Positions 1-64,000 of a stretch of 64,000 nt of DNA are shown piece by piece. The notes under the pieces are model-generated. The model worked only from the letters and a program-made list of their open reading frames with translations. It ran no database searches and was not told the DNA's origin. Position 1 is the stretch's first letter. Each line of letters starts with the position of its first letter. This DNA is from Ascochyta rabiei (taxonomy: Eukaryota; Ascomycota; Dothideomycetes; Pleosporales; Didymellaceae). The stretch lies in assembly GCF_004011695.2 (NCBI RefSeq), contig NC_082405.1:2169001-2233000 (forward strand), written 5' to 3'. The position numbers were made by a program, and so were the translations under genes.

Positions 1-1
1 T

Positions 2-82
2 GGCCGCCGTGGTAATGAACATACTGCTGTCAACGGTCTGGCAGACTCTTTCTCAACCATGGGCATGCGCTCCCGCCGTGCC
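2..82 (+). pseudogene. Host gene, 5' part of the visible coding region, interrupted by a hAT transposon
   Basis: Reading from base 2 gives 27 open codons that run in from the left edge, rich in Ser, Arg and Gly and ending ...MRSRRA at base 82. The transposon starts at 83. Without the element and one copy of the target duplication, this frame continues without a shift at 3735, so both parts belong to one gene. As it stands, translation would run 22 codons into the transposon end and stop at 149-151, losing the last 108 residues. No domain is recognised. The gene begins outside the window, so its full length and whether the truncated product still works are unknown. Confidence 0.7.
75..82. repeat. 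8-bp target-site duplication, left copy
   Basis: GCCGTGCC abuts the first base of the left inverted repeat and is repeated exactly at 3727-3734, just outside the right inverted repeat. Eight bases is the duplication length typical of hAT transposons. Confidence 0.93.
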
Positions 83-103
83 CAGCGTGTCCAACCGTAC
101 GTA
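83..103. repeat. Left terminal inverted repeat of the hAT element
   Basis: These 21 bases match the reverse complement of 3706-3726 without a mismatch. Similarity continues inward with substitutions (shared ACGG and GTAAGTAACGGCAATTAT blocks). Confidence 0.93.
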
Positions 104-1404
104 GTACGGCCCGTAACGGTTACGGGTTACGGCTGTAAATATAGTAAGTAACGGCAATTATATAAGCTGTAGCTGTATACGTACTATAGCTATACATAAA
201 GCTGTAATACAGTTGTAGTACGGCTAACCTTGGTGTTGACGATGGGGGGATAGGGGGGGGGCCGCACGGGCCACTATTGTTGAAACTTAACACCACGCCT
301 GACGCAAGGCCTCAACAGTATCACCACCTCCTCCCCTACCACGCCACAACGCAATTATTGCGTTTTTTTTAATATTAACACGCACAAAGGCAGATAAAGC
401 CTATAGAACATGTTTCTAAAGCACAGTTATACTCTAAATTAATTGTAGGGGCATGCAGGAGGTATATTACCAGGTTTAGCAACTACAGCATCCCTAGGCA
501 TTGCAACAGCTTTAAATTTGCTCTAAATAACGTACTAGCGCCTTGCTAATAGGATAAGTTATCTAATTAGCGTTAATTAAGCTCCCTATTAATTAAACCA
601 TCCCTACAACACTATAACACTACAACGCCTATTGCCTATAACCTGCCTCTGCCTCTACGCCTACCTATAACAAGCCCTAGCTTCCTTATATGCTTAACTT
701 TACTGTTACACGTATAACGCGCTAGGATAATATAGACACCTACTAAAGGAGAGTAAATCTAGAGCTTTTTAAGGTATCTACACCCTAGTATAACATATGC
801 TCAGCTGCGCAGTATATAACTATTAACTAGTAATAGTAAAGGTTATTTGTGTAGCTAGGCTGTATATGTAAGCACCTCTAGTAAGAAGGTCCTTAGGGCT
901 CCTTGCGATAGATCTACATTATCTATCAACTTCAGCACTATGTAGGACAGCTGGTTATCTAGGTGGCTAGAAAGGAGATTTCTAAGTAAGTCCGCCTATA
1001 TAACCCTCCCCTCCTCCCCTCCTACGCCCTCTACTACCATTATTAACATGCCTCTAACTAGATTAACCTAGACCTAGCTTACTAACGTTACTAGAGTATA
1101 TGTATACCACTCAGCAGGCTTAAAGACCCTTAGTAAGATAGCCCGTGCCTTATTGTTAACCTCTCTATTAGCATTACCATCGCCCTATCTATTAATTAAG
1201 GCAAGCCTAGCTCATATACAACACTCTAACGCTACTAGCATTAACTTTTCTATTAATTTTAACTAAGTATACTATAGGAACACACGCCTTAACGCTAGTT
1301 AGCTAGGTTATTAGGTACGCTATAAGGCCTAGCTAGCTAGTAGAAAAGACTTAGCTGCTATATAGTTATATGGAGTTGCACTATAGTACTTAGAGGTTAA
1401 CAGC

Positions 1405-3579
1405 TCTACTACAAAGTACTAGCTTTGCTAGAGGTGTTACAAATTAGGTGTTACCCCTAATGCCCTCTGCGTTAATAGGACAGCTTACGTTAACACACAT
1501 ATGCGCAACAAGCATTAAATTAACCCTAAAACAGGCCTTATTCTAGACACCTAAGCTACCCCTAAGAACCTATAGGCAGCTGCACGCGTTACCAGCTTAT
1601 CTACCTTTACTGCACACACCCCTTAGGAGGAGGATAAGCTTTAGTTAGCCTTTATTAATTAGGCTATTACTAATAATATATTATTTGCTATAATAACAGC
1701 ACCTACTACACAAGGCCTAATTACTTAGAATTAACAAGATCTACTCTATGCCTTACCTAATTCCTGCTTAACAATATTATTATACGTTACTAATTAACTT
1801 TAATAATATTAATTAGAGGTAGCAGTACTTATTAAGACAGCTTAGAGTAAGATTAGCGTAAGCGTTAATGTGTAGATATTACGTAACTACTACAGCTTTC
1901 TTACTATTATAGCTTACTTTGTTAATGCTTTGTATAAGCAATAAGACGTACTTCTTACCTTTTATAACCTTATTAGCAATTACTTAGGTAGTGTATAAGC
2001 CTTAGTTATTATTAACATTATCCGCAAGTATAACTTTAAGACTTAATTTAACTGCTTCATTAGTAATAACGCTACTAGCAACAATTAATTGCTATACAAC
2101 AGGCTTTCCAACCTGTCTAAATTAATTAAATTAGACTCCTGTTACTACCTCTACTGCGCTGGCTATATAATTAACCTTATTGTTAAGGCAACACTATATA
2201 GAGACAGCGTTAGTTAGTTTAAAGAAGAGCTTACTAGTGCAGGTCCCCTAGATTAATTTAAGTTATATAAGTAACATAGCGTTATTAGCAAGCTATATAA
2301 CTTTATTAACGCTGTTTATACCTTATATAAGCGTTATAAGGCATTTAAATATTACTAATAATTATTATCTAATAACAATCCTCTATAGGAGTATTTTACG
2401 CTTAACCTTGTACAGGCTAGAGGGGTCTACTAGCACTTAACATACCTTATATTACTCTGTTGCTAGGAGCTCTAAGGTGTTATATAAGCTTATTAACGTT
2501 AACTACGCAGCCTTAATACCTATATAACCTCTAAAATTAATAAAGCTGCTGCTAAAGCACTTAATAATTGCATTACTAAGGATAATTAGGATAAGGTTAA
2601 CAGGCTTATTAATTTCCTCTAAGAGCTGTACTAGCTTACAAAGCGTCTTAAAGGTAATAACAGCTAATTAGGATACAGCTTATTATAGCAGACTATTTCT
2701 AATTTACAGACTTTATAGGCGTTATACAACAAGAAATTAATTAAGCTAGATAAAAAGCCTGCTAGTTTCCTTAAATAGGGCGTCTAATTTGGCCTTACAA
2801 AGCTTAATAGGTACTAGAAGAAGCTTGTTAATAACCTAGACGTTAGCTACTATTGTATCGCCACAGTGCTGCACCCTATGCTTTACTAGCACTAGTTTAA
2901 GGATAAGTAGGGTTATTTTCTAATATACAACAGGAAGGCTAATAAGTTAATCTAGATTGTTTATAAGGCCTATAAGCAGAGTAGTTAATTAGACAATAAT
3001 TTAGATTAACTTAATAATCTATACTCTTAGCTAAGCTGCTACAAGGTCCCTAGAGATGCTATAAGGACTTGTTTTAATAATATAATAGCAGTAGACCTCT
3101 ATTTACTTACTAGTTTTAAGGGCTCTAAGTGGCAGAAACAGCATAATAAGCTGCAGGAGTATTTTAAAGCTATTGTAATTAACCTCTGCAATAATAATCC
3201 TAAGTATTAATAACTCCTCTACAATCTATAGCAATAGTAGGTACGTTAGGGGCAGCACAAATATCCTGTGCTATTTAAAATAGCTTATAATTTCCTCTCT
3301 ATCCTAAGTACCAGCTGTAAGTGCAAGCGCTGTTTTAGCGTTGCTAGGCGTACAATAACTAATAATTAGAACTAATTATAGCTAAGTATAATAGAGGCTA
3401 TTTAATTACAGAAGAATTGGCTGCGTTACAGGCTTATTACAAGCCTATATACTAAGATAGAGGCATTAATAATACTACAGGAGAAGAAGCAGGTAGATTT
3501 AACAGAAACAGTAACCCCTAAGTGCTTACAGGCGTTACAGGATAGGCCTCCTTTACAGTTATTGACCACGCTAGACTAA
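1405..3579 (+). pseudogene. hAT transposase relic, full of RIP stop codons
   Basis: One frame (codons starting at positions equal to 1 modulo 3) carries recognisable hAT transposase pieces in order. A BED-type zinc finger lies at about 1414-1515, with Cys codons at 1426 and 1435 (CxxC) and His codons at 1498 and 1513 (HxxxxH). A central block at 2830-2900 contains the ATVLHPML stretch typical of hAT proteins. The C-terminal dimerisation region at 3259-3440 contains YPVLFKIAYNFLSI and IEAI...KNWLRYR. The frame ends at TAA 3577-3579. Internal stops are TAG or TAA where Trp or Gln is expected, which is what C-to-T and G-to-A change produces. I saw no frameshift between the three blocks. The true start lies upstream and cannot be fixed. 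Confidence 0.88.
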
Positions 3580-3705
3580 AAATAGCAACTATACACCTGT
3601 AGCTACGTCTCTACGCCGTAAAGTGGGCCTACGCCGTAATTTTGGGACGTAACGGCCGACGATAATTGCCGTTACTTACGGCAATCGACCTTTGCCGTAG
3701 CCGTT

Positions 3706-3726
3706 TACGTACGGTTGGACACGCTG
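3706..3726. repeat. Right terminal inverted repeat of the hAT element
   Basis: Perfect inverted match to 83-103, ending ...GGACACGCTG just before the right target duplication. Confidence 0.93.
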
Positions 3727-3734
3727 GCCGTGCC
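3727..3734. repeat. 8-bp target-site duplication, right copy
   Basis: GCCGTGCC, identical to bases 75-82 and directly outside the right inverted repeat. Confidence 0.93.
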
Positions 3735-4061
3735 GGCCGGGGTGTTTATTTTGAAGACGAACACCCTACCGCCCCTGAGCCTCCACGGCAATGGCATCGC
3801 AACTCTGAGTACTACCGTAGGCGATCCGATCCATATGAGCAGCACAATCGTTCGCGCAATCCCTCTCGCCGAAGCTCAGGTTGGCAGCAAGATCACGATG
3901 ATGCGCATCGTTACATTCATGGTGAGCTATTGCGTCGTACTGCATCGGAGCGCCATGATCCTCGTGATTATGCTGATCGTGACCTCCGATTTCGAACGTC
4001 TACTTCAAGGCACCACGATCCGAGTGACTCCTTCATGGATAGGATGCGCCGATGGTTTTGA
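3735..4061 (+). pseudogene. Host gene, C-terminal 108 codons downstream of the transposon
   Basis: This open stretch resumes in the same frame as bases 2-82 once the transposon and one target duplication are removed, and ends at TGA 4059-4061. It encodes an Arg-, His-, Asp- and Ser-rich, probably disordered tail ending MDRMRRWF, with no known domain. Base composition is that of a normal gene and there are no RIP-type stops, so the insertion looks young compared with the RIP inside the element, or RIP stayed within the element. A continuous frame also starts inside the right transposon end, but that is a by-product of the insertion. Confidence 0.75.
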
Positions 4062-4715
4062 GCTCTTCGGGGTGTTTCCTTAGAAAAGATGGCTATGAAC
4101 GATTCATAAAGAGGTGGTATTCAGCACTCTTGGGAGCGACCAGATAAAAGATTTGGTACATGTTGAATCAGGGTTTGACAAGCAAGACAGGTAACGACGC
4201 AGGTCCAGATTACTGCCTGCTAAGATTCGATAACATATGTAAGAGAGTAGAATCGGTGAGGCTGGCTGCCTCATTGTTATTGCAAAACTGATTGCAAGTT
4301 CCAGATTCAAGTATTAGAGATCTAAATTTCGAATACAGATTTGTTCGTGCAGCGCATAAAACGCCATTCAAGGCTCACTTGACGCGCCTAGGTCTGATCC
4401 CGCCGTCGCAGCGTGTCTGCCATGTTTACAATCGATTTAAGAGACATTCGAAGCGCGTAAACTAGTTATCAGATAATTATTCGTGAGGGCTCCAACGTCG
4501 TCTCCAAAAATGAGAGATCTCGTCAAAGAGACGTTTGTTTTATCGCAAGAGTCAAGAGAAGACCTTGATCAATTTCAACTAAGACATAAAGATACAATTT
4601 CTGTACTACTGCAATTTAAGTTTCAATTGTTCAATATTTACACCACTGAGTCAAGCTGGAAACTTTAGCAGGGCAGGTAAGCGGTGAGATGACCCATGTC
4701 CGCTACACCTTCCAC
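4062..4715. other. Intergenic stretch, nothing recognised
   Basis: About 650 bases of AT-leaning sequence between the broken host gene and the convergent gene whose stop is at 4716. Only short, unconvincing frames are present and no repeat or RNA gene was seen. Confidence 0.5.
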
Positions 4716-5213
4716 TCATATCACTGGATTCCAGGATTTCTGAAGCCGCATCAGACGCTTCTCTTCTCCTTGTTCTTCCCGAAAATCTACAGCCTTTGGT
4801 CGCGCAGGCAATGTGCTACCGACCAAATTGTTGTTCGCCATCAGGCCATTGAGAAGATTCAAGGCTTCCTGTCGAGCGATCTTCTGTTCTTCCTCCAGCT
4901 CCTTGTCAACCTCCCCTTGAGCAAGCACCCTGTCAATGTCAGCAGTACGTTCCGCCATTTCGATGTCTAGAGCTTTTCGTTTCGCCTCGCGCCGTCCACG
5001 GAACGAACGGAGCGTTTCAGAAGGCCCGCCTTCAGCAGCAATATACACCCACAAGATAATCAAGATTAGAACAAGAGCGCCAGCGCCAAAGAGAAACCCG
5101 ATAGCTTCGGGACTGTAATGTGATGGTGAAGCAGATGGTGGTGCAAAGGCTTCCATAGCTGTTGTGTCTGGCTGGAACTTGTGTGATGCCGGAGTATCTT
5201 CAGTGCTTGTCAT
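4716..5213 (-). CDS. Hypothetical single-pass membrane protein, 165 aa
   Basis: The protein has a short Ser/Pro/Thr-rich N-terminus and one strong transmembrane segment at about residues 35-58 (GFLFGAGALVLILIILWVYI). A basic juxtamembrane patch (RSFRGRREAKRK) follows, then a charged, probably helical tail (residues 75-120) ending KSWNPVI. The positive-inside rule suggests a type I-like topology with the tail in the cytoplasm. I chose the ATG at 5213 (MTSTEDTPA); the frame stays open to an ATG at 5354, but those residues look like untranslated leader. No family is recognised. The next gene to the right has the same layout. Single exon as read. Confidence 0.6.
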   Translation of the reverse strand: MTSTEDTPASHKFQPDTTAMEAFAPPSASPSHYSPEAIGFLFGAGALVLILIILWVYIAAEGGPSETLRSFRGRREAKRKALDIEMAERTADIDRVLAQGEVDKELEEEQKIARQEALNLLNGLMANNNLVGSTLPARPKAVDFREEQGEEKRLMRLQKSWNPVI

Positions 5214-5732
5214 GCTTGGGTGAGTGAAGACCAGTGCTCTTTTTTGAAAATCGGAAGAAGCTAAATAATGGTCAAGTAGTACATTGGTCAGGGTTAGGAA
5301 GGACGTTATGAGATTCGAGGGCGCTAAACACATTACGATGGGTTGATGGTGCACATCGCTTGGAAATTATTATAGTCGATGACATTACGTGCTTGATGAT
5401 TTAAATGATGTCTCAGACATAGGTATGCCAAGACAGATTTCGTAGCTATCTAATACAGGGGTCTCACTGAGCGATACGACTGGCTTATGAAGATAATGGT
5501 GTTTCACCGTTTCCAGGCTTCGTAATTGGACCATTGAAGTAAAGTAGCATTGCTTCACAATCTTATGTCAACACTCACAAACGAGAGACTTCCTCACATG
5601 ATCGTGGAATTGCTTAAATGCTCGTCCGAACTGCTACTGCACACTAGCAGTACTTATCGAACGTGTGCATCGCGAACGACGCCGAGAATAAGATGAATGC
5701 GGCGCAACTAACAAAATCAATGCTGTCATCTT
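5214..5732. other. Intergenic region upstream of the 165-aa membrane protein gene
   Basis: About 520 bases separating two minus-strand genes; presumably the promoter of the left gene and the 3' flank of the right one. No specific site or repeat was recognised. Confidence 0.45.
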
Positions 5733-6059
5733 TTATATCCAGCGTCTATCTGGAAAATGGGTAACAGTCTGGACCTTGGGCAGATTTGGCAGATTCGGTA
5801 CCCTCAGCTTCGGTACCTGATGAGCCGTACTCTTGCTTCGCTCAGGCAGGTTGTCGTCATCAGCCAGGAACGCTTCTTGATACAAAGTCCTTTCTTCGTC
5901 CTGTTGCTCTTGTTCCGCTCGCTTAGCGACGTTGCACTTTCGAACGCAATGCCAGATGGCCATCAACAATGCGAAAAGAACAACGGCCGGGAGTATGGAG
6001 ATAAGAATGACGGTTGTACGGTGGCTGATCGTAAAAGGATCATAATCTGGCGTTGACAT
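5733..6059 (-). CDS. Hypothetical single-pass membrane protein, 108 aa
   Basis: A short polar N-terminus (MSTPDYDPFTISHR) is followed by one transmembrane helix at about residues 15-37 (TTVILISILPAVVLFALLMAIW). A Cys/Lys/Arg-rich juxtamembrane stretch (HCVRKCNVAKR) could be palmitoylated; that is inference. An acidic tail then ends in basic FPDRRWI. It shares its layout, but no clear sequence, with the 165-aa protein to the left. No family recognised. The start is the first ATG of the frame, at 6059. A further intron-linked exon cannot be excluded. Confidence 0.55.
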   Translation of the reverse strand: MSTPDYDPFTISHRTTVILISILPAVVLFALLMAIWHCVRKCNVAKRAEQEQQDEERTLYQEAFLADDDNLPERSKSTAHQVPKLRVPNLPNLPKVQTVTHFPDRRWI

Positions 6060-7230
6060 GACGAAATGTGGAACAATCTAGAGAGAGCGAGTAGGAGTTA
6101 ATAAGCTGGAGATTCGAAAGAACGACACAGGTGTGTTCTGAAGTCTTCGACGAAAAGAGCGCAGCATGAGGTGAAGACACAAAGCTTCTTTGTAACATGA
6201 TACTGTACATGCGTGCTATCGACAAGTCGTTGTTCTGGAAAACGATATTGGGACAAAGACATTTCACCCGTTCGGTTGCATATCCGGTACGCCCAAGTCG
6301 TTGCGCCCGAACTGGCAACAATGAGTGCATTAGGGCCAGATGCCCAATTACCAAAGGATCCACTGTATGAATGCTTCCGATCGATTCGATGTGTTGTGAT
6401 TGTTCTGCGTCTGAAGTTTGTGTCCTGCTCGTGGGTATACAGGCGCGATATTTTAGATATAAAATCGAGGATAAGAGTACAACATAGATAAAACCAGTTT
6501 ACTATTCATGTCTTGGAGCTAGTACAGCACAAACAGCGATTAGGATATTTCATATGCTACAAGATCAATCAAGTTATGTGTATCTGTGGTTCTCCAAACA
6601 GGTAAGACACGCAAGACCTTCAAGCCAATGCACAGGACGCAGAAGATTCTCCTGTAACTGAAACTCAATCCGCGCGATTGCAACATAAACAAAAATGACG
6701 ACGGCAATAGTGGGAAGAGGACCACACTCGGGGGTTCGGTGTACGCAGTGAGCATTATAATAGAGTGGCGACGTCGAACTTAGACGGCTAGGATGAGAGC
6801 TTGAAGAGCAGCTTGTTGAGTGAGCCAGGCGTGCTCAATCATGACCTCGGTGAAAACGACAAGGACCGCCAACACAAGACGGGGTGGAAGGCATGGGCGG
6901 AGCAGCCTCCAAGGCATATGTCTCGGGTGTGTCAGTTGACACATCGACATGTTAATCGTTCATACCGGGCACTCTTTCATCCTTCTGGGTCATAGGTAGC
7001 CTTATAGAGTCGAAATGCGAAAGCAGAGTATGCCGCAACGTCCTAGGGGGGAACGGGTAAAAGGTCGAGGTGGTTCCGAGACAGTCCATCCAGAAAGTTT
7101 GATAATTGTAGCTATCAAAAGCTGGTTACAGATACCGCTAGTCCATGACAAGCGAGCGGCTCGCAATCACTGTTCCCACATTCGACTGCACTCGTGTCAA
7201 GATCTTGTGCTGGTGTGAGATATCGAAGGC
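6060..7230. other. 1.2-kb intergenic region without a convincing gene
   Basis: Only short frames (up to 107 codons) of low quality occur. Composition is ordinary, with no TA-rich RIP signature, no tandem repeat and no tRNA-like fold seen by eye. Confidence 0.5.
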
Positions 7231-8094
7231 TCATTCACCGACTTCTCTGACAGCAGCCATTATGCCTGAAGCTAGGCTGGAAACACTGCTTGCGCTACCG
7301 CTTAGCCGCCGATTATGTCGCTTCGAGGGGTCGGACACAGTGCTGATGAGACGTGCTTTGTTTGTCGGTTGTATGGGGAAGTAGTCTTCATTGTCGGGTC
7401 CTGCGTTGCCCATGAATCGGTTCGGTGTCCTTGCTCTGCTCTGGACAGGGCTCATTCGAAAGGCCTCTGGGCTCCGGCTCCAGCGCTGATTAGGACTTTG
7501 CCCACCTGTGTGGCGGCGCTGATGCCGTCGATCTGGCGTTGCAGCCGGCAACTGCAACCTTGAATTGATGCCTATCCACAATGCCTCTTCATCTTCGTTG
7601 CCTGTATCCCTCCAGCCACCTACACCCTCATAGTCGCGCGTGAGCTCACTACCCCCAAATAGGGCTGTGGAAGATTCACTTTTTGGCCCAAGGCGGGAAG
7701 CAGTGGTCGCGTCATTTCGTGAGGATGCCCCACTGGCATTGCTACCACTTCGTCCGTTGCGGTTGCGGGGCGGAGACGTTCTTTTCGGGGAGGCGGGCTG
7801 GTGCTGTAGAGCAACAGGCTTCGGTGGTGCTGGAGACATCCATGCGCTCAAAATTGCAGTACCCAGTTGCGTGTAAACTACAAATCCCCGAAAGGCCAAG
7901 AGAGAAAGTGCGATGGATGTGGTGACCACAGCGAATATTGCCAGTGGGATGGACACCAATATCGTGATAAATGGTGCTACTGCATAAAGCGGGTTCCATG
8001 GATTGAGCTCAATTCTCAAGGAACCCAGGCGAAATAACATCGTATGTCCAGTCGATGATCTTGCTGCCACAGAGGGCGATGAGGAGCTAGGCAT
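7231..8094 (-). CDS. Hypothetical membrane protein with a Ser/Arg-rich tail, 287 aa
   Basis: The start chosen is the ATG at 8094 (MPSSSSPSVAARSS). Upstream codons of the same frame overlap the neighbouring HIG1-like gene and do not look like protein. Two close hydrophobic segments at about residues 35-62 and 64-82 (FITILVSIPLAIFAVVTTSIALSLLAF, then YTQLGTAILSAWM) could form a hairpin. The remaining 200 residues are Ser/Arg/Pro-rich and probably disordered, with several basic-Ser motifs that look like kinase targets. The tail ends SSLASGIMAAVREVGE. No known family was recognised. Confidence 0.65.
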   Translation of the reverse strand: MPSSSSPSVAARSSTGHTMLFRLGSLRIELNPWNPLYAVAPFITILVSIPLAIFAVVTTSIALSLLAFRGFVVYTQLGTAILSAWMSPAPPKPVALQHQPASPKRTSPPRNRNGRSGSNASGASSRNDATTASRLGPKSESSTALFGGSELTRDYEGVGGWRDTGNEDEEALWIGINSRLQLPAATPDRRHQRRHTGGQSPNQRWSRSPEAFRMSPVQSRARTPNRFMGNAGPDNEDYFPIQPTNKARLISTVSDPSKRHNRRLSGSASSVSSLASGIMAAVREVGE

Positions 8095-8258
8095 GAGGGT
8101 TGACGGCCAGCATGTGAAATTGCGGAGACGCCAAGGCCAACACCCAGAGCCCTGTCGGCCCACAATCTCGGTCCGCAGACAATTGACCACGCTACCACAG
8201 TCCGGCCGCATGTCGTAAAGCTGCTGGTGAGAATTTCCATCGTTCGCTGCTTCTCGCT

Positions 8259-8486
8259 CTAAGGAACACGCTTCATCCCTCGTTTCGGTGACATGACAAC
8301 ACCGAGCACGATGGCACCCAACGAGGTCCCTTTGAATATGCTCTCGTACTGTTCCACCTTGAGACGAGTGGAATAAGGCTGACGCTTGATGCGCATAAAG
8401 GTTGCTCCAGTCACGACGAGCCAGACGCCGAAGAGAGCCTCGTAACGGTACTTCTCGTACGCTTGCTCGAGCTGCTGGCTGACCAT
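8259..8486 (-). CDS. Small HIG1/Rcf2-like mitochondrial protein, 75 aa
   Basis: The protein has two predicted transmembrane helices (about residues 15-32 and 50-66) joined by a basic loop with a Gln-Tyr pair (RIKRQPYSTRLKVEQYESIFKG). This resembles the HIG1 domain in the C-terminal half of yeast Rcf2, where YKIITGAWAASLYGS aligns with YRYEALFGVWLVVTGATF. Rcf proteins bind cytochrome oxidase and support respiratory supercomplexes in the inner mitochondrial membrane. The start is ATG 8486 (MVSQQLEQ); a longer frame reaches 8630 but looks like leader sequence. At 75 residues it matches only the second half of Rcf2, so it is a short HIG1 protein or has an unseen upstream exon. Confidence 0.55.
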   Translation of the reverse strand: MVSQQLEQAYEKYRYEALFGVWLVVTGATFMRIKRQPYSTRLKVEQYESIFKGTSLGAIVLGVVMSPKRGMKRVP

Positions 8487-9083
8487 CGCGGAGAGTAGGA
8501 AATGATGCGACAACAAGCGAAAACAAAAGTGCGCGTGCAAATGCAGCAGAGCAAGGTGCAGCCAGCGACGATATACAAAGGAAGATGGGTTAACGATCGA
8601 AAGATATTGTATCGTGACTGGTGACGTCAATTAACCCGTGTTTCCTCATCTCGTCATGCCGTTTTGCCGACCACATCCAGAACCTCGAAGCCAGGGCGGT
8701 GCACATCATCACACAATCACACCACATCGCAATAGTCCTGGCACCTACAAGCACAATCGGTCTGTGTTGTACAAACAACAACATATTACAGCGTTCGTGC
8801 TTGTATTGTTTGGTTTGGTTTGCTCTGTTCGATTCTTTTAGTACGATTCATCCATTCTCCTTTGTTCAGTCACAGTCTGCAGTCCTTATTAAGATATAGT
8901 CGCATTTGCGTTTTCCCTGTCCAAATAATGAGCTGATTCGACCTGGCTTTCCTGTTCAACATACTTTTCATTCATATGGCACCACACTGCTTGTCTCAGT
9001 ACAGTTCTCCCGAGTTGTGCACAAATTACCACACAGGTCTGAGTACCCGCGGTAAGACCTGGCGCTTCGACAGCTCTCCGCGG
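8487..9083. promoter_or_regulatory. Divergent intergenic region between the HIG1-like gene and the 170-aa membrane protein gene
   Basis: About 600 bases between two genes reading away from each other, so it should hold both promoters. It has pyrimidine-rich stretches near 8840-8870. No specific binding site can be claimed. Confidence 0.4.
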
Positions 9084-9596
9084 ATGGTCTCGAACGACTT
9101 GGCTCTGTCCATAGCTGTTCCCGTTGCCGTTGGAGTCGTTCTGATTGTGGCTATTCTCCTGGTGCCCAAAGGCTTCTTCTCATACGTAGCCTCTAAGATC
9201 TACACCGCGTCCTGCAACAGCAACACCAGCAATAGCACGCGGCGCTGGTTTGGTCGACATGCGCAAAACGAAACGTCTTCCATGAATGAGAAGTCGCAGC
9301 CGACGTTCGTCGAGCAGCACCTAGGGATGCTGCGCGCCTGGCAGAAGCCAACAAAGTATGCACGACATCTACAGCCGGTCCAACCCACGAAACCAGGTGA
9401 TTCTCATCAGCCTTTCCGACTCACCGGTATGAGCTTTCGGTATTGGCAGGAGTTTCAACGCAATGCCAGTGTGCGGTGCAATCCCATGCACGAGTTTAAA
9501 GTGACTGGAGAAGGCGTAAAAAGCCCAGCATATTGGACCCAGGTAGGAAAAGAGATAGAAGCGCGCAAGTCATGGTGGGAGATCATAAAAGCGTAG
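9084..9596 (+). CDS. Hypothetical single-pass membrane protein, 170 aa
   Basis: The start chosen is ATG 9084 (MVSNDLALSIAVPVAVG), which puts a transmembrane or signal-anchor helix at residues 5-28 (LALSIAVPVAVGVVLIVAILLV). The frame is open to an earlier ATG at 8976, which would add 36 residues of weak coding character. The remaining 140 residues are polar, with several Asn-x-Ser/Thr sites (NTSNST) and a Trp-rich C-terminus (YWTQVGKEIEARKSWWEIIKA). No family recognised. It is another bitopic protein in this stretch of small membrane-protein genes. Confidence 0.55.
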   Translation: MVSNDLALSIAVPVAVGVVLIVAILLVPKGFFSYVASKIYTASCNSNTSNSTRRWFGRHAQNETSSMNEKSQPTFVEQHLGMLRAWQKPTKYARHLQPVQPTKPGDSHQPFRLTGMSFRYWQEFQRNASVRCNPMHEFKVTGEGVKSPAYWTQVGKEIEARKSWWEIIKA

Positions 9597-10578
9597 CTGC
9601 GAACAAAGTACAGCATGAGTTCGTTACAACGGTTAGTTTTGCACATCCAAATATGAGTGTGAGTGCGAGCGCGAATGCGATCGAATGCGAACTGATACCG
9701 ACCAGCATCTTTGATGCGAAACCAGGTCATGACTGAGCGTACCAGGTATCTCACTACGTACTGCACAGATAGCACGGGGTGCCCGTTACTTCTGCTGAGT
9801 GCTATTACTAATGCTACTTCGTAAGCAGCGGCACTTTCACAACGACTGCTGCGCCTGATAAGGGTGCGCTATGATCGCACAATCCGATAAAAGCCTCGTT
9901 TGTGTTTTTACTTTCAACTGATTGTCTAGCTTCTTAGCATTCGACCTTCTTGCATGTTAAGCAGTCTGCTCGTGTTCACGACGCGCTCAAACAAGTCAAC
10001 GCAAATAGCAGAGCACGTGTGTTTCAACATCGTCGCATCATCAACGATGCGCCGCGCGACATACCATAACACCGGGCAACCCTAGGAAAACCACCCAGTT
10101 TGTTTCAGTCTTGGAACTTTGCGCTTTCGTTATCTACACGTCCATTTTTTTCTCTTAAACACCCATAAGCACCACTCTCTGTATGGTACATCAAGCATTC
10201 TTCATTTGTACTGCTCGTTCGTTTTATACTGGCCTACTTCTGTGCCACGAGCATTTGTATTCTGACGTAATGGTTTTACAAAATTCGCCTCGGACTAAAT
10301 AAACCGGCGCACTGTTCATGGAAGCTCCCACGTTCAATTACAGACGCAGCTGAGGCTTAATTTGTTTCGCACTCCACATCCGTAGCATGTGGCATTTTGC
10401 CACCCTACCTTCCGTTGCTTTAGATATAGTGTCGAATCGATCCCCGGTCACAGGTACACGTTTCCCGACACAACTTCCTGGAGATGCTGTCGCTGTGGCA
10501 GGCCACAAGTACACTACGTTTAACACTTCATTCTATGTATTAACGACCTCTTGAGATACCCCTTTACTACTTGTAATA
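9597..10578. other. 1-kb intergenic region upstream of the b561-like gene
   Basis: No convincing frame. Composition is ordinary with a T-rich part around 10140-10160. It presumably contains the promoter of the gene starting at 10579. Confidence 0.45.
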
Positions 10579-13500
10579 ATGCTTGCTACTGGCAAGCCGG
10601 TCTGGTACCTACCATTCACCATTCTAGCGATTATTTTCTTCGTGGTTTCGATTGCAAGACTCGGATACGACCGATACGTGTTTGCCAACAGTCGAGACCC
10701 AGGCAGCTTAACAGCGTTCCTCTCAGCTGACACAATCACCGCGCTCAAGGACGATGCGCGATTACACCATGCCTTGTTGGGTCTTACCGAGTCGATTGCG
10801 CAGACCTCGAGTGACATTGGGCATAAGTATGGGTTCGAGGGCGTGAAAGATTTTGGAAATACTTTGACGGAAGGTGTTGCAGAAATACGCAAAAGGCAAG
10901 AGGTCACTGGCCAGAAGCGTGCACTTGTGGACGACACAACTCAGGCTATTGATAGTCTGCTCAGTGGCCTTAATGTGAACGCCAGCGGTGGAGTCAGCGG
11001 CATCATTGATAGCCTCAGCAACTCCCTCTTCAGTGGCCTTGCAACTCCCGCCTTGTTTCTTGGTGTTGGTTTTGGGTATGTAGATGGTCTCGCGATAAGG
11101 ATCTGACTGACAGCAACAGCATTGGCGCATCCACTGGTCTGAACATCACCGACATGGCAACGGCCAAGGCACAAGCTTCCAAAGTCGCAATCACGTTCAA
11201 CGCTACCGCAACAGGTGTCAATCTTGCGTTTCAAAACATCGGAAGTGGCCTGGCCGGACAGATTGCACCTTCATTGGGCCAGTTTGGAATGACCAGTGTC
11301 CTATTTGGACCTGCTGCTTACGCTCTGGCCTCTGGCATTGGTAACGCAACTTCACGTGCCCTCAAACTGACGAACCAGGAATTTCGGCCATCCGATAATT
11401 CCGGCATCGAAGCCGTGGCTGGGAATTTGGGCCTTGGGATAACGACGCCCATCGTATCGAACATCGACTTCCAGGCCGTGATGAAGAGTGTAGGAGGAAG
11501 TGGACTTGGTGCTTCACTCATGCAACAGTTACCTCAGATCGCGGCAGCTGCTGGCAATGGTCTTGGAGAGGGAGCGAGGAACGGTCTCGGATTCAAACAG
11601 GCTGGCCAAACTAAAAACCAGATTGCGAAGCGCCAGACGCCCACTGATACTTTGAAAGGAATCGACGTCCCCGGAGCTGTGAACCAATTCACCAAAGGTC
11701 TTAGTCAGTCATTCTTGACTGGTGTCGATGTTGGGAATCTCGCAAGCAGCCTCAATATCACTGGAAATCTCGGAGGCATGATAGATCCAAGCATGTTTCC
11801 AGCGCTGGCTGCAGGTGCTGGATCTGGTATTGGCATGGGATTGGCCATTGGTCTGGCGTTCAAGTCCGCAGACGCCGCACCGCTTATCGCTCAAAACAGT
11901 AATGACAGCATGCAGACCGCGATGGTGGCCGAGACCTTCACGCGAAATCTGGTCTCAAATGTCTTGCTCAACAGTACTGTCTTGCAAGGCATCGGCGCTA
12001 CAATCTCGAGCAGTGAGCCCCAACTCCTTAAGAATGCTGATGTAGCCAAAGCCGCCGAAGGCTTCGGAAGAGGGACCATCGAGGGCATCTCAACTGCATT
12101 GTCGTCGATTGGAGGTATACAGAACCTTCTGAGTGGCAACTTCTCAGATGACGCGTTGATGAAAGTTCCTGTATTAGGCGCCACCAAATTCAACGATTCA
12201 CTCAACGGCTCCTCGGTATCCTTTGCGCGCGGACTCATGGGCGAAGGGACGATCTTGATTGGTGAAGTGCTGAAGCAGTTGAACCAGAAAGCCAACCAAA
12301 CTGGTCCCTCTGCGTCCTCAAAGCCAAAGCGCAAAGTTGTCGTGTCTGCAGAGGAGGTAGCTGTAGGTAAAGACCTGTAATTTTCCCCTGTGCTGCCTTT
12401 CGACTGACTTGGGCAGTGCCTTATGATGCAATCGTCGCCCGACAGGCTCAAAACGACACCAGCGCAGCTGCACCATTTCCACTAGCGATCAACGAAGCGA
12501 CCATCATGGGCGGTGGCCAGCTAGCCATCAACATGTTGACATGCCAGGGTATCGGCGGTTTCGCATCTGTGGCACTCGGCGCTTTGAGTTCCAGTAAGAA
12601 CAAGACAAGCATGATGGGCATGATGAGCAGTGTACCGCTGGACCCTCGAGCCGCAGGCTCTTTACCTCAAGGGCCGGTGGAGTTCACATCAGAAGGAAAC
12701 ACATTTCGAATCGTGCTCAAGGACGCAGAGATTTCGATTAACGGGTTACCGATCATTCCATTTGGCATCCTCACAGCTCTTCACGGTATGTTGACTACGG
12801 CTGTTTACTATATGAAATGCGACTCACCAACGACCAGTCCTTTTCATGATGCTTGCATTTCTGCTTACGCTGCCGCTATACCTCATCCTTGGAGTCATCT
12901 GGCGACTTTCGGTCTTAGCTGGCTATCCTGTCAACGAAGTGAAGAACAAAAAGTGGCGGTTTGGTCTTCTGATCACCTTCGGCATTTCTGCTGTCATTGG
13001 AATCTCACTCGGCATGGTTGGAATGGGGAACTCGCGGCATTTCAGGGATGCACATGGCGTACGTACACCATCAACCCATCACTGTTTGTTAAGCTCACAG
13101 ACCTAGATCTTCGGTCTCATCGCCTTGATTTTTGTATTCCCAACGGTTGGTTTCACCATCGCCCGCCTCCGCTCCGAAGCTCTCTACCCCATATCGTCCA
13201 CCTTTGTGGGCGTCAAAGCACCCTTCGCGCTTTTGAAGTCTCCCGACCAGAGGATCTATCTCATCAGTGGTATCCTCATCCAGCTCATCTTCGCCCTTGG
13301 CCAACTCACATTCATAAATGGCTTCTCAGCTCTCCGCTCTATATCACTATGCATTGTTGACGCGGTCCTGACCTCCAACTCTGTGGCAGGCCTCATGGGT
13401 CTGCTCTTGATGGTTCAAATCACTGCCGCCGGCATGGTAGGCATCCGCACCTGGCTGGAGCAACACATCGCAAAGCGCCAAAAAGCAGGTGTGCAACCCA

Positions 13501-14231
13501 TGACCATTGTCGAGGCCGGTGTAACGACACGCAAAGACTCCATCGCGACATTTGGTTTTGGTGGCTCTCGTTCCACAGCACCTCCACCACTCGATCTCAA
13601 GCGTTCGCCGCCCGTCCAGCGCAACACGGGTGACCTGGAAGGCTTCGAAGACGAGAAGATCAGTACACCTTTCAACGTGCGGAAAGAGGGCGCCGACTCG
13701 ACAGAATTCAACAGCCCGGGAAAACACGGTCGCCAGCCTTCGGCAGGGCTGAGAGAGAACCCATTCCTGTCACCGGCTGAACGGCGCGATCTCGACGACA
13801 GGGTCTATCCACAAACCGCAAACTACCAGTACGAATACACCTCTGCAATCGACGACAACACAGACTACTACAGCGTCCCCGTCGGATACCGAGCTCAAGG
13901 GGCTAAATTAAGCTCCGGGCGGCCATCCTCAGAGCTTGTCGATCCTTTGAGATCACCACTTCCGTCCGGGCTGCGCGCGGGCGGTGGACAGCAAGGCTAC
14001 GGCTCGAGTCCACCCAAGACACAGGGCGTCACGATGGCAGACTTGTTCCCCCCGCCACCTCCCCCGCCTGCGGATGAGCAGTACCAACTCACGGGTAAAA
14101 GCGCGAGCAGCAGTTATTCACGACCGTTTGATGGCAGAGGCAGGCCGAGTAGTGAAGCGATGAGAGGTGGGGGGTTTGGCAGTGGACCTGGTGGCACGGT
14201 AAGAGTGCCGAAGGAGACGCAGTTTATCTAG
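10579..14231 (+). CDS. Large membrane protein with a C-terminal cytochrome-b561-like domain, 1152 aa, five exons
   Basis: Exons are 10579-11075, 11120-12366, 12417-12785, 12838-13058 and 13107-14231; all junctions are GT-AG and keep frame. A signal-anchor helix lies at residues 9-27. About 650 residues of Gly/Ala/Ser-rich sequence follow, with loosely repeated blocks such as NGLGEGARNGLGF and SGIGMGLAIGLAF and many Asn-x-Ser/Thr sites. From about residue 690 come several transmembrane helices. His704 in LHVLFMMLAF and the HFRDAHG pair (His772, His777) sit where b561-type proteins bind heme. The last 300 residues are a disordered tail with a Pro run (PPPPPPPP) near the end. The b561 call rests on helix and His pattern only; the N-terminal half matches nothing I know. 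Confidence 0.78.
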
Positions 14232-14627
14232 ATAAGGATTGAATGTGCATACCGTGTACTGAACTGTAATCATGTGAGATGCTGAAACAGTGCAATTGGC
14301 AAATGTTTGAATTTGTGAGGCGGTTCCCTTAATTGGGGTCAGATACATCTCGTGAGCAATTTTTCGTGATATCGTGCGGGTAGGCGCCGTTAGGTGCAAC
14401 CCCAGTGTGTTTCTCATCAGAGTTTCATTTTTATGACGTTAGCATGTGAACTCACGCCGTAATGCCTGTCACGCCAGCTTTATACAGGCAGCTTACTCAC
14501 CTGAGGTATCACTTTAGATGCTCAAGATCCAGAATTCTCCGTCTTTATGGTCGACTGTCAAAGATATCAAGAACACAACTACAAGACCAAACACAAACCT
14601 GAAAAGCAACATGCCAAGGACAACCTT
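14232..14627. other. Convergent intergenic region
   Basis: About 400 bases between the stops of the b561-like gene and the HAD gene. No duplicated gene end or repeat was found here, unlike several other convergent gaps in this window. Confidence 0.5.
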
Positions 14628-15353
14628 TCACTTCGCCTCCGTCAGCTTCTGCAACAGTTCCCTCATACTCCCCGCATACAGATCAAAATCGCCAAAAACC
14701 TCGGTAACAGGATCATGCTCCTCGAAATCCAAAAACGCCGTTTTGAACCCCGCCGCTCTCGCCGCAATCAAATCCCACGCATGCGCAGCAACAAACCACC
14801 TCTTCCCATCGCCCTTGTGCCCGAGCCCCTGCTTAGTCAAATGGTCCTGGGCGCGCTCATAGACCTTGACATCCGGCTTCGCGATCTGCAGATCATCGCA
14901 CGACAGCAGATGCTGCTCATCAAGCTCAATATTCGCGTTATGGTAGTAAGCAAGCGAAGTCTCTACACCTCCGTTCGTAACGCCATAGACGTCCCAGCCA
15001 GCCTCTCTCAGACCATCAAAGCACTCTTTCAGCCCCTCGCGCGGCCCCATGCTCTTGAATGCCGTCATGATGGCCGCGACGTCGTCGTCGCTGACGGCTG
15101 AGGCGGGCAGGTCGACGATCAGACATGCGCGCTTGAACGTCAGTTTTAGGATCTCGGCGATCGGCTTGTACGCCCCGGCGAGCGAGACGTAGGTGAAGTC
15201 GCGCTGGGCGGCGTAGAACCACGCGAAGAAGAGTGTTTTTGGGTCGCATCTTGCAGTGGACAGTTTGTCGCCCAGGCGGTCGTGGATGGCTGTGATGGGG
15301 ACTTCGAATTCGAAGCAGGTGCCGATTACGTCAAAGGACGCCGAGGTTGCCAT
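14628..15353 (-). CDS. HAD-superfamily hydrolase, haloacid dehalogenase type, 241 aa
   Basis: This is a single-exon protein of typical length for 2-haloacid dehalogenase-like enzymes. Motif I is FDVIGT with the nucleophilic Asp8. Motif II is the Thr in GVTNGG (about residue 125). Motif III is the Lys of AKPDVKVYE, and the motif IV region is AAHAWDLIAARAAGF. The family hydrolyses carbon-halogen or phosphate-ester bonds through an Asp-bound intermediate; the substrate here is unknown. There is no signal peptide, so it is probably cytosolic. It is transcribed divergently from the paraoxonase-like gene and shares a 430-base promoter region with it. Confidence 0.85.
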   Translation of the reverse strand: MATSASFDVIGTCFEFEVPITAIHDRLGDKLSTARCDPKTLFFAWFYAAQRDFTYVSLAGAYKPIAEILKLTFKRACLIVDLPASAVSDDDVAAIMTAFKSMGPREGLKECFDGLREAGWDVYGVTNGGVETSLAYYHNANIELDEQHLLSCDDLQIAKPDVKVYERAQDHLTKQGLGHKGDGKRWFVAAHAWDLIAARAAGFKTAFLDFEEHDPVTEVFGDFDLYAGSMRELLQKLTEAK

Positions 15354-15784
15354 TTCAAGGAGTTGTGCGTTGTTCGGCGACTACAAAGCCTCGTTTGTGG
15401 CTGGATCGACGAGGATTGTGTTGCAAAGAAGTTTACGCTGACCTACAAGGTGCTCTCGGGTGTAGGGATGTTGGTGATGATGGTTGACGTCACACGTGTT
15501 CTAGGCCCTCACACAATTTGCCGACTACAAACATCTACAATGCTTACAGACAATATCGATAGTTTGTCGTCTGGTAAGTGTCGAGAGAGGATGACAAGAG
15601 ATGGATCTCCACCCCTGCACCCACGTGCTCGCGTAAAGGCCAGATGCTGGCCTGATTGAGGGGATTGCTCCATAGACTAACCTCTTGGCTCATCGCAGTC
15701 AGACTAGTCGGCGTCAGCTCTTCTCTACACGACCTCATTAAGTCTCTTCTCTTTCCACTTCCTCATACCAGATCATCTGCTGAG
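15354..15784. promoter_or_regulatory. Divergent promoter region between the HAD and paraoxonase-like genes
   Basis: These 431 bases separate two start codons reading outward, so both promoters must lie here. A pyrimidine-rich tract just before the paraoxonase ATG (15715-15770) resembles fungal core promoters. No specific factor site is claimed. Confidence 0.5.
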
Positions 15785-17020
15785 ATGCCGTCTGTAGGCA
15801 ATCTGCTCTACTACAGCGCGGTCGTCGCTTGGTCCGCGGCAGTCTACCAGTTCTTGATCAAGGACATCCTCACGGTCGGTCTCGGTCTAGGACGGGTGAT
15901 CCAAAGCATCGATGAATTCCCCTACTCGTGTCAGCGCATCGAGCATCCGCAGCTAGAAGCGTGCGAAGACCTCTGGCTCGACGGATCAGATCGAACTTTG
16001 TATGCAGCATGCGCCGGTACTAGAAGCCGCATGGCCTGGAGCCCTGCCATATCCAAGCTCGACGCATCCGGCCGCAGACCCTCTGGCGCGGAGATTGTTG
16101 CTCTGGAAATCGATTCTATTGCCCCTAATGGCTTCTTCTCTCTGCGTTCAATTAAACCCACTGGTTCTTTTGGTGCACAGGGCAATGCGATTCTCGACAC
16201 AGTCGGCTTCACGGGGGAGTTTATCGACGACACAACCATCCATTTCTACTTCCCCAACGTCCCGCCCTATCACGGAACCTACTTCGACGCAACAGAGCTG
16301 GGCGCCAACGCCACCGTGGAGGTCTTTGAATTCAAACGAGGCAACGATGAAATGAAACACGTCCGCACCATCCAATCAACCGCTGTCTGGTCCCCCAACC
16401 GCCCAGCCGCGGTCGGCAACGGCGACTTCCTCGTCACCAACGACCACGGCGCAAAAGTCGGCTGGCGGAAGCACCTCGAACCGCTCATCGGCGGCGGCAC
16501 AGTCGCCTACTGCTCTTCCGAGGGGAAATGCCATTCCGCAACCCCCGCGCCCGGCATCGACATACGCGCGAACCTCAAGTTCCCCAACGGGCTAGCCCGG
16601 GGCGAGGACGGGCTCATCTACGTCCCCAGCTCGGCCGACGGGACCATCAAGGTGTTTGCGCTGCAGCCGAACAGGACGCTGACACAGCTGCACACCATCC
16701 GCGTCGGCATGCCGCTCGACAACGTGTCGCCCGATGCTCGCGGCGACCTGTGGGTCCCTGGGTTCCCCGATACTAGGCAGACGTACAAGGGTGTTGCGGA
16801 TCCGTACCAGCACGTGAGTCCCGCGACGGTGTTCCGGGTCAGGAAGGTGAGTGGCGCAGGGCCGGGCGAGCTGGAGTATGAAGTCAAGAAGATGGTGGAG
16901 GATAGGGAAGGAAAAGTAATCAGTGGCGCTACGACGGTTGTTCATGATGTCAAGACTGGAAGGTTATTCATGGGCGCTGCTGTTAGTCCGTTTCTCGTCG
17001 TCTGTGAGCCGAAGCAGTAG
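15785..17020 (+). CDS. Paraoxonase/arylesterase-like beta-propeller protein, 411 aa
   Basis: The start is ATG 15785 (MPSVGNLLYYSAVV), chosen because it places a signal-anchor helix at residues 5-25, as in animal paraoxonases. The rest has the six-bladed propeller pattern of the PON/SMP-30 group. Likely calcium-site segments are APNGFFSLRS, VTNDHGAKVGW, FPNGLARGEDGLIYVPSS and LDNVSPDARGDLWVPG. The family includes calcium-dependent lactonases and arylesterases; the substrate here is not known. Single exon. The 3' flank carries a 20-bp tandem repeat starting 10 bases after the stop. Its divergent neighbour is a dehalogenase-type hydrolase. Confidence 0.82.
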   Translation: MPSVGNLLYYSAVVAWSAAVYQFLIKDILTVGLGLGRVIQSIDEFPYSCQRIEHPQLEACEDLWLDGSDRTLYAACAGTRSRMAWSPAISKLDASGRRPSGAEIVALEIDSIAPNGFFSLRSIKPTGSFGAQGNAILDTVGFTGEFIDDTTIHFYFPNVPPYHGTYFDATELGANATVEVFEFKRGNDEMKHVRTIQSTAVWSPNRPAAVGNGDFLVTNDHGAKVGWRKHLEPLIGGGTVAYCSSEGKCHSATPAPGIDIRANLKFPNGLARGEDGLIYVPSSADGTIKVFALQPNRTLTQLHTIRVGMPLDNVSPDARGDLWVPGFPDTRQTYKGVADPYQHVSPATVFRVRKVSGAGPGELEYEVKKMVEDREGKVISGATTVVHDVKTGRLFMGAAVSPFLVVCEPKQ

Positions 17021-17030
17021 GTGTGAGATG

Positions 17031-17083
17031 ATTCGACTCTGTGGGGGATAATTCGACTCTGTGGGGGATAATTCAACTCTGTG
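17031..17083. repeat. 20-bp tandem repeat just after the paraoxonase stop codon
   Basis: The unit ATTCGACTCTGTGGGGGATA occurs at 17031-17050 and 17051-17070, followed by a partial third unit at 17071-17083 in which CG has become CA, a RIP-type change. Confidence 0.9.
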
Positions 17084-17403
17084 TAAAAGAAAAATCTCTA
17101 AACCAGCTCCTCTCCCACATCACAGAATAGCCAGAGCGGTGAAGATGCAGCAGCGAAGCATTTCCCACTTTTCCCACCCCAATTCCGACTGTTTGAAAAC
17201 ATGTCAAGTCCTCTACATATCTACCGAGCAACACAACATCTTTCATGTAGGCTGAGTGGCTCATGGAATTCGACGGAGCGCTGTATCCGAGTCTTCATAA
17301 CATAAGAGGCTTGTGTGTCAGAAGGCGCATGTATAATAAACTACTCTTTTTGAAAAGATGGTGGTATTATTTATCTTATTAATTTAACATGATAGGTTTT
17401 GCT

Positions 17404-17536
17404 TCTTATTTAGATTCTCTGAGTTCTATGCAAGACTAGTCTGTTTGTGAAAGTGTCTATGCTTAGTAGTAATAACTAGCTACTATCTTGCTGACTATAA
17501 ACGTCTGCTGCTTAAGCATAATTAACCTCTCTCTAA
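17404..17536 (-). repeat. RIP-mutated partial duplicate of the 3' coding end of VAC1
   Basis: This segment aligns base for base with 17703-17835 inside the last exon of the adjacent VAC1 gene, in the same orientation. Example: TGCTTGGTGGCATCGGCCAC in the gene corresponds to TGCTTAGTAGTAATAACTAG here. Nearly all differences are G-to-A or C-to-T, which creates stops. The match ends abruptly near 17536, about 80 bases before the VAC1 stop codon. Confidence 0.85.
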
Positions 17537-17618
17537 GAACGCGTGGGCAGAATGATTCGTTATTCTTCTAAGAAGGTGATCGTATAATCTCTATTATAGA
17601 TTACACTTGCAGCACCTC

Positions 17619-19758
17619 TCACCTTAGCGCAGGACTATTCTCATCCCTCTGATACGCGCTCGCAAAGTCCAGCTGTGCCAACTGCCCAGTAATGTGATCA
17701 ATCTCCTGATTGAGATCGTCCAAGTTCTGTGCGAGAGTGGTGTGCTCGTCAAAGCGTCTGTGCTTGGTGGCATCGGCCACCATCTCGCTGACCATGAATT
17801 TCTGCTCCTCGAGCACAATCAGCCTCTCTCTGAGCTCTTTCTCTTCTGTTTCCATGGCGGATACCTCGCTGCTGCCGACGACGCTACCGCCAGATTTGTC
17901 GCTGGCCTTGATGGCTGCTAGGGCACCGCCTCCAGTGGGTCGGCCTTGGGGCGCGGCGTGTTTGAGAATTTTCGGTAGTGAGCGGAGCGGGAGCATGTGG
18001 AGACTTAGGAAGCTGTAGGCTTGCTGGTAGACGGCTTGTTGGAGCCGCTTCTGTGTAGGTGATTCGGTTGGTAGGTCGCGTATTCTTTTGGCAGCTGCGT
18101 CGAATTGTGCGAAGGCGTCCATGAGGCGTTTGCGCACTTTTGTAGCATCTGTGAGTTGTTGAGGCGTGGGTGGTCTTTCAGGATCCTGCAAGGCTGTCAA
18201 CAGCTTCTGAAACCGTGGTAACAGCAGTCGAATGCCTCTTTCAAACTGTGCCAGGTTCTCGTACGCCCGCTGGTCCTTTGGCCGTTGGGCCATTTCACGC
18301 TCAAAGTCGCTCCTGCTGAACAAGGTGTGGTTGCAATCCTTGCACATGCGCACGTCGACACTCATTTGGTCGGTGATTTTCTCTGACCTGTTCGGGTTGA
18401 CATTCAGACCGATCTCTGTCGAGCAGGCGGTGTTTGGATCGCCGCAGACCACTCGTCCACACATACGGCAGTGGTGTCTCCGAAACGTGTAGGTGGAGAA
18501 CTCCTGCTGACAGAATGGGCAGTGTGAGACTTTTGCGTCTTCCTCCCAAGTGATGATGGACTGCTCCAGTGCCTTGCGCTGGTTCTTGGCCGTGGAGATG
18601 CCAACCGTCGACAGTCCGAACCAGCGTCCAGCAGTGGGTGTGCCCTCGGCCGGCGGCGGGTCGGCGAGTAGTTGTGTCAGCTTGGTGAGGCGCTTTTCCA
18701 GCCGGCTGACCTCCATGTGCTCTCGGTCTAGCCTCTTCCTTCGAATCTTGGCAAACTCGTCAAAGTGGTTGCGCTCCAGTCCATGGTGGTCGTTGTACCC
18801 TTCTCTCGACTTGTAACACGTCTCACACACACGGCACCAGATACCGCGTACGGGTTCATGTTTGGCTGCTCGTGACAGCTTCATCTGGTAGAGGGTATGG
18901 TCTTCACAGAACAATTGCCCGCATTGCCTGCAGTTGACGGCGGACTGGCTGTTCCCCAAGGCCACGCCAGAGGCTGTGATGGGGCGTCGGCAGAGGGGGT
19001 CTGAGCACACGTCTCGATAGCCAGGTCTCTGCCAGTGCGCTCTTGTGACTTCTTCCTCCGGATCTCTGCGGATGATGGGCGCGGGTGGGGTGTCGTGGGC
19101 GGTGCGGGTGTGCGAGGCAGGCGGCGGCGTAGGGGCGCTGTTGGATTCGAAGACGTCGAGGCCCTTGAGCTTCTGGTTCAGGACGGCGAGGGGCTGGAAC
19201 TTCTTGGCCTTGACCATCTGCTCCTCGAACCAGTTCTTGACCTCATCCTGCTCTTCCTCGACGAGGTTCTGGTGGTTGTCGTCGAGATGGCTGGCGACAT
19301 GTCAGCGCTGTGTGCAGGCAAGGGTCGGGCGTGGAGAGGGCAGCACCGGTTGAGCTGGAGGAGCGTGACCTGCCGTCATCAGTTCACTGCACACGGTATG
19401 GGCAACGGCGATGGCGTACCATGTGCTCATTGCATATGGGACACGCCAGACGACTGCTGGCACGAGCGGCGGCATGCTCACTGGGGCCCAGCAGGACCTT
19501 GCTGCCAATGTCCTCTCCCGTCTCGGCGATGCTGGCGGGGCTGACGGACGTCTGGCTGCTCAGCGACACGGAGCTCTCCGAGGGCGACAGCAGGCTCACG
19601 TTGCGGACATGGCCGTGCTGTGGCTGCGGTGCTTGCAGCGTGTGCGGGGGCGCGGGGGCGGGCGAGGCGGCGGGCGAGGCGGCGGGCGACACGGCGGACG
19701 ACAGGTTCCTCCCGCTCCCCAGCACACGGCCGCCGCCCAGGGACCTGCGGGAGGCCAT
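17619..19758 (-). CDS. VAC1: Vac1/Pep7 endosomal tethering protein (FYVE, C2H2, Rab-binding), 677 aa
   Basis: Exons, in transcription order, are 19758-19420, 19369-19347 (a 23-nt microexon) and 19290-17619; all junctions are GT-AG and keep frame. The family binds PI3P and the Vps21/Rab5 GTPase and works with Vps45 and Pep12 in Golgi-to-endosome traffic. A C2H2 finger uses Cys106, Cys109, His122 and His127 and is spread over all three exons. A FYVE-like cysteine cluster lies at about residues 216-280, and a canonical FYVE domain at 378-440 with RRHHCR at 391-396. The C-terminal 150 residues are coiled, ending in a Rbsn-type helix (DDLNQEIDHITGQLAQL). The N-terminus has an Ala-Ser-Pro repeat. 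Part of its 3' end is duplicated just downstream. Confidence 0.93.
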
Positions 19759-20211
19759 GGTCGAGGGCAGAAGGGGACTCGCAGAGTATCTAGAAGAGGT
19801 GCAGCGCGACGTGGGTCGCGCGGTCCGAGTTGCGAGGTACGGGGGTGCGCTAGGCGTGGGCGTGGCGCAAGGATTCCTGTGCATGGGCATGGGCATGGGC
19901 GTGGGCATGAATGAGCATGTGCATGTCCATGTCCATGTGCATCGCGCATGGCGGGCAACGCTGTACGCCGGACGCCTGACGCCTGACGCCTGACAATGGA
20001 CGACGGACGCCTGACAATGGACGACGGACGCCTGACAATGGGCAATGGACAATCGACATCGACAATCGACAATCGACCATGGACGACGCCAAGGCTCTGG
20101 CCTTGCTTGCTGGACGTCGCCGGTGGCCCGGTGCACTATCGATAGCGCTGCCGTCCACGCCTCGCTGCGATCGAACGAAATGCGCCGCCTCCCCACTACC
20201 CATCTCCCACC
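19759..20211. promoter_or_regulatory. Divergent VAC1/MET8 promoter region packed with short tandem repeats
   Basis: The 453 bases between the two start codons contain a GGGCAT run (about 19883-19912), a CATGTC/CATGTG run (19915-19942), copies of GACGCCTGAC (about 19970-19994), an 18-bp ACGACGGACGCCTGACAATG-like unit (19995-20040) and GACAATCGAC repeats (20048-20080). The repeats are GC-balanced and not RIPed. Confidence 0.7.
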
Positions 20212-21064
20212 ATGGCGCATGAGCAAGATTTCCCGGAGATCCAGGGCGGCGGCTCCCTCATTCTCGCCTGGCAGATCCGCAACAAGCGTGTGCTCGTCGT
20301 CGGCGGCGGCGAGGTGAGTGTGGCCGCTATGCGCACGCGATAGCAATTGACCGTTGACGCCAGCACAGGTCGCCGCTGGCCGCATCGTGAACGTTCTCAA
20401 CGCCGACGCCAACATCACCGTCGTTTCCCCGCGCGAAGGCCTCAATCCAGAGGTCGCCTACCGAATCGAGCAGAAGCAAGTCGACTATGTCGACCGCAAG
20501 TTCGAGCCCTCCGACCTCGAGGGCGTCGACATGGTCATGACCGCCGTCGACGACCCGGAGGCCTCGTCGCAGATCTGGAAGCTGTGCAAGGAGAAGAGGA
20601 TAGCAGCCAACATTGCCGATGTGCCGCCAGAGTGCGACTTTTACTTTGGCAGTGTGCACCGCGACGGGCCCCTCCAGATCATGGTCAGCACAAACGGCAA
20701 GGGCCCAAAGCTGGCAAACATCGTGAGGCGCCAAATCGCTGCCAACCTGCCGCCCAACATTGGCATGGCCATCACAAGAGTAGGCATGCTGCGCAAGAAG
20801 CTGAGGCAGGTCGCGCCCGACATCTCAGAGGGGCCGAAGCGGATGCAGTGGTATGTGCCATCGTCGCATTCTCGTGCAGCCATGCTAACACAGTGCAGGA
20901 TGATCAAAGTATGCGAGGCGTACTCTCTTGACGATCTCTGCTCTATGACCGAGAGAGACATGGAGCAGCTCCTTGGCTTCTACAAGCCCAACGCGGCACC
21001 CAGCCTTGATCTGCTTCGTCTGCAGGAGCCAGATGGTGCATTCGATGGGCCTTTCCTCATCTAA
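20212..21064 (+). CDS. MET8: Met8: precorrin-2 dehydrogenase / sirohydrochlorin ferrochelatase, 249 aa
   Basis: Exons are 20212-20313, 20369-20850 and 20899-21064. Met8 oxidises precorrin-2 with NAD and inserts iron to give siroheme, the cofactor of sulfite and nitrite reductases. A Rossmann start (RVLVVGGGEVAAGRI) lies at residues 26-40. ADVPPECDFYFGSV and ISTNGKGPKLA-type segments (here VSTNGKGPKLANIVRRQI) match the siroheme synthase central domain. The length is close to the yeast 274-residue enzyme, and no methyltransferase domain is fused. The second intron is 48 nt and in frame, so an unspliced reading would not be stopped; I removed it because it has a good donor (GTATGT) and breaks the conserved sequence. 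Confidence 0.92.
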
Positions 21065-21329
21065 GCTGAACATGGGCGGCGTTCTAGACAGGCATATAGA
21101 CGGACTGGGTAAGCGGGCGTTGTCACGCATATCTACTCCTTCAACACACTATCAGGCTTTCTCCACTCCAGTCGTCGTCTGCATTCATGACCTCACGGCA
21201 TTCGAGCCAATCAACGTTGGGTGGCCCATGCGTCGATCCCTCATGATTCCTCCGTCTCTGACATCCAATCCCGCAACACCACTACATCTCAGCACCGCCC
21301 TTGCGCTGGCTCCACTCCAGTCTTGGACC

Positions 21330-22631
21330 ATGGATCTGGCTCAACGCCCACCTTACAGCACTATCGACTTTAAAACACTTGCCAAAGCCGATCCAGACTT
21401 CAAGCAAACATGGCAAGCGTGTTCCGGCAAACTCGACTTTCAAGACCCAGCCACCCTCCAATCTTTGTCTAAAGCAATCCTCCACGTTGACTTTGATCTT
21501 GAACTTGCTCTGCCAGACAATCGACTCTGTCCTCCAATACCCAACCGCTGGAATTACGTGTCTTGGATACATGGCCTGCTCGACTCTACATCATCGTCTC
21601 ACTCCAACAGATATGACCCGGACAGAGACGTCGTCGGTCTGGATATCGGTACTGGCGCATCGGGCATCTACGCCATGCTGTGCATGAAGAGCAGACCCAA
21701 GTGGACCATGTGCGCGACGGATGTCGACAAAGTATCGTTCGAATCGGCAGCTGCAAATTTTGCTCGTAACAACCTGCTAAGCCGCACGAAGATGCTGCAC
21801 ACCACTTCTTCAATGCCTCTGATACCACTCGAAGCACTATGCCTACAGCAACTGGACTTCACGCTCTGCAATCCCCCCTTCTTCACCGACTCTGTCGAGA
21901 TGGAAAAGAGCCTCAGCGGCGAAGGAAAAGCTACGGGACCCAATGCGATCTGCACAGGCTCCAACAATGAAATGGTCTGTCCTGGCGGCGATCTCGGTTT
22001 TGTCACACGGATCATCAACGAATCACTAGCTCTACGTGACAAGGTGTCATGGTACAGTAGCATGCTCGGCAAGCTCTCCAGCGCCAAAGCCGTTGTCGAG
22101 CTGCTCAAAACTAACGCCGTAACGAATTGGGCTGTGGGTGTTCTGGATCCAGGCACGAAAGCGGGAACGAAGAGGTGGGTGGTTGCATGGAGTTTTGGTG
22201 ACATGAGACCACGGAACAGTATCGCTCGCCCGCCCGGTGGTAGCTTTCCGCACGATCTGCTGCCTTTCCCAACTTCATATAACATATCGCTGCCTTCTAC
22301 CTTCACCGGCTCTGCCGCGTTCGCCAAACTGAATGATCAGTTATCCACCCTGGACTTGGTTTGGAAATGGAACGCGGCGACATCGAGTGGTGTCGGCGAA
22401 GCATCAGAAAATGTCTGGGGGAGAGCGTACAGACGAGCCTACGAGCGGCGGAAGAGGGAAGGTCAAGTGGAAATGCGCGGTGGTACACACGACAAGAGGA
22501 CTCAATTAGCTTTTCGCATCACAGTCGTAGATCTGGCCGGCGAGATCGTGCTGGAATGGCTCAAGGGAGATGATCAGGTACTGTGGGAGAGCTTCTGTGG
22601 GTGTGTGCATCGGTGGTTCAAAAAGACATAG
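21330..22631 (+). CDS. METTL16-type RNA N6-adenosine methyltransferase (DUF890), 433 aa
   Basis: The start is ATG 21330 (MDLAQRPPYSTIDFKTLAK); the frame is open further upstream, but that part overlaps the MET8 end and has no family match. The sequence follows the METTL16 pattern: an N-terminal PDFKQTW region, DNRLCPPIPNRWNYVSWI, an SAM-binding GLDIGTGASGIYAML and the catalytic CNPPFF (about residues 185-190). Homologues methylate an adenosine in U6 snRNA near the 5' splice-site-pairing motif, so a nuclear role in splicing is likely. There is no vertebrate C-terminal conserved region. Single exon. The start lies 265 bases after MET8. Confidence 0.9.
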   Translation: MDLAQRPPYSTIDFKTLAKADPDFKQTWQACSGKLDFQDPATLQSLSKAILHVDFDLELALPDNRLCPPIPNRWNYVSWIHGLLDSTSSSHSNRYDPDRDVVGLDIGTGASGIYAMLCMKSRPKWTMCATDVDKVSFESAAANFARNNLLSRTKMLHTTSSMPLIPLEALCLQQLDFTLCNPPFFTDSVEMEKSLSGEGKATGPNAICTGSNNEMVCPGGDLGFVTRIINESLALRDKVSWYSSMLGKLSSAKAVVELLKTNAVTNWAVGVLDPGTKAGTKRWVVAWSFGDMRPRNSIARPPGGSFPHDLLPFPTSYNISLPSTFTGSAAFAKLNDQLSTLDLVWKWNAATSSGVGEASENVWGRAYRRAYERRKREGQVEMRGGTHDKRTQLAFRITVVDLAGEIVLEWLKGDDQVLWESFCGCVHRWFKKT

Positions 22632-22869
22632 AACACTCCTGCCTGTTGGAGACGTTGTGCAAACGGAAGGAGCGGGAATCAAGTTTTGAAGCTCGCCTCC
22701 ACCACCTGTCTTCGCTCTCTCGCCTTCACTCGTCGCTTGGTCATTTCTACCACTCACGTCAAATGACGTTTCTCACAGTTCCTCATCAACACGTCACAAA
22801 CACAATTCACTTTCCCACTCTCTCCCTTCTGACGCTTCACAACACACGTCCCTTTGCAGGCACATCACC

Positions 22870-23415
22870 ATGTCTTCTCCCTCCAACAGCGCAGTCTACT
22901 TCACCTCGTCGACAGAGCTCGCCGACCTCGGCGCGGCCCGCTTCGACCACGACACCGCGGCCATCGGCGACAAAGATTACGCGCTCAACTCCTACGCGCC
23001 AGTCACAGTGCAGTCTGGCCGGGCGCCCAAAGGTCTCGAGGACCAGGTCTTCGCGTGGAACACCTTCCAGTACACGACGAGTGAGAAGAACGAGAAGGAG
23101 GAGAAGAAGGGCGATCTGCATGAGGGACAACTGCACCGGCAGAACAGAGCTGCCGCTGGGGTTCAGCCGACTACGCTGGCGTCTGAGAATCGCCCGGCGT
23201 CTTACGGTGGTGGGAGGGGAGCTCAGGCTAGACGGGGAGGCCGCGGTGGTCGAGGTGATCGAGGAGGCAAAGGTGGTGGGGGCGTTGGTAGAAGTGATGG
23301 AAAGCCAGATGCATTGTGCGCGGGAAGGAAGCCGGAGGGTAAAGCACCACCGCTGGCAAAGGGATTTGCGGAGGAGTTAGATAAGAGCTTGTTTTGGGAA
23401 GGGCCCATCGTCTGA
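22870..23415 (+). CDS. Hypothetical protein with an RGG-box region, 181 aa
   Basis: ATG 22870 has a good CACC context. Residues 1-70 look like a small folded part (FTSSTELADLGAARFDHDTAAIGDKDYALNSYAPV), followed by a charged Glu/Lys stretch. An Arg-Gly-rich segment at about residues 112-145 (GGRGGRGDRGGKGGGG) is typical of RNA-binding or methylated RGG boxes, and a short tail ends DKSLFWEGPIV. No family recognised; a role with RNA is inferred from the RGG segment only. Single exon. Confidence 0.65.
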   Translation: MSSPSNSAVYFTSSTELADLGAARFDHDTAAIGDKDYALNSYAPVTVQSGRAPKGLEDQVFAWNTFQYTTSEKNEKEEKKGDLHEGQLHRQNRAAAGVQPTTLASENRPASYGGGRGAQARRGGRGGRGDRGGKGGGGVGRSDGKPDALCAGRKPEGKAPPLAKGFAEELDKSLFWEGPIV

Positions 23416-23686
23416 GAGTGATACGCCTCTTGTTCAGACATGCAAATTTATAAGCAACACTCACAGTGTCACTGCTAAGCTGAGTGGTATCGGGCTGGTA
23501 ATCACCGCACTCAATATTCTGACAACAGTAACTAATATCCCAGACAGGACCGCCATCACGTCAACGTCAAAGTATTGTCATGTCACAACAGTCACTTGGC
23601 TGTGACGTGGCCCTATGAAGAATTTAGTACCTGCGCTTTTGGTGATACGGGATCGCAGCGACATCTCTTGGTGTCGGTACTGAGTG

Positions 23687-24928
23687 ATGAATGCTACAAC
23701 GACATATAAAGATGATCATTCGCATCTCTCGATAGACGCCATCTCGGTACAACAAAACAACCCTGAAAATTTACTACTAACCTCCACAAATTCGCTCGCT
23801 GAGACAAACATGAATCTATGCAGCATTACTGAAACTATCCCAGAGCGACGAGGTCGTATAGACACTCCGATACTAGAAACGCTCGACGAACGCCGCCGAA
23901 CATGGCTGTACCTTCTCCGCAACCAACACTACGAGCCTCTGATCTTCGATATACTCAACGACGAGCTTCCGAAGTATGCAACCAGCTGCGCCATTGACCC
24001 TGCTGAGTTAACTATACTCACGCGTGAATGCGCCCTTATCTTGGCATCAGCACCTCGCGTCTTCTTTGCAGCAGTAGAAGGCAGTCTAGTAGGTCGCATG
24101 ATTTCTGACACTGAACTTCAAGCAGAGTACGCATCCATACAGCAGCGCGCGCATCACCAGCCCTCGATCTATGCTCACCTCCTCGCTGACGACCGGGGTA
24201 ATGCGCCAACACCAAATCAGTGCCTAGTCATCCGCGATATGGTGCAAGACTACTTGAGCGGAGATCCTTCTGAGCACGCTCACACCATCGACAACGTCAC
24301 ACCACCACTGGTGTTACTCGAAGCATCTACCAAAGGATACCGTAAGTACCTCCACACCCCAAGTACTGACCGGTCACCCAAGCGAGTCGCAACCCTCCAA
24401 CGCTTCTGCAGCGGGATCACACTCCGCTATACTCAGACATCACCACACCTTCACAATACGCCTCTTCCCTACCCACCTAGTGAAGTCGGCTACGCACTCC
24501 AAGCCCATCGGCGACTGGCACAGCACCGCGCCCACCGGTCCTCCAACCACGTCATGAACCTCGTCGAAGATATATGCACGCAACTTTTCCGCACCAACGC
24601 ACTGACACAGCACTTTGAAATGCACCAGTTCGTAATTTACCTCATCTTCCGGCCTTCCCAGGCAGCCATTGCGGAGATCTTCTGCTCGGGGCTGCTGCAG
24701 TGCTGGGTCGAGGGTGGGGGGTTCAACGCGTGTCCGGCTGGGCGGAGCGTCGCGAGTTCGAGGCGGGTGAGTGCTGGGCAGTGGAGAGTCTATGAGGAGG
24801 CAGCTAGGGAGGTGAGTCTACTGGATGCGCGAATGGAGGGGATGAAGGAGAGAGCGGAGGTTTGGAGGGAGGCGTTGTGCTGGGAGGATGAGGACGGAGA
24901 TGTAGAGAAGAAAGGCGTGAAAGGATGA
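23687..24928 (+). CDS. Hypothetical protein, up to 413 aa
   Basis: The frame opens at ATG 23687 and reads without interruption to a stop at 24926-24928. It is probably soluble, with Leu-rich helical stretches (ETLDERRRTWLYLLRNQHY, LVEDICTQLFRTNALTQHF) and a charged C-terminus. No domain recognised. A 45-nt intron is possible at 24342-24386: it has a GTAAGT donor, a CTGAC branch point and an AG end. Because 45 is a multiple of three the frame is open either way, and the product would then be 398 residues. Confidence 0.6.
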   Translation: MNATTTYKDDHSHLSIDAISVQQNNPENLLLTSTNSLAETNMNLCSITETIPERRGRIDTPILETLDERRRTWLYLLRNQHYEPLIFDILNDELPKYATSCAIDPAELTILTRECALILASAPRVFFAAVEGSLVGRMISDTELQAEYASIQQRAHHQPSIYAHLLADDRGNAPTPNQCLVIRDMVQDYLSGDPSEHAHTIDNVTPPLVLLEASTKGYRKYLHTPSTDRSPKRVATLQRFCSGITLRYTQTSPHLHNTPLPYPPSEVGYALQAHRRLAQHRAHRSSNHVMNLVEDICTQLFRTNALTQHFEMHQFVIYLIFRPSQAAIAEIFCSGLLQCWVEGGGFNACPAGRSVASSRRVSAGQWRVYEEAAREVSLLDARMEGMKERAEVWREALCWEDEDGDVEKKGVKG

Positions 24929-25325
24929 TAACACAAATATCCCTTGATATCGTTCAGCGTAGTATTAGGTTCAGCAGTCACTGTTGAAACGGCGCATGAT
25001 GCAGAATGAGTGTGAAGTGAGCAAAGGTTTACAGCGCGGAAGATGACGATACCGTTGCGACGCCACAGTGGCTGAAGGCGGCTTCTAGCGCGCCTTGACT
25101 CAATGGTTCCCCTCCAAAACCCCTCCAGCTGCTGCACGCGAGCTGCGCGACAAAGCTGATATCTCTGAATTGTCTCGGTAGCCAGGATTTAGGTAAGAAC
25201 ACCCAGGAGAAGTGCTCGTCCACGTACACAGTCGACGCAATGGTTCAACTCTTCCACACAACATTGCATTCCAGCAGCCGCTCTGTCTGTCATCTTGAAG
25301 CTCTCCTAACAAACCGCACCCAGAC
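24929..25325. promoter_or_regulatory. Intergenic region upstream of GlnRS
   Basis: About 400 bases from the stop of the unknown gene to the GlnRS start. It presumably holds the GlnRS promoter. No repeat or specific site was recognised. Confidence 0.4.
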
Positions 25326-27267
25326 ATGGCAGAACCTACGGCACCAGCACCGGCAACGGGCGAGGAGGAAAAGGGCCCCTCTAAGCGTGCGCTCGAAAAA
25401 GCCGCAAAGAAGGCTGCCGCGAAAGCAAAGAAAGCCGAACATGCCCTGCGCCCCAAGGAGCAGGCGAAGCCCGCGGCAAAAGCTGAGCCGGTCAGCATGT
25501 TCGCCGAGGGCTGGCTGAAGCGCATATACGAGGAGAAGCCCGTCAAGGACGTCTACACACGATTCCCGCCTGAGCCTAACGGCTACCTGCACATCGGTCA
25601 CTGCAAGGCCATTGCTGTTAACTTTGGCTTCGCGAAACATCACAAGGGCGTGTGCTACCTGCGCTACGACGACACGAACCCGGAGAAGGAGGAGGAGAAG
25701 TACTTTACGAGCATTCTTGACATTATCAAGTGGCTGGGTTTCGAGCCGTGGAAGGTCACGTACAGCAGCGACAACTTCGACAAGTTGTACGAGCTGGCGG
25801 AGGAGCTGATTAGGAAGGATGGCGCGTATGTGTGCCACTGCTCAAGTCTGTTCCCGCGTCGTTCTTTCACTGGGGGGTGGTTGCTGACAGCACACAGGAG
25901 AGGAGGTCAACATGCAGCGCGGCGGCCCCGACAACCGCGGCAAGCGCTACGCCTGCGAGCACCGCACACGACCGATCGACGAGTCCATCACCGAGTTCCG
26001 TGCGATGCGCGACGGCAAGTACAAGGCTGGCGAGGCGTACCTGCGCATGAAGCAGAGCCTGACAGACCCCAACGAGGGCAACCCGCAGATGTGGGATCTG
26101 CCCGCCTACCGAGTCGTCGAGAAGAACCACCACCACAGGACGGGCGACCGGTGGAAGATCTACCCCACGTACGACTTTACCCACTGCATTTGCGATGCGC
26201 TCGAGGGCATCTCGCATTCGCTGTGCACGGTTGAGTTCCGCCAGTCGCGCATCTCGTACGACTGGTTGCTGGAGAAGCTGGAGATGAAGGTGCCCAAGTC
26301 GGAGGAGAAGGGGCCGATGCAGAGGGAATACGGTCGTCTGAGCGTCAACGGAACGATTCTGTCGAAGCGCCGCATTCTCATGTTGGTTGAGGGCGCGAAG
26401 GTCGGCGACAGGACCATCCCGCCGTCGGTACGAGGCTGGGACGACCCGCGTTTGTACACCATGGTTGCGCTCCGCCGTCGTGGTATTCCCGCCAAGGCTA
26501 TGCTCCACTTTGTCGAAGAGCTGGGTGTGACGGACTCTTTTACCGACATCGAAGCCCCACGCTTCGAAGCTTCTATCCGCAAGCACCTGGAGCGCACTGT
26601 TCCCCGCCAGATGCTGGTGCTTGAGCCTATCAAGGTCGTCATCGAAGACTTTGCTGCCGAAGACGACCAGGAAGTGACGGTGCCGTACGACCCCAAGGGA
26701 GGCATTCCCGGCGAGCGCAAGGTCAAGGTCGGCGGCTCCATCTACATTGACCGCAGCGACTTCCGCGAAGAAGACGACCCAGACTACTTCCGCCTCGCGC
26801 CCAACAAGACGGTGGGGCTGTACAACGTGCCGTTTTCGATCCGCGCCACATCCTTCTCCAAGGACGCAAGTGGCAAGGTCACAGAGATCAAAGCCGTCAA
26901 GGTCCCCGCGAGCGAGCGGCCAAAGGCATACATCCAGTGGGTGGACGCGGCAACAGGCATCCAAGTGACGGCACGGCAGTACAACAGCCTCTTCAAGACC
27001 GAGTCGCCCAACACGCTGAACTGGAAGGACGGCAGCTGGGCCGACGATCTGCGAACCGACTCGGAGGTCATCTACGCGGACGCGGTGATTGAGCGCGGGC
27101 TGAACAATCTGATCGCGGAGAACGAACTCAACCCCGGCGGCTCGTCGGACGCGCTCGTCCGCTTCCAGGCGCTGCGCACGGCCTACTTTTGCGTCGATCT
27201 CGAGAGCACGCCCGAGCGCATCGTGCTGAATCAGATTGTGTCGCTGCGCGAGGATAAGGGCAAATAG
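25326..27267 (+). CDS. GLN4: Glutaminyl-tRNA synthetase, 629 aa
   Basis: Exons are 25326-25845 and 25898-27267, joined across a 52-nt intron (donor GTCTGT, weaker than usual). The enzyme charges tRNA-Gln with glutamine in the cytosol. The class I signature HIGH is at residues 89-92 ([12 protein letters not shown]) and the KMSKS equivalent is SKRR at 329-332. The N-terminal 55 residues are Ala/Lys-rich, a probable RNA-binding tail, in place of the longer N-terminal domain of yeast Gln4. The C-terminal half has the two-barrel anticodon-binding region ([19 protein letters not shown]). The 3' flank carries degenerate ~22-bp tandem repeats starting about 12 bases after the stop. Confidence 0.95.
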
Positions 27268-27278
27268 GCACGATTGTC

Positions 27279-27375
27279 GATAGTTTGCTGGTGCATATCA
27301 TGATACTTTGCTGGTGCATATGATGATATTTACTCATGCATGACAATACTTTACTCGTGCATGACGATACTTTAC
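27279..27375. repeat. Degenerate ~22-bp tandem repeat after the GlnRS stop
   Basis: About four to five units of the form GATACTTTGCTGGTGCATAT follow one another. The later units change TGCTGG to TACTCA or TACTCG, consistent with RIP-like decay. Confidence 0.75.
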
Positions 27376-27748
27376 TAGAGAACATGACAACAAGTACTTT
27401 ACTCCAGCGCACGTGTTAGTGTAATAGATATAAAGTCTAGTGCTTAGTAGTGTTATAGTAGAGGCAAAGAATAGCTTTGGTAATCCATAGGCTGCTGAGC
27501 ACTTGCTCAAATAGTGTACTCTTGTAGAGCTGCTAAAGTACTTCTAGTCAAAAAGGATGCTGGCTGGTGCCTGGTCTTCGTGAAGGTTCCAAGACGGACG
27601 ATGCACGGGCCAAGCGGGATCGGAGCAACAACCCTGCATGGCGGGCGGCGAAGACATATGGCGCATGTCTTCAAAAGTTCAAGTTCAGGCCCAGCTTGAG
27701 GACACGACACGACACGACACACACGACCTGGCCGTCACCACCACCACC
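27376..27748. promoter_or_regulatory. Region upstream of SPF1, TA-rich in its first half
   Basis: Bases 27400-27540 are TA-rich with many TAGT motifs and look RIPed, but no source sequence was found in the window. Bases 27560-27748 are GC-balanced and likely hold the SPF1 promoter and leader; an ACGACACG repeat lies at 27700-27725. Confidence 0.45.
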
Positions 27749-30700
27749 ATGGCGCCGCTCGTTAATCAGCCGCAGATTCGGCAGGCGAGCTTGCACAACC
27801 CGCTGCCGCTGCAGCTGCATCTCTACGTGTGGCCGTTCCTCATCGTGTGGCCGGCGTTTTCGTCCATCTACCTGTCGAGCGCGCGCTACGAGCAGTATAT
27901 CCAGTCGCAGGAATGGACGTTCGTGTGGGTGGCGAGCATCGTCACGCTGCAGTCGCTCGTCTGGCTGCTCACCCAGTGGAACATCAACCTCAGGACGCTC
28001 TTCACCACGACCAAGGCGGCCGACATCCGCTCCGCCCGGCTCATCAAGGTGCAGCCCGTCGAGAACGCAGGCGCCGCTGAGATCTGCGAGCTGCGCCGCG
28101 ACAACGCGGGCGGCAAGCCAAACCTCTCGTTCCTTTTCCAGAAGCGCCGCTTCCTCTACGACGCCGCGGCCGGCTCCTTTGCCCCGCTCGCCTACGCCCT
28201 CGACAGCGAGCCCAAGCCGCAGCTCAAGACGCTGCAGCAGACGCAGGGCCTCGTCTCGCCCGCCGAGATGGAGCGCATCCAGCAGCACTACGGCGACAAC
28301 GCCTTCGACATCCCCGTGCCCACCTTCACCGAGCTGTTCAAGGAGCACGCCGTGGCCCCCTTCTTCGTCTTCCAGATCTTCTGCGTCGGCCTGTGGATGC
28401 TCGACGACTACTGGTACTACTCGCTCTTCACCCTCTTCATGCTCGTCATGTTCGAGAGCACCGTCGTGTGGCAGCGCCAGCGCACGCTGACCGAGTTCCG
28501 CGGCATGAGCATCAAGCCCTACGAGCTGCTTGCCTACCGCCAGAAGAAATGGCAGGACGTCATGAGCGACAAGCTGCTGCCCGGCGACGTGGTCAGCGTC
28601 GGCCGCACAAAGGAGGACTCGGGCGTGGCCTGCGACATGGTCCTGCTCGAGGGCGCCGCTATTGTCAACGAGGCCATGCTGTCGGGCGAGAGCACCCCCG
28701 TGCTCAAGGAGTCGGTCCAGCTGCGCCCCGGCGACGCCCGCATTGAGCCCGAGGGCCTCGACAAGAACGCCTTCCTGTGGGGCGGCACAAAGGTCCTGCA
28801 GGTCTCCCACGGCAACACGGCCGACGACGACGCCAACACCGTCTCGCGCCTGTCGTCGGGCGTGCCCCCGCCGCCCGACAGGGGCGCCGTCGCCGTCGTC
28901 ATCAAGACGGGCTTCGAGACCAACCAGGGCAGCCTCGTCCGCACCATGATCTACGCCACCGAGCGCGTCTCGGCCAACAACGTCGAGGCCCTCCTCTTCA
29001 TCCTGTTCCTCACCGTCTTCGCCATCGCCGCCTCGTGGTACGTCTGGCAGGAGGGCGTCCGCCTCGACCGCCAGCGCAACAAGCTCCTGCTCGACTGCGT
29101 CTTGATCGTCACCAGCGTCGTTCCGCCCGAGCTTCCCATGGAGCTCAGCCTGGCCGTCAACACCTCGCTCGCTGCGCTCAGCAAGTACGCCATCTTCTGC
29201 ACCGAGCCCTTCCGCATTCCCTTTGCTGGCCGCGTGGACATTGCCTGTTTCGACAAGACGGGCACGCTGACGGGCGAGGATCTCATCGTCGAGGGCATTG
29301 CTGGCCTTACCCTGGGCCAGACCAACGCCAAAACGAGCCCTGACGGCGCGCACACGGACCTCACCAAGGTCACCGACGTCGGCACACACACCACGCTCGT
29401 GCTCGCCACCGCGCACGCGCTCGTCAAGCTGGACGAAGGCGACATCGTCGGTGAGCCCATGGAGAAGGCTACGATCGAGGCGCTTGGCTGGAAGGTCGGA
29501 GCCAAGGACACGCTCAACGCCTCGACCACCACCGCCAAATCCCACGCTGAGCTCGTGCAGATCCGCCGCCGCTTCCAGTTCTCGTCTGCCCTCAAGCGCC
29601 AGAGCTCCGTCGCCACCGTCCTGGTCACCAACAATAGCGGAAAGAAGGTCCGAAGCACATTCGTCGGTGTCAAGGGCGCGCCCGAGACGATCCGGAAGAT
29701 GCTGGTCAATGCCCCGGCCAACTACGAAGAGACGTTCAAGCACTTTACGCGCAACGGTGGCCGTGTGCTCGCCCTCGCCTACAAGTTCCTCGCCGAAGAG
29801 GGCGAGTGGGGCCAGAACCGCATCAACGACCTCAAGCGCGAAACCGTCGAGTCGGATCTTCACTTCGCTGGTTTCCTCGTCCTGCAATGCCCTCTCAAGC
29901 CTGACGCCATCGAGGCATGCCGCGCGCTCAACGAGTCAAGTCACCGCGTTGTCATGATCACCGGCGACAACCCACTGACCGCCGTCCACGTCGCCAAGCT
30001 GTGCGAGATTGTGGATCGCGAATGCTACATCCTCGATGCGCCTGAACACGACGAGTCTGGTAACGCCCTCGTCTGGAAGAGCGTCGACGACAAGGTCAAC
30101 ATCCCCGTCGACCCCACGCAACCTCTGGCTGCCGACATTATCAGCTCCAAGGACATCTGTATCACCGGTTACGCTCTCGCCAAGTTTGCTGGCCAGCCTG
30201 GCTGGAAGCAGATTCTCCGCCATGCGTGGGTCTACGCTCGTGTGTCGCCAAAGCAGAAGGAGGAGATTCTGCTCGGACTCAAGGAAGGCGGCTACACCAC
30301 TCTGATGGCTGGTGACGGCACAAACGACGTTGGCGCGCTCAAGCAAGCTCACATTGGTGTTGCGCTGCTCAACGGTACCCGCGAGGATCTCGACAAGATT
30401 GGCGAGCACTACCGCAACACCAAGATGAAGGAGATATACGAGAAGCAGTGCCAGATGATGACGCGCTTCAACCAGCCCCAGCCTCCGGTCCCCGTCCTGA
30501 TTGCCCACCTGTATCCCCCCGGCCCCACGAACCCGCACTACGAGAAGGCCATGCTCCAGCAAGCGCAAAGGAAGGGCCTTGCTGCTTCGGCTAACGGTGC
30601 TGTCAACGGCTCGACCGACGTCGCTGCGCCGCAGGAGAAGAAGCCTCTTGGCATTGGGGAGCAGCTCACCGCGAAAATGATGGAGTCGGAACTCGAAGAG

Positions 30701-31656
30701 CTCAACAGCGAACCGCCCACGATCAAGCTCGGGGATGCTTCCGTCGCTGCTCCTTTCACATCCAAGCTCGCCAACGTTGTCGCTATCCCCAACATCATCC
30801 GCCAGGGCCGCTGCACGCTCGTTGCAACCATCCAGATGTACAAGATTCTCGCGCTGAACTGTTTGATTTCTGCCTACTCTCTGTCTGTGTTGTACCTCGA
30901 CGGCATCAAGTTTGGTGACGGTCAAGTCACAATCTCAGGAATGATGATGAGCGTCTGCTTCCTCTCCATTTCTCGTGCCAAGGTTCGTTGTCCTTGACCC
31001 CACTTACGTACACATACTAACAAACCCAGACCGTCGAAGCCCTCTCCAAAGAGCGCCCGCAACACAACATCTTCAACATCTATATCATCGGCTCCGTCCT
31101 CGGCCAATTCGCCGTGCACATTGTCACCCTCATCTACGTGTCACAGTTTGTGCAGCGCGTCGAGCCCAAAGACCCCAACCCAGACCTCGAGAAGGACTTT
31201 GAGCCCTCGCTGCTCAACTCAGCCATCTACCTGCTGCAGCTGATCCAGCAAATCTCCACCTTCGCCATCAACTACCAGGGCCGCCCTTTCCGCGAGTCGA
31301 TCCGCGAGAACAAGGCCATGTACTGGGGCCTCGTATCCGTCTCTGCCGTCGCCTTTTCGTGCGCGACCGAGTTCATCCCCGAAATCAACGAGAAGCTCAA
31401 ACTCGTCCCCTTTACCACGGAATTCAAAATCATGATCACCACCGTCATGGCCGGCGACTTTATTGCTTGCTACGTCATCGAGAAGGGATTGAAGTTTTTG
31501 TTTTCAGATAACAAACCAAAGGATATTGCGGTGAGGAGGCCGGATCAGCTGGAGCGCGAGAAGGAGAGGAAGAAGCTCGAGGAGGTCGAGGCACAGAAGA
31601 AGAAGAACGAGCTGATCGAGGAGAAAGCGAGGGCGGCTGGTATCGTGCCCGCGTAG
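27749..31656 (+). CDS. SPF1: Spf1-type P5A ATPase of the endoplasmic reticulum, 1286 aa
   Basis: Exons are 27749-30982 and 31030-31656 (47-nt intron with an ACTAAC branch point). The start is ATG 27749 (MAPLVNQPQIRQ); an in-frame upstream ATG at 27638 lies in probable leader. P5A ATPases extract misinserted tail-anchored and mitochondrial helices from the ER membrane. Diagnostic features are PPELPMELSLAVN in the fourth helix, the phosphorylation motif DKTGTLTGEDLIVEG with Asp502, KGAPETIRKML, and GDGTNDVGALKQAHIG. The N-terminus has the two extra helices of this class. The protein ends in a charged Lys/Glu-rich tail. The length is close to the yeast protein (1215 aa). Confidence 0.96.
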
Positions 31657-33544
31657 ACGTCAAGTAGACTATGTACATGCTGCAGCGGTGGTAAGGTTTA
31701 GAACCTAGTTGTTTACGTCGTTATAGCATAGCTTGCGTAGAACCACCATCTCTCTTCTCTACCAGACAACACGTAGATATAAGGCCTTTTATAGTAATAC
31801 CTGTTATTCTTCTCTACTTGTAACTTCTTCTCTTCTCTCTACTTTTTGTCAGGCCAAGTGGCACTGGCATGTGGCAACGTCACACCTCTAACCTAGTATC
31901 GGCAATAAGTACTGTTCTAGCCTACATGCTTACTATCCAAGTGAGCACTACTACCTTCCAAAAGTTCCTTAGCACGATAGGCAGAGCTGTATCCCAATTT
32001 TTTCATCTCAGCTATGTTTCTGTATTCTCTTCTCTTCTACACTACACTACCTTTTATCCATATAGGGGTTTTTTATTCCCTGGCTATTTTCTTCTTGTGA
32101 AGATGTTGATCTACACTTTAATGCGCTTCTACACTTCTTCTCTCGAGTGGAACGAGAGGGGGTTTGTTGGATTGAGGGGTTGCTTCGGCGTTACTGGGGT
32201 TGAATCTGGAAGATGCGCTTCTAGGTTCTTGGTTCTTGGTTCTTGGTTCTAGGTTCTTAGATTGGGTAATCAACCCTACTTTTACGCTTAACGATAGGAG
32301 GTGGGTGTTGTGTAAGTTCTGCTGGAAAGTTTTTTGGGTGTGGGTTTTTGGTGCTTTGGCTAGCTGTTGAGACGGTGGGTGGTCTTCTTTTTCTTCGTTC
32401 TCTTCTTTGGAACATATTGAGCTGGATGCGCATGTGTTGCGTGTGCTTTCCTTGAGGTTAGCTGACGCTTTGGTTGTCCCTCTCTCTTTTCTCTAGTGAA
32501 GTGTCTCGCGCTGGGGTGTAGGTTCTAGGTTTTTTCTATTTCAAGAGAAAGGGGTTTGTTTGTGTGGGTATGTTGTAGATAGTGGATATTGTGATACTGG
32601 CGTTTGAACTTGATAACTGCATATTCGCTGCTTTGGCGTGAGTATTACCCAACCGACATATCCATATCTGCGTTTCTGGGCTTGCAGATGGTCAGCGCAT
32701 GGATTCCTGGCTGGTGTTGTCCAAACGAGGAGTTGTTTGTTGGAGGTGAAAAGCTGCCCGAATACCCAAGCGTCCAACACCGACCACCTCAGAATACCAC
32801 AACAACGCAACACAAGCTCACCCATCCTCACTCCAACACCCCACACACACACCCACACACACACGACTCACACCACACCATACGGGCTACCAAAAATAGC
32901 CGTGCGAGCATCGCCTCAGGCACCGCCATAGACACCAACCCGCATCAGGCGCCCTACCTGATCCGGCCTGGGCGGAACCCAAGAACCCAGACTGCAAACC
33001 TGGCAGCGAAACGGCCCATGTTGATGAAAATCAAGTTTTCTGCAGATTCGAGCAGACTTCAATGGATGTCGCGGAGTTGCTGCATCGGGGTTGCAATGAT
33101 GCAGAGGTGAGAAATGGAAGGAAATGGAAATATGTGAGATGATGCTGTTCTGGGGGAAAGGGGGATGCTGAATGGGTCGGGGGTTTTTGGGGCGGGCGGG
33201 ATGACGTTGCGTGGCGGGTTAGGACGTGCGACATGGGGAGGGAGTTCGGGGTTCTGCGCCGGGCCATACACTGCGTCGACTTTTGTTTTTCTTGTTTGCA
33301 CGAGTGGGAGTTTGAGGGTTGCGGGTTTGTTGGTGCTGCAGTGGTGCTTGCTGATGGCAGCGCTATGCTGGTCGACGTCGCTTGCTGCTACTGGTTTCAT
33401 CTACACAGGCTGGTACGAAATAGCTTCCTCGCTTTCGAGATCGCAATCAAGGTCCCTGGAGAACTTTGAATTGTGTCTCTCAGCCTGTGCGGGTTTTTTC
33501 GAGCAGGGCTGGTATTGGGATGTTACTCGTGAACACTATTGGAC
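31657..33544. other. 1.9-kb convergent intergenic region, low complexity and partly TA-rich
   Basis: Lies between the stops of SPF1 and the unknown three-exon gene. Bases 31690-32060 are TC-rich with TA-rich patches, and 32815-32875 are CA-rich. Frames of up to 168 codons at 32604-33608 are Cys/His/Thr-rich and unlikely to be real. No duplicated gene end was found. Confidence 0.5.
32222..32260. repeat. GGTTCTT heptamer tandem repeat
   Basis: About five consecutive copies of AGGTTCTT/GGTTCTT; a microsatellite with no evident function. Confidence 0.85.
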
Positions 33545-35324
33545 TTATGCTAGGACATCTTCCCGCTCCTTACGACTACCTATAGCACGTTGTGAAGCAT
33601 ACGTCTGAGGATCCGGAGCGGAGCCTTCCTCGAGCGAAAAGTCGATGCTGGTATGTAGATCTTCGTTTGTGCCACACGGTGCGTCGTCTGAGAAGGATTC
33701 CCCTTCGCTGGAGAGCGGTGGCTCGGGCAGAGTAAAACTTACCCTAACATGGTTGGGCTCTTCCAATGCGGATATGACGTTGCTTGCTTGGCCGACCGAG
33801 ATCAAAACGTCGTTTACTTCGTCGTCAGGCTCAACGAAACTAACTCTCTTCTTGCCTGCTCGAGCGCGGCGAAGTCGCTCCGAGGGTGGAAGGGTGTTTC
33901 TATCTTCATCGAACGCTCTTCTACTGAACGCGATACTGACAGGAAGGAGGCTTGTTTTTGGAGGGTCGGCAAAGGTCTGTTCGTATGAGTCCTCTTCTCT
34001 AGCTCTGTCTCGCGTATCTCTTCGGTGTAGAGATGGTGGACTTTCCCCGGCGCTCATACTATAAAAGTCGTCCGAAAGAGTTACATATCTTGCTTCATGA
34101 AAACTGAAATGCCCTGGAAGCTCCTTTTTAAAATTTTGGGGGGCCGGTAAACGTGAACAAGATGAACTGTTGAGGTTTTCATTCGACTTTGAGGCCTGAT
34201 TCCGCTCGAGCGCCTCTCGAAGCCTGGGCGACCGAACTGAAGCGTAGCGGGTAGCAATGTGGCCAACGCTGTATGTACCAGCCACCTCTGATGGCGATTG
34301 GACGAAAACTCGCTGCTCCAGCTTCTCTTCTCTCGGAAATTTACACGGTGATTCAGTTGCATACCTGCGCCCGGTTTGTTTTTGGGCCTTTTAAACTGCG
34401 GTTAGTCTCGTCTTTGCCTTTGATGGAAGCAGATCTTACCTGTCTATTCTCAGTCGCTTGTCTCAACAGTGATGCCGCCTTCTCGCATTCTTGATTCTTT
34501 GCCACTGCTCTCAACCGCAAGTCCTCTCTCGACGCCTTGTTCCTAGCGATCTGTTGGTTCAGATGCTTTTCTTGCTCTTCCGAGGAAATCGATCTGATGG
34601 AGACGGACCTCCTCGGCACCAGTTGCGATGTAATAATCTGCTCTCGCTGATAGGCGTGCAGAACAACCTGCGCCTCCACCATACTTCTCGTGATATGCCC
34701 GCAAGCAAGCCATTCACCCCTCTCGCCATGATGTGGCTTCAATCCGAGGACGTTTCGCACTTCGGCCACACAGATCCAGATACTTGCATCGAATGCTTCG
34801 ACTCCTTCTGAAGTCATGTAAAGCACCCCTTTAGGCACTTTGGGCAGCTCGCCATGTTCAAGCCAGACTGGAACTCTCGCTGAGGACGTATCTATCCACC
34901 CTGCATGCAATCTTGTGGTGTCGATTATCAACTTTGTGGCATGCGGGATATAGATTCCGCTTCTGATCATCTCGGAAGCACAGAATGGAGGTGCTCTCAG
35001 CGCAATCTCTAGCTTATTATTAGTATTGGCTTGCAAGTAATGACAGTGACTCATACCCTCATCTTCAAAAGTCGATATAAAACAAGACTGAGTAGACAAA
35101 GAGTTCTTTTGTTTGAGGTACGAACGAAGGTGATCTTGCGACACATCTTCGCAAGCAAAGTCCAGCTTCGCATGGAAGTCACCCAGTCTGGGCGTAACGA
35201 CTGAGCCATCTTCATGGCCGATTGTGGGGAACGCGACATCATCAACAACGATGTAAAGGTGTTCCGGAAGCTGACATCGTCTAGGAAGTTCTGTCGCTAA
35301 TGAGAAGTTCTGGGATGGATTCAT
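33545..35324 (-). CDS. Hypothetical protein, 559 aa, three exons
   Basis: Exons, in transcription order, are 35324-34440, 34395-34365 (31 nt) and 34308-33545; introns are 44 and 56 nt, GT-AG, and the frame is kept. The N-terminal 210 residues look folded (ELPEHLYIVVDDVAFPTIGHED..., ATKLIIDTTRLHAGWIDTSSARVPVWLEHGELPK). A basic coiled stretch follows (EEQEKHLNQQIARNKASREDLRLRA). The last 250 residues are Ser/Arg/Glu-rich and probably disordered, with KKRVSFVEPDDEVNDV resembling a docking motif (RVSF, as bound by protein phosphatase 1); that reading is inference. No known domain recognised. Confidence 0.7.
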
Positions 35325-36121
35325 TCTGTTATGCCGGCCACTTGATGAAGTTTGGCTTGGTGCAGCTACGGTGGTGCATATTCATTCTGCAACAAAGACG
35401 AGACAAGAACAAACAGGTGTTGTTGGCATATGTGGGCGTGAAAAAAAATTGTACAGATTATTCGGAGCGCCAAAAAATAATTATCTGCGTGAGAGTTCCG
35501 GGTCAAATTTCTTTGTGGGCTCATCTTGTGGTTGTACCAAGATAGACAAACAGCGCGCCAATCATCCAGGTGTTGTAAATTTCACAACATGTAAGCAATA
35601 GGCTTCGACCGAACATTCTTGTTTCTCTCTTTACTGAGCTCTGACTATACGCTTGAAAGCTCGATGTTTATTGTGGATTCTGAATAAATCAGCGTAGCTA
35701 CTCGCACGTACTGTTCGTAGGCCACTCAACCGGTTAATCATAAGAAGGGTCGGACTCTCTGAATAGCCAACTAGGAAGCTTAATCTATAGTACTGTGGAT
35801 CTTTTTATTCGACAAGAAGCGGTGGAACAGATGTTGCACACTTGCGCAGGTTGGGTACTTGTACCAGTAGCGTCACAATAGTCACTCTACAGAGCCTTGC
35901 GTATCTCCATGGGACACAGATATATTTGGTCTCGCTCAAAAAGACCGAACCGAATAAGAAGCTGACGGCTTCGATGTGAGATAAGACGCGAGGTAGAAAT
36001 ACACGCCAATTACACCATAGCATTACACGAAAATGCTAATCTGGCTGCTGCCCGAAAGTCAATCATCGATGCGTGTAACTCAGCCTATCAACTCACAACC
36101 CTGCCCAAAACGCGCAGACCC
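35325..36121. other. 0.8-kb intergenic region
   Basis: Lies between the start of the unknown three-exon gene and the stop of the ferric reductase, both on the minus strand. Mixed composition with an A-rich part at 35440-35480; no gene, repeat or RNA feature recognised. Confidence 0.45.
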
Positions 36122-37981
36122 TCATGAGGAGAATGATTCTTCGAAGAAATCAATACTGCGCAGGCCTACACGGCGCCTTACAGCCGCGCGCACACTGTCG
36201 TTGAAGCGCCCTGGTCCGCAAACTGTAACTACCATGGCACCAACTTGCGCAAGTACTTGCTCGTCCACGATGTCTTGAGGATTGCATCGTTGCGTGTGGA
36301 CATTCACTTGCATGGGCAAACTCAGAGCTTCCACTGCCTGCGGGCTAGATCGCGAAACGTATAGCCGCACTTGGACGATGTCGCCAAAGTCCGGCATTGC
36401 AGCAAGCTCCTCCAACCACGGATGTATCCACTCGACGGAATCAATCGTAGGCATGCACCAGACAAGCACGATCCTTCGGGTAGCTGATGTGCTGTTACTG
36501 TACCCCGCAAGCAGAGGTCGCACAAACGACAGCTGGTGGGTAATGCCTGCGCCTGCGGCAAAAAGAATGACGGTTCCGTATGATTCCATGGAGTGGTGCC
36601 CACCATACGGTCCTTCGATCGCACCCCATAACTCCATTGAACCCGTCTTGGCCTTTGAAGCTCTGTCGTACAGCGAACGAGTCATGCCAGTGCGCGCGCG
36701 TACGATACACGATATCGTGCTGGGTCCGTTCTCGATCTCAAGATCTTCAATGTTTGAAGGTAACTTCTCTTGGTCAAGTCTTGTGTAACCAGAAGATGTG
36801 TGCCAGGCTACCGAGAATGGGTGCACAGCAAAAGGTGCTATTCTTGGCAAGTACACGTAGGTGTGCAACCCAGGGTAATGATTCCACGACCGTGGGGTGG
36901 AGAATGTGACTCGAGTTGCTTCCCCAGGTAAAGCTTCAACGGTGACTCTGGTCCAATTGCGCCGCCTCCACGAAAAGTTGAAGTACAAGATACGCCCGAA
37001 CCTGATCAGAAGTTCCAGCGCTAGTAATGCAATGAAGAGAACTGCCCAAGGAAGCTGTGGTAGAGCGTGTTTTGCCATGTGTAAATACACTCCAGTAATA
37101 GCCACAATGACTCCAAGTCTATGCAAGCTCAGAAAAGTGTCGTAGAAAGCTCGACGGATTGGGCCGAGTGACTGCAGGAGAAGGAATATGAAGGTGACAA
37201 AGGCAGTGAGACCCCATTGATAGGAGACCGAATGTCCAAGAACCCACTTGATGTTGGCCCAACCATCTTGCCCTTTGTACGTAACACGGTATGTGTTGTA
37301 CACAAATGCAGCCACATGTGCTATCGATTCGAGGATCACCAGCCTTGCAGTCCATCGGTGGAAAAGGTTGAAAGTATCATAGCTAATACCGAGAATCCAT
37401 ATGAAAGGGTTGTTTCGAAGAGCAAACAGGACCGTAAAAATTAGATTGAATGCTGCTAGGGCTCCGCATCGGCCCCGAAGCTCTGCGAATCGCTGGTCTG
37501 GTAGCTGTTCCGGCACCGCGAGGCAATATGCGATGTTGCTGGCAACGTAGATTACAATGACCAAAAATTGTGGTCTTGTGGGCAGACCTCCAGCATGCAC
37601 GGTGGAGGTCAATCGGATTTCGCGACTGTGTCGATCGCCCACAAGAGGTGCATACAGGAAGAGTCTTTTCAGCGGGCCCCAGCATGAGTAACGATCCCTT
37701 CTCCAAAAGTTCTGGCTGCGACAAGATGTTATAACAGAGACACGCCTCCTATCATTTCGAAGGTAGACAAAGGTGCGGAGCAGAATCGTAGCGATGACTG
37801 GGGCTAGAATCGTCGCGGTCAAGATATTGACGAAGAGGTAGTTCGCAGGTTGGTCCACTCCCGTAAGCCCGTGACTGAACTTGAATGGGTCTGAATTCGA
37901 GGGTGAGAGATTCGCATGTACGTCGTTGATGTTCGGCTCGACAGATGCTGGCAAATCGCTGGGGTCATTCCATGCATCCAT
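36122..37981 (-). CDS. Ferric-chelate reductase (FRE/NOX-type flavocytochrome), 619 aa
   Basis: This is a single-exon membrane protein that should reduce extracellular ferric iron using cytosolic NADPH, with electrons passing through FAD and two hemes. An N-terminal extracellular stretch is followed by six to seven transmembrane helices. Two His pairs spaced 14 residues apart (HRWTARLVILESIAH and HRLGVIVAITGVYLH) bind the hemes. HPFSVAW is the FAD motif. GAGITHQLSF starts the NADPH-binding part and CGPGRFNDSVRAAVRR ends it. The length is typical for the family. No iron-responsive element can be assigned: the upstream gap has GATA sequences, but these are too short to be evidence. Confidence 0.92.
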   Translation of the reverse strand: MDAWNDPSDLPASVEPNINDVHANLSPSNSDPFKFSHGLTGVDQPANYLFVNILTATILAPVIATILLRTFVYLRNDRRRVSVITSCRSQNFWRRDRYSCWGPLKRLFLYAPLVGDRHSREIRLTSTVHAGGLPTRPQFLVIVIYVASNIAYCLAVPEQLPDQRFAELRGRCGALAAFNLIFTVLFALRNNPFIWILGISYDTFNLFHRWTARLVILESIAHVAAFVYNTYRVTYKGQDGWANIKWVLGHSVSYQWGLTAFVTFIFLLLQSLGPIRRAFYDTFLSLHRLGVIVAITGVYLHMAKHALPQLPWAVLFIALLALELLIRFGRILYFNFSWRRRNWTRVTVEALPGEATRVTFSTPRSWNHYPGLHTYVYLPRIAPFAVHPFSVAWHTSSGYTRLDQEKLPSNIEDLEIENGPSTISCIVRARTGMTRSLYDRASKAKTGSMELWGAIEGPYGGHHSMESYGTVILFAAGAGITHQLSFVRPLLAGYSNSTSATRRIVLVWCMPTIDSVEWIHPWLEELAAMPDFGDIVQVRLYVSRSSPQAVEALSLPMQVNVHTQRCNPQDIVDEQVLAQVGAMVVTVCGPGRFNDSVRAAVRRRVGLRSIDFFEESFSS

Positions 37982-40900
37982 GGTCGGATTTGAAGGCAGT
38001 ATCTCTTCTTCTTCTCTATGCCTGTGACTGTTTCAAAACGCATCAGCTCACTTGCAGAAGATGACAAGTATGTTACTCGCCTTGTCTTGCTGTAGCTTCC
38101 GGACTTGAGGATATTGATCACACCACAACCGGGAGAGGCGATGGCACGCAGGGGTTCTCGTTTTAGAGCCTGCTTGGAAGGAGGTTGTAAGTCTGACTGA
38201 AACTTTGTGATCGAAAGTTCAGCTGAACGTTATTGAATGTATTTTACGTGAGTGTAAAGCGATGTACACAAACGCTGTGTTTTCAACTCTGTTCGTAGAC
38301 CTCGAGTCTAATAAGGGCGAGTGAGGCGCAGAGGGATACTGCGAGGTGTGGTCAAAAGTACGAGCTTGTGGCTTGCTTGTACCATCTCACCTAAGCCAAG
38401 CGTGATATGCAGTCCCAGTCACCAGTAGTATTGAAGGTCTACACAGCCGGACCGTAGGTTCGGCTCTGCCAACACGCGAACATTGCGAGTAGGGCTGATC
38501 AGATCCAAATGGTGCCGCCTGCGTAAGGCACGAGGTTGTTGGGTAAGGCGATGCGAGGCGAGTTTCTGGTGTGTCGAGTGGTACAAACAGCTGACGTGTG
38601 TTGCGGTGGCTGCACGGCAACAACGACGCTCTTGGCCGTCATGTCACACCCTCAAGCAGGGTGCAAAGAGTCGCAGTTCGGTCATCGATACGAGGTACAA
38701 TTTCGGTGGTTTGGTCCGGACGTAATGGTCAGGGAGTCGTCAGGAGCGGTGTATGATATTGCGACTCTCGCAGTGTTGTCAGCGGTTTGGCGTAGTTGCC
38801 CGCTCGCAGCTGACAGCTGGCCAGTTTATTGGGAGGTCCTCAATAGCTTGTAACAGGCTGTCGATCGATTAGCTCAACAGCAACATCTAACAGACATGAG
38901 AAGCACTTGTTGCACGAGCACTGACTCAATTCGACCTCAAGCTTTTCGCACAGATTGTGACTCGTCCACCTTTTTACCGGTGAGAAGTATAGCCTGATCG
39001 CTTGTACCAGATAGCCAACCTCGCCATCATACACGACGCAAAACTGAGCCGTTCGTCCCGGTTTCAGCTGAGGGCAGTGTTGTAATCCACAACCAACAAG
39101 GTGGGCGAACTTCGCTGTAGACTTCGGCCTTCGTATCGCTCCAGAAGTATAGTGCGACGCGGCGCTGTCATCTGCAAGTCCTTGGCTTGTCAACGTGTAC
39201 CGGAGACACCTCAGCTGAAGGATTTCTGCCGCGAGTGGCGTTGCTATCAGTGCCGGTCATTTGACCTGCCGTCTGCGGAACGTGGCCACAGCCCTGAAGC
39301 ACGAGTGCTGTCTTTGTTCGTCACTATTCTTGAGATTCCAAATGCAAATCAGATAGCAATGCATACGACATTGAGGCTGTCCTGAGGTCTTGCAGGGCGA
39401 CTGCACTCCGGCCCCGGGGCAATATCGCACAAGGATCCCCACCGACCGAAGCCGAATCGAGAAGCTGAAAACCAGAGAGTCTTTGGATTTTGTTGTCCTG
39501 CACCGTGATACGGCAGATGTTCGACTTGCGGATTAAAATGGCCATGCTAGAGCGACACTGTCTGACAAAATAGTGGTCTGGATTTCGTTATGGCTGCATG
39601 GTCTGAGTGACCTAAAAAACTAGTACCAACCTCCGCTCAGCATCTTGTCGGCAACTCCGAGCAGAACGATTGTGCAACCTCCAGAATTGGTCGAGGTGAG
39701 CTTGCAGGAGGAGTGAAGACGTTCGATTTAGCTGTAGCTGCTTTACGTAGCGCGTACGTCATCGTCGAATGTGGTAAGAAACAGCCTGCGGAAGAATCGC
39801 ACACCCAACAACCAATCTTGATACTGTCACGGCAAAGTTGCGACCCTGTTACCTCCCTTTTTCATCTACTTCTTTTTCAATATACCAAGTTGCGTAAGCG
39901 AGCTCTGTCAGCTCCATCCGGTTTTGGGTTGACGGCCGCTATAAAAGCGAACAGGGCTTTGGGCATTGTGCCGATGGAGGGCTGTAGACTGCTACAATAA
40001 GCAAAACTATGGTGGACAATTGAAGAGCCAGGCGAGAGTAGGTTACTAGGATGCTAAAAGTTGCCATCGTGAAGCGCATCCTAATCTGTCGACATTCCCA
40101 GAAGGCACGCATGGGTAGTGGATTCTTCGACCAAGGCTCAGCTGCTGTATTGACAGTAACGTCTCAAGAGACGGACCTCCTCGCCATAGCTTGTTGTTGA
40201 ACTTACCTGTCCTGGATGTATCAAGTCCACAGATCGACACGACTATATTCGCAATGGCGTGTCGGAGCGCATCAGACAGTAGTCTGTTGTAGCTGGCTTC
40301 TCTGACTCCTAGAGGTCAAGGTCGCTGCAGCGGTCGTCGAAATCTGCAAACAGCGGTCAACTTGTGTACACCTGTGCCAGCTGTGCTCCAATGCAAGAGA
40401 AGGCTACGCCGTCTGGTGAGGTTGCTGGAGTGACATAGCCTGGCTGAGCCATGGACCGCAGTAGTAGAATCGCACAGAAGTGGTTGCTGCAGCGATGGCC
40501 GGTAAGCAGAGTCGTCCAAATATACCTGACTTGCAGATCCCAAGCTTCTACGTAGGGCATGCAGATGCTGTGCGACGAAAAAATCTGTCAAAGTTGCGAA
40601 GCCATGACCACGATAACCGCAGTAGGCCTGAGCAGAACAAACACCCGTTTGTTCGCCTAGAACGCATGGCTACTACTTCGAGCAAACGGATGTTGACATG
40701 GAAGTCAGCCCAACGCTGCGCAGTGGAACAGATTGCGGTGGACCACAGCGACGCTACCTACTGCTCGATGCTACCTTCAACCTCACCCTACCTTTGTATT
40801 GGATAACGCTATTCGTCTCATTGCTTCTACTGCAAAGATGAATCTCCTTGCCGAGCATATACCCTGGCCCCACTTTCTGAACCCCTCGCTGCACCCTTCG

Positions 40901-41706
40901 TAAGCCTGGAGGAACAGCAAGCCTTGCTTCACCAGGGGTCCACATCAACCTTCATCACCGACGCAACGTCGTCCTCACGCATAAGGCTGCGGGGATGATC
41001 TTTCATCAATCATAAACGTTGGACTTCGGCCTTCATGCAACGGTCTTGAACGGTTGGGCGTTCGTTTCCACCAAACGTGCGACGATGATGGCGTTTCAGG
41101 GGGCGCAGGACGGAAACCGAACGGGCGACCCTGCTGCCTTGTTTGTCGGGAACGCCTTGGTGCCTGCTCACCGGGCCCGGACTGAGCGATGTTCTCGATC
41201 AGCTCTCAGCTTTGCCGGATAGGGAGGGCGTAGTTTCAGAGCTCTTGAACAAACACCGGCAAACACGCTGCCAGGAATCGACGACGCGAAGTGCGATCCT
41301 ACGCGGGACCTCTGCACCCGTAGAGGGCGAGCAAAGATAGTTGTCGAGACCTCAGTAACCACAGACTGGTAACAGGTTGCCTTGCATCTGACCTCAGCTA
41401 CTACGGAGCAGTTTCGTGGCTACGGAAGTGCGCAACCCCGCACACCCTTGCACACCTCGCCAGGCGTTCGACGGCAACTAGCGTGGGGTTGCCCCCTGAA
41501 CATCATATACACCGGTCACCGCAGGTCGCACGACGGCATAAACAATCTTCCTCTTCGACGCCTGGAGCGATCCTTACTTATACAAACGTTGGTTCCCTTA
41601 ATATTGAGCCTTGCATTCAAAGAGCAGCTGTGAACATTAAAAACCACATCAACTTGAACACAATTCGACTTGGTCGACGCTCAGCCCAATTAAATACAAA
41701 GCACTC
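37982..41706. other. 3.7-kb gene-poor region of ordinary base composition
   Basis: No frame longer than 120 codons of plausible quality occurs, and there is no TA-rich RIP signature, tandem array or tRNA. It separates two divergently read genes. It may hold long regulatory sequence, a non-coding transcript, or small multi-exon genes that cannot be joined by eye. Confidence 0.5.
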
Positions 41707-42114
41707 ATGTCTTCTTTCACACAAACACTACACGGCTTACCACAATCACCACGGGCAGAGCACCGAACGCTATCCCGCCTTGCCACGTCATTCGCGATGC
41801 AAGAGCCATCAACACCATCCTCGTCATCAGAGACACTCGCAAGCCAACCACAACGAGCAACACCACCTACACGGCACCACCGCAACCAAGACTCTCTCAT
41901 CTTCATCAACGCGACCATCCCCCTCAGCCCCGCGTCTTCTACCTCAAACGACTCCTCCAGCGACACCTTACTCGACGGCCTGGCGCCGCGAAAACGCAGC
42001 GGCTTCGCGCGCCTGTTCTGCTGCTTTGGGCGTGAAGAGCGCGCGAGGCGGCGGGCGCTGAGAGCCACCCAGTTTGAGAAGGTCGGCGAGAAGTGTCACT
42101 GGTCCGAGTACTGA
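41707..42114 (+). CDS. Small hypothetical protein with a Cys/Arg-rich C-terminus, 135 aa
   Basis: The first 95 residues are Ser/Thr/Pro-rich and probably disordered. The C-terminal 40 residues look conserved and basic: KRSGFARLFCCFGREERARRRALRATQF and then ending EKCHWSEY. The adjacent Cys pair next to Phe and basic residues suggests palmitoylation and membrane attachment, which is inference. ATG 41707 is the first of the frame. No family recognised. The ordered C-terminus supports a real gene over a chance frame. Confidence 0.6.
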   Translation: MSSFTQTLHGLPQSPRAEHRTLSRLATSFAMQEPSTPSSSSETLASQPQRATPPTRHHRNQDSLIFINATIPLSPASSTSNDSSSDTLLDGLAPRKRSGFARLFCCFGREERARRRALRATQFEKVGEKCHWSEY

Positions 42115-43244
42115 GTTGCATGATTGCACATTTGGGCAGCTTCAGCATGGCGATTTTCTAGTGGGTGGAGTCAGCCTATACCTGGTTCGGCTCGTGCACG
42201 CCGTGGTTTCTCTTCTCTCTGTATCTATCTTCCTGGGCTTGTGACTCGGTTTCTTTTCTAGGGCTGCTGCCGACCTTTCTCTTCTGTACGGTTGTTCTAC
42301 AGCGTTGGCGTTGGAGGGTTTTGTTGTTTTACTCGTTTATTTGATGCTATAGCACTAGCTGGATATGCCACCGTACCTGTGTACACACATAGGACACAAT
42401 CACATATATTTTCTCATCAACGAATGAGCGAGCTTGTTTTTGGTGATAGTGAGCTGGCACCATCGTCGTCTCGTCGTGAGTTACACTGAGAGTTTTGAAT
42501 GTCCACTCCTTGAACTTTTATCAGCTTTCGGTAGTAGCAAATGGTTTGAGTAGTTGATCTGCTCATCCTCGACATGTTCGAAGAGGCGTGCTTGACAATA
42601 TCAGCAGTGTACTTCGTGTGGTGTCGTTGGATTGAATGAAGTTTGCAATCAGCTTGCGTGCTAGCTTTGCATGCATTGGAGGTCTGTTTGGGTGTGAGAA
42701 GCGAGAGTGTTGTTAAGGATTCTGAGCGATTGAAAAAGATTTGTGGTCTTGTAAATACTTGTAGGCCAACGAGGCTTTCGCCAGAGGTATCCCAAGTTGT
42801 TTCTTAACATCTGGGGAACTACGCAATGGTGTCCGGTCCTCTGCAACGTAAGGGTAGAATGGGCTGGCTTGAGTCACCAGGTCCACTCATTGGTCGCGAC
42901 TGAGATGCTCGAGAAAGCCGCGTATTTTTATCTCGTGGCGCAGTATAGAGATGGAGCTTGCCGTGTTGGGGGTTTGATTTATTGTGTTGTCGTTTCGCGC
43001 ATATCGATGTATAAGCAACACTCCTCCCGGCTGTCAATTGACCACCGTCGGGCGAAAGGTGGATTGTCGTGGTTGACGTGAGCTGAGGTGGGGCTGACAG
43101 CGCGCCCGTGTCTCCGACCGGCAACAACAGGAGCACTGACGGCTTGGCACTGATGCTCTCATCGCAAATCTCTCGCACTTGCACCATCCTCCATCTGCAT
43201 TGTCCCGCCCAGTCCATCTTCCTCTATACCCCATCCCATCCATC
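42115..43244. other. 1.1-kb intergenic region upstream of MDH
   Basis: The first half is T-rich and holds no convincing frame. The last 150 bases, with pyrimidine-rich blocks and CCATCC repeats, are the likely MDH promoter and leader. Confidence 0.45.
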
Positions 43245-44481
43245 ATGTTCGCTGCCAGGAACGCTTTCGCCCAGGCCCAGCGCCGCGCCTTCTCTGCGTC
43301 GGCCCGCCAGGTACGCCCACGCCCAGCCGCAGCTCCGAGGCGACTCAGCAGCTTTTTGCGAACACGTCGATGGCTCGATGGGTGCCATTGAGCGACTTGT
43401 GCTAACGCAGTCAATTGCAGTCCTCCAAGGTCACCGTCCTCGGTGCCGCCGGTGGCATCGGCCAGCCGCTCTCGCTCCTCCTCAAGCTCAACCCTCGCGT
43501 TAGCAAGCTCTCCCTGTACGACATCCGCCTCGCCCCCGGTAAGCTGGCCCATTGTTGATATACATCGATAACAAGGAACACACTGACACGCACAGGTGTC
43601 GCCGCCGACATTGGCCACATCAACACCAAGAGCGAGGTCACCGGCCACGCTGCCACGCCCTCCGGCCTGGCCGAGGCCCTCAAGGGCGCTGAGATCGTTG
43701 TCATCCCCGCTGGTGTCCCTCGCAAGCCCGGCATGACCCGTGACGACCTGTTCAACACCAACGCCTCCATCGTCCGCGACCTCGCCAAGGCTGCCGCCGA
43801 GCACGCCCCCGAGGCCAACATCCTCATCATCTCCAACCCGGTGCGCACGGCGAATCCCTGCTTGTTTGACCTGCATGCTGACTTGCCCAGGTCAACTCCA
43901 CCGTCCCCATCACCGCCGAGGTCTTCAAGGCCAAGGGCGTCTACAACCCCAAGCGCCTCTTCGGTGTCACCACCCTTGATGTCGTCCGTGCCTCGCGCTT
44001 CATCTCGCAGCTGAAGAACAACGACCCCGCCAGCGAGAACATCACCGTCGTCGGTGGCCACTCGGGCGCGACCATTGTCCCCCTCCTGTCGCAGTCGGGC
44101 TACAACCTGTCTGGCGAGCAGCTCGACAGCTACGTCAAGCGCGTGCAGTTTGGCGGAGACGAGGTTGTCCAGGCCAAGGAGGGCGCTGGATCCGCCACGC
44201 TGTCCATGGCCATGGCCGGTGCCCGCTTCACCGAGTCGCTGCTCAAGGCCGCGCAGGGCCAGAAGAACGTCATCGAGCCCACGTTTGTCGACTCTCCCCT
44301 GTACAAGGACCAGGGCGTCGAGTACTTTGCGTCCAACGTCGAGCTCGGCCCCAACGGTGTCGAGAAGATCCACCCGGTCGGCAAGATCACCGAGTACGAG
44401 CAGAAGCTGCTCGACGCCTGCTTGGCCGACCTCAAGGGCAACATCACCAAGGGTGTCAAGTTCGCCAAGGAGAACCCGTGA
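43245..44481 (+). CDS. MDH1: Malate dehydrogenase, mitochondrial, 339 aa
   Basis: Exons are 43245-43310, 43421-43538, 43596-43840 and 43891-44481; all junctions keep frame. The enzyme interconverts malate and oxaloacetate with NAD in the TCA cycle. The first exon encodes a matrix-targeting presequence rich in Arg, Ala and Ser ([22 protein letters not shown]) that ends at the exon boundary. The NAD loop GAAGGIG is at residues 30-36. Substrate-binding [17 protein letters not shown] and the catalytic His in [16 protein letters not shown] are present. There is no peroxisomal C-terminal signal, which supports the mitochondrial form. A 29-bp tandem repeat lies 50 bases after the stop. Confidence 0.95.
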
Positions 44482-44530
44482 ATGTGATATAGTATGATGT
44501 ATGACAGGGGAAGGAGAGGGTTGTACATTA

Positions 44531-44588
44531 GTAATGAAAGATTATACTCCACTGGAACTGTAATGAAAGGTTGTGCATCACCGGAACT
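44531..44588. repeat. 29-bp tandem duplication after the MDH stop
   Basis: Two units, 44531-44559 and 44560-44588, both start GTAATGAAAG and end GGAACT, and differ at a few positions, mostly transitions. Confidence 0.85.
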
Positions 44589-44861
44589 GCAACTAGACTA
44601 ACGGCTGCTGGAATTGTTATGTGCCTGGTGTTATCAGCGATGCAACTAGAGCGAGCCTTGTTTCGAATCCGAATCTGTACCTTGTCTCTCTTTTACACGC
44701 AAAGACACGCTCTATATTAAATCTTACTTGGTTTTGTTATTATTTTTATCTTCAAACTTCAACTCTCTTCCTATTACATAAGTCGTCTAACTAATAGATA
44801 TATACAGTGTGAGTTCCAGTACCTCTCTGTAAGAACACTGCACCTATCTAGGCGCTGTAGC
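44589..44861. other. TA-rich convergent gap between MDH and CDS1, left part
   Basis: Increasingly T/A-rich sequence leading into a large tandem duplication; no gene recognised. Confidence 0.45.
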
Positions 44862-45350
44862 TAAGGTAGGGCTTTAAGCTAAAGCCTTGCATATTCACAC
44901 ACTTTATACATTTATCTTACTAAAGTTTTTTAAATTATCTTGCTAAGGTTTTTAGAATTGTTCTTCTTCTCTAACTTAGATACTTTTATTATTGTGTAAG
45001 CTACTTATATCAAGGGTATTATGTACGATGCACTTGGAAAAGGAGAGGGAATTCCTGTACACTTTCTCTCTGGCTAAATAAGAAAAAAAAGAGATGTGCT
45101 ACGCTACATACAAGCACTAAATTAGGTAAGGCTTTAAGCTAAAGCCTTACATATTCACATACTTTATGTGTTTATCTTACTAAGTTTTTTGTATTGTTCT
45201 TCTTCTCTAACTTAGATACTTTCATTATTGTGTAAGCTACTTACATCAAGGGTATTATGTACAATGCACTTGGAAAAGGAGAGGGAATCCCTGTACACTT
45301 TCTCTCTAGCTAAACAAGACTGAAAAGAGACGTGCCGCACACAGGCACTA
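44862..45350. repeat. Two-unit, ~260-bp tandem direct repeat, TA-rich, between MDH and CDS1
   Basis: Unit 1 (about 44862-45118) and unit 2 (about 45122-45350) share GCTTTAAGCTAAAGCCTT at 44871 and 45131, TCTAACTTAGATACTTT, and CACTTGGAAAAGGAGAGGGA. Unit 2 lacks about 29 bases. The differences seen are mostly transitions. The source is not identified; it is not the CDS1 or MDH coding end, but it could be old 3' flank. Confidence 0.88.
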
Positions 45351-45419
45351 CACCGAGTGCTGTGGTGCAGTACAGGAACGTGGAGTGTGGAAAGTGGAAT
45401 CTAGCAAGTAGCGCGCCGT

Positions 45420-47028
45420 CTATCGCCTAGCGACCTGTGCGGAGAGGTATTCGAGGATCTGGGGGTTCTTCGTCAGTCACCAAAAAACACGAGGGATTGA
45501 TGCAAGTCGTGTCAGACTCACCTGCGGCGGAATGGTGCCATGGTTGACGAGATTCTTGCTCAGGATCTTGACCACCTCAAACTGCTCTTCGTGCGTGAGG
45601 CCCGTGATGGCGGCCTCGATGACGCCGCCGACAGTGGTGTGGTGCGTGGCGACGAAGCTCGAGTAGTAGAAGAAGGCGATGGAGCCCATGATGAACTGGC
45701 AGTCAAAGCGGTCCGTCATGCCGCCGTGGCCGGGGATGGAGTCGCCAAAGTCTTTGATCTTGAAGGTGCGCTTGAGGCCCGAGGCGAAGAAGCCGCCAAA
45801 GGGCGCGATGAGCGAGGCGAAGGTGGCGAGAATGACCATGTGGAACTGCACGGGCATGATGTCAAAGGTGCGCGGGATGGGGAGGTAGGCGGGGATGACC
45901 TCGGGAATGAAAGGGAGGGTGTAGTTGCGCGAGAGGAAGACAGGGTTGGGCTTGCACTCGAGACCGGTCAGGACGTTTGCGCCGAGGTCGTTGACGGGGC
46001 AGATGAAGAACTTGTATTGGGCCAGGAAGTGAGTGGCGAGGACGCCCCAGATGATTGTGAAGAACCAGGCGCCGAGGAAGCCCTCCCACGTCTTCTTGGG
46101 CGAGATCTGGATCAGCTGGTGGCGGCCAAAGGTGATGCCGCAGAGGTAGGCGAAGATGTCGTTTGTGATGACCATGGAGATGGGCAGGATGAACCAGATG
46201 AAGCCCTCAAAGATGTTGTTGATGACAAAGTGAGCCTGGCCGACGATGAGGAAGAGAGCCATGTGGGTCCAGGCGAACTGGGTGAACTGGAACTTGTAGT
46301 GGCCTTTTTGCAGGGAGAAGACGAAGAAGACGAAGCCTGTAGGATTAGCATGTCGTAGAGTGAAGGACAGAGGGTGAGTGTGTAGGAGTGATGGACAGAG
46401 GGTGAGTGTGTAGGAGTGATGGACAAAGGGTGAATGTGTAGGCGTGATGGACAAGGGTTAGACGCACCGATAATGTACAGCATAAAGGAGATGAAGCGGT
46501 GGTGGGTGGCCAGGGGCAGCAGGATGCGGTCGACGAGCAGGACGTGCTTGAAGTAGTAGATGACGCTCTCGCCGTAGAGAAAGTACATTGCGGTGCCGAG
46601 GAAGTACCAGTTGAGCGACTTTGTGAAGCGCAGGCTGCGGGCCTTGCTGGGGACGTTTGCAATGGCGATGACCTCCTTGAAGCAGATGACCTGGACGGCG
46701 GTGATGATGACGATGATGTAGAGGTGGCCGGCGCCGAGGGCGAAGAAGAAGCCGCCGATCATGAGCAGCGTCCATGTGGTGCGGACGATGAAGTTTGCCT
46801 TTTTCTTCTCGTACTCGGACTGCTCGGGCTGGGATGGCTACAGCTGTCAGCGGGGGTGGGTGCCGTGGGCGAACGACGCACGGGAGGATGGGCAGCGCCG
46901 TTGCGCGAGGGGCTGCCGGGCTGTGAGCCCGTCTCGCTGATGTCGGACATGCTCATCGAGGCACGGCGCGCGCGCCCGTTGCTCGCGTTCCTGTGTGCGA
47001 ACTTGACGTCCTTGCGAGGACGCGCCAT
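45420..47028 (-). CDS. CDS1: Phosphatidate cytidylyltransferase (CDP-diacylglycerol synthase), 459 aa
   Basis: Exons, in transcription order, are 47028-46882, 46837-46468, 46336-45522 and 45467-45420; the last encodes only 15 residues (NPQILEYLSAQVARR). The enzyme makes CDP-diacylglycerol from phosphatidate and CTP in the ER, the precursor of phosphatidylinositol, phosphatidylserine and cardiolipin. It has about eight transmembrane helices. The signature SGLKRTFKIKDFGDSIPGHGGMTDRFD is present (shown here in short: KDFGDSIPGHGG and MTDRFDCQ), with the metal-binding Asp residues. SPKKTWEGFLGAW is also diagnostic. The N-terminus is polar and basic. Intron 2 is unusually long (131 nt) because it holds a minisatellite. 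Confidence 0.94.
46350..46455. repeat. 28-bp minisatellite inside CDS1 intron 2
   Basis: On the coding strand the unit is close to TCTGTCCATCACTCCTACAC followed by ACTCACCC. There are about 3.5 copies, with small differences. They fill most of a 131-nt intron, while the other introns of the gene are 44-54 nt. Confidence 0.88.
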
Positions 47029-47426
47029 GGTTGCGGGCTGCCTGGTGCTGTACGGAGGCGGCGGGAGCGTTGCGCAGGGGGCGATCGTGGCGGGTGGCGG
47101 GTGGCGGGTGGCTGGTGTCTGCTGTCTGCTGTCTGCGGTCTGCTGTCTGGTGGCTCGTCGGAGGGGCGACGGCGGGGGGAGAGGGCAGAGGGCAGAGGGC
47201 AGCGGGCAGAGGGCGCGACGTCGTCGTGCTTTTGTTCTGGCGGGCGTGTTCCAAGCTGCGGGCTGCGAAAAGGACCACACCAGCCGCCGGGAGACGTCAT
47301 AGCGCAAATGGCCCTAGCGGCACGTCAAGTGGCCGCATCCGCCGGCGCGCACACGACACGCCGGCCACCGCGTCCCAGCTCAGCGCGCACTGTGAGCGCC
47401 GTGGGCTATGCACTGCGGAGGATCGA
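47029..47426. promoter_or_regulatory. Divergent CDS1/ATRIP promoter region with low-complexity repeats
   Basis: About 400 bases between the two start codons contain GTGGCGGGTGGCGGGTGGC (about 47092-47112), CTGTCTGCTGTCTG runs (47115-47150) and GGGCAGAG repeats (47180-47215). The repeats are not RIPed. Both promoters must lie here. Confidence 0.6.
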
Positions 47427-49795
47427 ATGGCCATGTCCGCCGCCGCCGCCGCCGCTGCCGACGACGACTTGGACTTTGACTTCTCCGACCATGACCTCGA
47501 CGACCTGCCCGCCAACGCCATCCAGCAGTTCGAGGCCGACGCCATTCGCGCCACGCAGCAGCAGACGCAGACGAGACGTGCAGCGCCCGAGTCCGACTAC
47601 GGCCTGGACGACGGCGACGCAGTGGTGAACCTCGACGATGCAGACAGTTTCGCCCAGGCCCAGCACGCCGATGCCCACGACGCCTACGACACCTACGACG
47701 CCTACGACACCACCATTGACGAGAGTCGCCACTTCGACCACGCTCACGACCACGCCCACGACCACGCTCACGACCATGCCCACGCCCACGACCACGCCCA
47801 CGACCACGACCACGCCCACCCCCACGTGCAGGCGCTGCAGCAGCCACGCCCGTCCCAGGCCGACCCCGGCCAGCTGCTCTCGCGCATCAAGCAGGTGGGC
47901 CACCTCGCCGCACCGCCACCACGCCGCTCTGCTGACGGTTACAGCTGGAGCAAGACAAGGCCCGCGAGAAGAGACACGCCGACGACCTCAAGGCCAAGCT
48001 GCAGACCAAGGCCGGCGAAGCAGACACCCTCCGACGGCGCCACGATGCCGACCTGCGCAGACACGAGCGCCAGCTGGCCGACCAGCACCTCTTCCACGGC
48101 GGCGAGCTGGCCAAGCTCAGGGCCGAGATGGAGACCCTGCGCCGCGAAAAGGAGCAGGCCAGCACCAACAACATGTTCCACCAGCACGACGTGCGCGACG
48201 CTGCCATGGCCCCGCGCACACGAAAGCCCATGGCCGCGCGTCCCAAACCCAGCGCTGCCGTAAGCCCAGCAGCGACCCCGCGGAAAAAGGCGCGAGGTCC
48301 CCTGGCCGATGGCTTTGAAGACGACGATTTGCTCGTGGCCTCGCCCTCGCGCGCCCGCGAGAGCTCCAAGACAGCAACGCCGAGCCTGGCCAGCAAGCGG
48401 AAAAGGAACGTCGTCGACGCAAGCCCCATTCCTCTCCAGCTGAGCGAGCCGCGCTCTGCAAAAGAACCGGAACCCGTCCAACGAGAAGCACAGATCGATG
48501 CAGCTCTCTTGGATTACTTCCGCAAAGACGACCAGCGCTTTGATTTACTGCATCGCCTTCTCGCCCACAGGTCGTCGAATGGGACCGATCGTGTCTTGGA
48601 GGTGCTCGCACAGCACGCGTTCCCCTCAGACCCTTCCAAACGACTGTCATCCATCTTCTACGATGCCTTGGCCGCCAAGGCGTTCTCAGACGTCCACGCT
48701 CTGGCACTCGACATCTGCTTCGCCATCTGCCATCTCTGGACGCGGTGTCTGGCAGAGAAGTACTACGCTCCTGTCAACTTGCTGCTCGACGCATTCCACT
48801 TCGTCTTAGCATGCGAACGGTGCGAGACTGCCTGCCAAGTAAAGGGCCGCTTCATCCCGCTCATGATCGACTCGATCGACTTGGTGGCGAACCCTCTGTC
48901 GAAGGCTGCCAAGGTAGGCGAAGACGCCGTCGCCGCCTTGTATGCCTCAGGCCACCGCGAAGTCACGGCTCAGATTGACGTCCTGGGCTGCCTGGAACTG
49001 TTGTACCTCATCGCCACGAGCTGCGTCAGCATGGACGGCACCGAGTCCGCCGAGCTGTGGGCATCTATTCCATCCGACTTTGCCATCATGCTACTCAACA
49101 AAGAGCAGCCAATTGCACAAGTCTCCCTCATGCTCCGCATCATCAGCACCTCCGCACTGCCGGCCTCGATCGGGCCCATCACCTCCTCCGATTCCCAAGT
49201 CGACAGCCAGGCAAGCAAAGAAGACGCCCTCATCGGCCGTCTGACCAACCTCTTCACCGAAACGCCTGGTATAACTGCCGATTGTTCTCCGTCCTCGCCC
49301 TCCTCGCCCTCCTCAGATCCACCAGAGACTGTCACAGAGTCGGACATCCTGGAACTCCGCTTCCAGGTCATCGACCTCCTCACTTCGCTCTCTATTCCTC
49401 AGCACGGCGCCACCCGCCTCGCTCAGAACCGCATCTGCATCGGCCGGCTGATAAAGTATCTCGACCGCCTCCTCATACTGCTCTACAAATCTCCCCTCGC
49501 ACCTACCCAAGACGTCACAATCGACTCGATCAACTCTACGATGAAGCTCATCTACCACATCGTAACAAGCAATCCCGGGTTCGACGTCAAGAGCAAGTTA
49601 GTCAACACGCTTGGAGGGCAGCACGCGTATCTGGTGTCCCTGACGCGGTTGGCATTCAGTGATGGGTTAGTGTTGGAAGCCGGTATTGAAGACGCAGTCA
49701 TTGACATGGCGCATCACATTCTGGACGAGGGGCTCAGCTTGGAAGAGGGAGAGGCTTTTGGAGCTGTGTTTAGCACTGCGACGAGCACGCTGTAG
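47427..49795 (+). CDS. ATRIP/Rad26/UvsD-type DNA damage checkpoint protein, 772 aa
   Basis: Exons are 47427-47894 and 47945-49795. ATRIP-family proteins bind RPA-coated single-stranded DNA and bring the ATR/Mec1 kinase to damage. The N-terminus has the acidic-hydrophobic pattern DLDFDFSDHDLDDLPANAIQ expected for fungal UvsD/Rad26. A His/Asp/Ala repeat tract follows at residues 104-134, then a coiled coil that starts at the exon 2 boundary (LEQDKAREKRHADDLKAKLQ). The C-terminal half is helical and repeat-like. A second ATG at 47433 could also be the start. The assignment rests on the N-terminal motif plus coiled-coil layout and is strong but not certain. Confidence 0.8.
47736..47826 (+). repeat. 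CACGACCACGCC tandem repeat coding a His/Asp/Ala tract
   Basis: Repeats of CACGCC and CACGAC codon pairs encode alternating His-Asp-His-Ala within the ATRIP-like protein. This is an in-frame coding microsatellite. Confidence 0.85.
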
Positions 49796-50210
49796 TTTGT
49801 ATAAGCGCCTTGAATAAGATATACACGCCAAGCCACGAATGGTGCGGCTTCCTGACCTCACAGCTCCATTCACGTCAACTTCCAGCCCCATCCATCACGA
49901 CTACTTACCACACACTCACGTAACTGCTCGCTGCTTATTTAGATCCAGACGCCGACGTCGGAAGCGCTGGCAGATAAGACATTCGGCATGACAGAATACC
50001 AAGACCGCTTGCATGCAGCCAAGACTTCGAGGATGGGGCATCTTCACTCGACGTCAACACACTTTGGGAAGGTTGCTACACGAAGTGGGAGAGGTCGTGC
50101 ATTTTTTTGCATGGGTGCGGATAACGTTGTCCGGTTGTGATGCAGATCGTTAAGATATAAAAGGGTATGCGCGAGCGCTAAAGAGTGTCTGCGTTGCTAC
50201 GATCAGAACC
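49796..50210. promoter_or_regulatory. Intergenic region upstream of the M20 peptidase gene
   Basis: About 415 bases with a TATAAAA-like box at 50155-50162, about 50 bases before the ATG at 50211, a plausible core promoter. Nothing else recognised. Confidence 0.5.
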
Positions 50211-51596
50211 ATGGACCGCTACTTTATTGCGAAAATACCTGCGATGGCTCCGTCGGTACTGACTCTGGGCTTGCTTGCCTTGATCCTCAGCTACGGACCG
50301 CACACGGCGGCAGCCACAGGAATCAACCCTCTCGTCAGTCGCCAGAGCAATGGTACAGCGCTCAACCCGCACTTCACAGCCATATCAGACTACATCGACT
50401 CGATCACGGACGACCTCTCGTCCATCAACACGGAAATCCACTCCAACCCGGAGCTGGGGTATGAAGAAGTCAAGGCTCACGAGCTGCTGACCTCGTTCAT
50501 GGAAGAGCAGGAAGGGTGGAACGTCACTCGATCCGTCGGCAACATCTCGACCGCCTTCATGGCTGTGTTTGAGGGCAGCAGCGAGGGCCCAACAGTCGGC
50601 TTCAACGCAGAGTACGACGCCCTGCCCGAGCTCGGTCACGCATGCGGGCACAACCTCATCGCTACGGTATCCCTAGGAGCCGCTCTCGCGGCCGCAGACG
50701 TCATGCGAAAAGAAAGTCTCGCAGGCAGGATCATCCTCTTCGGCACGCCCGCAGAAGAGTCTCTGGGCGGCAAAGTCAAGATGCTGGAAGCCGGCATCTT
50801 CGACGACGCCAAGATGGACATCTCGCTCATCTCCCACCCGACGTCCAACGCCGACAGCCCCTACATGTTGACCACGTCCACGGACCGCGTAGACGTCGAG
50901 TACTACGGCCGCGAAGCGCACGCCGCCGCGGGGCCGTGGGAAGGCATCAACGCCCAAGACGGCCTGCTGGTCGCCAACAGCGCCCTCTCCTACATGCGGC
51001 AGCAAATGCGGCCCTCGGACCGCGTGCACGGCTTCATCTCCAGCGCCGGAAGCCGCATCAACGTCATCTCCTCCAAAGCGAGCGGCTCGTACCAGATCCG
51101 CGCCAACGACGAAACGCAGCTCGCGAACCTAACCGCGCGGGTCGAGAACTGCTTCCAAGCCGGCGCCCTCGCCACGGGCGCACAGCTCAACTTCACCGTC
51201 CGGCCGTACGGGTACGCTAACCACGTGTCCAACGACCTCCTCGCGGCCTCGTACGCGACCCACTTCACGTCCCTCGGCGGCGCGCTGCAACCCGCCGAAA
51301 TCGACAAGCTGAAGGACCCAAGCGGCTCGACCGACCAGGGCAACCTCTCGCACGAGTGGCCCAGTCTGTCGCCCTTCTTCCAGATCACGAACCAAGACGG
51401 CAGCGTGCCCGCCGGGGGACCGCACACGGCGGCGTTTGAGGTCGCTGCTGGGTCGCAGCCGGCGTTTGAGAAGGCGGTGCAGGTCGCGAAGAGTTTGGCT
51501 GGCGTGGCGGTGGATGTGCTGACGGTGGAGGGGCTGCTGGGGGAGATTAAGAGCGAGTTTGAGAAGACTCAGACGAGTCCTAGGCGGCGGCGGTAA
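50211..51596 (+). CDS. M20 family peptidase/amidohydrolase (PM20D2-like), 461 aa, secreted
   Basis: This is a single-exon metallo-amidohydrolase. Residues 1-35 form a signal peptide (APSVLTLGLLALILSYGPHTAA). Metal and catalytic segments are ELGHACGHNLIATVSLG, GTPAEESLGGKVKM, ISHPTSNAD and GREAHAAAGPWEGINAQDG. The family hydrolyses amide bonds of acyl-amino acids, aminobenzoyl-glutamate or dipeptides; the substrate here is unknown. Several Asn-x-Ser/Thr sites fit secretion or vacuolar passage. It ends in a basic tail (TSPRRRR). The last 117 coding bases are the first unit of a 130-bp tandem array that continues for about 700 bases past the stop. Confidence 0.9.
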   Translation: MDRYFIAKIPAMAPSVLTLGLLALILSYGPHTAAATGINPLVSRQSNGTALNPHFTAISDYIDSITDDLSSINTEIHSNPELGYEEVKAHELLTSFMEEQEGWNVTRSVGNISTAFMAVFEGSSEGPTVGFNAEYDALPELGHACGHNLIATVSLGAALAAADVMRKESLAGRIILFGTPAEESLGGKVKMLEAGIFDDAKMDISLISHPTSNADSPYMLTTSTDRVDVEYYGREAHAAAGPWEGINAQDGLLVANSALSYMRQQMRPSDRVHGFISSAGSRINVISSKASGSYQIRANDETQLANLTARVENCFQAGALATGAQLNFTVRPYGYANHVSNDLLAASYATHFTSLGGALQPAEIDKLKDPSGSTDQGNLSHEWPSLSPFFQITNQDGSVPAGGPHTAAFEVAAGSQPAFEKAVQVAKSLAGVAVDVLTVEGLLGEIKSEFEKTQTSPRRRR

Positions 51597-52113
51597 AAGG
51601 ATGCATTTGCAGGTTGTAAAGAGTTTAGCTGGCGTTGTAGTAGATTTGCTAACAGTAGAGGGGCTGCTAGGGGAGATTAAGAGCGAGTTTGAGAAGACTC
51701 AGACGAGTCCTAGGCGGCGGCGGTAAAAGGATGCATTTGCAGGTTGTAAAGAGTTTAGCTGGCGTAGCAGTAGATGTGCTAACAGTAGAGGGGCTGCTGG
51801 GGGAGATTAAGAGCGAGTTTGAGAAGACTCAGACGAGTCCTAGGCGGCAACAGTAAAAGGATGCATTTGCAGGTTGTAAAGAGTTTAGCTGGCGTAGCAG
51901 TAGATGTGCTAACAGTAGAGGGGCTGCTGGGGGAGATTAAGAGCGAGTTTGAGAAGACTCAGACGAGTCCTAGGCGGCGACGGTAAAAGGATGCATTTGC
52001 AAGTTACTAAGCGTTTAGGTAGTATTATAGTAAGCTAACTGTAGAGAGACTGCTAGAGGAGGTTAAGAGTGAGTTTAAGAAGACAAAGATAAGTCTTAGG
52101 TGGTGATAGTAGG
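51480..52113 (+). repeat. 130-bp tandem array made from the 3' end of the M20 peptidase gene
   Basis: Unit 0 (51480-51609) is the gene's own coding end plus stop and 13 bases of flank. Copies start at 51610, 51740, 51870 and 52000, an exact 130-base period. The first half of each copy carries C-to-T and G-to-A changes (CAGGTCGCGAAGAG becomes CAGGTTGTAAAGAG). The second half (AAGAGCGAGTTTGAGAAGAC through TAGGCGG) is almost unchanged in the first three copies. The copy at 52000 is mutated throughout. Copies 51740 and 51870 share the same mutations and are nearly identical. Confidence 0.95.
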
Positions 52114-52184
52114 AGTAGTTAAAAAAACCAAATCTTATTGCAGAGTAAAAGGCGCCCTTTTCTACACCACGGTAGGTATAGCAA

Positions 52185-52300
52185 GGTAGTGCACGTTGAA
52201 GAGAGTCTTGGGAGTAGGCAGTATAGTAGATATGCTTACTATAGATGAACTATCGGAGAGAATCTAGAGTAAATTTAAAGAAAAGATAAATGAAGACGTA
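52185..52300 (+). repeat. Further, heavily decayed copy of the same M20 3'-end unit
   Basis: GTAGGCAGTATAGTAGATAT, CTTACTATAGATGAACTATC and AGAGTAAATTTAAAGAAAAG align in order with the gene's GGCGTGGCGGTGGATGTGCT..., CTGACGGTGGAGGGGCTGCT and AGAGCGAGTTTGAGAAGACT. Most differences are RIP-type transitions. Confidence 0.7.
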
Positions 52301-52911
52301 TAGAAGCAGTACTGTACACTCTTTCACTGCAGAAGATGCCATGTAGATGTTGTTCGTACTCTCGTAAAGAAACTCGCTTGAAGATGAAAACAAGCGGGAT
52401 GCACTAGGAGAGAGCCAGCGCTGAGAGGTGTCGGTGCGCCAGAGGCCAGACTCGGGCACGTTGTCAGGCCTCGGCACTGGAGGTCGCCCCACAGTCCGTG
52501 CGGCGCGTTTGTGGGGAGCGGGGAGCACGTGCAGAGAGGTGCGAGTCGAGACGGGCAGAAGACTGGGGTGAGAGTCGGTGTATGTGTGCGGGTCTGGAGA
52601 TGGATGTGCCCGCAGAGCCGCGCGATGGGCGCCGACGCTGTTGATTTCACGTGAAAGCGGACGCACCGGGCTAGCGGGGGCAGCTCCGACGGGCGACGGG
52701 CGACGGGCGTGGACGGCGTGGACGGCCAGCGTCACGCGGCGGCCGATGTGCCTCGGCAGCAGCCACGTCTTGTCCCTCGGGGGTGACGCGTAGCCGAGCA
52801 GAAGTTGGACCGCACCGCCATCGCCCTGCCCTGCCCTGCCCTGCCCTGCCCTGCCCGCCCTGCCCTGCCTGCCCTGCCCTCCTCTCTCCTTGCCACTCCA
52901 TCGCCCTTGTA
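52301..52911. promoter_or_regulatory. Region upstream of the carnitine acetyltransferase gene
   Basis: About 600 GC-rich bases that should hold the promoter. It includes a CCCTG pentanucleotide microsatellite just before the ATG (separate entry) and a short GGGCGAC repeat at 52690-52708. Confidence 0.5.
52823..52880. repeat. CCCTG pentanucleotide microsatellite in the CAT leader
   Basis: About nine near-perfect CCCTG units lie 32-90 bases before the CAT start codon; on the transcript this is a pyrimidine-rich leader. Confidence 0.9.
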
Positions 52912-55030
52912 ATGTTCAGCAGAGTTGCGCGAGCGCGAGCACCCGCCTCGATCCTTCGCCGCCCCGTCACGCAGACCCCGACCCCGACGCCCAGGGTGCG
53001 TATGGCCGCAAGGCGCTGGCGGCGTGGAGGCTGACCGCATGCAGAGATTCGCAATGGCGCCCGCCAGGAAGCAGTCGTCGCTGCCCGAGGGTGCGTCCTG
53101 GCTGAGCTCACACAACCAAGGCGGCCGCTGACCAGACAGGCTACAAGGAGGACCACAGCAAAGGCGCCATGCTGCGCTTCGAGGACTCGCTCCCCCGGCT
53201 GCCCGTGCCGACGCTCGCGGAGACGGCCAGGCGGTACCTCAAGTCGGTGCACCCGCTGCTGTCCGCGGCCGAGTTCGAGCAGACAACCCGGGCCGTCAAC
53301 GACTTCGTCGCGCCCGGCGGGCCCGGCGAGACGCTGCAGCAGCGCCTGGAGGAGCGGCGCGCGCGGCCCGAGATCAAGAACTGGCTCGCCGAGTGGTGGA
53401 ACGAGGCGGCGTACATGGGCTACCGCGACCCCGTCGTGCCCTACGTCAGCTACTTCTACTCGCACCGCGACGACAAGAAGCGCCGGGACCCGGCCAAGCG
53501 CGCGGCCGCCCTCTCCACCGCCGTGCTCGAGTTCAAGAGGCTCGTCGACGGCGGCCAGCTGGAGCCCGAGTACATGAAGAAGCTGCCCATGGCCATGAGC
53601 TCGTACGAGTGGATGTTCAACTGCAGCCGCGTGCCCAAGAAGCCCGCCGACACGAGCGTCAAGTTCCCCTTCGCCCAGAACCAGCACATCGTCGCCGTGC
53701 GCAAGAACCAGTTCTGGAAGATCCCCCACGAGATCGGCGGCAAGCAGCTCAACACCAGCGAGCTCGAGCTGCAGTTCAGGCGCGTCTACGACAGCGCCGT
53801 CAAGACCGACGCCGTCGGCATCCTCACCTCGCAGAACCGCGACGTCTGGGCCGACGTCTACCCCAAGCTCAAGGCCGCCTCCCCCGTCAACGCGGCGGCC
53901 ATCGAGGCCATCGAGGCGGCCTCGTTCGTCGTCTGCCTCGACGACGCCTCCCCCGTCACCCTCGAGGAGCGCGCCCACCAGTACTGGCACGGCGACGGCG
54001 CCAACCGCTGGTTCGACAAGCCGCTGCAGTTCATCGTCAACGACAATGGCACCTCGGGCTTCATGGGCGAGCACTCCATCATGGACGGCACGCCCACGCA
54101 CCGCCTCAACGACCACGCCAACAAGCTCATCTTCACAAACGCCCTGCCCTTTGACGACCCCTCCATCCGCTCCGACCTGCCCAACCCCAAGCCGCTCCGC
54201 TTCGAGCTCAACGCCGAGCTCAAGAGCGACATCGCCGCCGCCGCCGCCCACTTCACGAGCCAGATCGGCGCCCACGAGCTGCGCGTGCAGGCCTACCAGG
54301 GCTACGGCAAGGGCCTGATCAAGAAGTTCAAGTGCAGCCCGGACGCCTACGTGCAGATGATCATCCAGCTGGCCTACTACAAGTTCTACGGCAAGAGCCG
54401 CCCCACGTACGAATCCGCCGCGACCCGCCGCTTCCAGGAAGGCCGCACCGAAACCTGCCGCACAGTCTCCGACGAGAGCGTCGCCTTCTGCGAGGCCATG
54501 ACGAGCCCAGACACCACACCCGAGGAGTGCGCCGCCAAACTGCGCGCCGCCCTCGCCGCGCACGTGGCCTACATCAGCGACGCCTCCGACGGGCGGGGTG
54601 TCGACCGCCACCTCTTCGGCCTGAAGAAGTGCCTCAAGGAGGGCGAACCCGTGCCAGCGCTGTACTCGGACCCGGCGTACAGCTACAGCTCCACCTGGTT
54701 CATCTCCTCGTCGCAGCTGTCGTCCGAGTACTTCAACGGCTACGGATGGAGCCAAGTCGTCGACGACGGCTGGGGTCTCGCCTACATGATCAACGAGAAC
54801 AGCATCCAGTTCAACGTCTGCTCCAAGGGTCTTGGATCGGTGAGTTCACTCCTTCTCCCCTCGACATTCTTCCCCTGCGGGGTGTCGGAAGTGCAGGTGG
54901 CAAGTGCAAGTGGACCAAGTTGCTAACGTGCATCGCGCAGGACAAGATGAGCTTCTACCTCAACGAAGCAGCGGGCGACATCCGCGACGTCATGCTCCCC
55001 TCGCTCGAGGCGCCCAAGGCCAAGTTGTGA
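52912..55030 (+). CDS. CAT2: Carnitine O-acetyltransferase, mitochondrial and peroxisomal, 639 aa
   Basis: Exons are 52912-52995, 53045-53090, 53140-54839 and 54941-55030. The enzyme transfers acetyl groups between CoA and carnitine to move acetyl units between peroxisome, cytosol and mitochondrion. The first exon encodes an Arg-rich presequence (MFSRVARARAPASILRR), and the last ends in AKL, a peroxisomal PTS1 signal. An internal Met codon in exon 2 (53054) could start a short peroxisomal form, as known for yeast Cat2 and Aspergillus AcuJ. The catalytic His355 lies in GEHSIMDGTP, and GYKEDHSKGAMLRFEDSLPR begins the domain. The final exon has a RIPed duplicate just downstream. Confidence 0.95.
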
Positions 55031-55198
55031 TTCCGCTCTGCATTACTCACATCATACACGTAGAGAATAGTATAGTAGGCAGCACTAAAAAGCTTGCTAC
55101 AAAGACGTGTGCAGGATATGCAGGCGCAGAGATACAGACTAGTAGCTACCCAGCTACTAGAAGATACGTGTAGGCTTTATAGAATATAGAGTAATAGT

Positions 55199-55424
55199 AC
55201 TACAAACAATGACACATAATAAACTTCCCACATTAACAAAGTAGTAGCTAACATCTATACTATTACCCTCCTCTTACTTCTAAGGCACCTAAGGCTAAGT
55301 TATAATATAGCTCTATATTACACACAGAGGATTATATAGTAAGTAGCACAAAATAGCTTACTATAGACTTATAGAGACGTATGTAGGATGTATAGAGGTA
55401 GAAAGAGATATACATACTAGTAAG
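55199..55424 (+). repeat. RIP-mutated duplicate of the last exon and 3' flank of the carnitine acetyltransferase gene
   Basis: The segment aligns with about 54941-55150. The gene's AAGGCCAAGTTGTGA (55016) becomes AAGGCTAAGTTATAA (55291), and the exon start GACAAGATGAGCTTC matches GACACATAATAAACTTC. The flank AGCTTGCTAC (55091) matches AGCTTACTAT (55355). Differences are nearly all transitions, with a few indels. It is in the same orientation as the gene, about 265-275 bases downstream. Confidence 0.82.
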
Positions 55425-56121
55425 TTAATTCTTATCTTTAGGCTAGAACTACTCCCTAACCCTACGTTTAGCATCCCTACTAACTGCCTTACTGCTTACT
55501 TTGTAGTTATATAGTATAGTAATGCAGCGCTTGTTACTATACTTAGTAACATAGGTAATAAGCTATCTATATATGCTATATTATAGCCTAGGCCTATATT
55601 ATATATCTTATTAGAGTTAGCTAGCTATAAATTCTAGATTTGTAGAAAATATATTCCTTAATCCTTGTCTTTAAGCTGGTAACGCTCCCTGACCCTACGT
55701 TCAGCGCCCTTGCTGACTGCCTTGCTGCTTACTTTGTAGTTATATAGTATAGAAATGCAGCACTTATTACTATACTTAATAAGATAGGTAATAAGCTATC
55801 TATATATACTGTACTTTAGCCTAACCTATATTACATATCTTATTAAAGTTAGCTAGCTATAAATTCTAGATTTGTAGAAAATATATTCCTTAATCCTCGT
55901 CTTTAAGCTGGTAACGCTCCCTGACCCTACGTTCAGCGCCCTTGCTGACTGCCTTGCTGCTTACTTTGTAGTTATATAGTATAGAAATGCAGCACTTATT
56001 ACTATACTTAATAAGATAGGTAATAAGCTATCTATATATACTGTACTTTAGCCTAACCTATATTACATATCTTATTAAAGTTAGCTAGCTATAAATTCTA
56101 GATTTGTAGAAAATATATTCC
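55425..56121 (-). repeat. Three ~232-bp RIP-mutated copies of the PPR gene 3' end
   Basis: The copies carry the equivalent of the PPR stop codon at about 55425, 55658 and 55890 (the real one is at 56122). Each contains about 200 bases derived from the coding end plus about 30 bases of flank. In the gene CGCTCGCTTTGTAGTCGCGC; in the copies TGCTTACTTTGTAGTTATAT. The copies at 55658 and 55890 are almost identical, including their RIP changes. Bases next to the stop (CTGACCCTACGTTCAGCGCC) are untouched in those two but mutated in the outermost copy. Confidence 0.93.
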
Positions 56122-58008
56122 TTAATCCTCGTCTTTAAGCTGGAACCGCTCCCTGACCCTACGTTCAGCGCCCTTGCTGACTGCCTCACCGCTCGCTTTG
56201 TAGTCGCGCAGCACAGCGACGCAGCGCTCGTCGCCGCGCTCGACGAGGCGGTCGATGAGCCGTTCGTACGTGCCGCGCCTCGGCCTGAGACGCGCGTTGC
56301 GCATCTCCTCGAAGTAGGCCAGCGCGTCGTCGAGGTCGTCGCCCTGCTCGCACACGAGAATCAGGCGGTCGTACGTGATGCGGTCGGGCTGCAGGTTCAG
56401 GCTGATCATCTCGGATGCGAGGTACATGGCCACGTCTTTGCGGCCCGACTGCGAGCACCCGCGGAAGAGGAGGTTGAAGGTTTCCGTGTTAGGGCCTGAG
56501 GGGCAGACGGTGTGAAGCGCTTTGTACATTTCGAGGGCGTCTGGGAGGGCGTTCAGGGCCGTGGAGGCTGCGATGCAGCAGTTGACAGCGGCCGTGGGGA
56601 CTTTGCGGCCCTGGGCTTCGAAGTCCTGAAGGAGAGTGAAGGCATGGAGGGGGAGAGTTGCGGTTTCTTCGGTGCCGTCGGAGCGCGTGGTGGGTGCGGA
56701 TGGAGGGGCGTTGCGCAAGTACCAATACAGTGGGTGGCATGTGCCGGCGTCGACTTTGAGGTTGGCGTCGGTCATGATGAGGATGACGGAGAGGGCGTCG
56801 GAGAGGGCATTGGCTTTGAGGTAGGCGGCGATGAGGAGCTCGTAGTGGTGCGTGGTGAAGACGGTCTCGCGCTCGGTGAGGAGGCGGAAGACGTCGGTTG
56901 CGAGCTGGACGTCACCGTGGCGTGAGGCGAGGGAGAGGACCGAGAGACAAGTGCCGGTGGGGGGCTTGAGGAAGCCGGGCTGGACTTGTGCGGTCCACAC
57001 CAGGCGTGCGGCGTCGTGCTGTGATCGTTAGTAAGCGGACTGGAGGAGAAGTGAGGAACGCACCAGGTGATGCTTGGCGGCGGCATCCAACATGGCGCCC
57101 CACAGCGCGTTGCTCAGCTTGACGCCTGCCGCAGCGCCTGCCGTGTTTGTGCTCGTTGCGCTCTCCTTCAGGCCGAGGACGTAAAAGGCCTCCTCGATTT
57201 CGCCAAACTCCAGTAACAGCCACATGGCCTCGCTGAACACCCACTCCTCCACCCTGACCTGCTTGGCGCACATGTCCTCAAGCATCTCCAGCGCCTGCTC
57301 GAACAAGCGGTCCCTCAGCAGCCCCGCGACGACGAAGTTGTGACCGCGGTCAGACAACGTGAACCAGCGCTCTTTCATGTACTCGAGCACTTCTGCTCGC
57401 AGGAGGTAGTCTGGGTGCACCGCGAGCGCCTCCAGCACATTCTCACACCCCCTGGCGTCCAGCTCCACCTTCTCCGCCACCCCTCCCTCTGACGTCGAGT
57501 CGGCCCAGAAGCCCATGTCCTCGAGCACCTTGCGCACCTTGCCCGCGGTGCCGTCGACGCTGCTGGTGAAGCTGTGCAGGATCGCGGCGTACATGTCCTT
57601 GTCGGGCCGCTGCCCCCGGTCCTTGACCAGGACGTTGCAGATCCTCATGACCTCGTCGAAGTGGCCTTTGAAGCCTTCATGGCGCAGGCTCTCGTACAGG
57701 ACGTGCGTGGGCAGCTGCACGAGCGGCGTCTTCTCGCGGGCGCTGCGCGGCACGCGGGGGGCGTATTGGTCGCGCGAGGTGGGCGGCGGGGCGTGGGGTT
57801 GTGTGAAGAAGGGCGATGCAGAGGGCGCGCTGGCTGCGGCGCTGTACGGGCGCTTCTGGCACTGCGGTGCGCGCGTGCTACGCTGGGGCCGTGGGCTTAC
57901 AATCGTGGAGCCGCCGATGCGCGCGGCTTTGGGGGCCAGGGCCTTCGGAGGGAAGCCAGGGCAGAGACATCGCCACAGCGCGTCGTTGACAAAGGCGCGC
58001 GGTGGCAT
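56122..58008 (-). CDS. Pentatricopeptide-repeat (PPR) protein, probably mitochondrial, 613 aa
   Basis: Exons, in transcription order, are 58008-57064 and 57018-56122 (45-nt intron with an ACTAAC branch point). The N-terminus is Arg/Ala/Ser-rich, ending near SQRPYSAAAS-like sequence (here QKRPYSAAASAPSAS), a likely matrix presequence. Helical 35-residue repeats run from about residue 100 to the end, for example MYAAILHSFTSSVDGTAGKV, TETFNLLFRGCSQSGRKDVA and ITYDRLILVCEQGDDLDDAL. Such proteins bind organelle RNA in fungal mitochondria; the target is unknown. The tail is charged, ending RFQLKDED. The 3' coding end has been copied three times downstream. Confidence 0.85.
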
Positions 58009-58461
58009 TGGCGCTGTTGGTGGTGCTCAAGGTTGGATGCCGTTGAAGCTTCACATTCGAGATGGCCCGTGTGCAGTCGATCTTGCGCAGTGACCATTGA
58101 TGCACGAAATGTTACTGCCTGTATCACCACAGGCGTGCCGAGCCTGGCTTTCTGTAGAGCAACGGTAGCGGAAAGATCGAGCTACAAGCGTACAAGTCTC
58201 GATTCGCAGAGGTAGCCCACGAAATACAGTCTACGCACGAGCGTACAAGTGGTCAGAAGACTACAAGACACCAGACCCAAAGCTTCCCACCCAGGATATC
58301 AATCCGTGTCTCTCCGTGAGCTTCAGTTCTGGACATGCCAATGAGTGCGACGGACAGCAGTCCAGCCGGGCACATCACTGCCCAGGGAGCAAGCAGGCAG
58401 GTCAAGATCACAAGGCGCAGTGTGAGAGATGGGTTCGGCGCCGGTTGAAGTGAATGCCGGG

Positions 58462-58503
58462 CCCTCTCTGCCGGACCCTCTCTGCCGGACCCTCTCTGCC
58501 GGA
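58462..58503. repeat. 14-bp perfect tandem repeat, three copies
   Basis: CCCTCTCTGCCGGA is repeated three times without change. Confidence 0.93.
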
Positions 58504-59799
58504 CAGTGTTGTGATGGGCCGACTGGGTAATCTTCGGCTGGTAGTACTTTACAATGAGGGGGGACTCCCTGCCTCTTCTGCAGTGATCCATCTATTCTTA
58601 CCTGCAATACACTCTTTACCTTGATCTGTCTCACCACGTGCTACTACAATTATCATCGTTGTTCCTAGCAGTGGTGGTGCGTCACTGCTTCTCTGCTTGT
58701 ATTAGTTCCACCAGGTAAACGAAGTCTCCGGGTAAAACAGATGGAGCTAAGATCGAGGATGCACACACGTTCCAAACGACCAAGAATTGCATGTTGTTGT
58801 GATATATCCATACATGTTCATGCCAGGGACACTCGACTCTGCTGTCTCCGTCTTCGCGCGCGGGAATACGCAGTACCCAACCCGAGACGGTCCGAGCAAA
58901 GCATGCTGCACAGAATGATACACCCTTGCCAATGACGCGCGCAGACGTTGAACGACAACAACGACTAGTGAGTGGGGCATAGTGTGCACAGTCCCGCTTT
59001 GAAAGGTCTCCACCCAAAGCACGAGGACATGCTCACGCGTTCGACTGTGCAGCCCCCTTCGCGAATAAAAGAATTAAGAAAAACACTGACAAGACAGATC
59101 TGCCCATGTCCGGTTTGACGCCCTATTCACTAGCGCGGCCCTTCAAGGCCCGCCCTGACTGGGATTTGGCTTCAGGGTGCGGGACGTGCCATGATGCCCC
59201 AACTTGAAGGTGGATAGATCTGCCATACTGGGGACAGCTGAATGAGAGCTCGAAGTCCCGTAGTGCGAGTCAACCAAGCAAGTCTCAGGAGGGCTTTTGC
59301 TGAGGCTTTACAGCTGGCTATCTCTGTCTCTAGAAAGGCTGCGTACGTGAAGTGACGATTGAAATGAAGATGATGATAAGACTCAGCGTGAAGAGGTAGA
59401 GATTCGAAAGGTACAGCTAGTCAGCAGACAGTCTACACGGGTCCGTCCTAAACTCTCTACTTCAACGTAATGTTCTTGAAGGCATCATGTCGTGGTATTG
59501 CAGCTTTGTTCTCACTCACCGCTTATCGTGTCCAGTGGCAAGTTCCAACTGAACATAATGTCAAAGCCTAGTACAGAAAGCCAGGTCAACGCGCCCGTGA
59601 AGCAGGAAACAGATAGACGAATCTGCGCTGCGGAAGACATCACCGTTTGTGGGGTTCGATCTCGGTGATGAACGTCTGGAGGCCGACTGGGGCCCCATGA
59701 TCCCATATGCTCGGAAGATGGGGTTGTCATTTACCAGATTACACCGCTGCCGCATTTCCTCCATGGGGAAGCATTGGGAAGCGAACATGTCATGGCATG

Positions 59800-60072
59800 T
59801 CAAAGAGCAAAATTCGTCATCTCGTCGGCGTTTGACATTCGGGGGTTCCCTGATTCACCCGGCCGTTTCTCTAGCGCGATTCCGATGCTGCCCGAATACG
59901 ATCGTGCACGAGCATGAAAATGCCTCTGGGGATCGTTAGGCACGGCTTCAAGTGCATCGACTTGTTTTCTAGGGCCTCCAGGTTTTCGCAGAGGCGCTAC
60001 GTTCGGGGTATACGGGGTAATTGGGGCCCCATTATCGACGTTGAGCTGACGCAAGGGGGAAACGATGTCCAT
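59800..60072 (-). CDS. Possible small gene or exon, 90 codons
   Basis: From ATG 60072 the frame reads MDIVSPLRQLNVDNGAPITP and continues with Pro/Arg-rich sequence that looks like the start of a regulatory, disordered protein. The stop is at 59800. An intron with donor GTGCCTAACG near 59935 or later is possible, and a further coding-like stretch lies at 59561-59803. I could not find splice sites that join them in frame, so this may be an exon of an unresolved gene or a relic. Confidence 0.3.
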   Translation of the reverse strand: MDIVSPLRQLNVDNGAPITPYTPNVAPLRKPGGPRKQVDALEAVPNDPQRHFHARARSYSGSIGIALEKRPGESGNPRMSNADEMTNFAL

Positions 60073-62396
60073 GTTGTTGGCGGACACGAGCGCGAGTGTC
60101 GTTATTGGCCTCGACTTGCCTGGTGCGAGACTCGAGCCTGGCCTCCTGTGTACTGCGCTTGTACGTACCCGCCGCAGCCACACCTCGAGAGATAAATTGC
60201 GCAAGCACGAGTGAGCAGAGACAGTGGAGATGGCTCCGTCAGAAAGACATGTAGTTCTATCTGATGCAAGCGATGTGGCAAGCGCTTTGATATCAATCCT
60301 GACCTTCAGCTTCCTTTCGCAGACTAGGCAAGCATCGCAGCCAAGATGTGCGAATTGAATTTTCATTGCACGCGCATAAGCGTCCGGGCGCCGCGTGAAC
60401 GATTCACCTGAGCTTCGAGAAACGGTCGGCTTGAAGGTGGAATCCCGTCCAACTGGTGGATACCCGCTCAACGTGAAGTTTTTGTTTTTTGCTCACCGGA
60501 GGGAAGTGGATGATAGTCCTCAGGACACGGCCATGGTCGAGGCTAGACGATCTTCCAAAGGAACTAGGGCACCGCCCGCGCCCGAAAAGAGCGCTTCCGA
60601 ACAGTTGGACTCGAGACGTGGTGTCAAACTATAGCTATGGAACTGTTGGTACTGTAAACTGCAGCATTAGCTCTAACATGTCCCAGGCTTGCGTCCAGCT
60701 TCTTGTAGCAGAGGTCGTCTGTCCTCTTTTGGCGATGCATGTCTGTCGCAAGATGGTGAAGACTCTGCTTGCCAAGGGAGGAGCCATTGCTGTTTGTGAG
60801 AGTCATGTTTCGGCACGCAAGATTTTGCACTCTCTCCACGCGTCAGACACGGCGTCTCGCAAGGCATGCCATGTCGGATATTGTACGAAGTCGGAGCTTG
60901 GCGGCGGGAAGGGCGCAAGCGGAAGACGTGTGAACAAGCGTGGAGGCTGGAAGCCAAGAGGGCTTGTGCATGCGCGGCCGCATGCGTTGGTGCAAGGAAA
61001 GTGTCAGACGTGCTTATTTCCGGTGCAGGTGGTGCAGGACAGACAGGGTGAGAGTCGTACAGCAAGAGCCGGATGACCGGGTTGACGTGCATGTTGTATA
61101 TGAAATTTCAGACATTTCTGCATGGTGACATCTCTGCGAGATCGGTGTTTCCAGAAAGAAAGCCGTAAGACGGCCTTCGGCACTCGCCCGCACCCACAAA
61201 TACCTCACACGATCAACAAGCAGCCTCTGAAGCGCTAGTCTTGTTCAAGCGTCGTGCCGGCTCGTCGGTGGTGACGGTGGAGACGTTTGGCTCACCAATG
61301 ACCGACTCTCGGTCGAACAAGGCGAGGGCGCCCTGGTGGAATGGAAATTGGTTCGTGGTGTGCCAGGCTGCTTGGGGCCTGCATAGCGTCGCAGTGCGAG
61401 CGAGAAAGGATTGTCATGCATCCACAGAGACGAAGCAGGCGAGTCGTGAAGGTCGTGGACAGGACCGTCGGCCAATCGCCTCATCTCGCAGCGCGCCAGG
61501 TCGGGGCACCTGCATTTCCCATGGACTGATGTCATTGGAGGCGAACAACAGCGCAGGGCAGGCTCAGTCCAGCGCAGAGAACGCAGGGACGGAATTTACC
61601 CCAAAATCTCGTCCATGGTCCAGAGAGGTTCCCTGCTGGAATCGTGAGGACAGAGAGGATCAACGAACAGGCCGTTTGGCGGTGGCGGCGGCGCCAAGCT
61701 AAAGCTTGTCTGGCTTAGCTGGGACCTCACACTGCTCACACGCACTCCAGCAGCCAGACCGGCGTCGGCTCTCGTATCGCCAGTCGGAAACGCTTGACAG
61801 ACGGATTCCAGCCTCAAGGTGCTATTGGCCACCCACCTCCGACCGCCTCACGACGTAACGCGTCCTGGTAAGGCGTTCATATCATCGGAGGCTTCCCATC
61901 CCCCGAGGCCGCCGAGTCGAGAAGCATCCAGGGGCCCCCCATTGCCAATAGCGCTGCCACCTCGCCGGCCTTTGACATCACTTGCACACACTCAATAAAT
62001 TCACGCACACCCGGGGTTTCGCCTTGCCGCCCCCCGGCGCGAGCAACCTGGCTGGGAATCCTTCTTCTTTTTTCTCCACACACCGGTGGGACCCAGTGTG
62101 GAGTCTGCACGGGGGTGCTCTCGCTTCTCGCGCCAGCTTTGTTTTCAGCTCGAAAGAGCCTTCGGACAGCGCTTCGACATGCATCTCCGGTATCCCCCAG
62201 GTGGACCTCCATCATGGCCAATGCCCACACGCCCCAATAATGTGGGGACGGGGGACAGAGTACAAGTAGCTCTCGCTCGCCTCCATCGCTGCTTCTTCAG
62301 CCTCTCCGTCTCCTTCACCCAGGCATCTCTCGTGTCTGTCGATTGACGCAGTCTCTCGTCTGTTCACTACTCACCTCATACCCACCCACCACAATC

Positions 62397-63944
62397 ATGC
62401 TCACTGGAAAGTCTCTCCAGATGACCCAGCTTCTGCTGGTCGTCTTACCCTCTTTCGTCTTGTTTGGTTACAACCAGTCTGGTGTTGGCGGTCTCCTGTC
62501 GCTTAGTGACTGGAACAAGCACTTTCCTTCGATCGACACGGTCCATGTTAGTGGCGCTCTGAAGAGCGAGAGGTCGACCAAGCAAGGTGCCGTTGTTGCC
62601 ACCTTCACCCTTGGTGCCCTCTTCGGCGCACTTACCTGTTCCTGGATTGGCGATGTTCTTGGTCGCCGCAAGGTCATCTTCGTTGGCGCTATCTGCACTC
62701 TTATTGGCGAGATCCTACAGTGCACCTCTTTCGGTATTGCCCAGTTCGTCGTTGGCCGCTTCATTCTCGGCTGGGGCGTTGGCCAGCTCAGTGCTACTGT
62801 ACCTGTCTGGCAGTCTGAGTGTTCGTCCTCTGCCAACCGTGGTAAGCACGTCGTGCTTGACGGCTGCTTCATTGCCCTGGGCTACCTCCTCGAGGCCTGG
62901 ATCAACCTCGGATTCTTCGAGCAGAACAACCTTCCTCTCCAATGGCGTATTCCTCTTGCCATCCCCACCGTTATCTCGCTCATCCCCATGGCCGTTGTCT
63001 TCGTTATCCCCGAGTCGCCTCGATGGTTGGTGAACAAGGGCCGCGTCGAGGATGCCAGGAAGAGCTTGTCTCAGTTCAAGGGCCTTGACCTCCACGATCC
63101 CGAGATTGCGTCTGAGATCAGCGCTATCGAACTTGCTCTCGAAGAGACAAAGGGCAGCGCCGTCAAGATCAGCGACATCTTCACTAACGGCAAGGACAAG
63201 CTGTTCTACCGATTCTCCCTATGCATCTTTCTGCAGTTCCTCCAGCAGATGTGCGGTTCCAATTTGATCTCCACCTACTCCACCATCATCTTCCAGCAGG
63301 GTCTCGGCCTTAGCTCGGAGACCTCCCGCATCCTGTCTGGTGGCGCACTCACCTGGAAATTCCTGTCCTGCTTTGTCGCCTTCTTTACTATCGACCGATT
63401 TGGTCGTCGCAAGCTCTTCATGTTCTCCGGCGCGGGCATGGCTTCGTGCATGTTGGCTCTTGCTGTCGCCTCCTCCTTCCCCAAGACCAACAACGCTGCG
63501 CAAATCGCCTCTGCGCTGTTCGTCTTCCTCTTCAACTTCTTCATCCCCGTTGGTTTCCTCGGCGCCAACTTCCTCTACTGCACCGAAGTCGCGCCCACAC
63601 GTCTCCGTGTCCCTATGGCCGGTATCTCAACCGCCAACCACTGGCTGTGGAACTTCGTCGTCAACATGGCCACCCCCGTCGCCATCGAGACCATCGGCTG
63701 GAAGTACTACCTCGTCTTCCTCATCATCTCCGCCATCATCGTGCCGGTTGTGTACTTCCTCTACCCCGAGACTATGGGCCGCTCGCTTGAGGAGCTTGAG
63801 ATGATGTTCAGCAGCGGCCGCAGCATCACCGGCATCGTGCGCGAGTCGAGGAGGCCGCTGACCGGCGGGTTCGCCAGCGACATCGTCTCTATCGAGAAGG
63901 GCGACGAGAAGAACGTCGACAAGGTCGAGTCGGTCCGCTCTTGA
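62397..63944 (+). CDS. MFS sugar transporter, 515 aa
   Basis: The start is ATG 62397 (MLTGKSLQMTQLLLVVLPSF). This is a 12-helix proton/sugar symporter-type permease of the plasma membrane. Family signatures are the loop motif GDVLGRRK between helices 2 and 3, GRFILGWGVGQLSATVPVWQ, PESPRWLVNKGR before the central loop, the QQMCGSNLISTYSTIIF segment (helix 7, QQ-G-N pattern), DRFGRRKLF in the second half, and PETMGRSLEELEMMF near the end. The length is typical. The substrate is probably a hexose or related sugar but cannot be set from sequence. Single exon; 3' end 56 bases from the window edge. Confidence 0.92.
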   Translation: MLTGKSLQMTQLLLVVLPSFVLFGYNQSGVGGLLSLSDWNKHFPSIDTVHVSGALKSERSTKQGAVVATFTLGALFGALTCSWIGDVLGRRKVIFVGAICTLIGEILQCTSFGIAQFVVGRFILGWGVGQLSATVPVWQSECSSSANRGKHVVLDGCFIALGYLLEAWINLGFFEQNNLPLQWRIPLAIPTVISLIPMAVVFVIPESPRWLVNKGRVEDARKSLSQFKGLDLHDPEIASEISAIELALEETKGSAVKISDIFTNGKDKLFYRFSLCIFLQFLQQMCGSNLISTYSTIIFQQGLGLSSETSRILSGGALTWKFLSCFVAFFTIDRFGRRKLFMFSGAGMASCMLALAVASSFPKTNNAAQIASALFVFLFNFFIPVGFLGANFLYCTEVAPTRLRVPMAGISTANHWLWNFVVNMATPVAIETIGWKYYLVFLIISAIIVPVVYFLYPETMGRSLEELEMMFSSGRSITGIVRESRRPLTGGFASDIVSIEKGDEKNVDKVESVRS

Positions 63945-64000
63945 GAAGGCATGGAAATGAAAACAGCAATGTAGTTGACAAAATACGTAGCATCATGACT

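Follow-up and report, generated by a model that had tools for sequence, protein, structure and literature searches.

Gene ends and their downstream copies

The DNA analysed here, referred to as the window, is a stretch of 64,000 nucleotides from the chickpea-blight fungus Ascochyta rabiei (C1:2169001-2233000), whose genome comprises 40.9 Mb on 23 contigs. Four of its genes, namely a VAC1-like gene, an M20 peptidase gene, a carnitine acetyltransferase (CAT) gene and a PPR gene, are accompanied downstream by direct-orientation copies of their own 3' parts, and the copies have decayed in the manner of RIP. The features are listed below by window position. Copies were placed with a RIP-aware alignment, and each score is given against the maximum of shuffled controls (300 in the case of PPR).

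17027..17083, plus strand: 20-bp tandem, 2.8 copies (TRF), 7 nt past a stop ending at 17020
17402..17537, minus strand: direct copy of VAC1 CDS 17703-17834, RIPed and lying 82 nt beyond the stop; score 79.7, shuffled maximum 18.9
17619..19301, minus strand: VAC1-like gene, last-exon ORF with FYVE and Rabenosyn Rab-binding domains; stop 17619-17621
27279..27376, plus strand: 23-bp and 21-bp tandems (TRF), 12 nt past the stop (ending at 27267) of a class I (Glu/Gln) tRNA synthetase gene
44531..44589, plus strand: 29-bp tandem, 2 copies (TRF), 50 nt past the MDH stop (ending at 44481)
44864..45340, no strand assigned: two-unit AT-rich direct repeat in the MDH-CDS1 interval (scan and alignment)
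50211..51596, plus strand: M20 peptidase gene, 461 aa, PF01546, end intact; stop 51594-51596
51608..51997, plus strand: three near-identical 130-bp M20 end copies (CDS 51478-51596 plus 11 nt), first ~50 nt RIPed and the rest near the gene
51998..52115, plus strand: older, more decayed M20 end copy; score 65.7 for 51998-52111, shuffled maximum 17.7
52183..52291, plus strand: oldest recognisable M20 end copy; score 32.3, shuffled maximum 18.3
53106..55030, plus strand: CAT gene, Pfam match on 53106-54842, last exon 54941-55030; TGA 55028-55030
55214..55423, plus strand: RIPed copy of the CAT last exon and 3' flank, a single copy of 54942-55145; score 79.9, shuffled maximum 19.3
55425..55590, minus strand: oldest PPR end copy, RIPed throughout
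55593..56089, minus strand: two younger copies of the PPR end with a 232-bp period, 99% alike; RIPed in the upstream part, gene-like in the last 65 nt of CDS
56122..58026, minus strand: PPR gene, one intron, end intact, 100% to Ascochyta rabiei EKO05_0000672; stop 56122-56124

Gene models were home-made (47, 55 and 58 coding segments), and their stops are more certain than their 5' ends. A transition-tolerant window scan (offset 30-3000, threshold 90) returned 23 direct segments against 0 inverted ones, and these sort into the VAC1, MDH-CDS1, M20, CAT and PPR arrays together with short tandems. The gene-end copies described in the initial annotation are thus real, both the scan and the shuffled-control alignments recovering them at all four genes, and the genes themselves are intact as had been stated, the C-termini of PPR and M20 resembling those of their relatives. 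The description of every copy as one of the gene's own coding end holds for PPR and M20 but needs amending for the other two genes: in the single VAC1 copy the final ~80 nt of the CDS are missing, and that of CAT takes in about 115 nt of 3' flank. The CAT copy opens (55214) exactly where the last exon begins (54941), and neither the intron nor the previous exon is recognisable before it, possibly by chance.

PPR has three copies, of which the younger ones hold CDS 56122-56323. The gene-adjacent copy (56089-55890) scores 133.3 against a shuffled maximum of 19.3 (300 shuffles) and the oldest 115.2 against 17.8; even the stretch 56040-56089, seemingly PPR 3' flank, is decayed CDS (24.7 versus 16.4). 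Most of the interval between CAT and PPR, from 55214 to 56089, is therefore gene-end copy.

The fifth array that had been reported, between MDH and CDS1, also exists, but tracing it to either neighbour failed. Its transitions run both ways (6 versus 8), and among 20 comparisons with MDH, the MDH 3' flank and CDS1 a single one, to the MDH 3' flank, exceeded 100 shuffles (14.3 versus 13.9), which we do not take as proof of origin. Short tandems do follow three further stops, as claimed. A further 28-bp tandem of 3.6 copies (46358-46458) lies between CDS1 coding segments and is probably intronic.

A whole-genome DNA search with the M20, CAT plus PPR and MDH-CDS1 stretches (the VAC1 copy was left out) found no second genomic place for any of them, and an origin from a dispersed repeat or transposon was rejected for these stretches, which match the genome only at their own place. 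At the start of the window (83-3726) there is a RIP-like, AT-rich DNA transposon with 31-nt terminal inverted repeats and 33 matches genome-wide; at 8 loci just its two ends adjoin (query 24-367 and 3471-3667, or nearly so), forming MITE-like deletion derivatives of ~545 bp.

Decay of the copies and mosaic arrays

Sequence contexts were counted in one old copy for each of the four genes, scoring C-to-T on either strand. C-to-T or G-to-A changes are present at 160 of 376 C/G sites, as against 25 opposite transitions at 318 A/T sites. By context, change affects CpA at 52/82, CpG at 80/109, CpC at 15/69 and CpT at 13/116 sites, that is, 132/191 for CpA and CpG together versus 28/185 for CpC and CpT. 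The 13 noncoding arrays sampled outside the window have far more even contexts (CA 69/251, CC 28/93, CG 39/90, CT 42/211), with 178 transitions and 63 transversions, so that the CpA/CpG bias belongs to the gene-end copies. The C-to-T and G-to-A decay that had been noted is therefore RIP-like, with the CpA/CpG bias present in all four genes: it is one-directional and prefers CpA, as RIP does, and CpG is also high. Divergence from the gene rises with the distance of the copy. Because an unmutated template adjoins the copies, one can follow at single-base level which way the changes went, in which context they fell and in what order events took place.

DNA-methylase domains occur at three loci in the genome. 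One matches a solved DNA (cytosine-5-)-methyltransferase (E 2.6e-42) and another has just a weak match (E 0.0016). For the methylase gene L002 (C1:757443) the named relatives are mostly Pleosporales proteins, and its homologues carry no RIP-related name.

The younger PPR units are chimeras with a sharp switch between two histories. In the gene-adjacent copy 43 of 50 CpA and CpG sites are changed in the part corresponding to 56188-56288 and 0 of 14 in that corresponding to 56122-56186 (CDS sites; 0/16 when the 3' flank is included), whereas the oldest copy is changed in both parts (42/50 and 10/14). The stretch 56188-56288 has 71 C/G sites; the oldest and the adjacent copy share a change at 42 of them, and at 3 just one of the two is changed. 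The two young copies have 52 differences from the gene in common while differing from each other at 3 positions. This mosaic, in which the young units are RIPed upstream with a gene-like end and the oldest is RIPed throughout, indicates that RIP came first and that unequal exchange then re-amplified the array. Read most simply, a copy that was old and RIPed over its whole length recombined with the end of the intact gene, after which the chimera was duplicated. The reverse relation, with the copies feeding the gene as C-terminal cassette donors, is not favoured, since at 56144 and 56146 the gene agrees with the oldest copy or its RIPed form and not with the younger copies; the PPR residue encoded there is conserved in relatives.

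The M20 mosaic looks similar, running in the same direction as that of PPR, and is weaker. Changed sites upstream versus downstream number 10/20 versus 1/14 (p 0.011), 10/20 versus 2/14 (p 0.066) and 10/20 versus 0/14 (p 0.0017) in the three young copies. Nine differences from the gene are common to all three, every one C>T or G>A at CpA or CpG. Another seven positions are not common to all three, and five of these are plain RIP type or include it at CpA/CpG, a hint of later, lighter mutation.

Gene ends inside and outside the window

The initial annotation had ascribed the copies to a process acting at transcript 3' ends. For comparison, 270 kb outside the window was sampled, consisting of 200 kb on contigs 2 and 3 (1.0-1.1 Mb on each) and 70 kb flanking the window. 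Predicted CDS ends were aligned with their own downstream 1.5 kb, and CDS starts with their own upstream DNA, using shuffled flanks as the control. In the window 3 of 20 ends exceeded the control maximum (PPR, M20 and VAC1, CAT being missed as its short last exon was not predicted), along with 0 of 23 starts. In the 270 kb outside, a clear copy was found at 0 of 87 3' ends (one was marginal, 18.8 versus a control maximum of 18.6) and at 0 of 102 5' ends (one scored 21.8 versus 19.2), so that this sample does not hold the strong 3' excess over 5' ends that a general process predicts. When coding tiles were compared with noncoding DNA within 3 kb, 5 of 1254 scored above 24, all of them from VAC1, M20 or PPR, with CAT again missed and the inverted control at 0.

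Minisatellites are likewise evenly placed outside the window: noncoding TRF arrays lie within 200 nt of 5/91 3' ends and 4/102 5' ends (p 0.74), within 100 nt of 2/91 and 3/102, and within 400 nt of 7/91 and 6/102. Inside it, the corresponding figures at 200 nt are 5/20 and 1/23 (p 0.08), in a window picked for the pattern, and the presence of copies at 4 of its 20 ends (Fisher p 0.0009) is similarly a post hoc figure from a selected window. A gapped alignment whose query included 100 nt of 3' flank placed 8 of 114 3' ends above 40 versus 1 of 130 5' ends, with a control contaminated by neighbouring flanks (maximum 419.5); the later test used shuffled flanks. Of these eight, four come from the DNA sampled outside the window: one is a pentamer array, two are minisatellites in the 3' flank, and one reads as an intronic array.

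An asymmetric-decay scan found one-sided arrays outside the window at a coding repeat (C2 3094), a pentamer array (C2 29867) and a 49-bp minisatellite (C2 97165). The last of these (L016, C2:1097165-1097467) is a tandem array in the 3' flank, 42 nt past a predicted stop; it was one-sided in the scan at 2 versus 9, and its differences are nearly all transitions (25 versus 1), with no CpA/CpG preference.

The asymmetric-decay scan, gapped CDS-end alignment, TRF and coding tiles thus gave a general 3'-end process no support outside the window. Nor is convergent transcription a common factor, since CAT, the next gene after M20, is transcribed in the same direction. The cases cluster locally, and the window that holds them was chosen after the fact; 0 clear cases in 87 are compatible with a genome-wide rate of a few per cent. 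The interpretation first put forward is, overall, partly supported.

Origin of the copies and relation to known systems

The copies, their one-directional and contextual decay, the PPR mosaic and the mutations common to the younger copies are probably the outcome of ordinary tandem duplication followed by RIP, selection that kept the gene, and unequal exchange. A short local tandem duplication (about 130-300 bp) with its downstream breakpoint past the stop would have let the gene survive, since the gene stays whole when a duplication starts within the CDS and runs beyond its stop. The same is true of a 5'-end duplication, and the 4-to-0 split between 3' and 5' copies is suggestive only. RIP acts in the sexual cycle before meiosis and is usually described as striking both duplication partners; in a sexual ancestor it would have mutated the duplicated DNA at CpA and CpG, and lineages with mutated gene copies would have been removed by selection, leaving intact genes beside RIPed copies. 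Unequal exchange between an intact gene end and an old RIPed copy could then have produced the chimeric units, RIPed upstream with a gene-like end, which would later have been re-amplified. What we infer is that slippage or unequal exchange gave rise to the copies, that selection acted on the gene and that the process depended on sex.

Several points weigh against this explanation. The gene copies bear no trace of RIP, for which selection is the sole explanation offered, and the clustering within 40 kb is not explained by simple tandem duplication. The M20 mosaic is weak in copy 3, and RID was not identified among the three methylase loci. In Neurospora, RIP can be triggered by 155 bp of close homology and is substantial at 220 bp (PMC4858203); by that measure the PPR and CAT units are within the length range, while M20 (about 120 bp) and VAC1 (132 bp) lie at or below the limit, although their units could have been longer at first. 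A published survey of repeats in A. rabiei reports C-to-T changes and orthologues of RIP genes, with CpT to TpT frequent and CpA to TpA fewer (PMC4835772), a CpT-rich pattern that is at odds with the 13/116 CpT sites changed in the copies.

In Australia most reports give MAT1-2 alone and no mating (PMC7341154); for an isolate from there, should this be one, any recent amplification would be expected to have escaped fresh RIP.

A process tied to the 3' ends of transcripts, in which slippage or re-replication at sites where transcription stops or converges repeatedly duplicates gene ends and RIP then marks the copies, appears unlikely. It would account for all four gene-derived local copies in 334 kb lying downstream of the gene and none upstream, for the repeated rounds at M20 and PPR, for the short tandems 7-50 nt past three further stops and for the 8/114 versus 1/130 ends above 40, though four of those eight are minisatellite-type or intronic arrays outside the window. 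Against it are the 0 clear cases among 87 outside 3' ends, the 5/91 versus 4/102 minisatellites, the selection of the window for its pattern, and M20, which is not convergent with its neighbour. That RIP is not involved, and that ordinary cytosine deamination and AT-biased drift eroded the copies, seems quite improbable. The copies do lie in noncoding DNA, CpG is the most-hit context (80/109) and the outside noncoding arrays are likewise transition-rich (178 versus 63), but CpA is also hit (52/82) while CpC and CpT are barely so (28/185), the outside arrays have far more even contexts, and heavily changed and unchanged stretches adjoin inside one unit.

Tandem arrays are prone to assembly error or collapsed reads, yet such an artefact is very improbable here: the copies are not stacks of identical units but a series of ages, set apart by many changes in specific contexts, and the arrays are shorter than 1 kb in what we take by inference to be the ArME14 assembly, which used PacBio reads from 17-kb libraries at 166x (PMC7341154). 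Equally remote is the insertion of reverse-transcribed mRNA ends downstream of the gene. The CAT copy agrees with it in opening at the last-exon start 54941 with no similarity to intron or previous exon before it, but the previous exon is absent where a spliced copy needs it (6.7 versus a shuffled mean of 8.4), the PPR and M20 units stop 11-32 nt past the stop codon and repeat head to tail, and no poly(A) tract was seen in the sequence read.

Beyond the tandem duplication, RIP and unequal exchange that we prefer, some chromosomal neighbourhoods might be hot spots in which gene 3' ends are duplicated past the stop again and again, undergo RIP, move outward and are renewed from the living gene, intergenic DNA such as 55214-56089 between CAT and PPR then being largely dead gene ends. 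We regard this as unlikely; if true, single genes would have beside them a record in which RIP and recombination are dated, and perhaps AT-rich terminators as well, and clustering, if genome-wide, would point to a duplication hot spot. The arrays are natural examples of RIP in which the coding duplications are very short (about 120-200 bp) and the template next to them is unmutated; RIP and unequal exchange would alternate here at single-copy genes, and the data suggest that RIP can reach core gene ends via small duplications. A literature search, with most subscription papers outside its reach, found no description of RIPed tandem copies of gene ends; what is partly new here is the mosaic detail of the arrays.

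Tandem arrays shaped by unequal exchange, as in satellite-type concerted evolution, have homogeneous inner units, a diverged outer unit and chimeric units. The present arrays share all three features, but differ in that one array end is a functional gene end under selection and in that RIP supplies the divergence. They resemble RIP in Neurospora crassa and other Pezizomycotina (PMC4858203) in having C-to-T changes on both strands of duplicated DNA, CpA as a target and close, short repeats, and unlike it in that just the copy is mutated, CpG is hit as strongly as CpA, and the targets are gene ends, not transposons. With the RIP of A. rabiei repeats they share the species and the C-to-T changes, whereas that survey concerned repeat families with CpT to TpT changes (PMC4835772) and the gene-end copies are changed chiefly at CpA and CpG.
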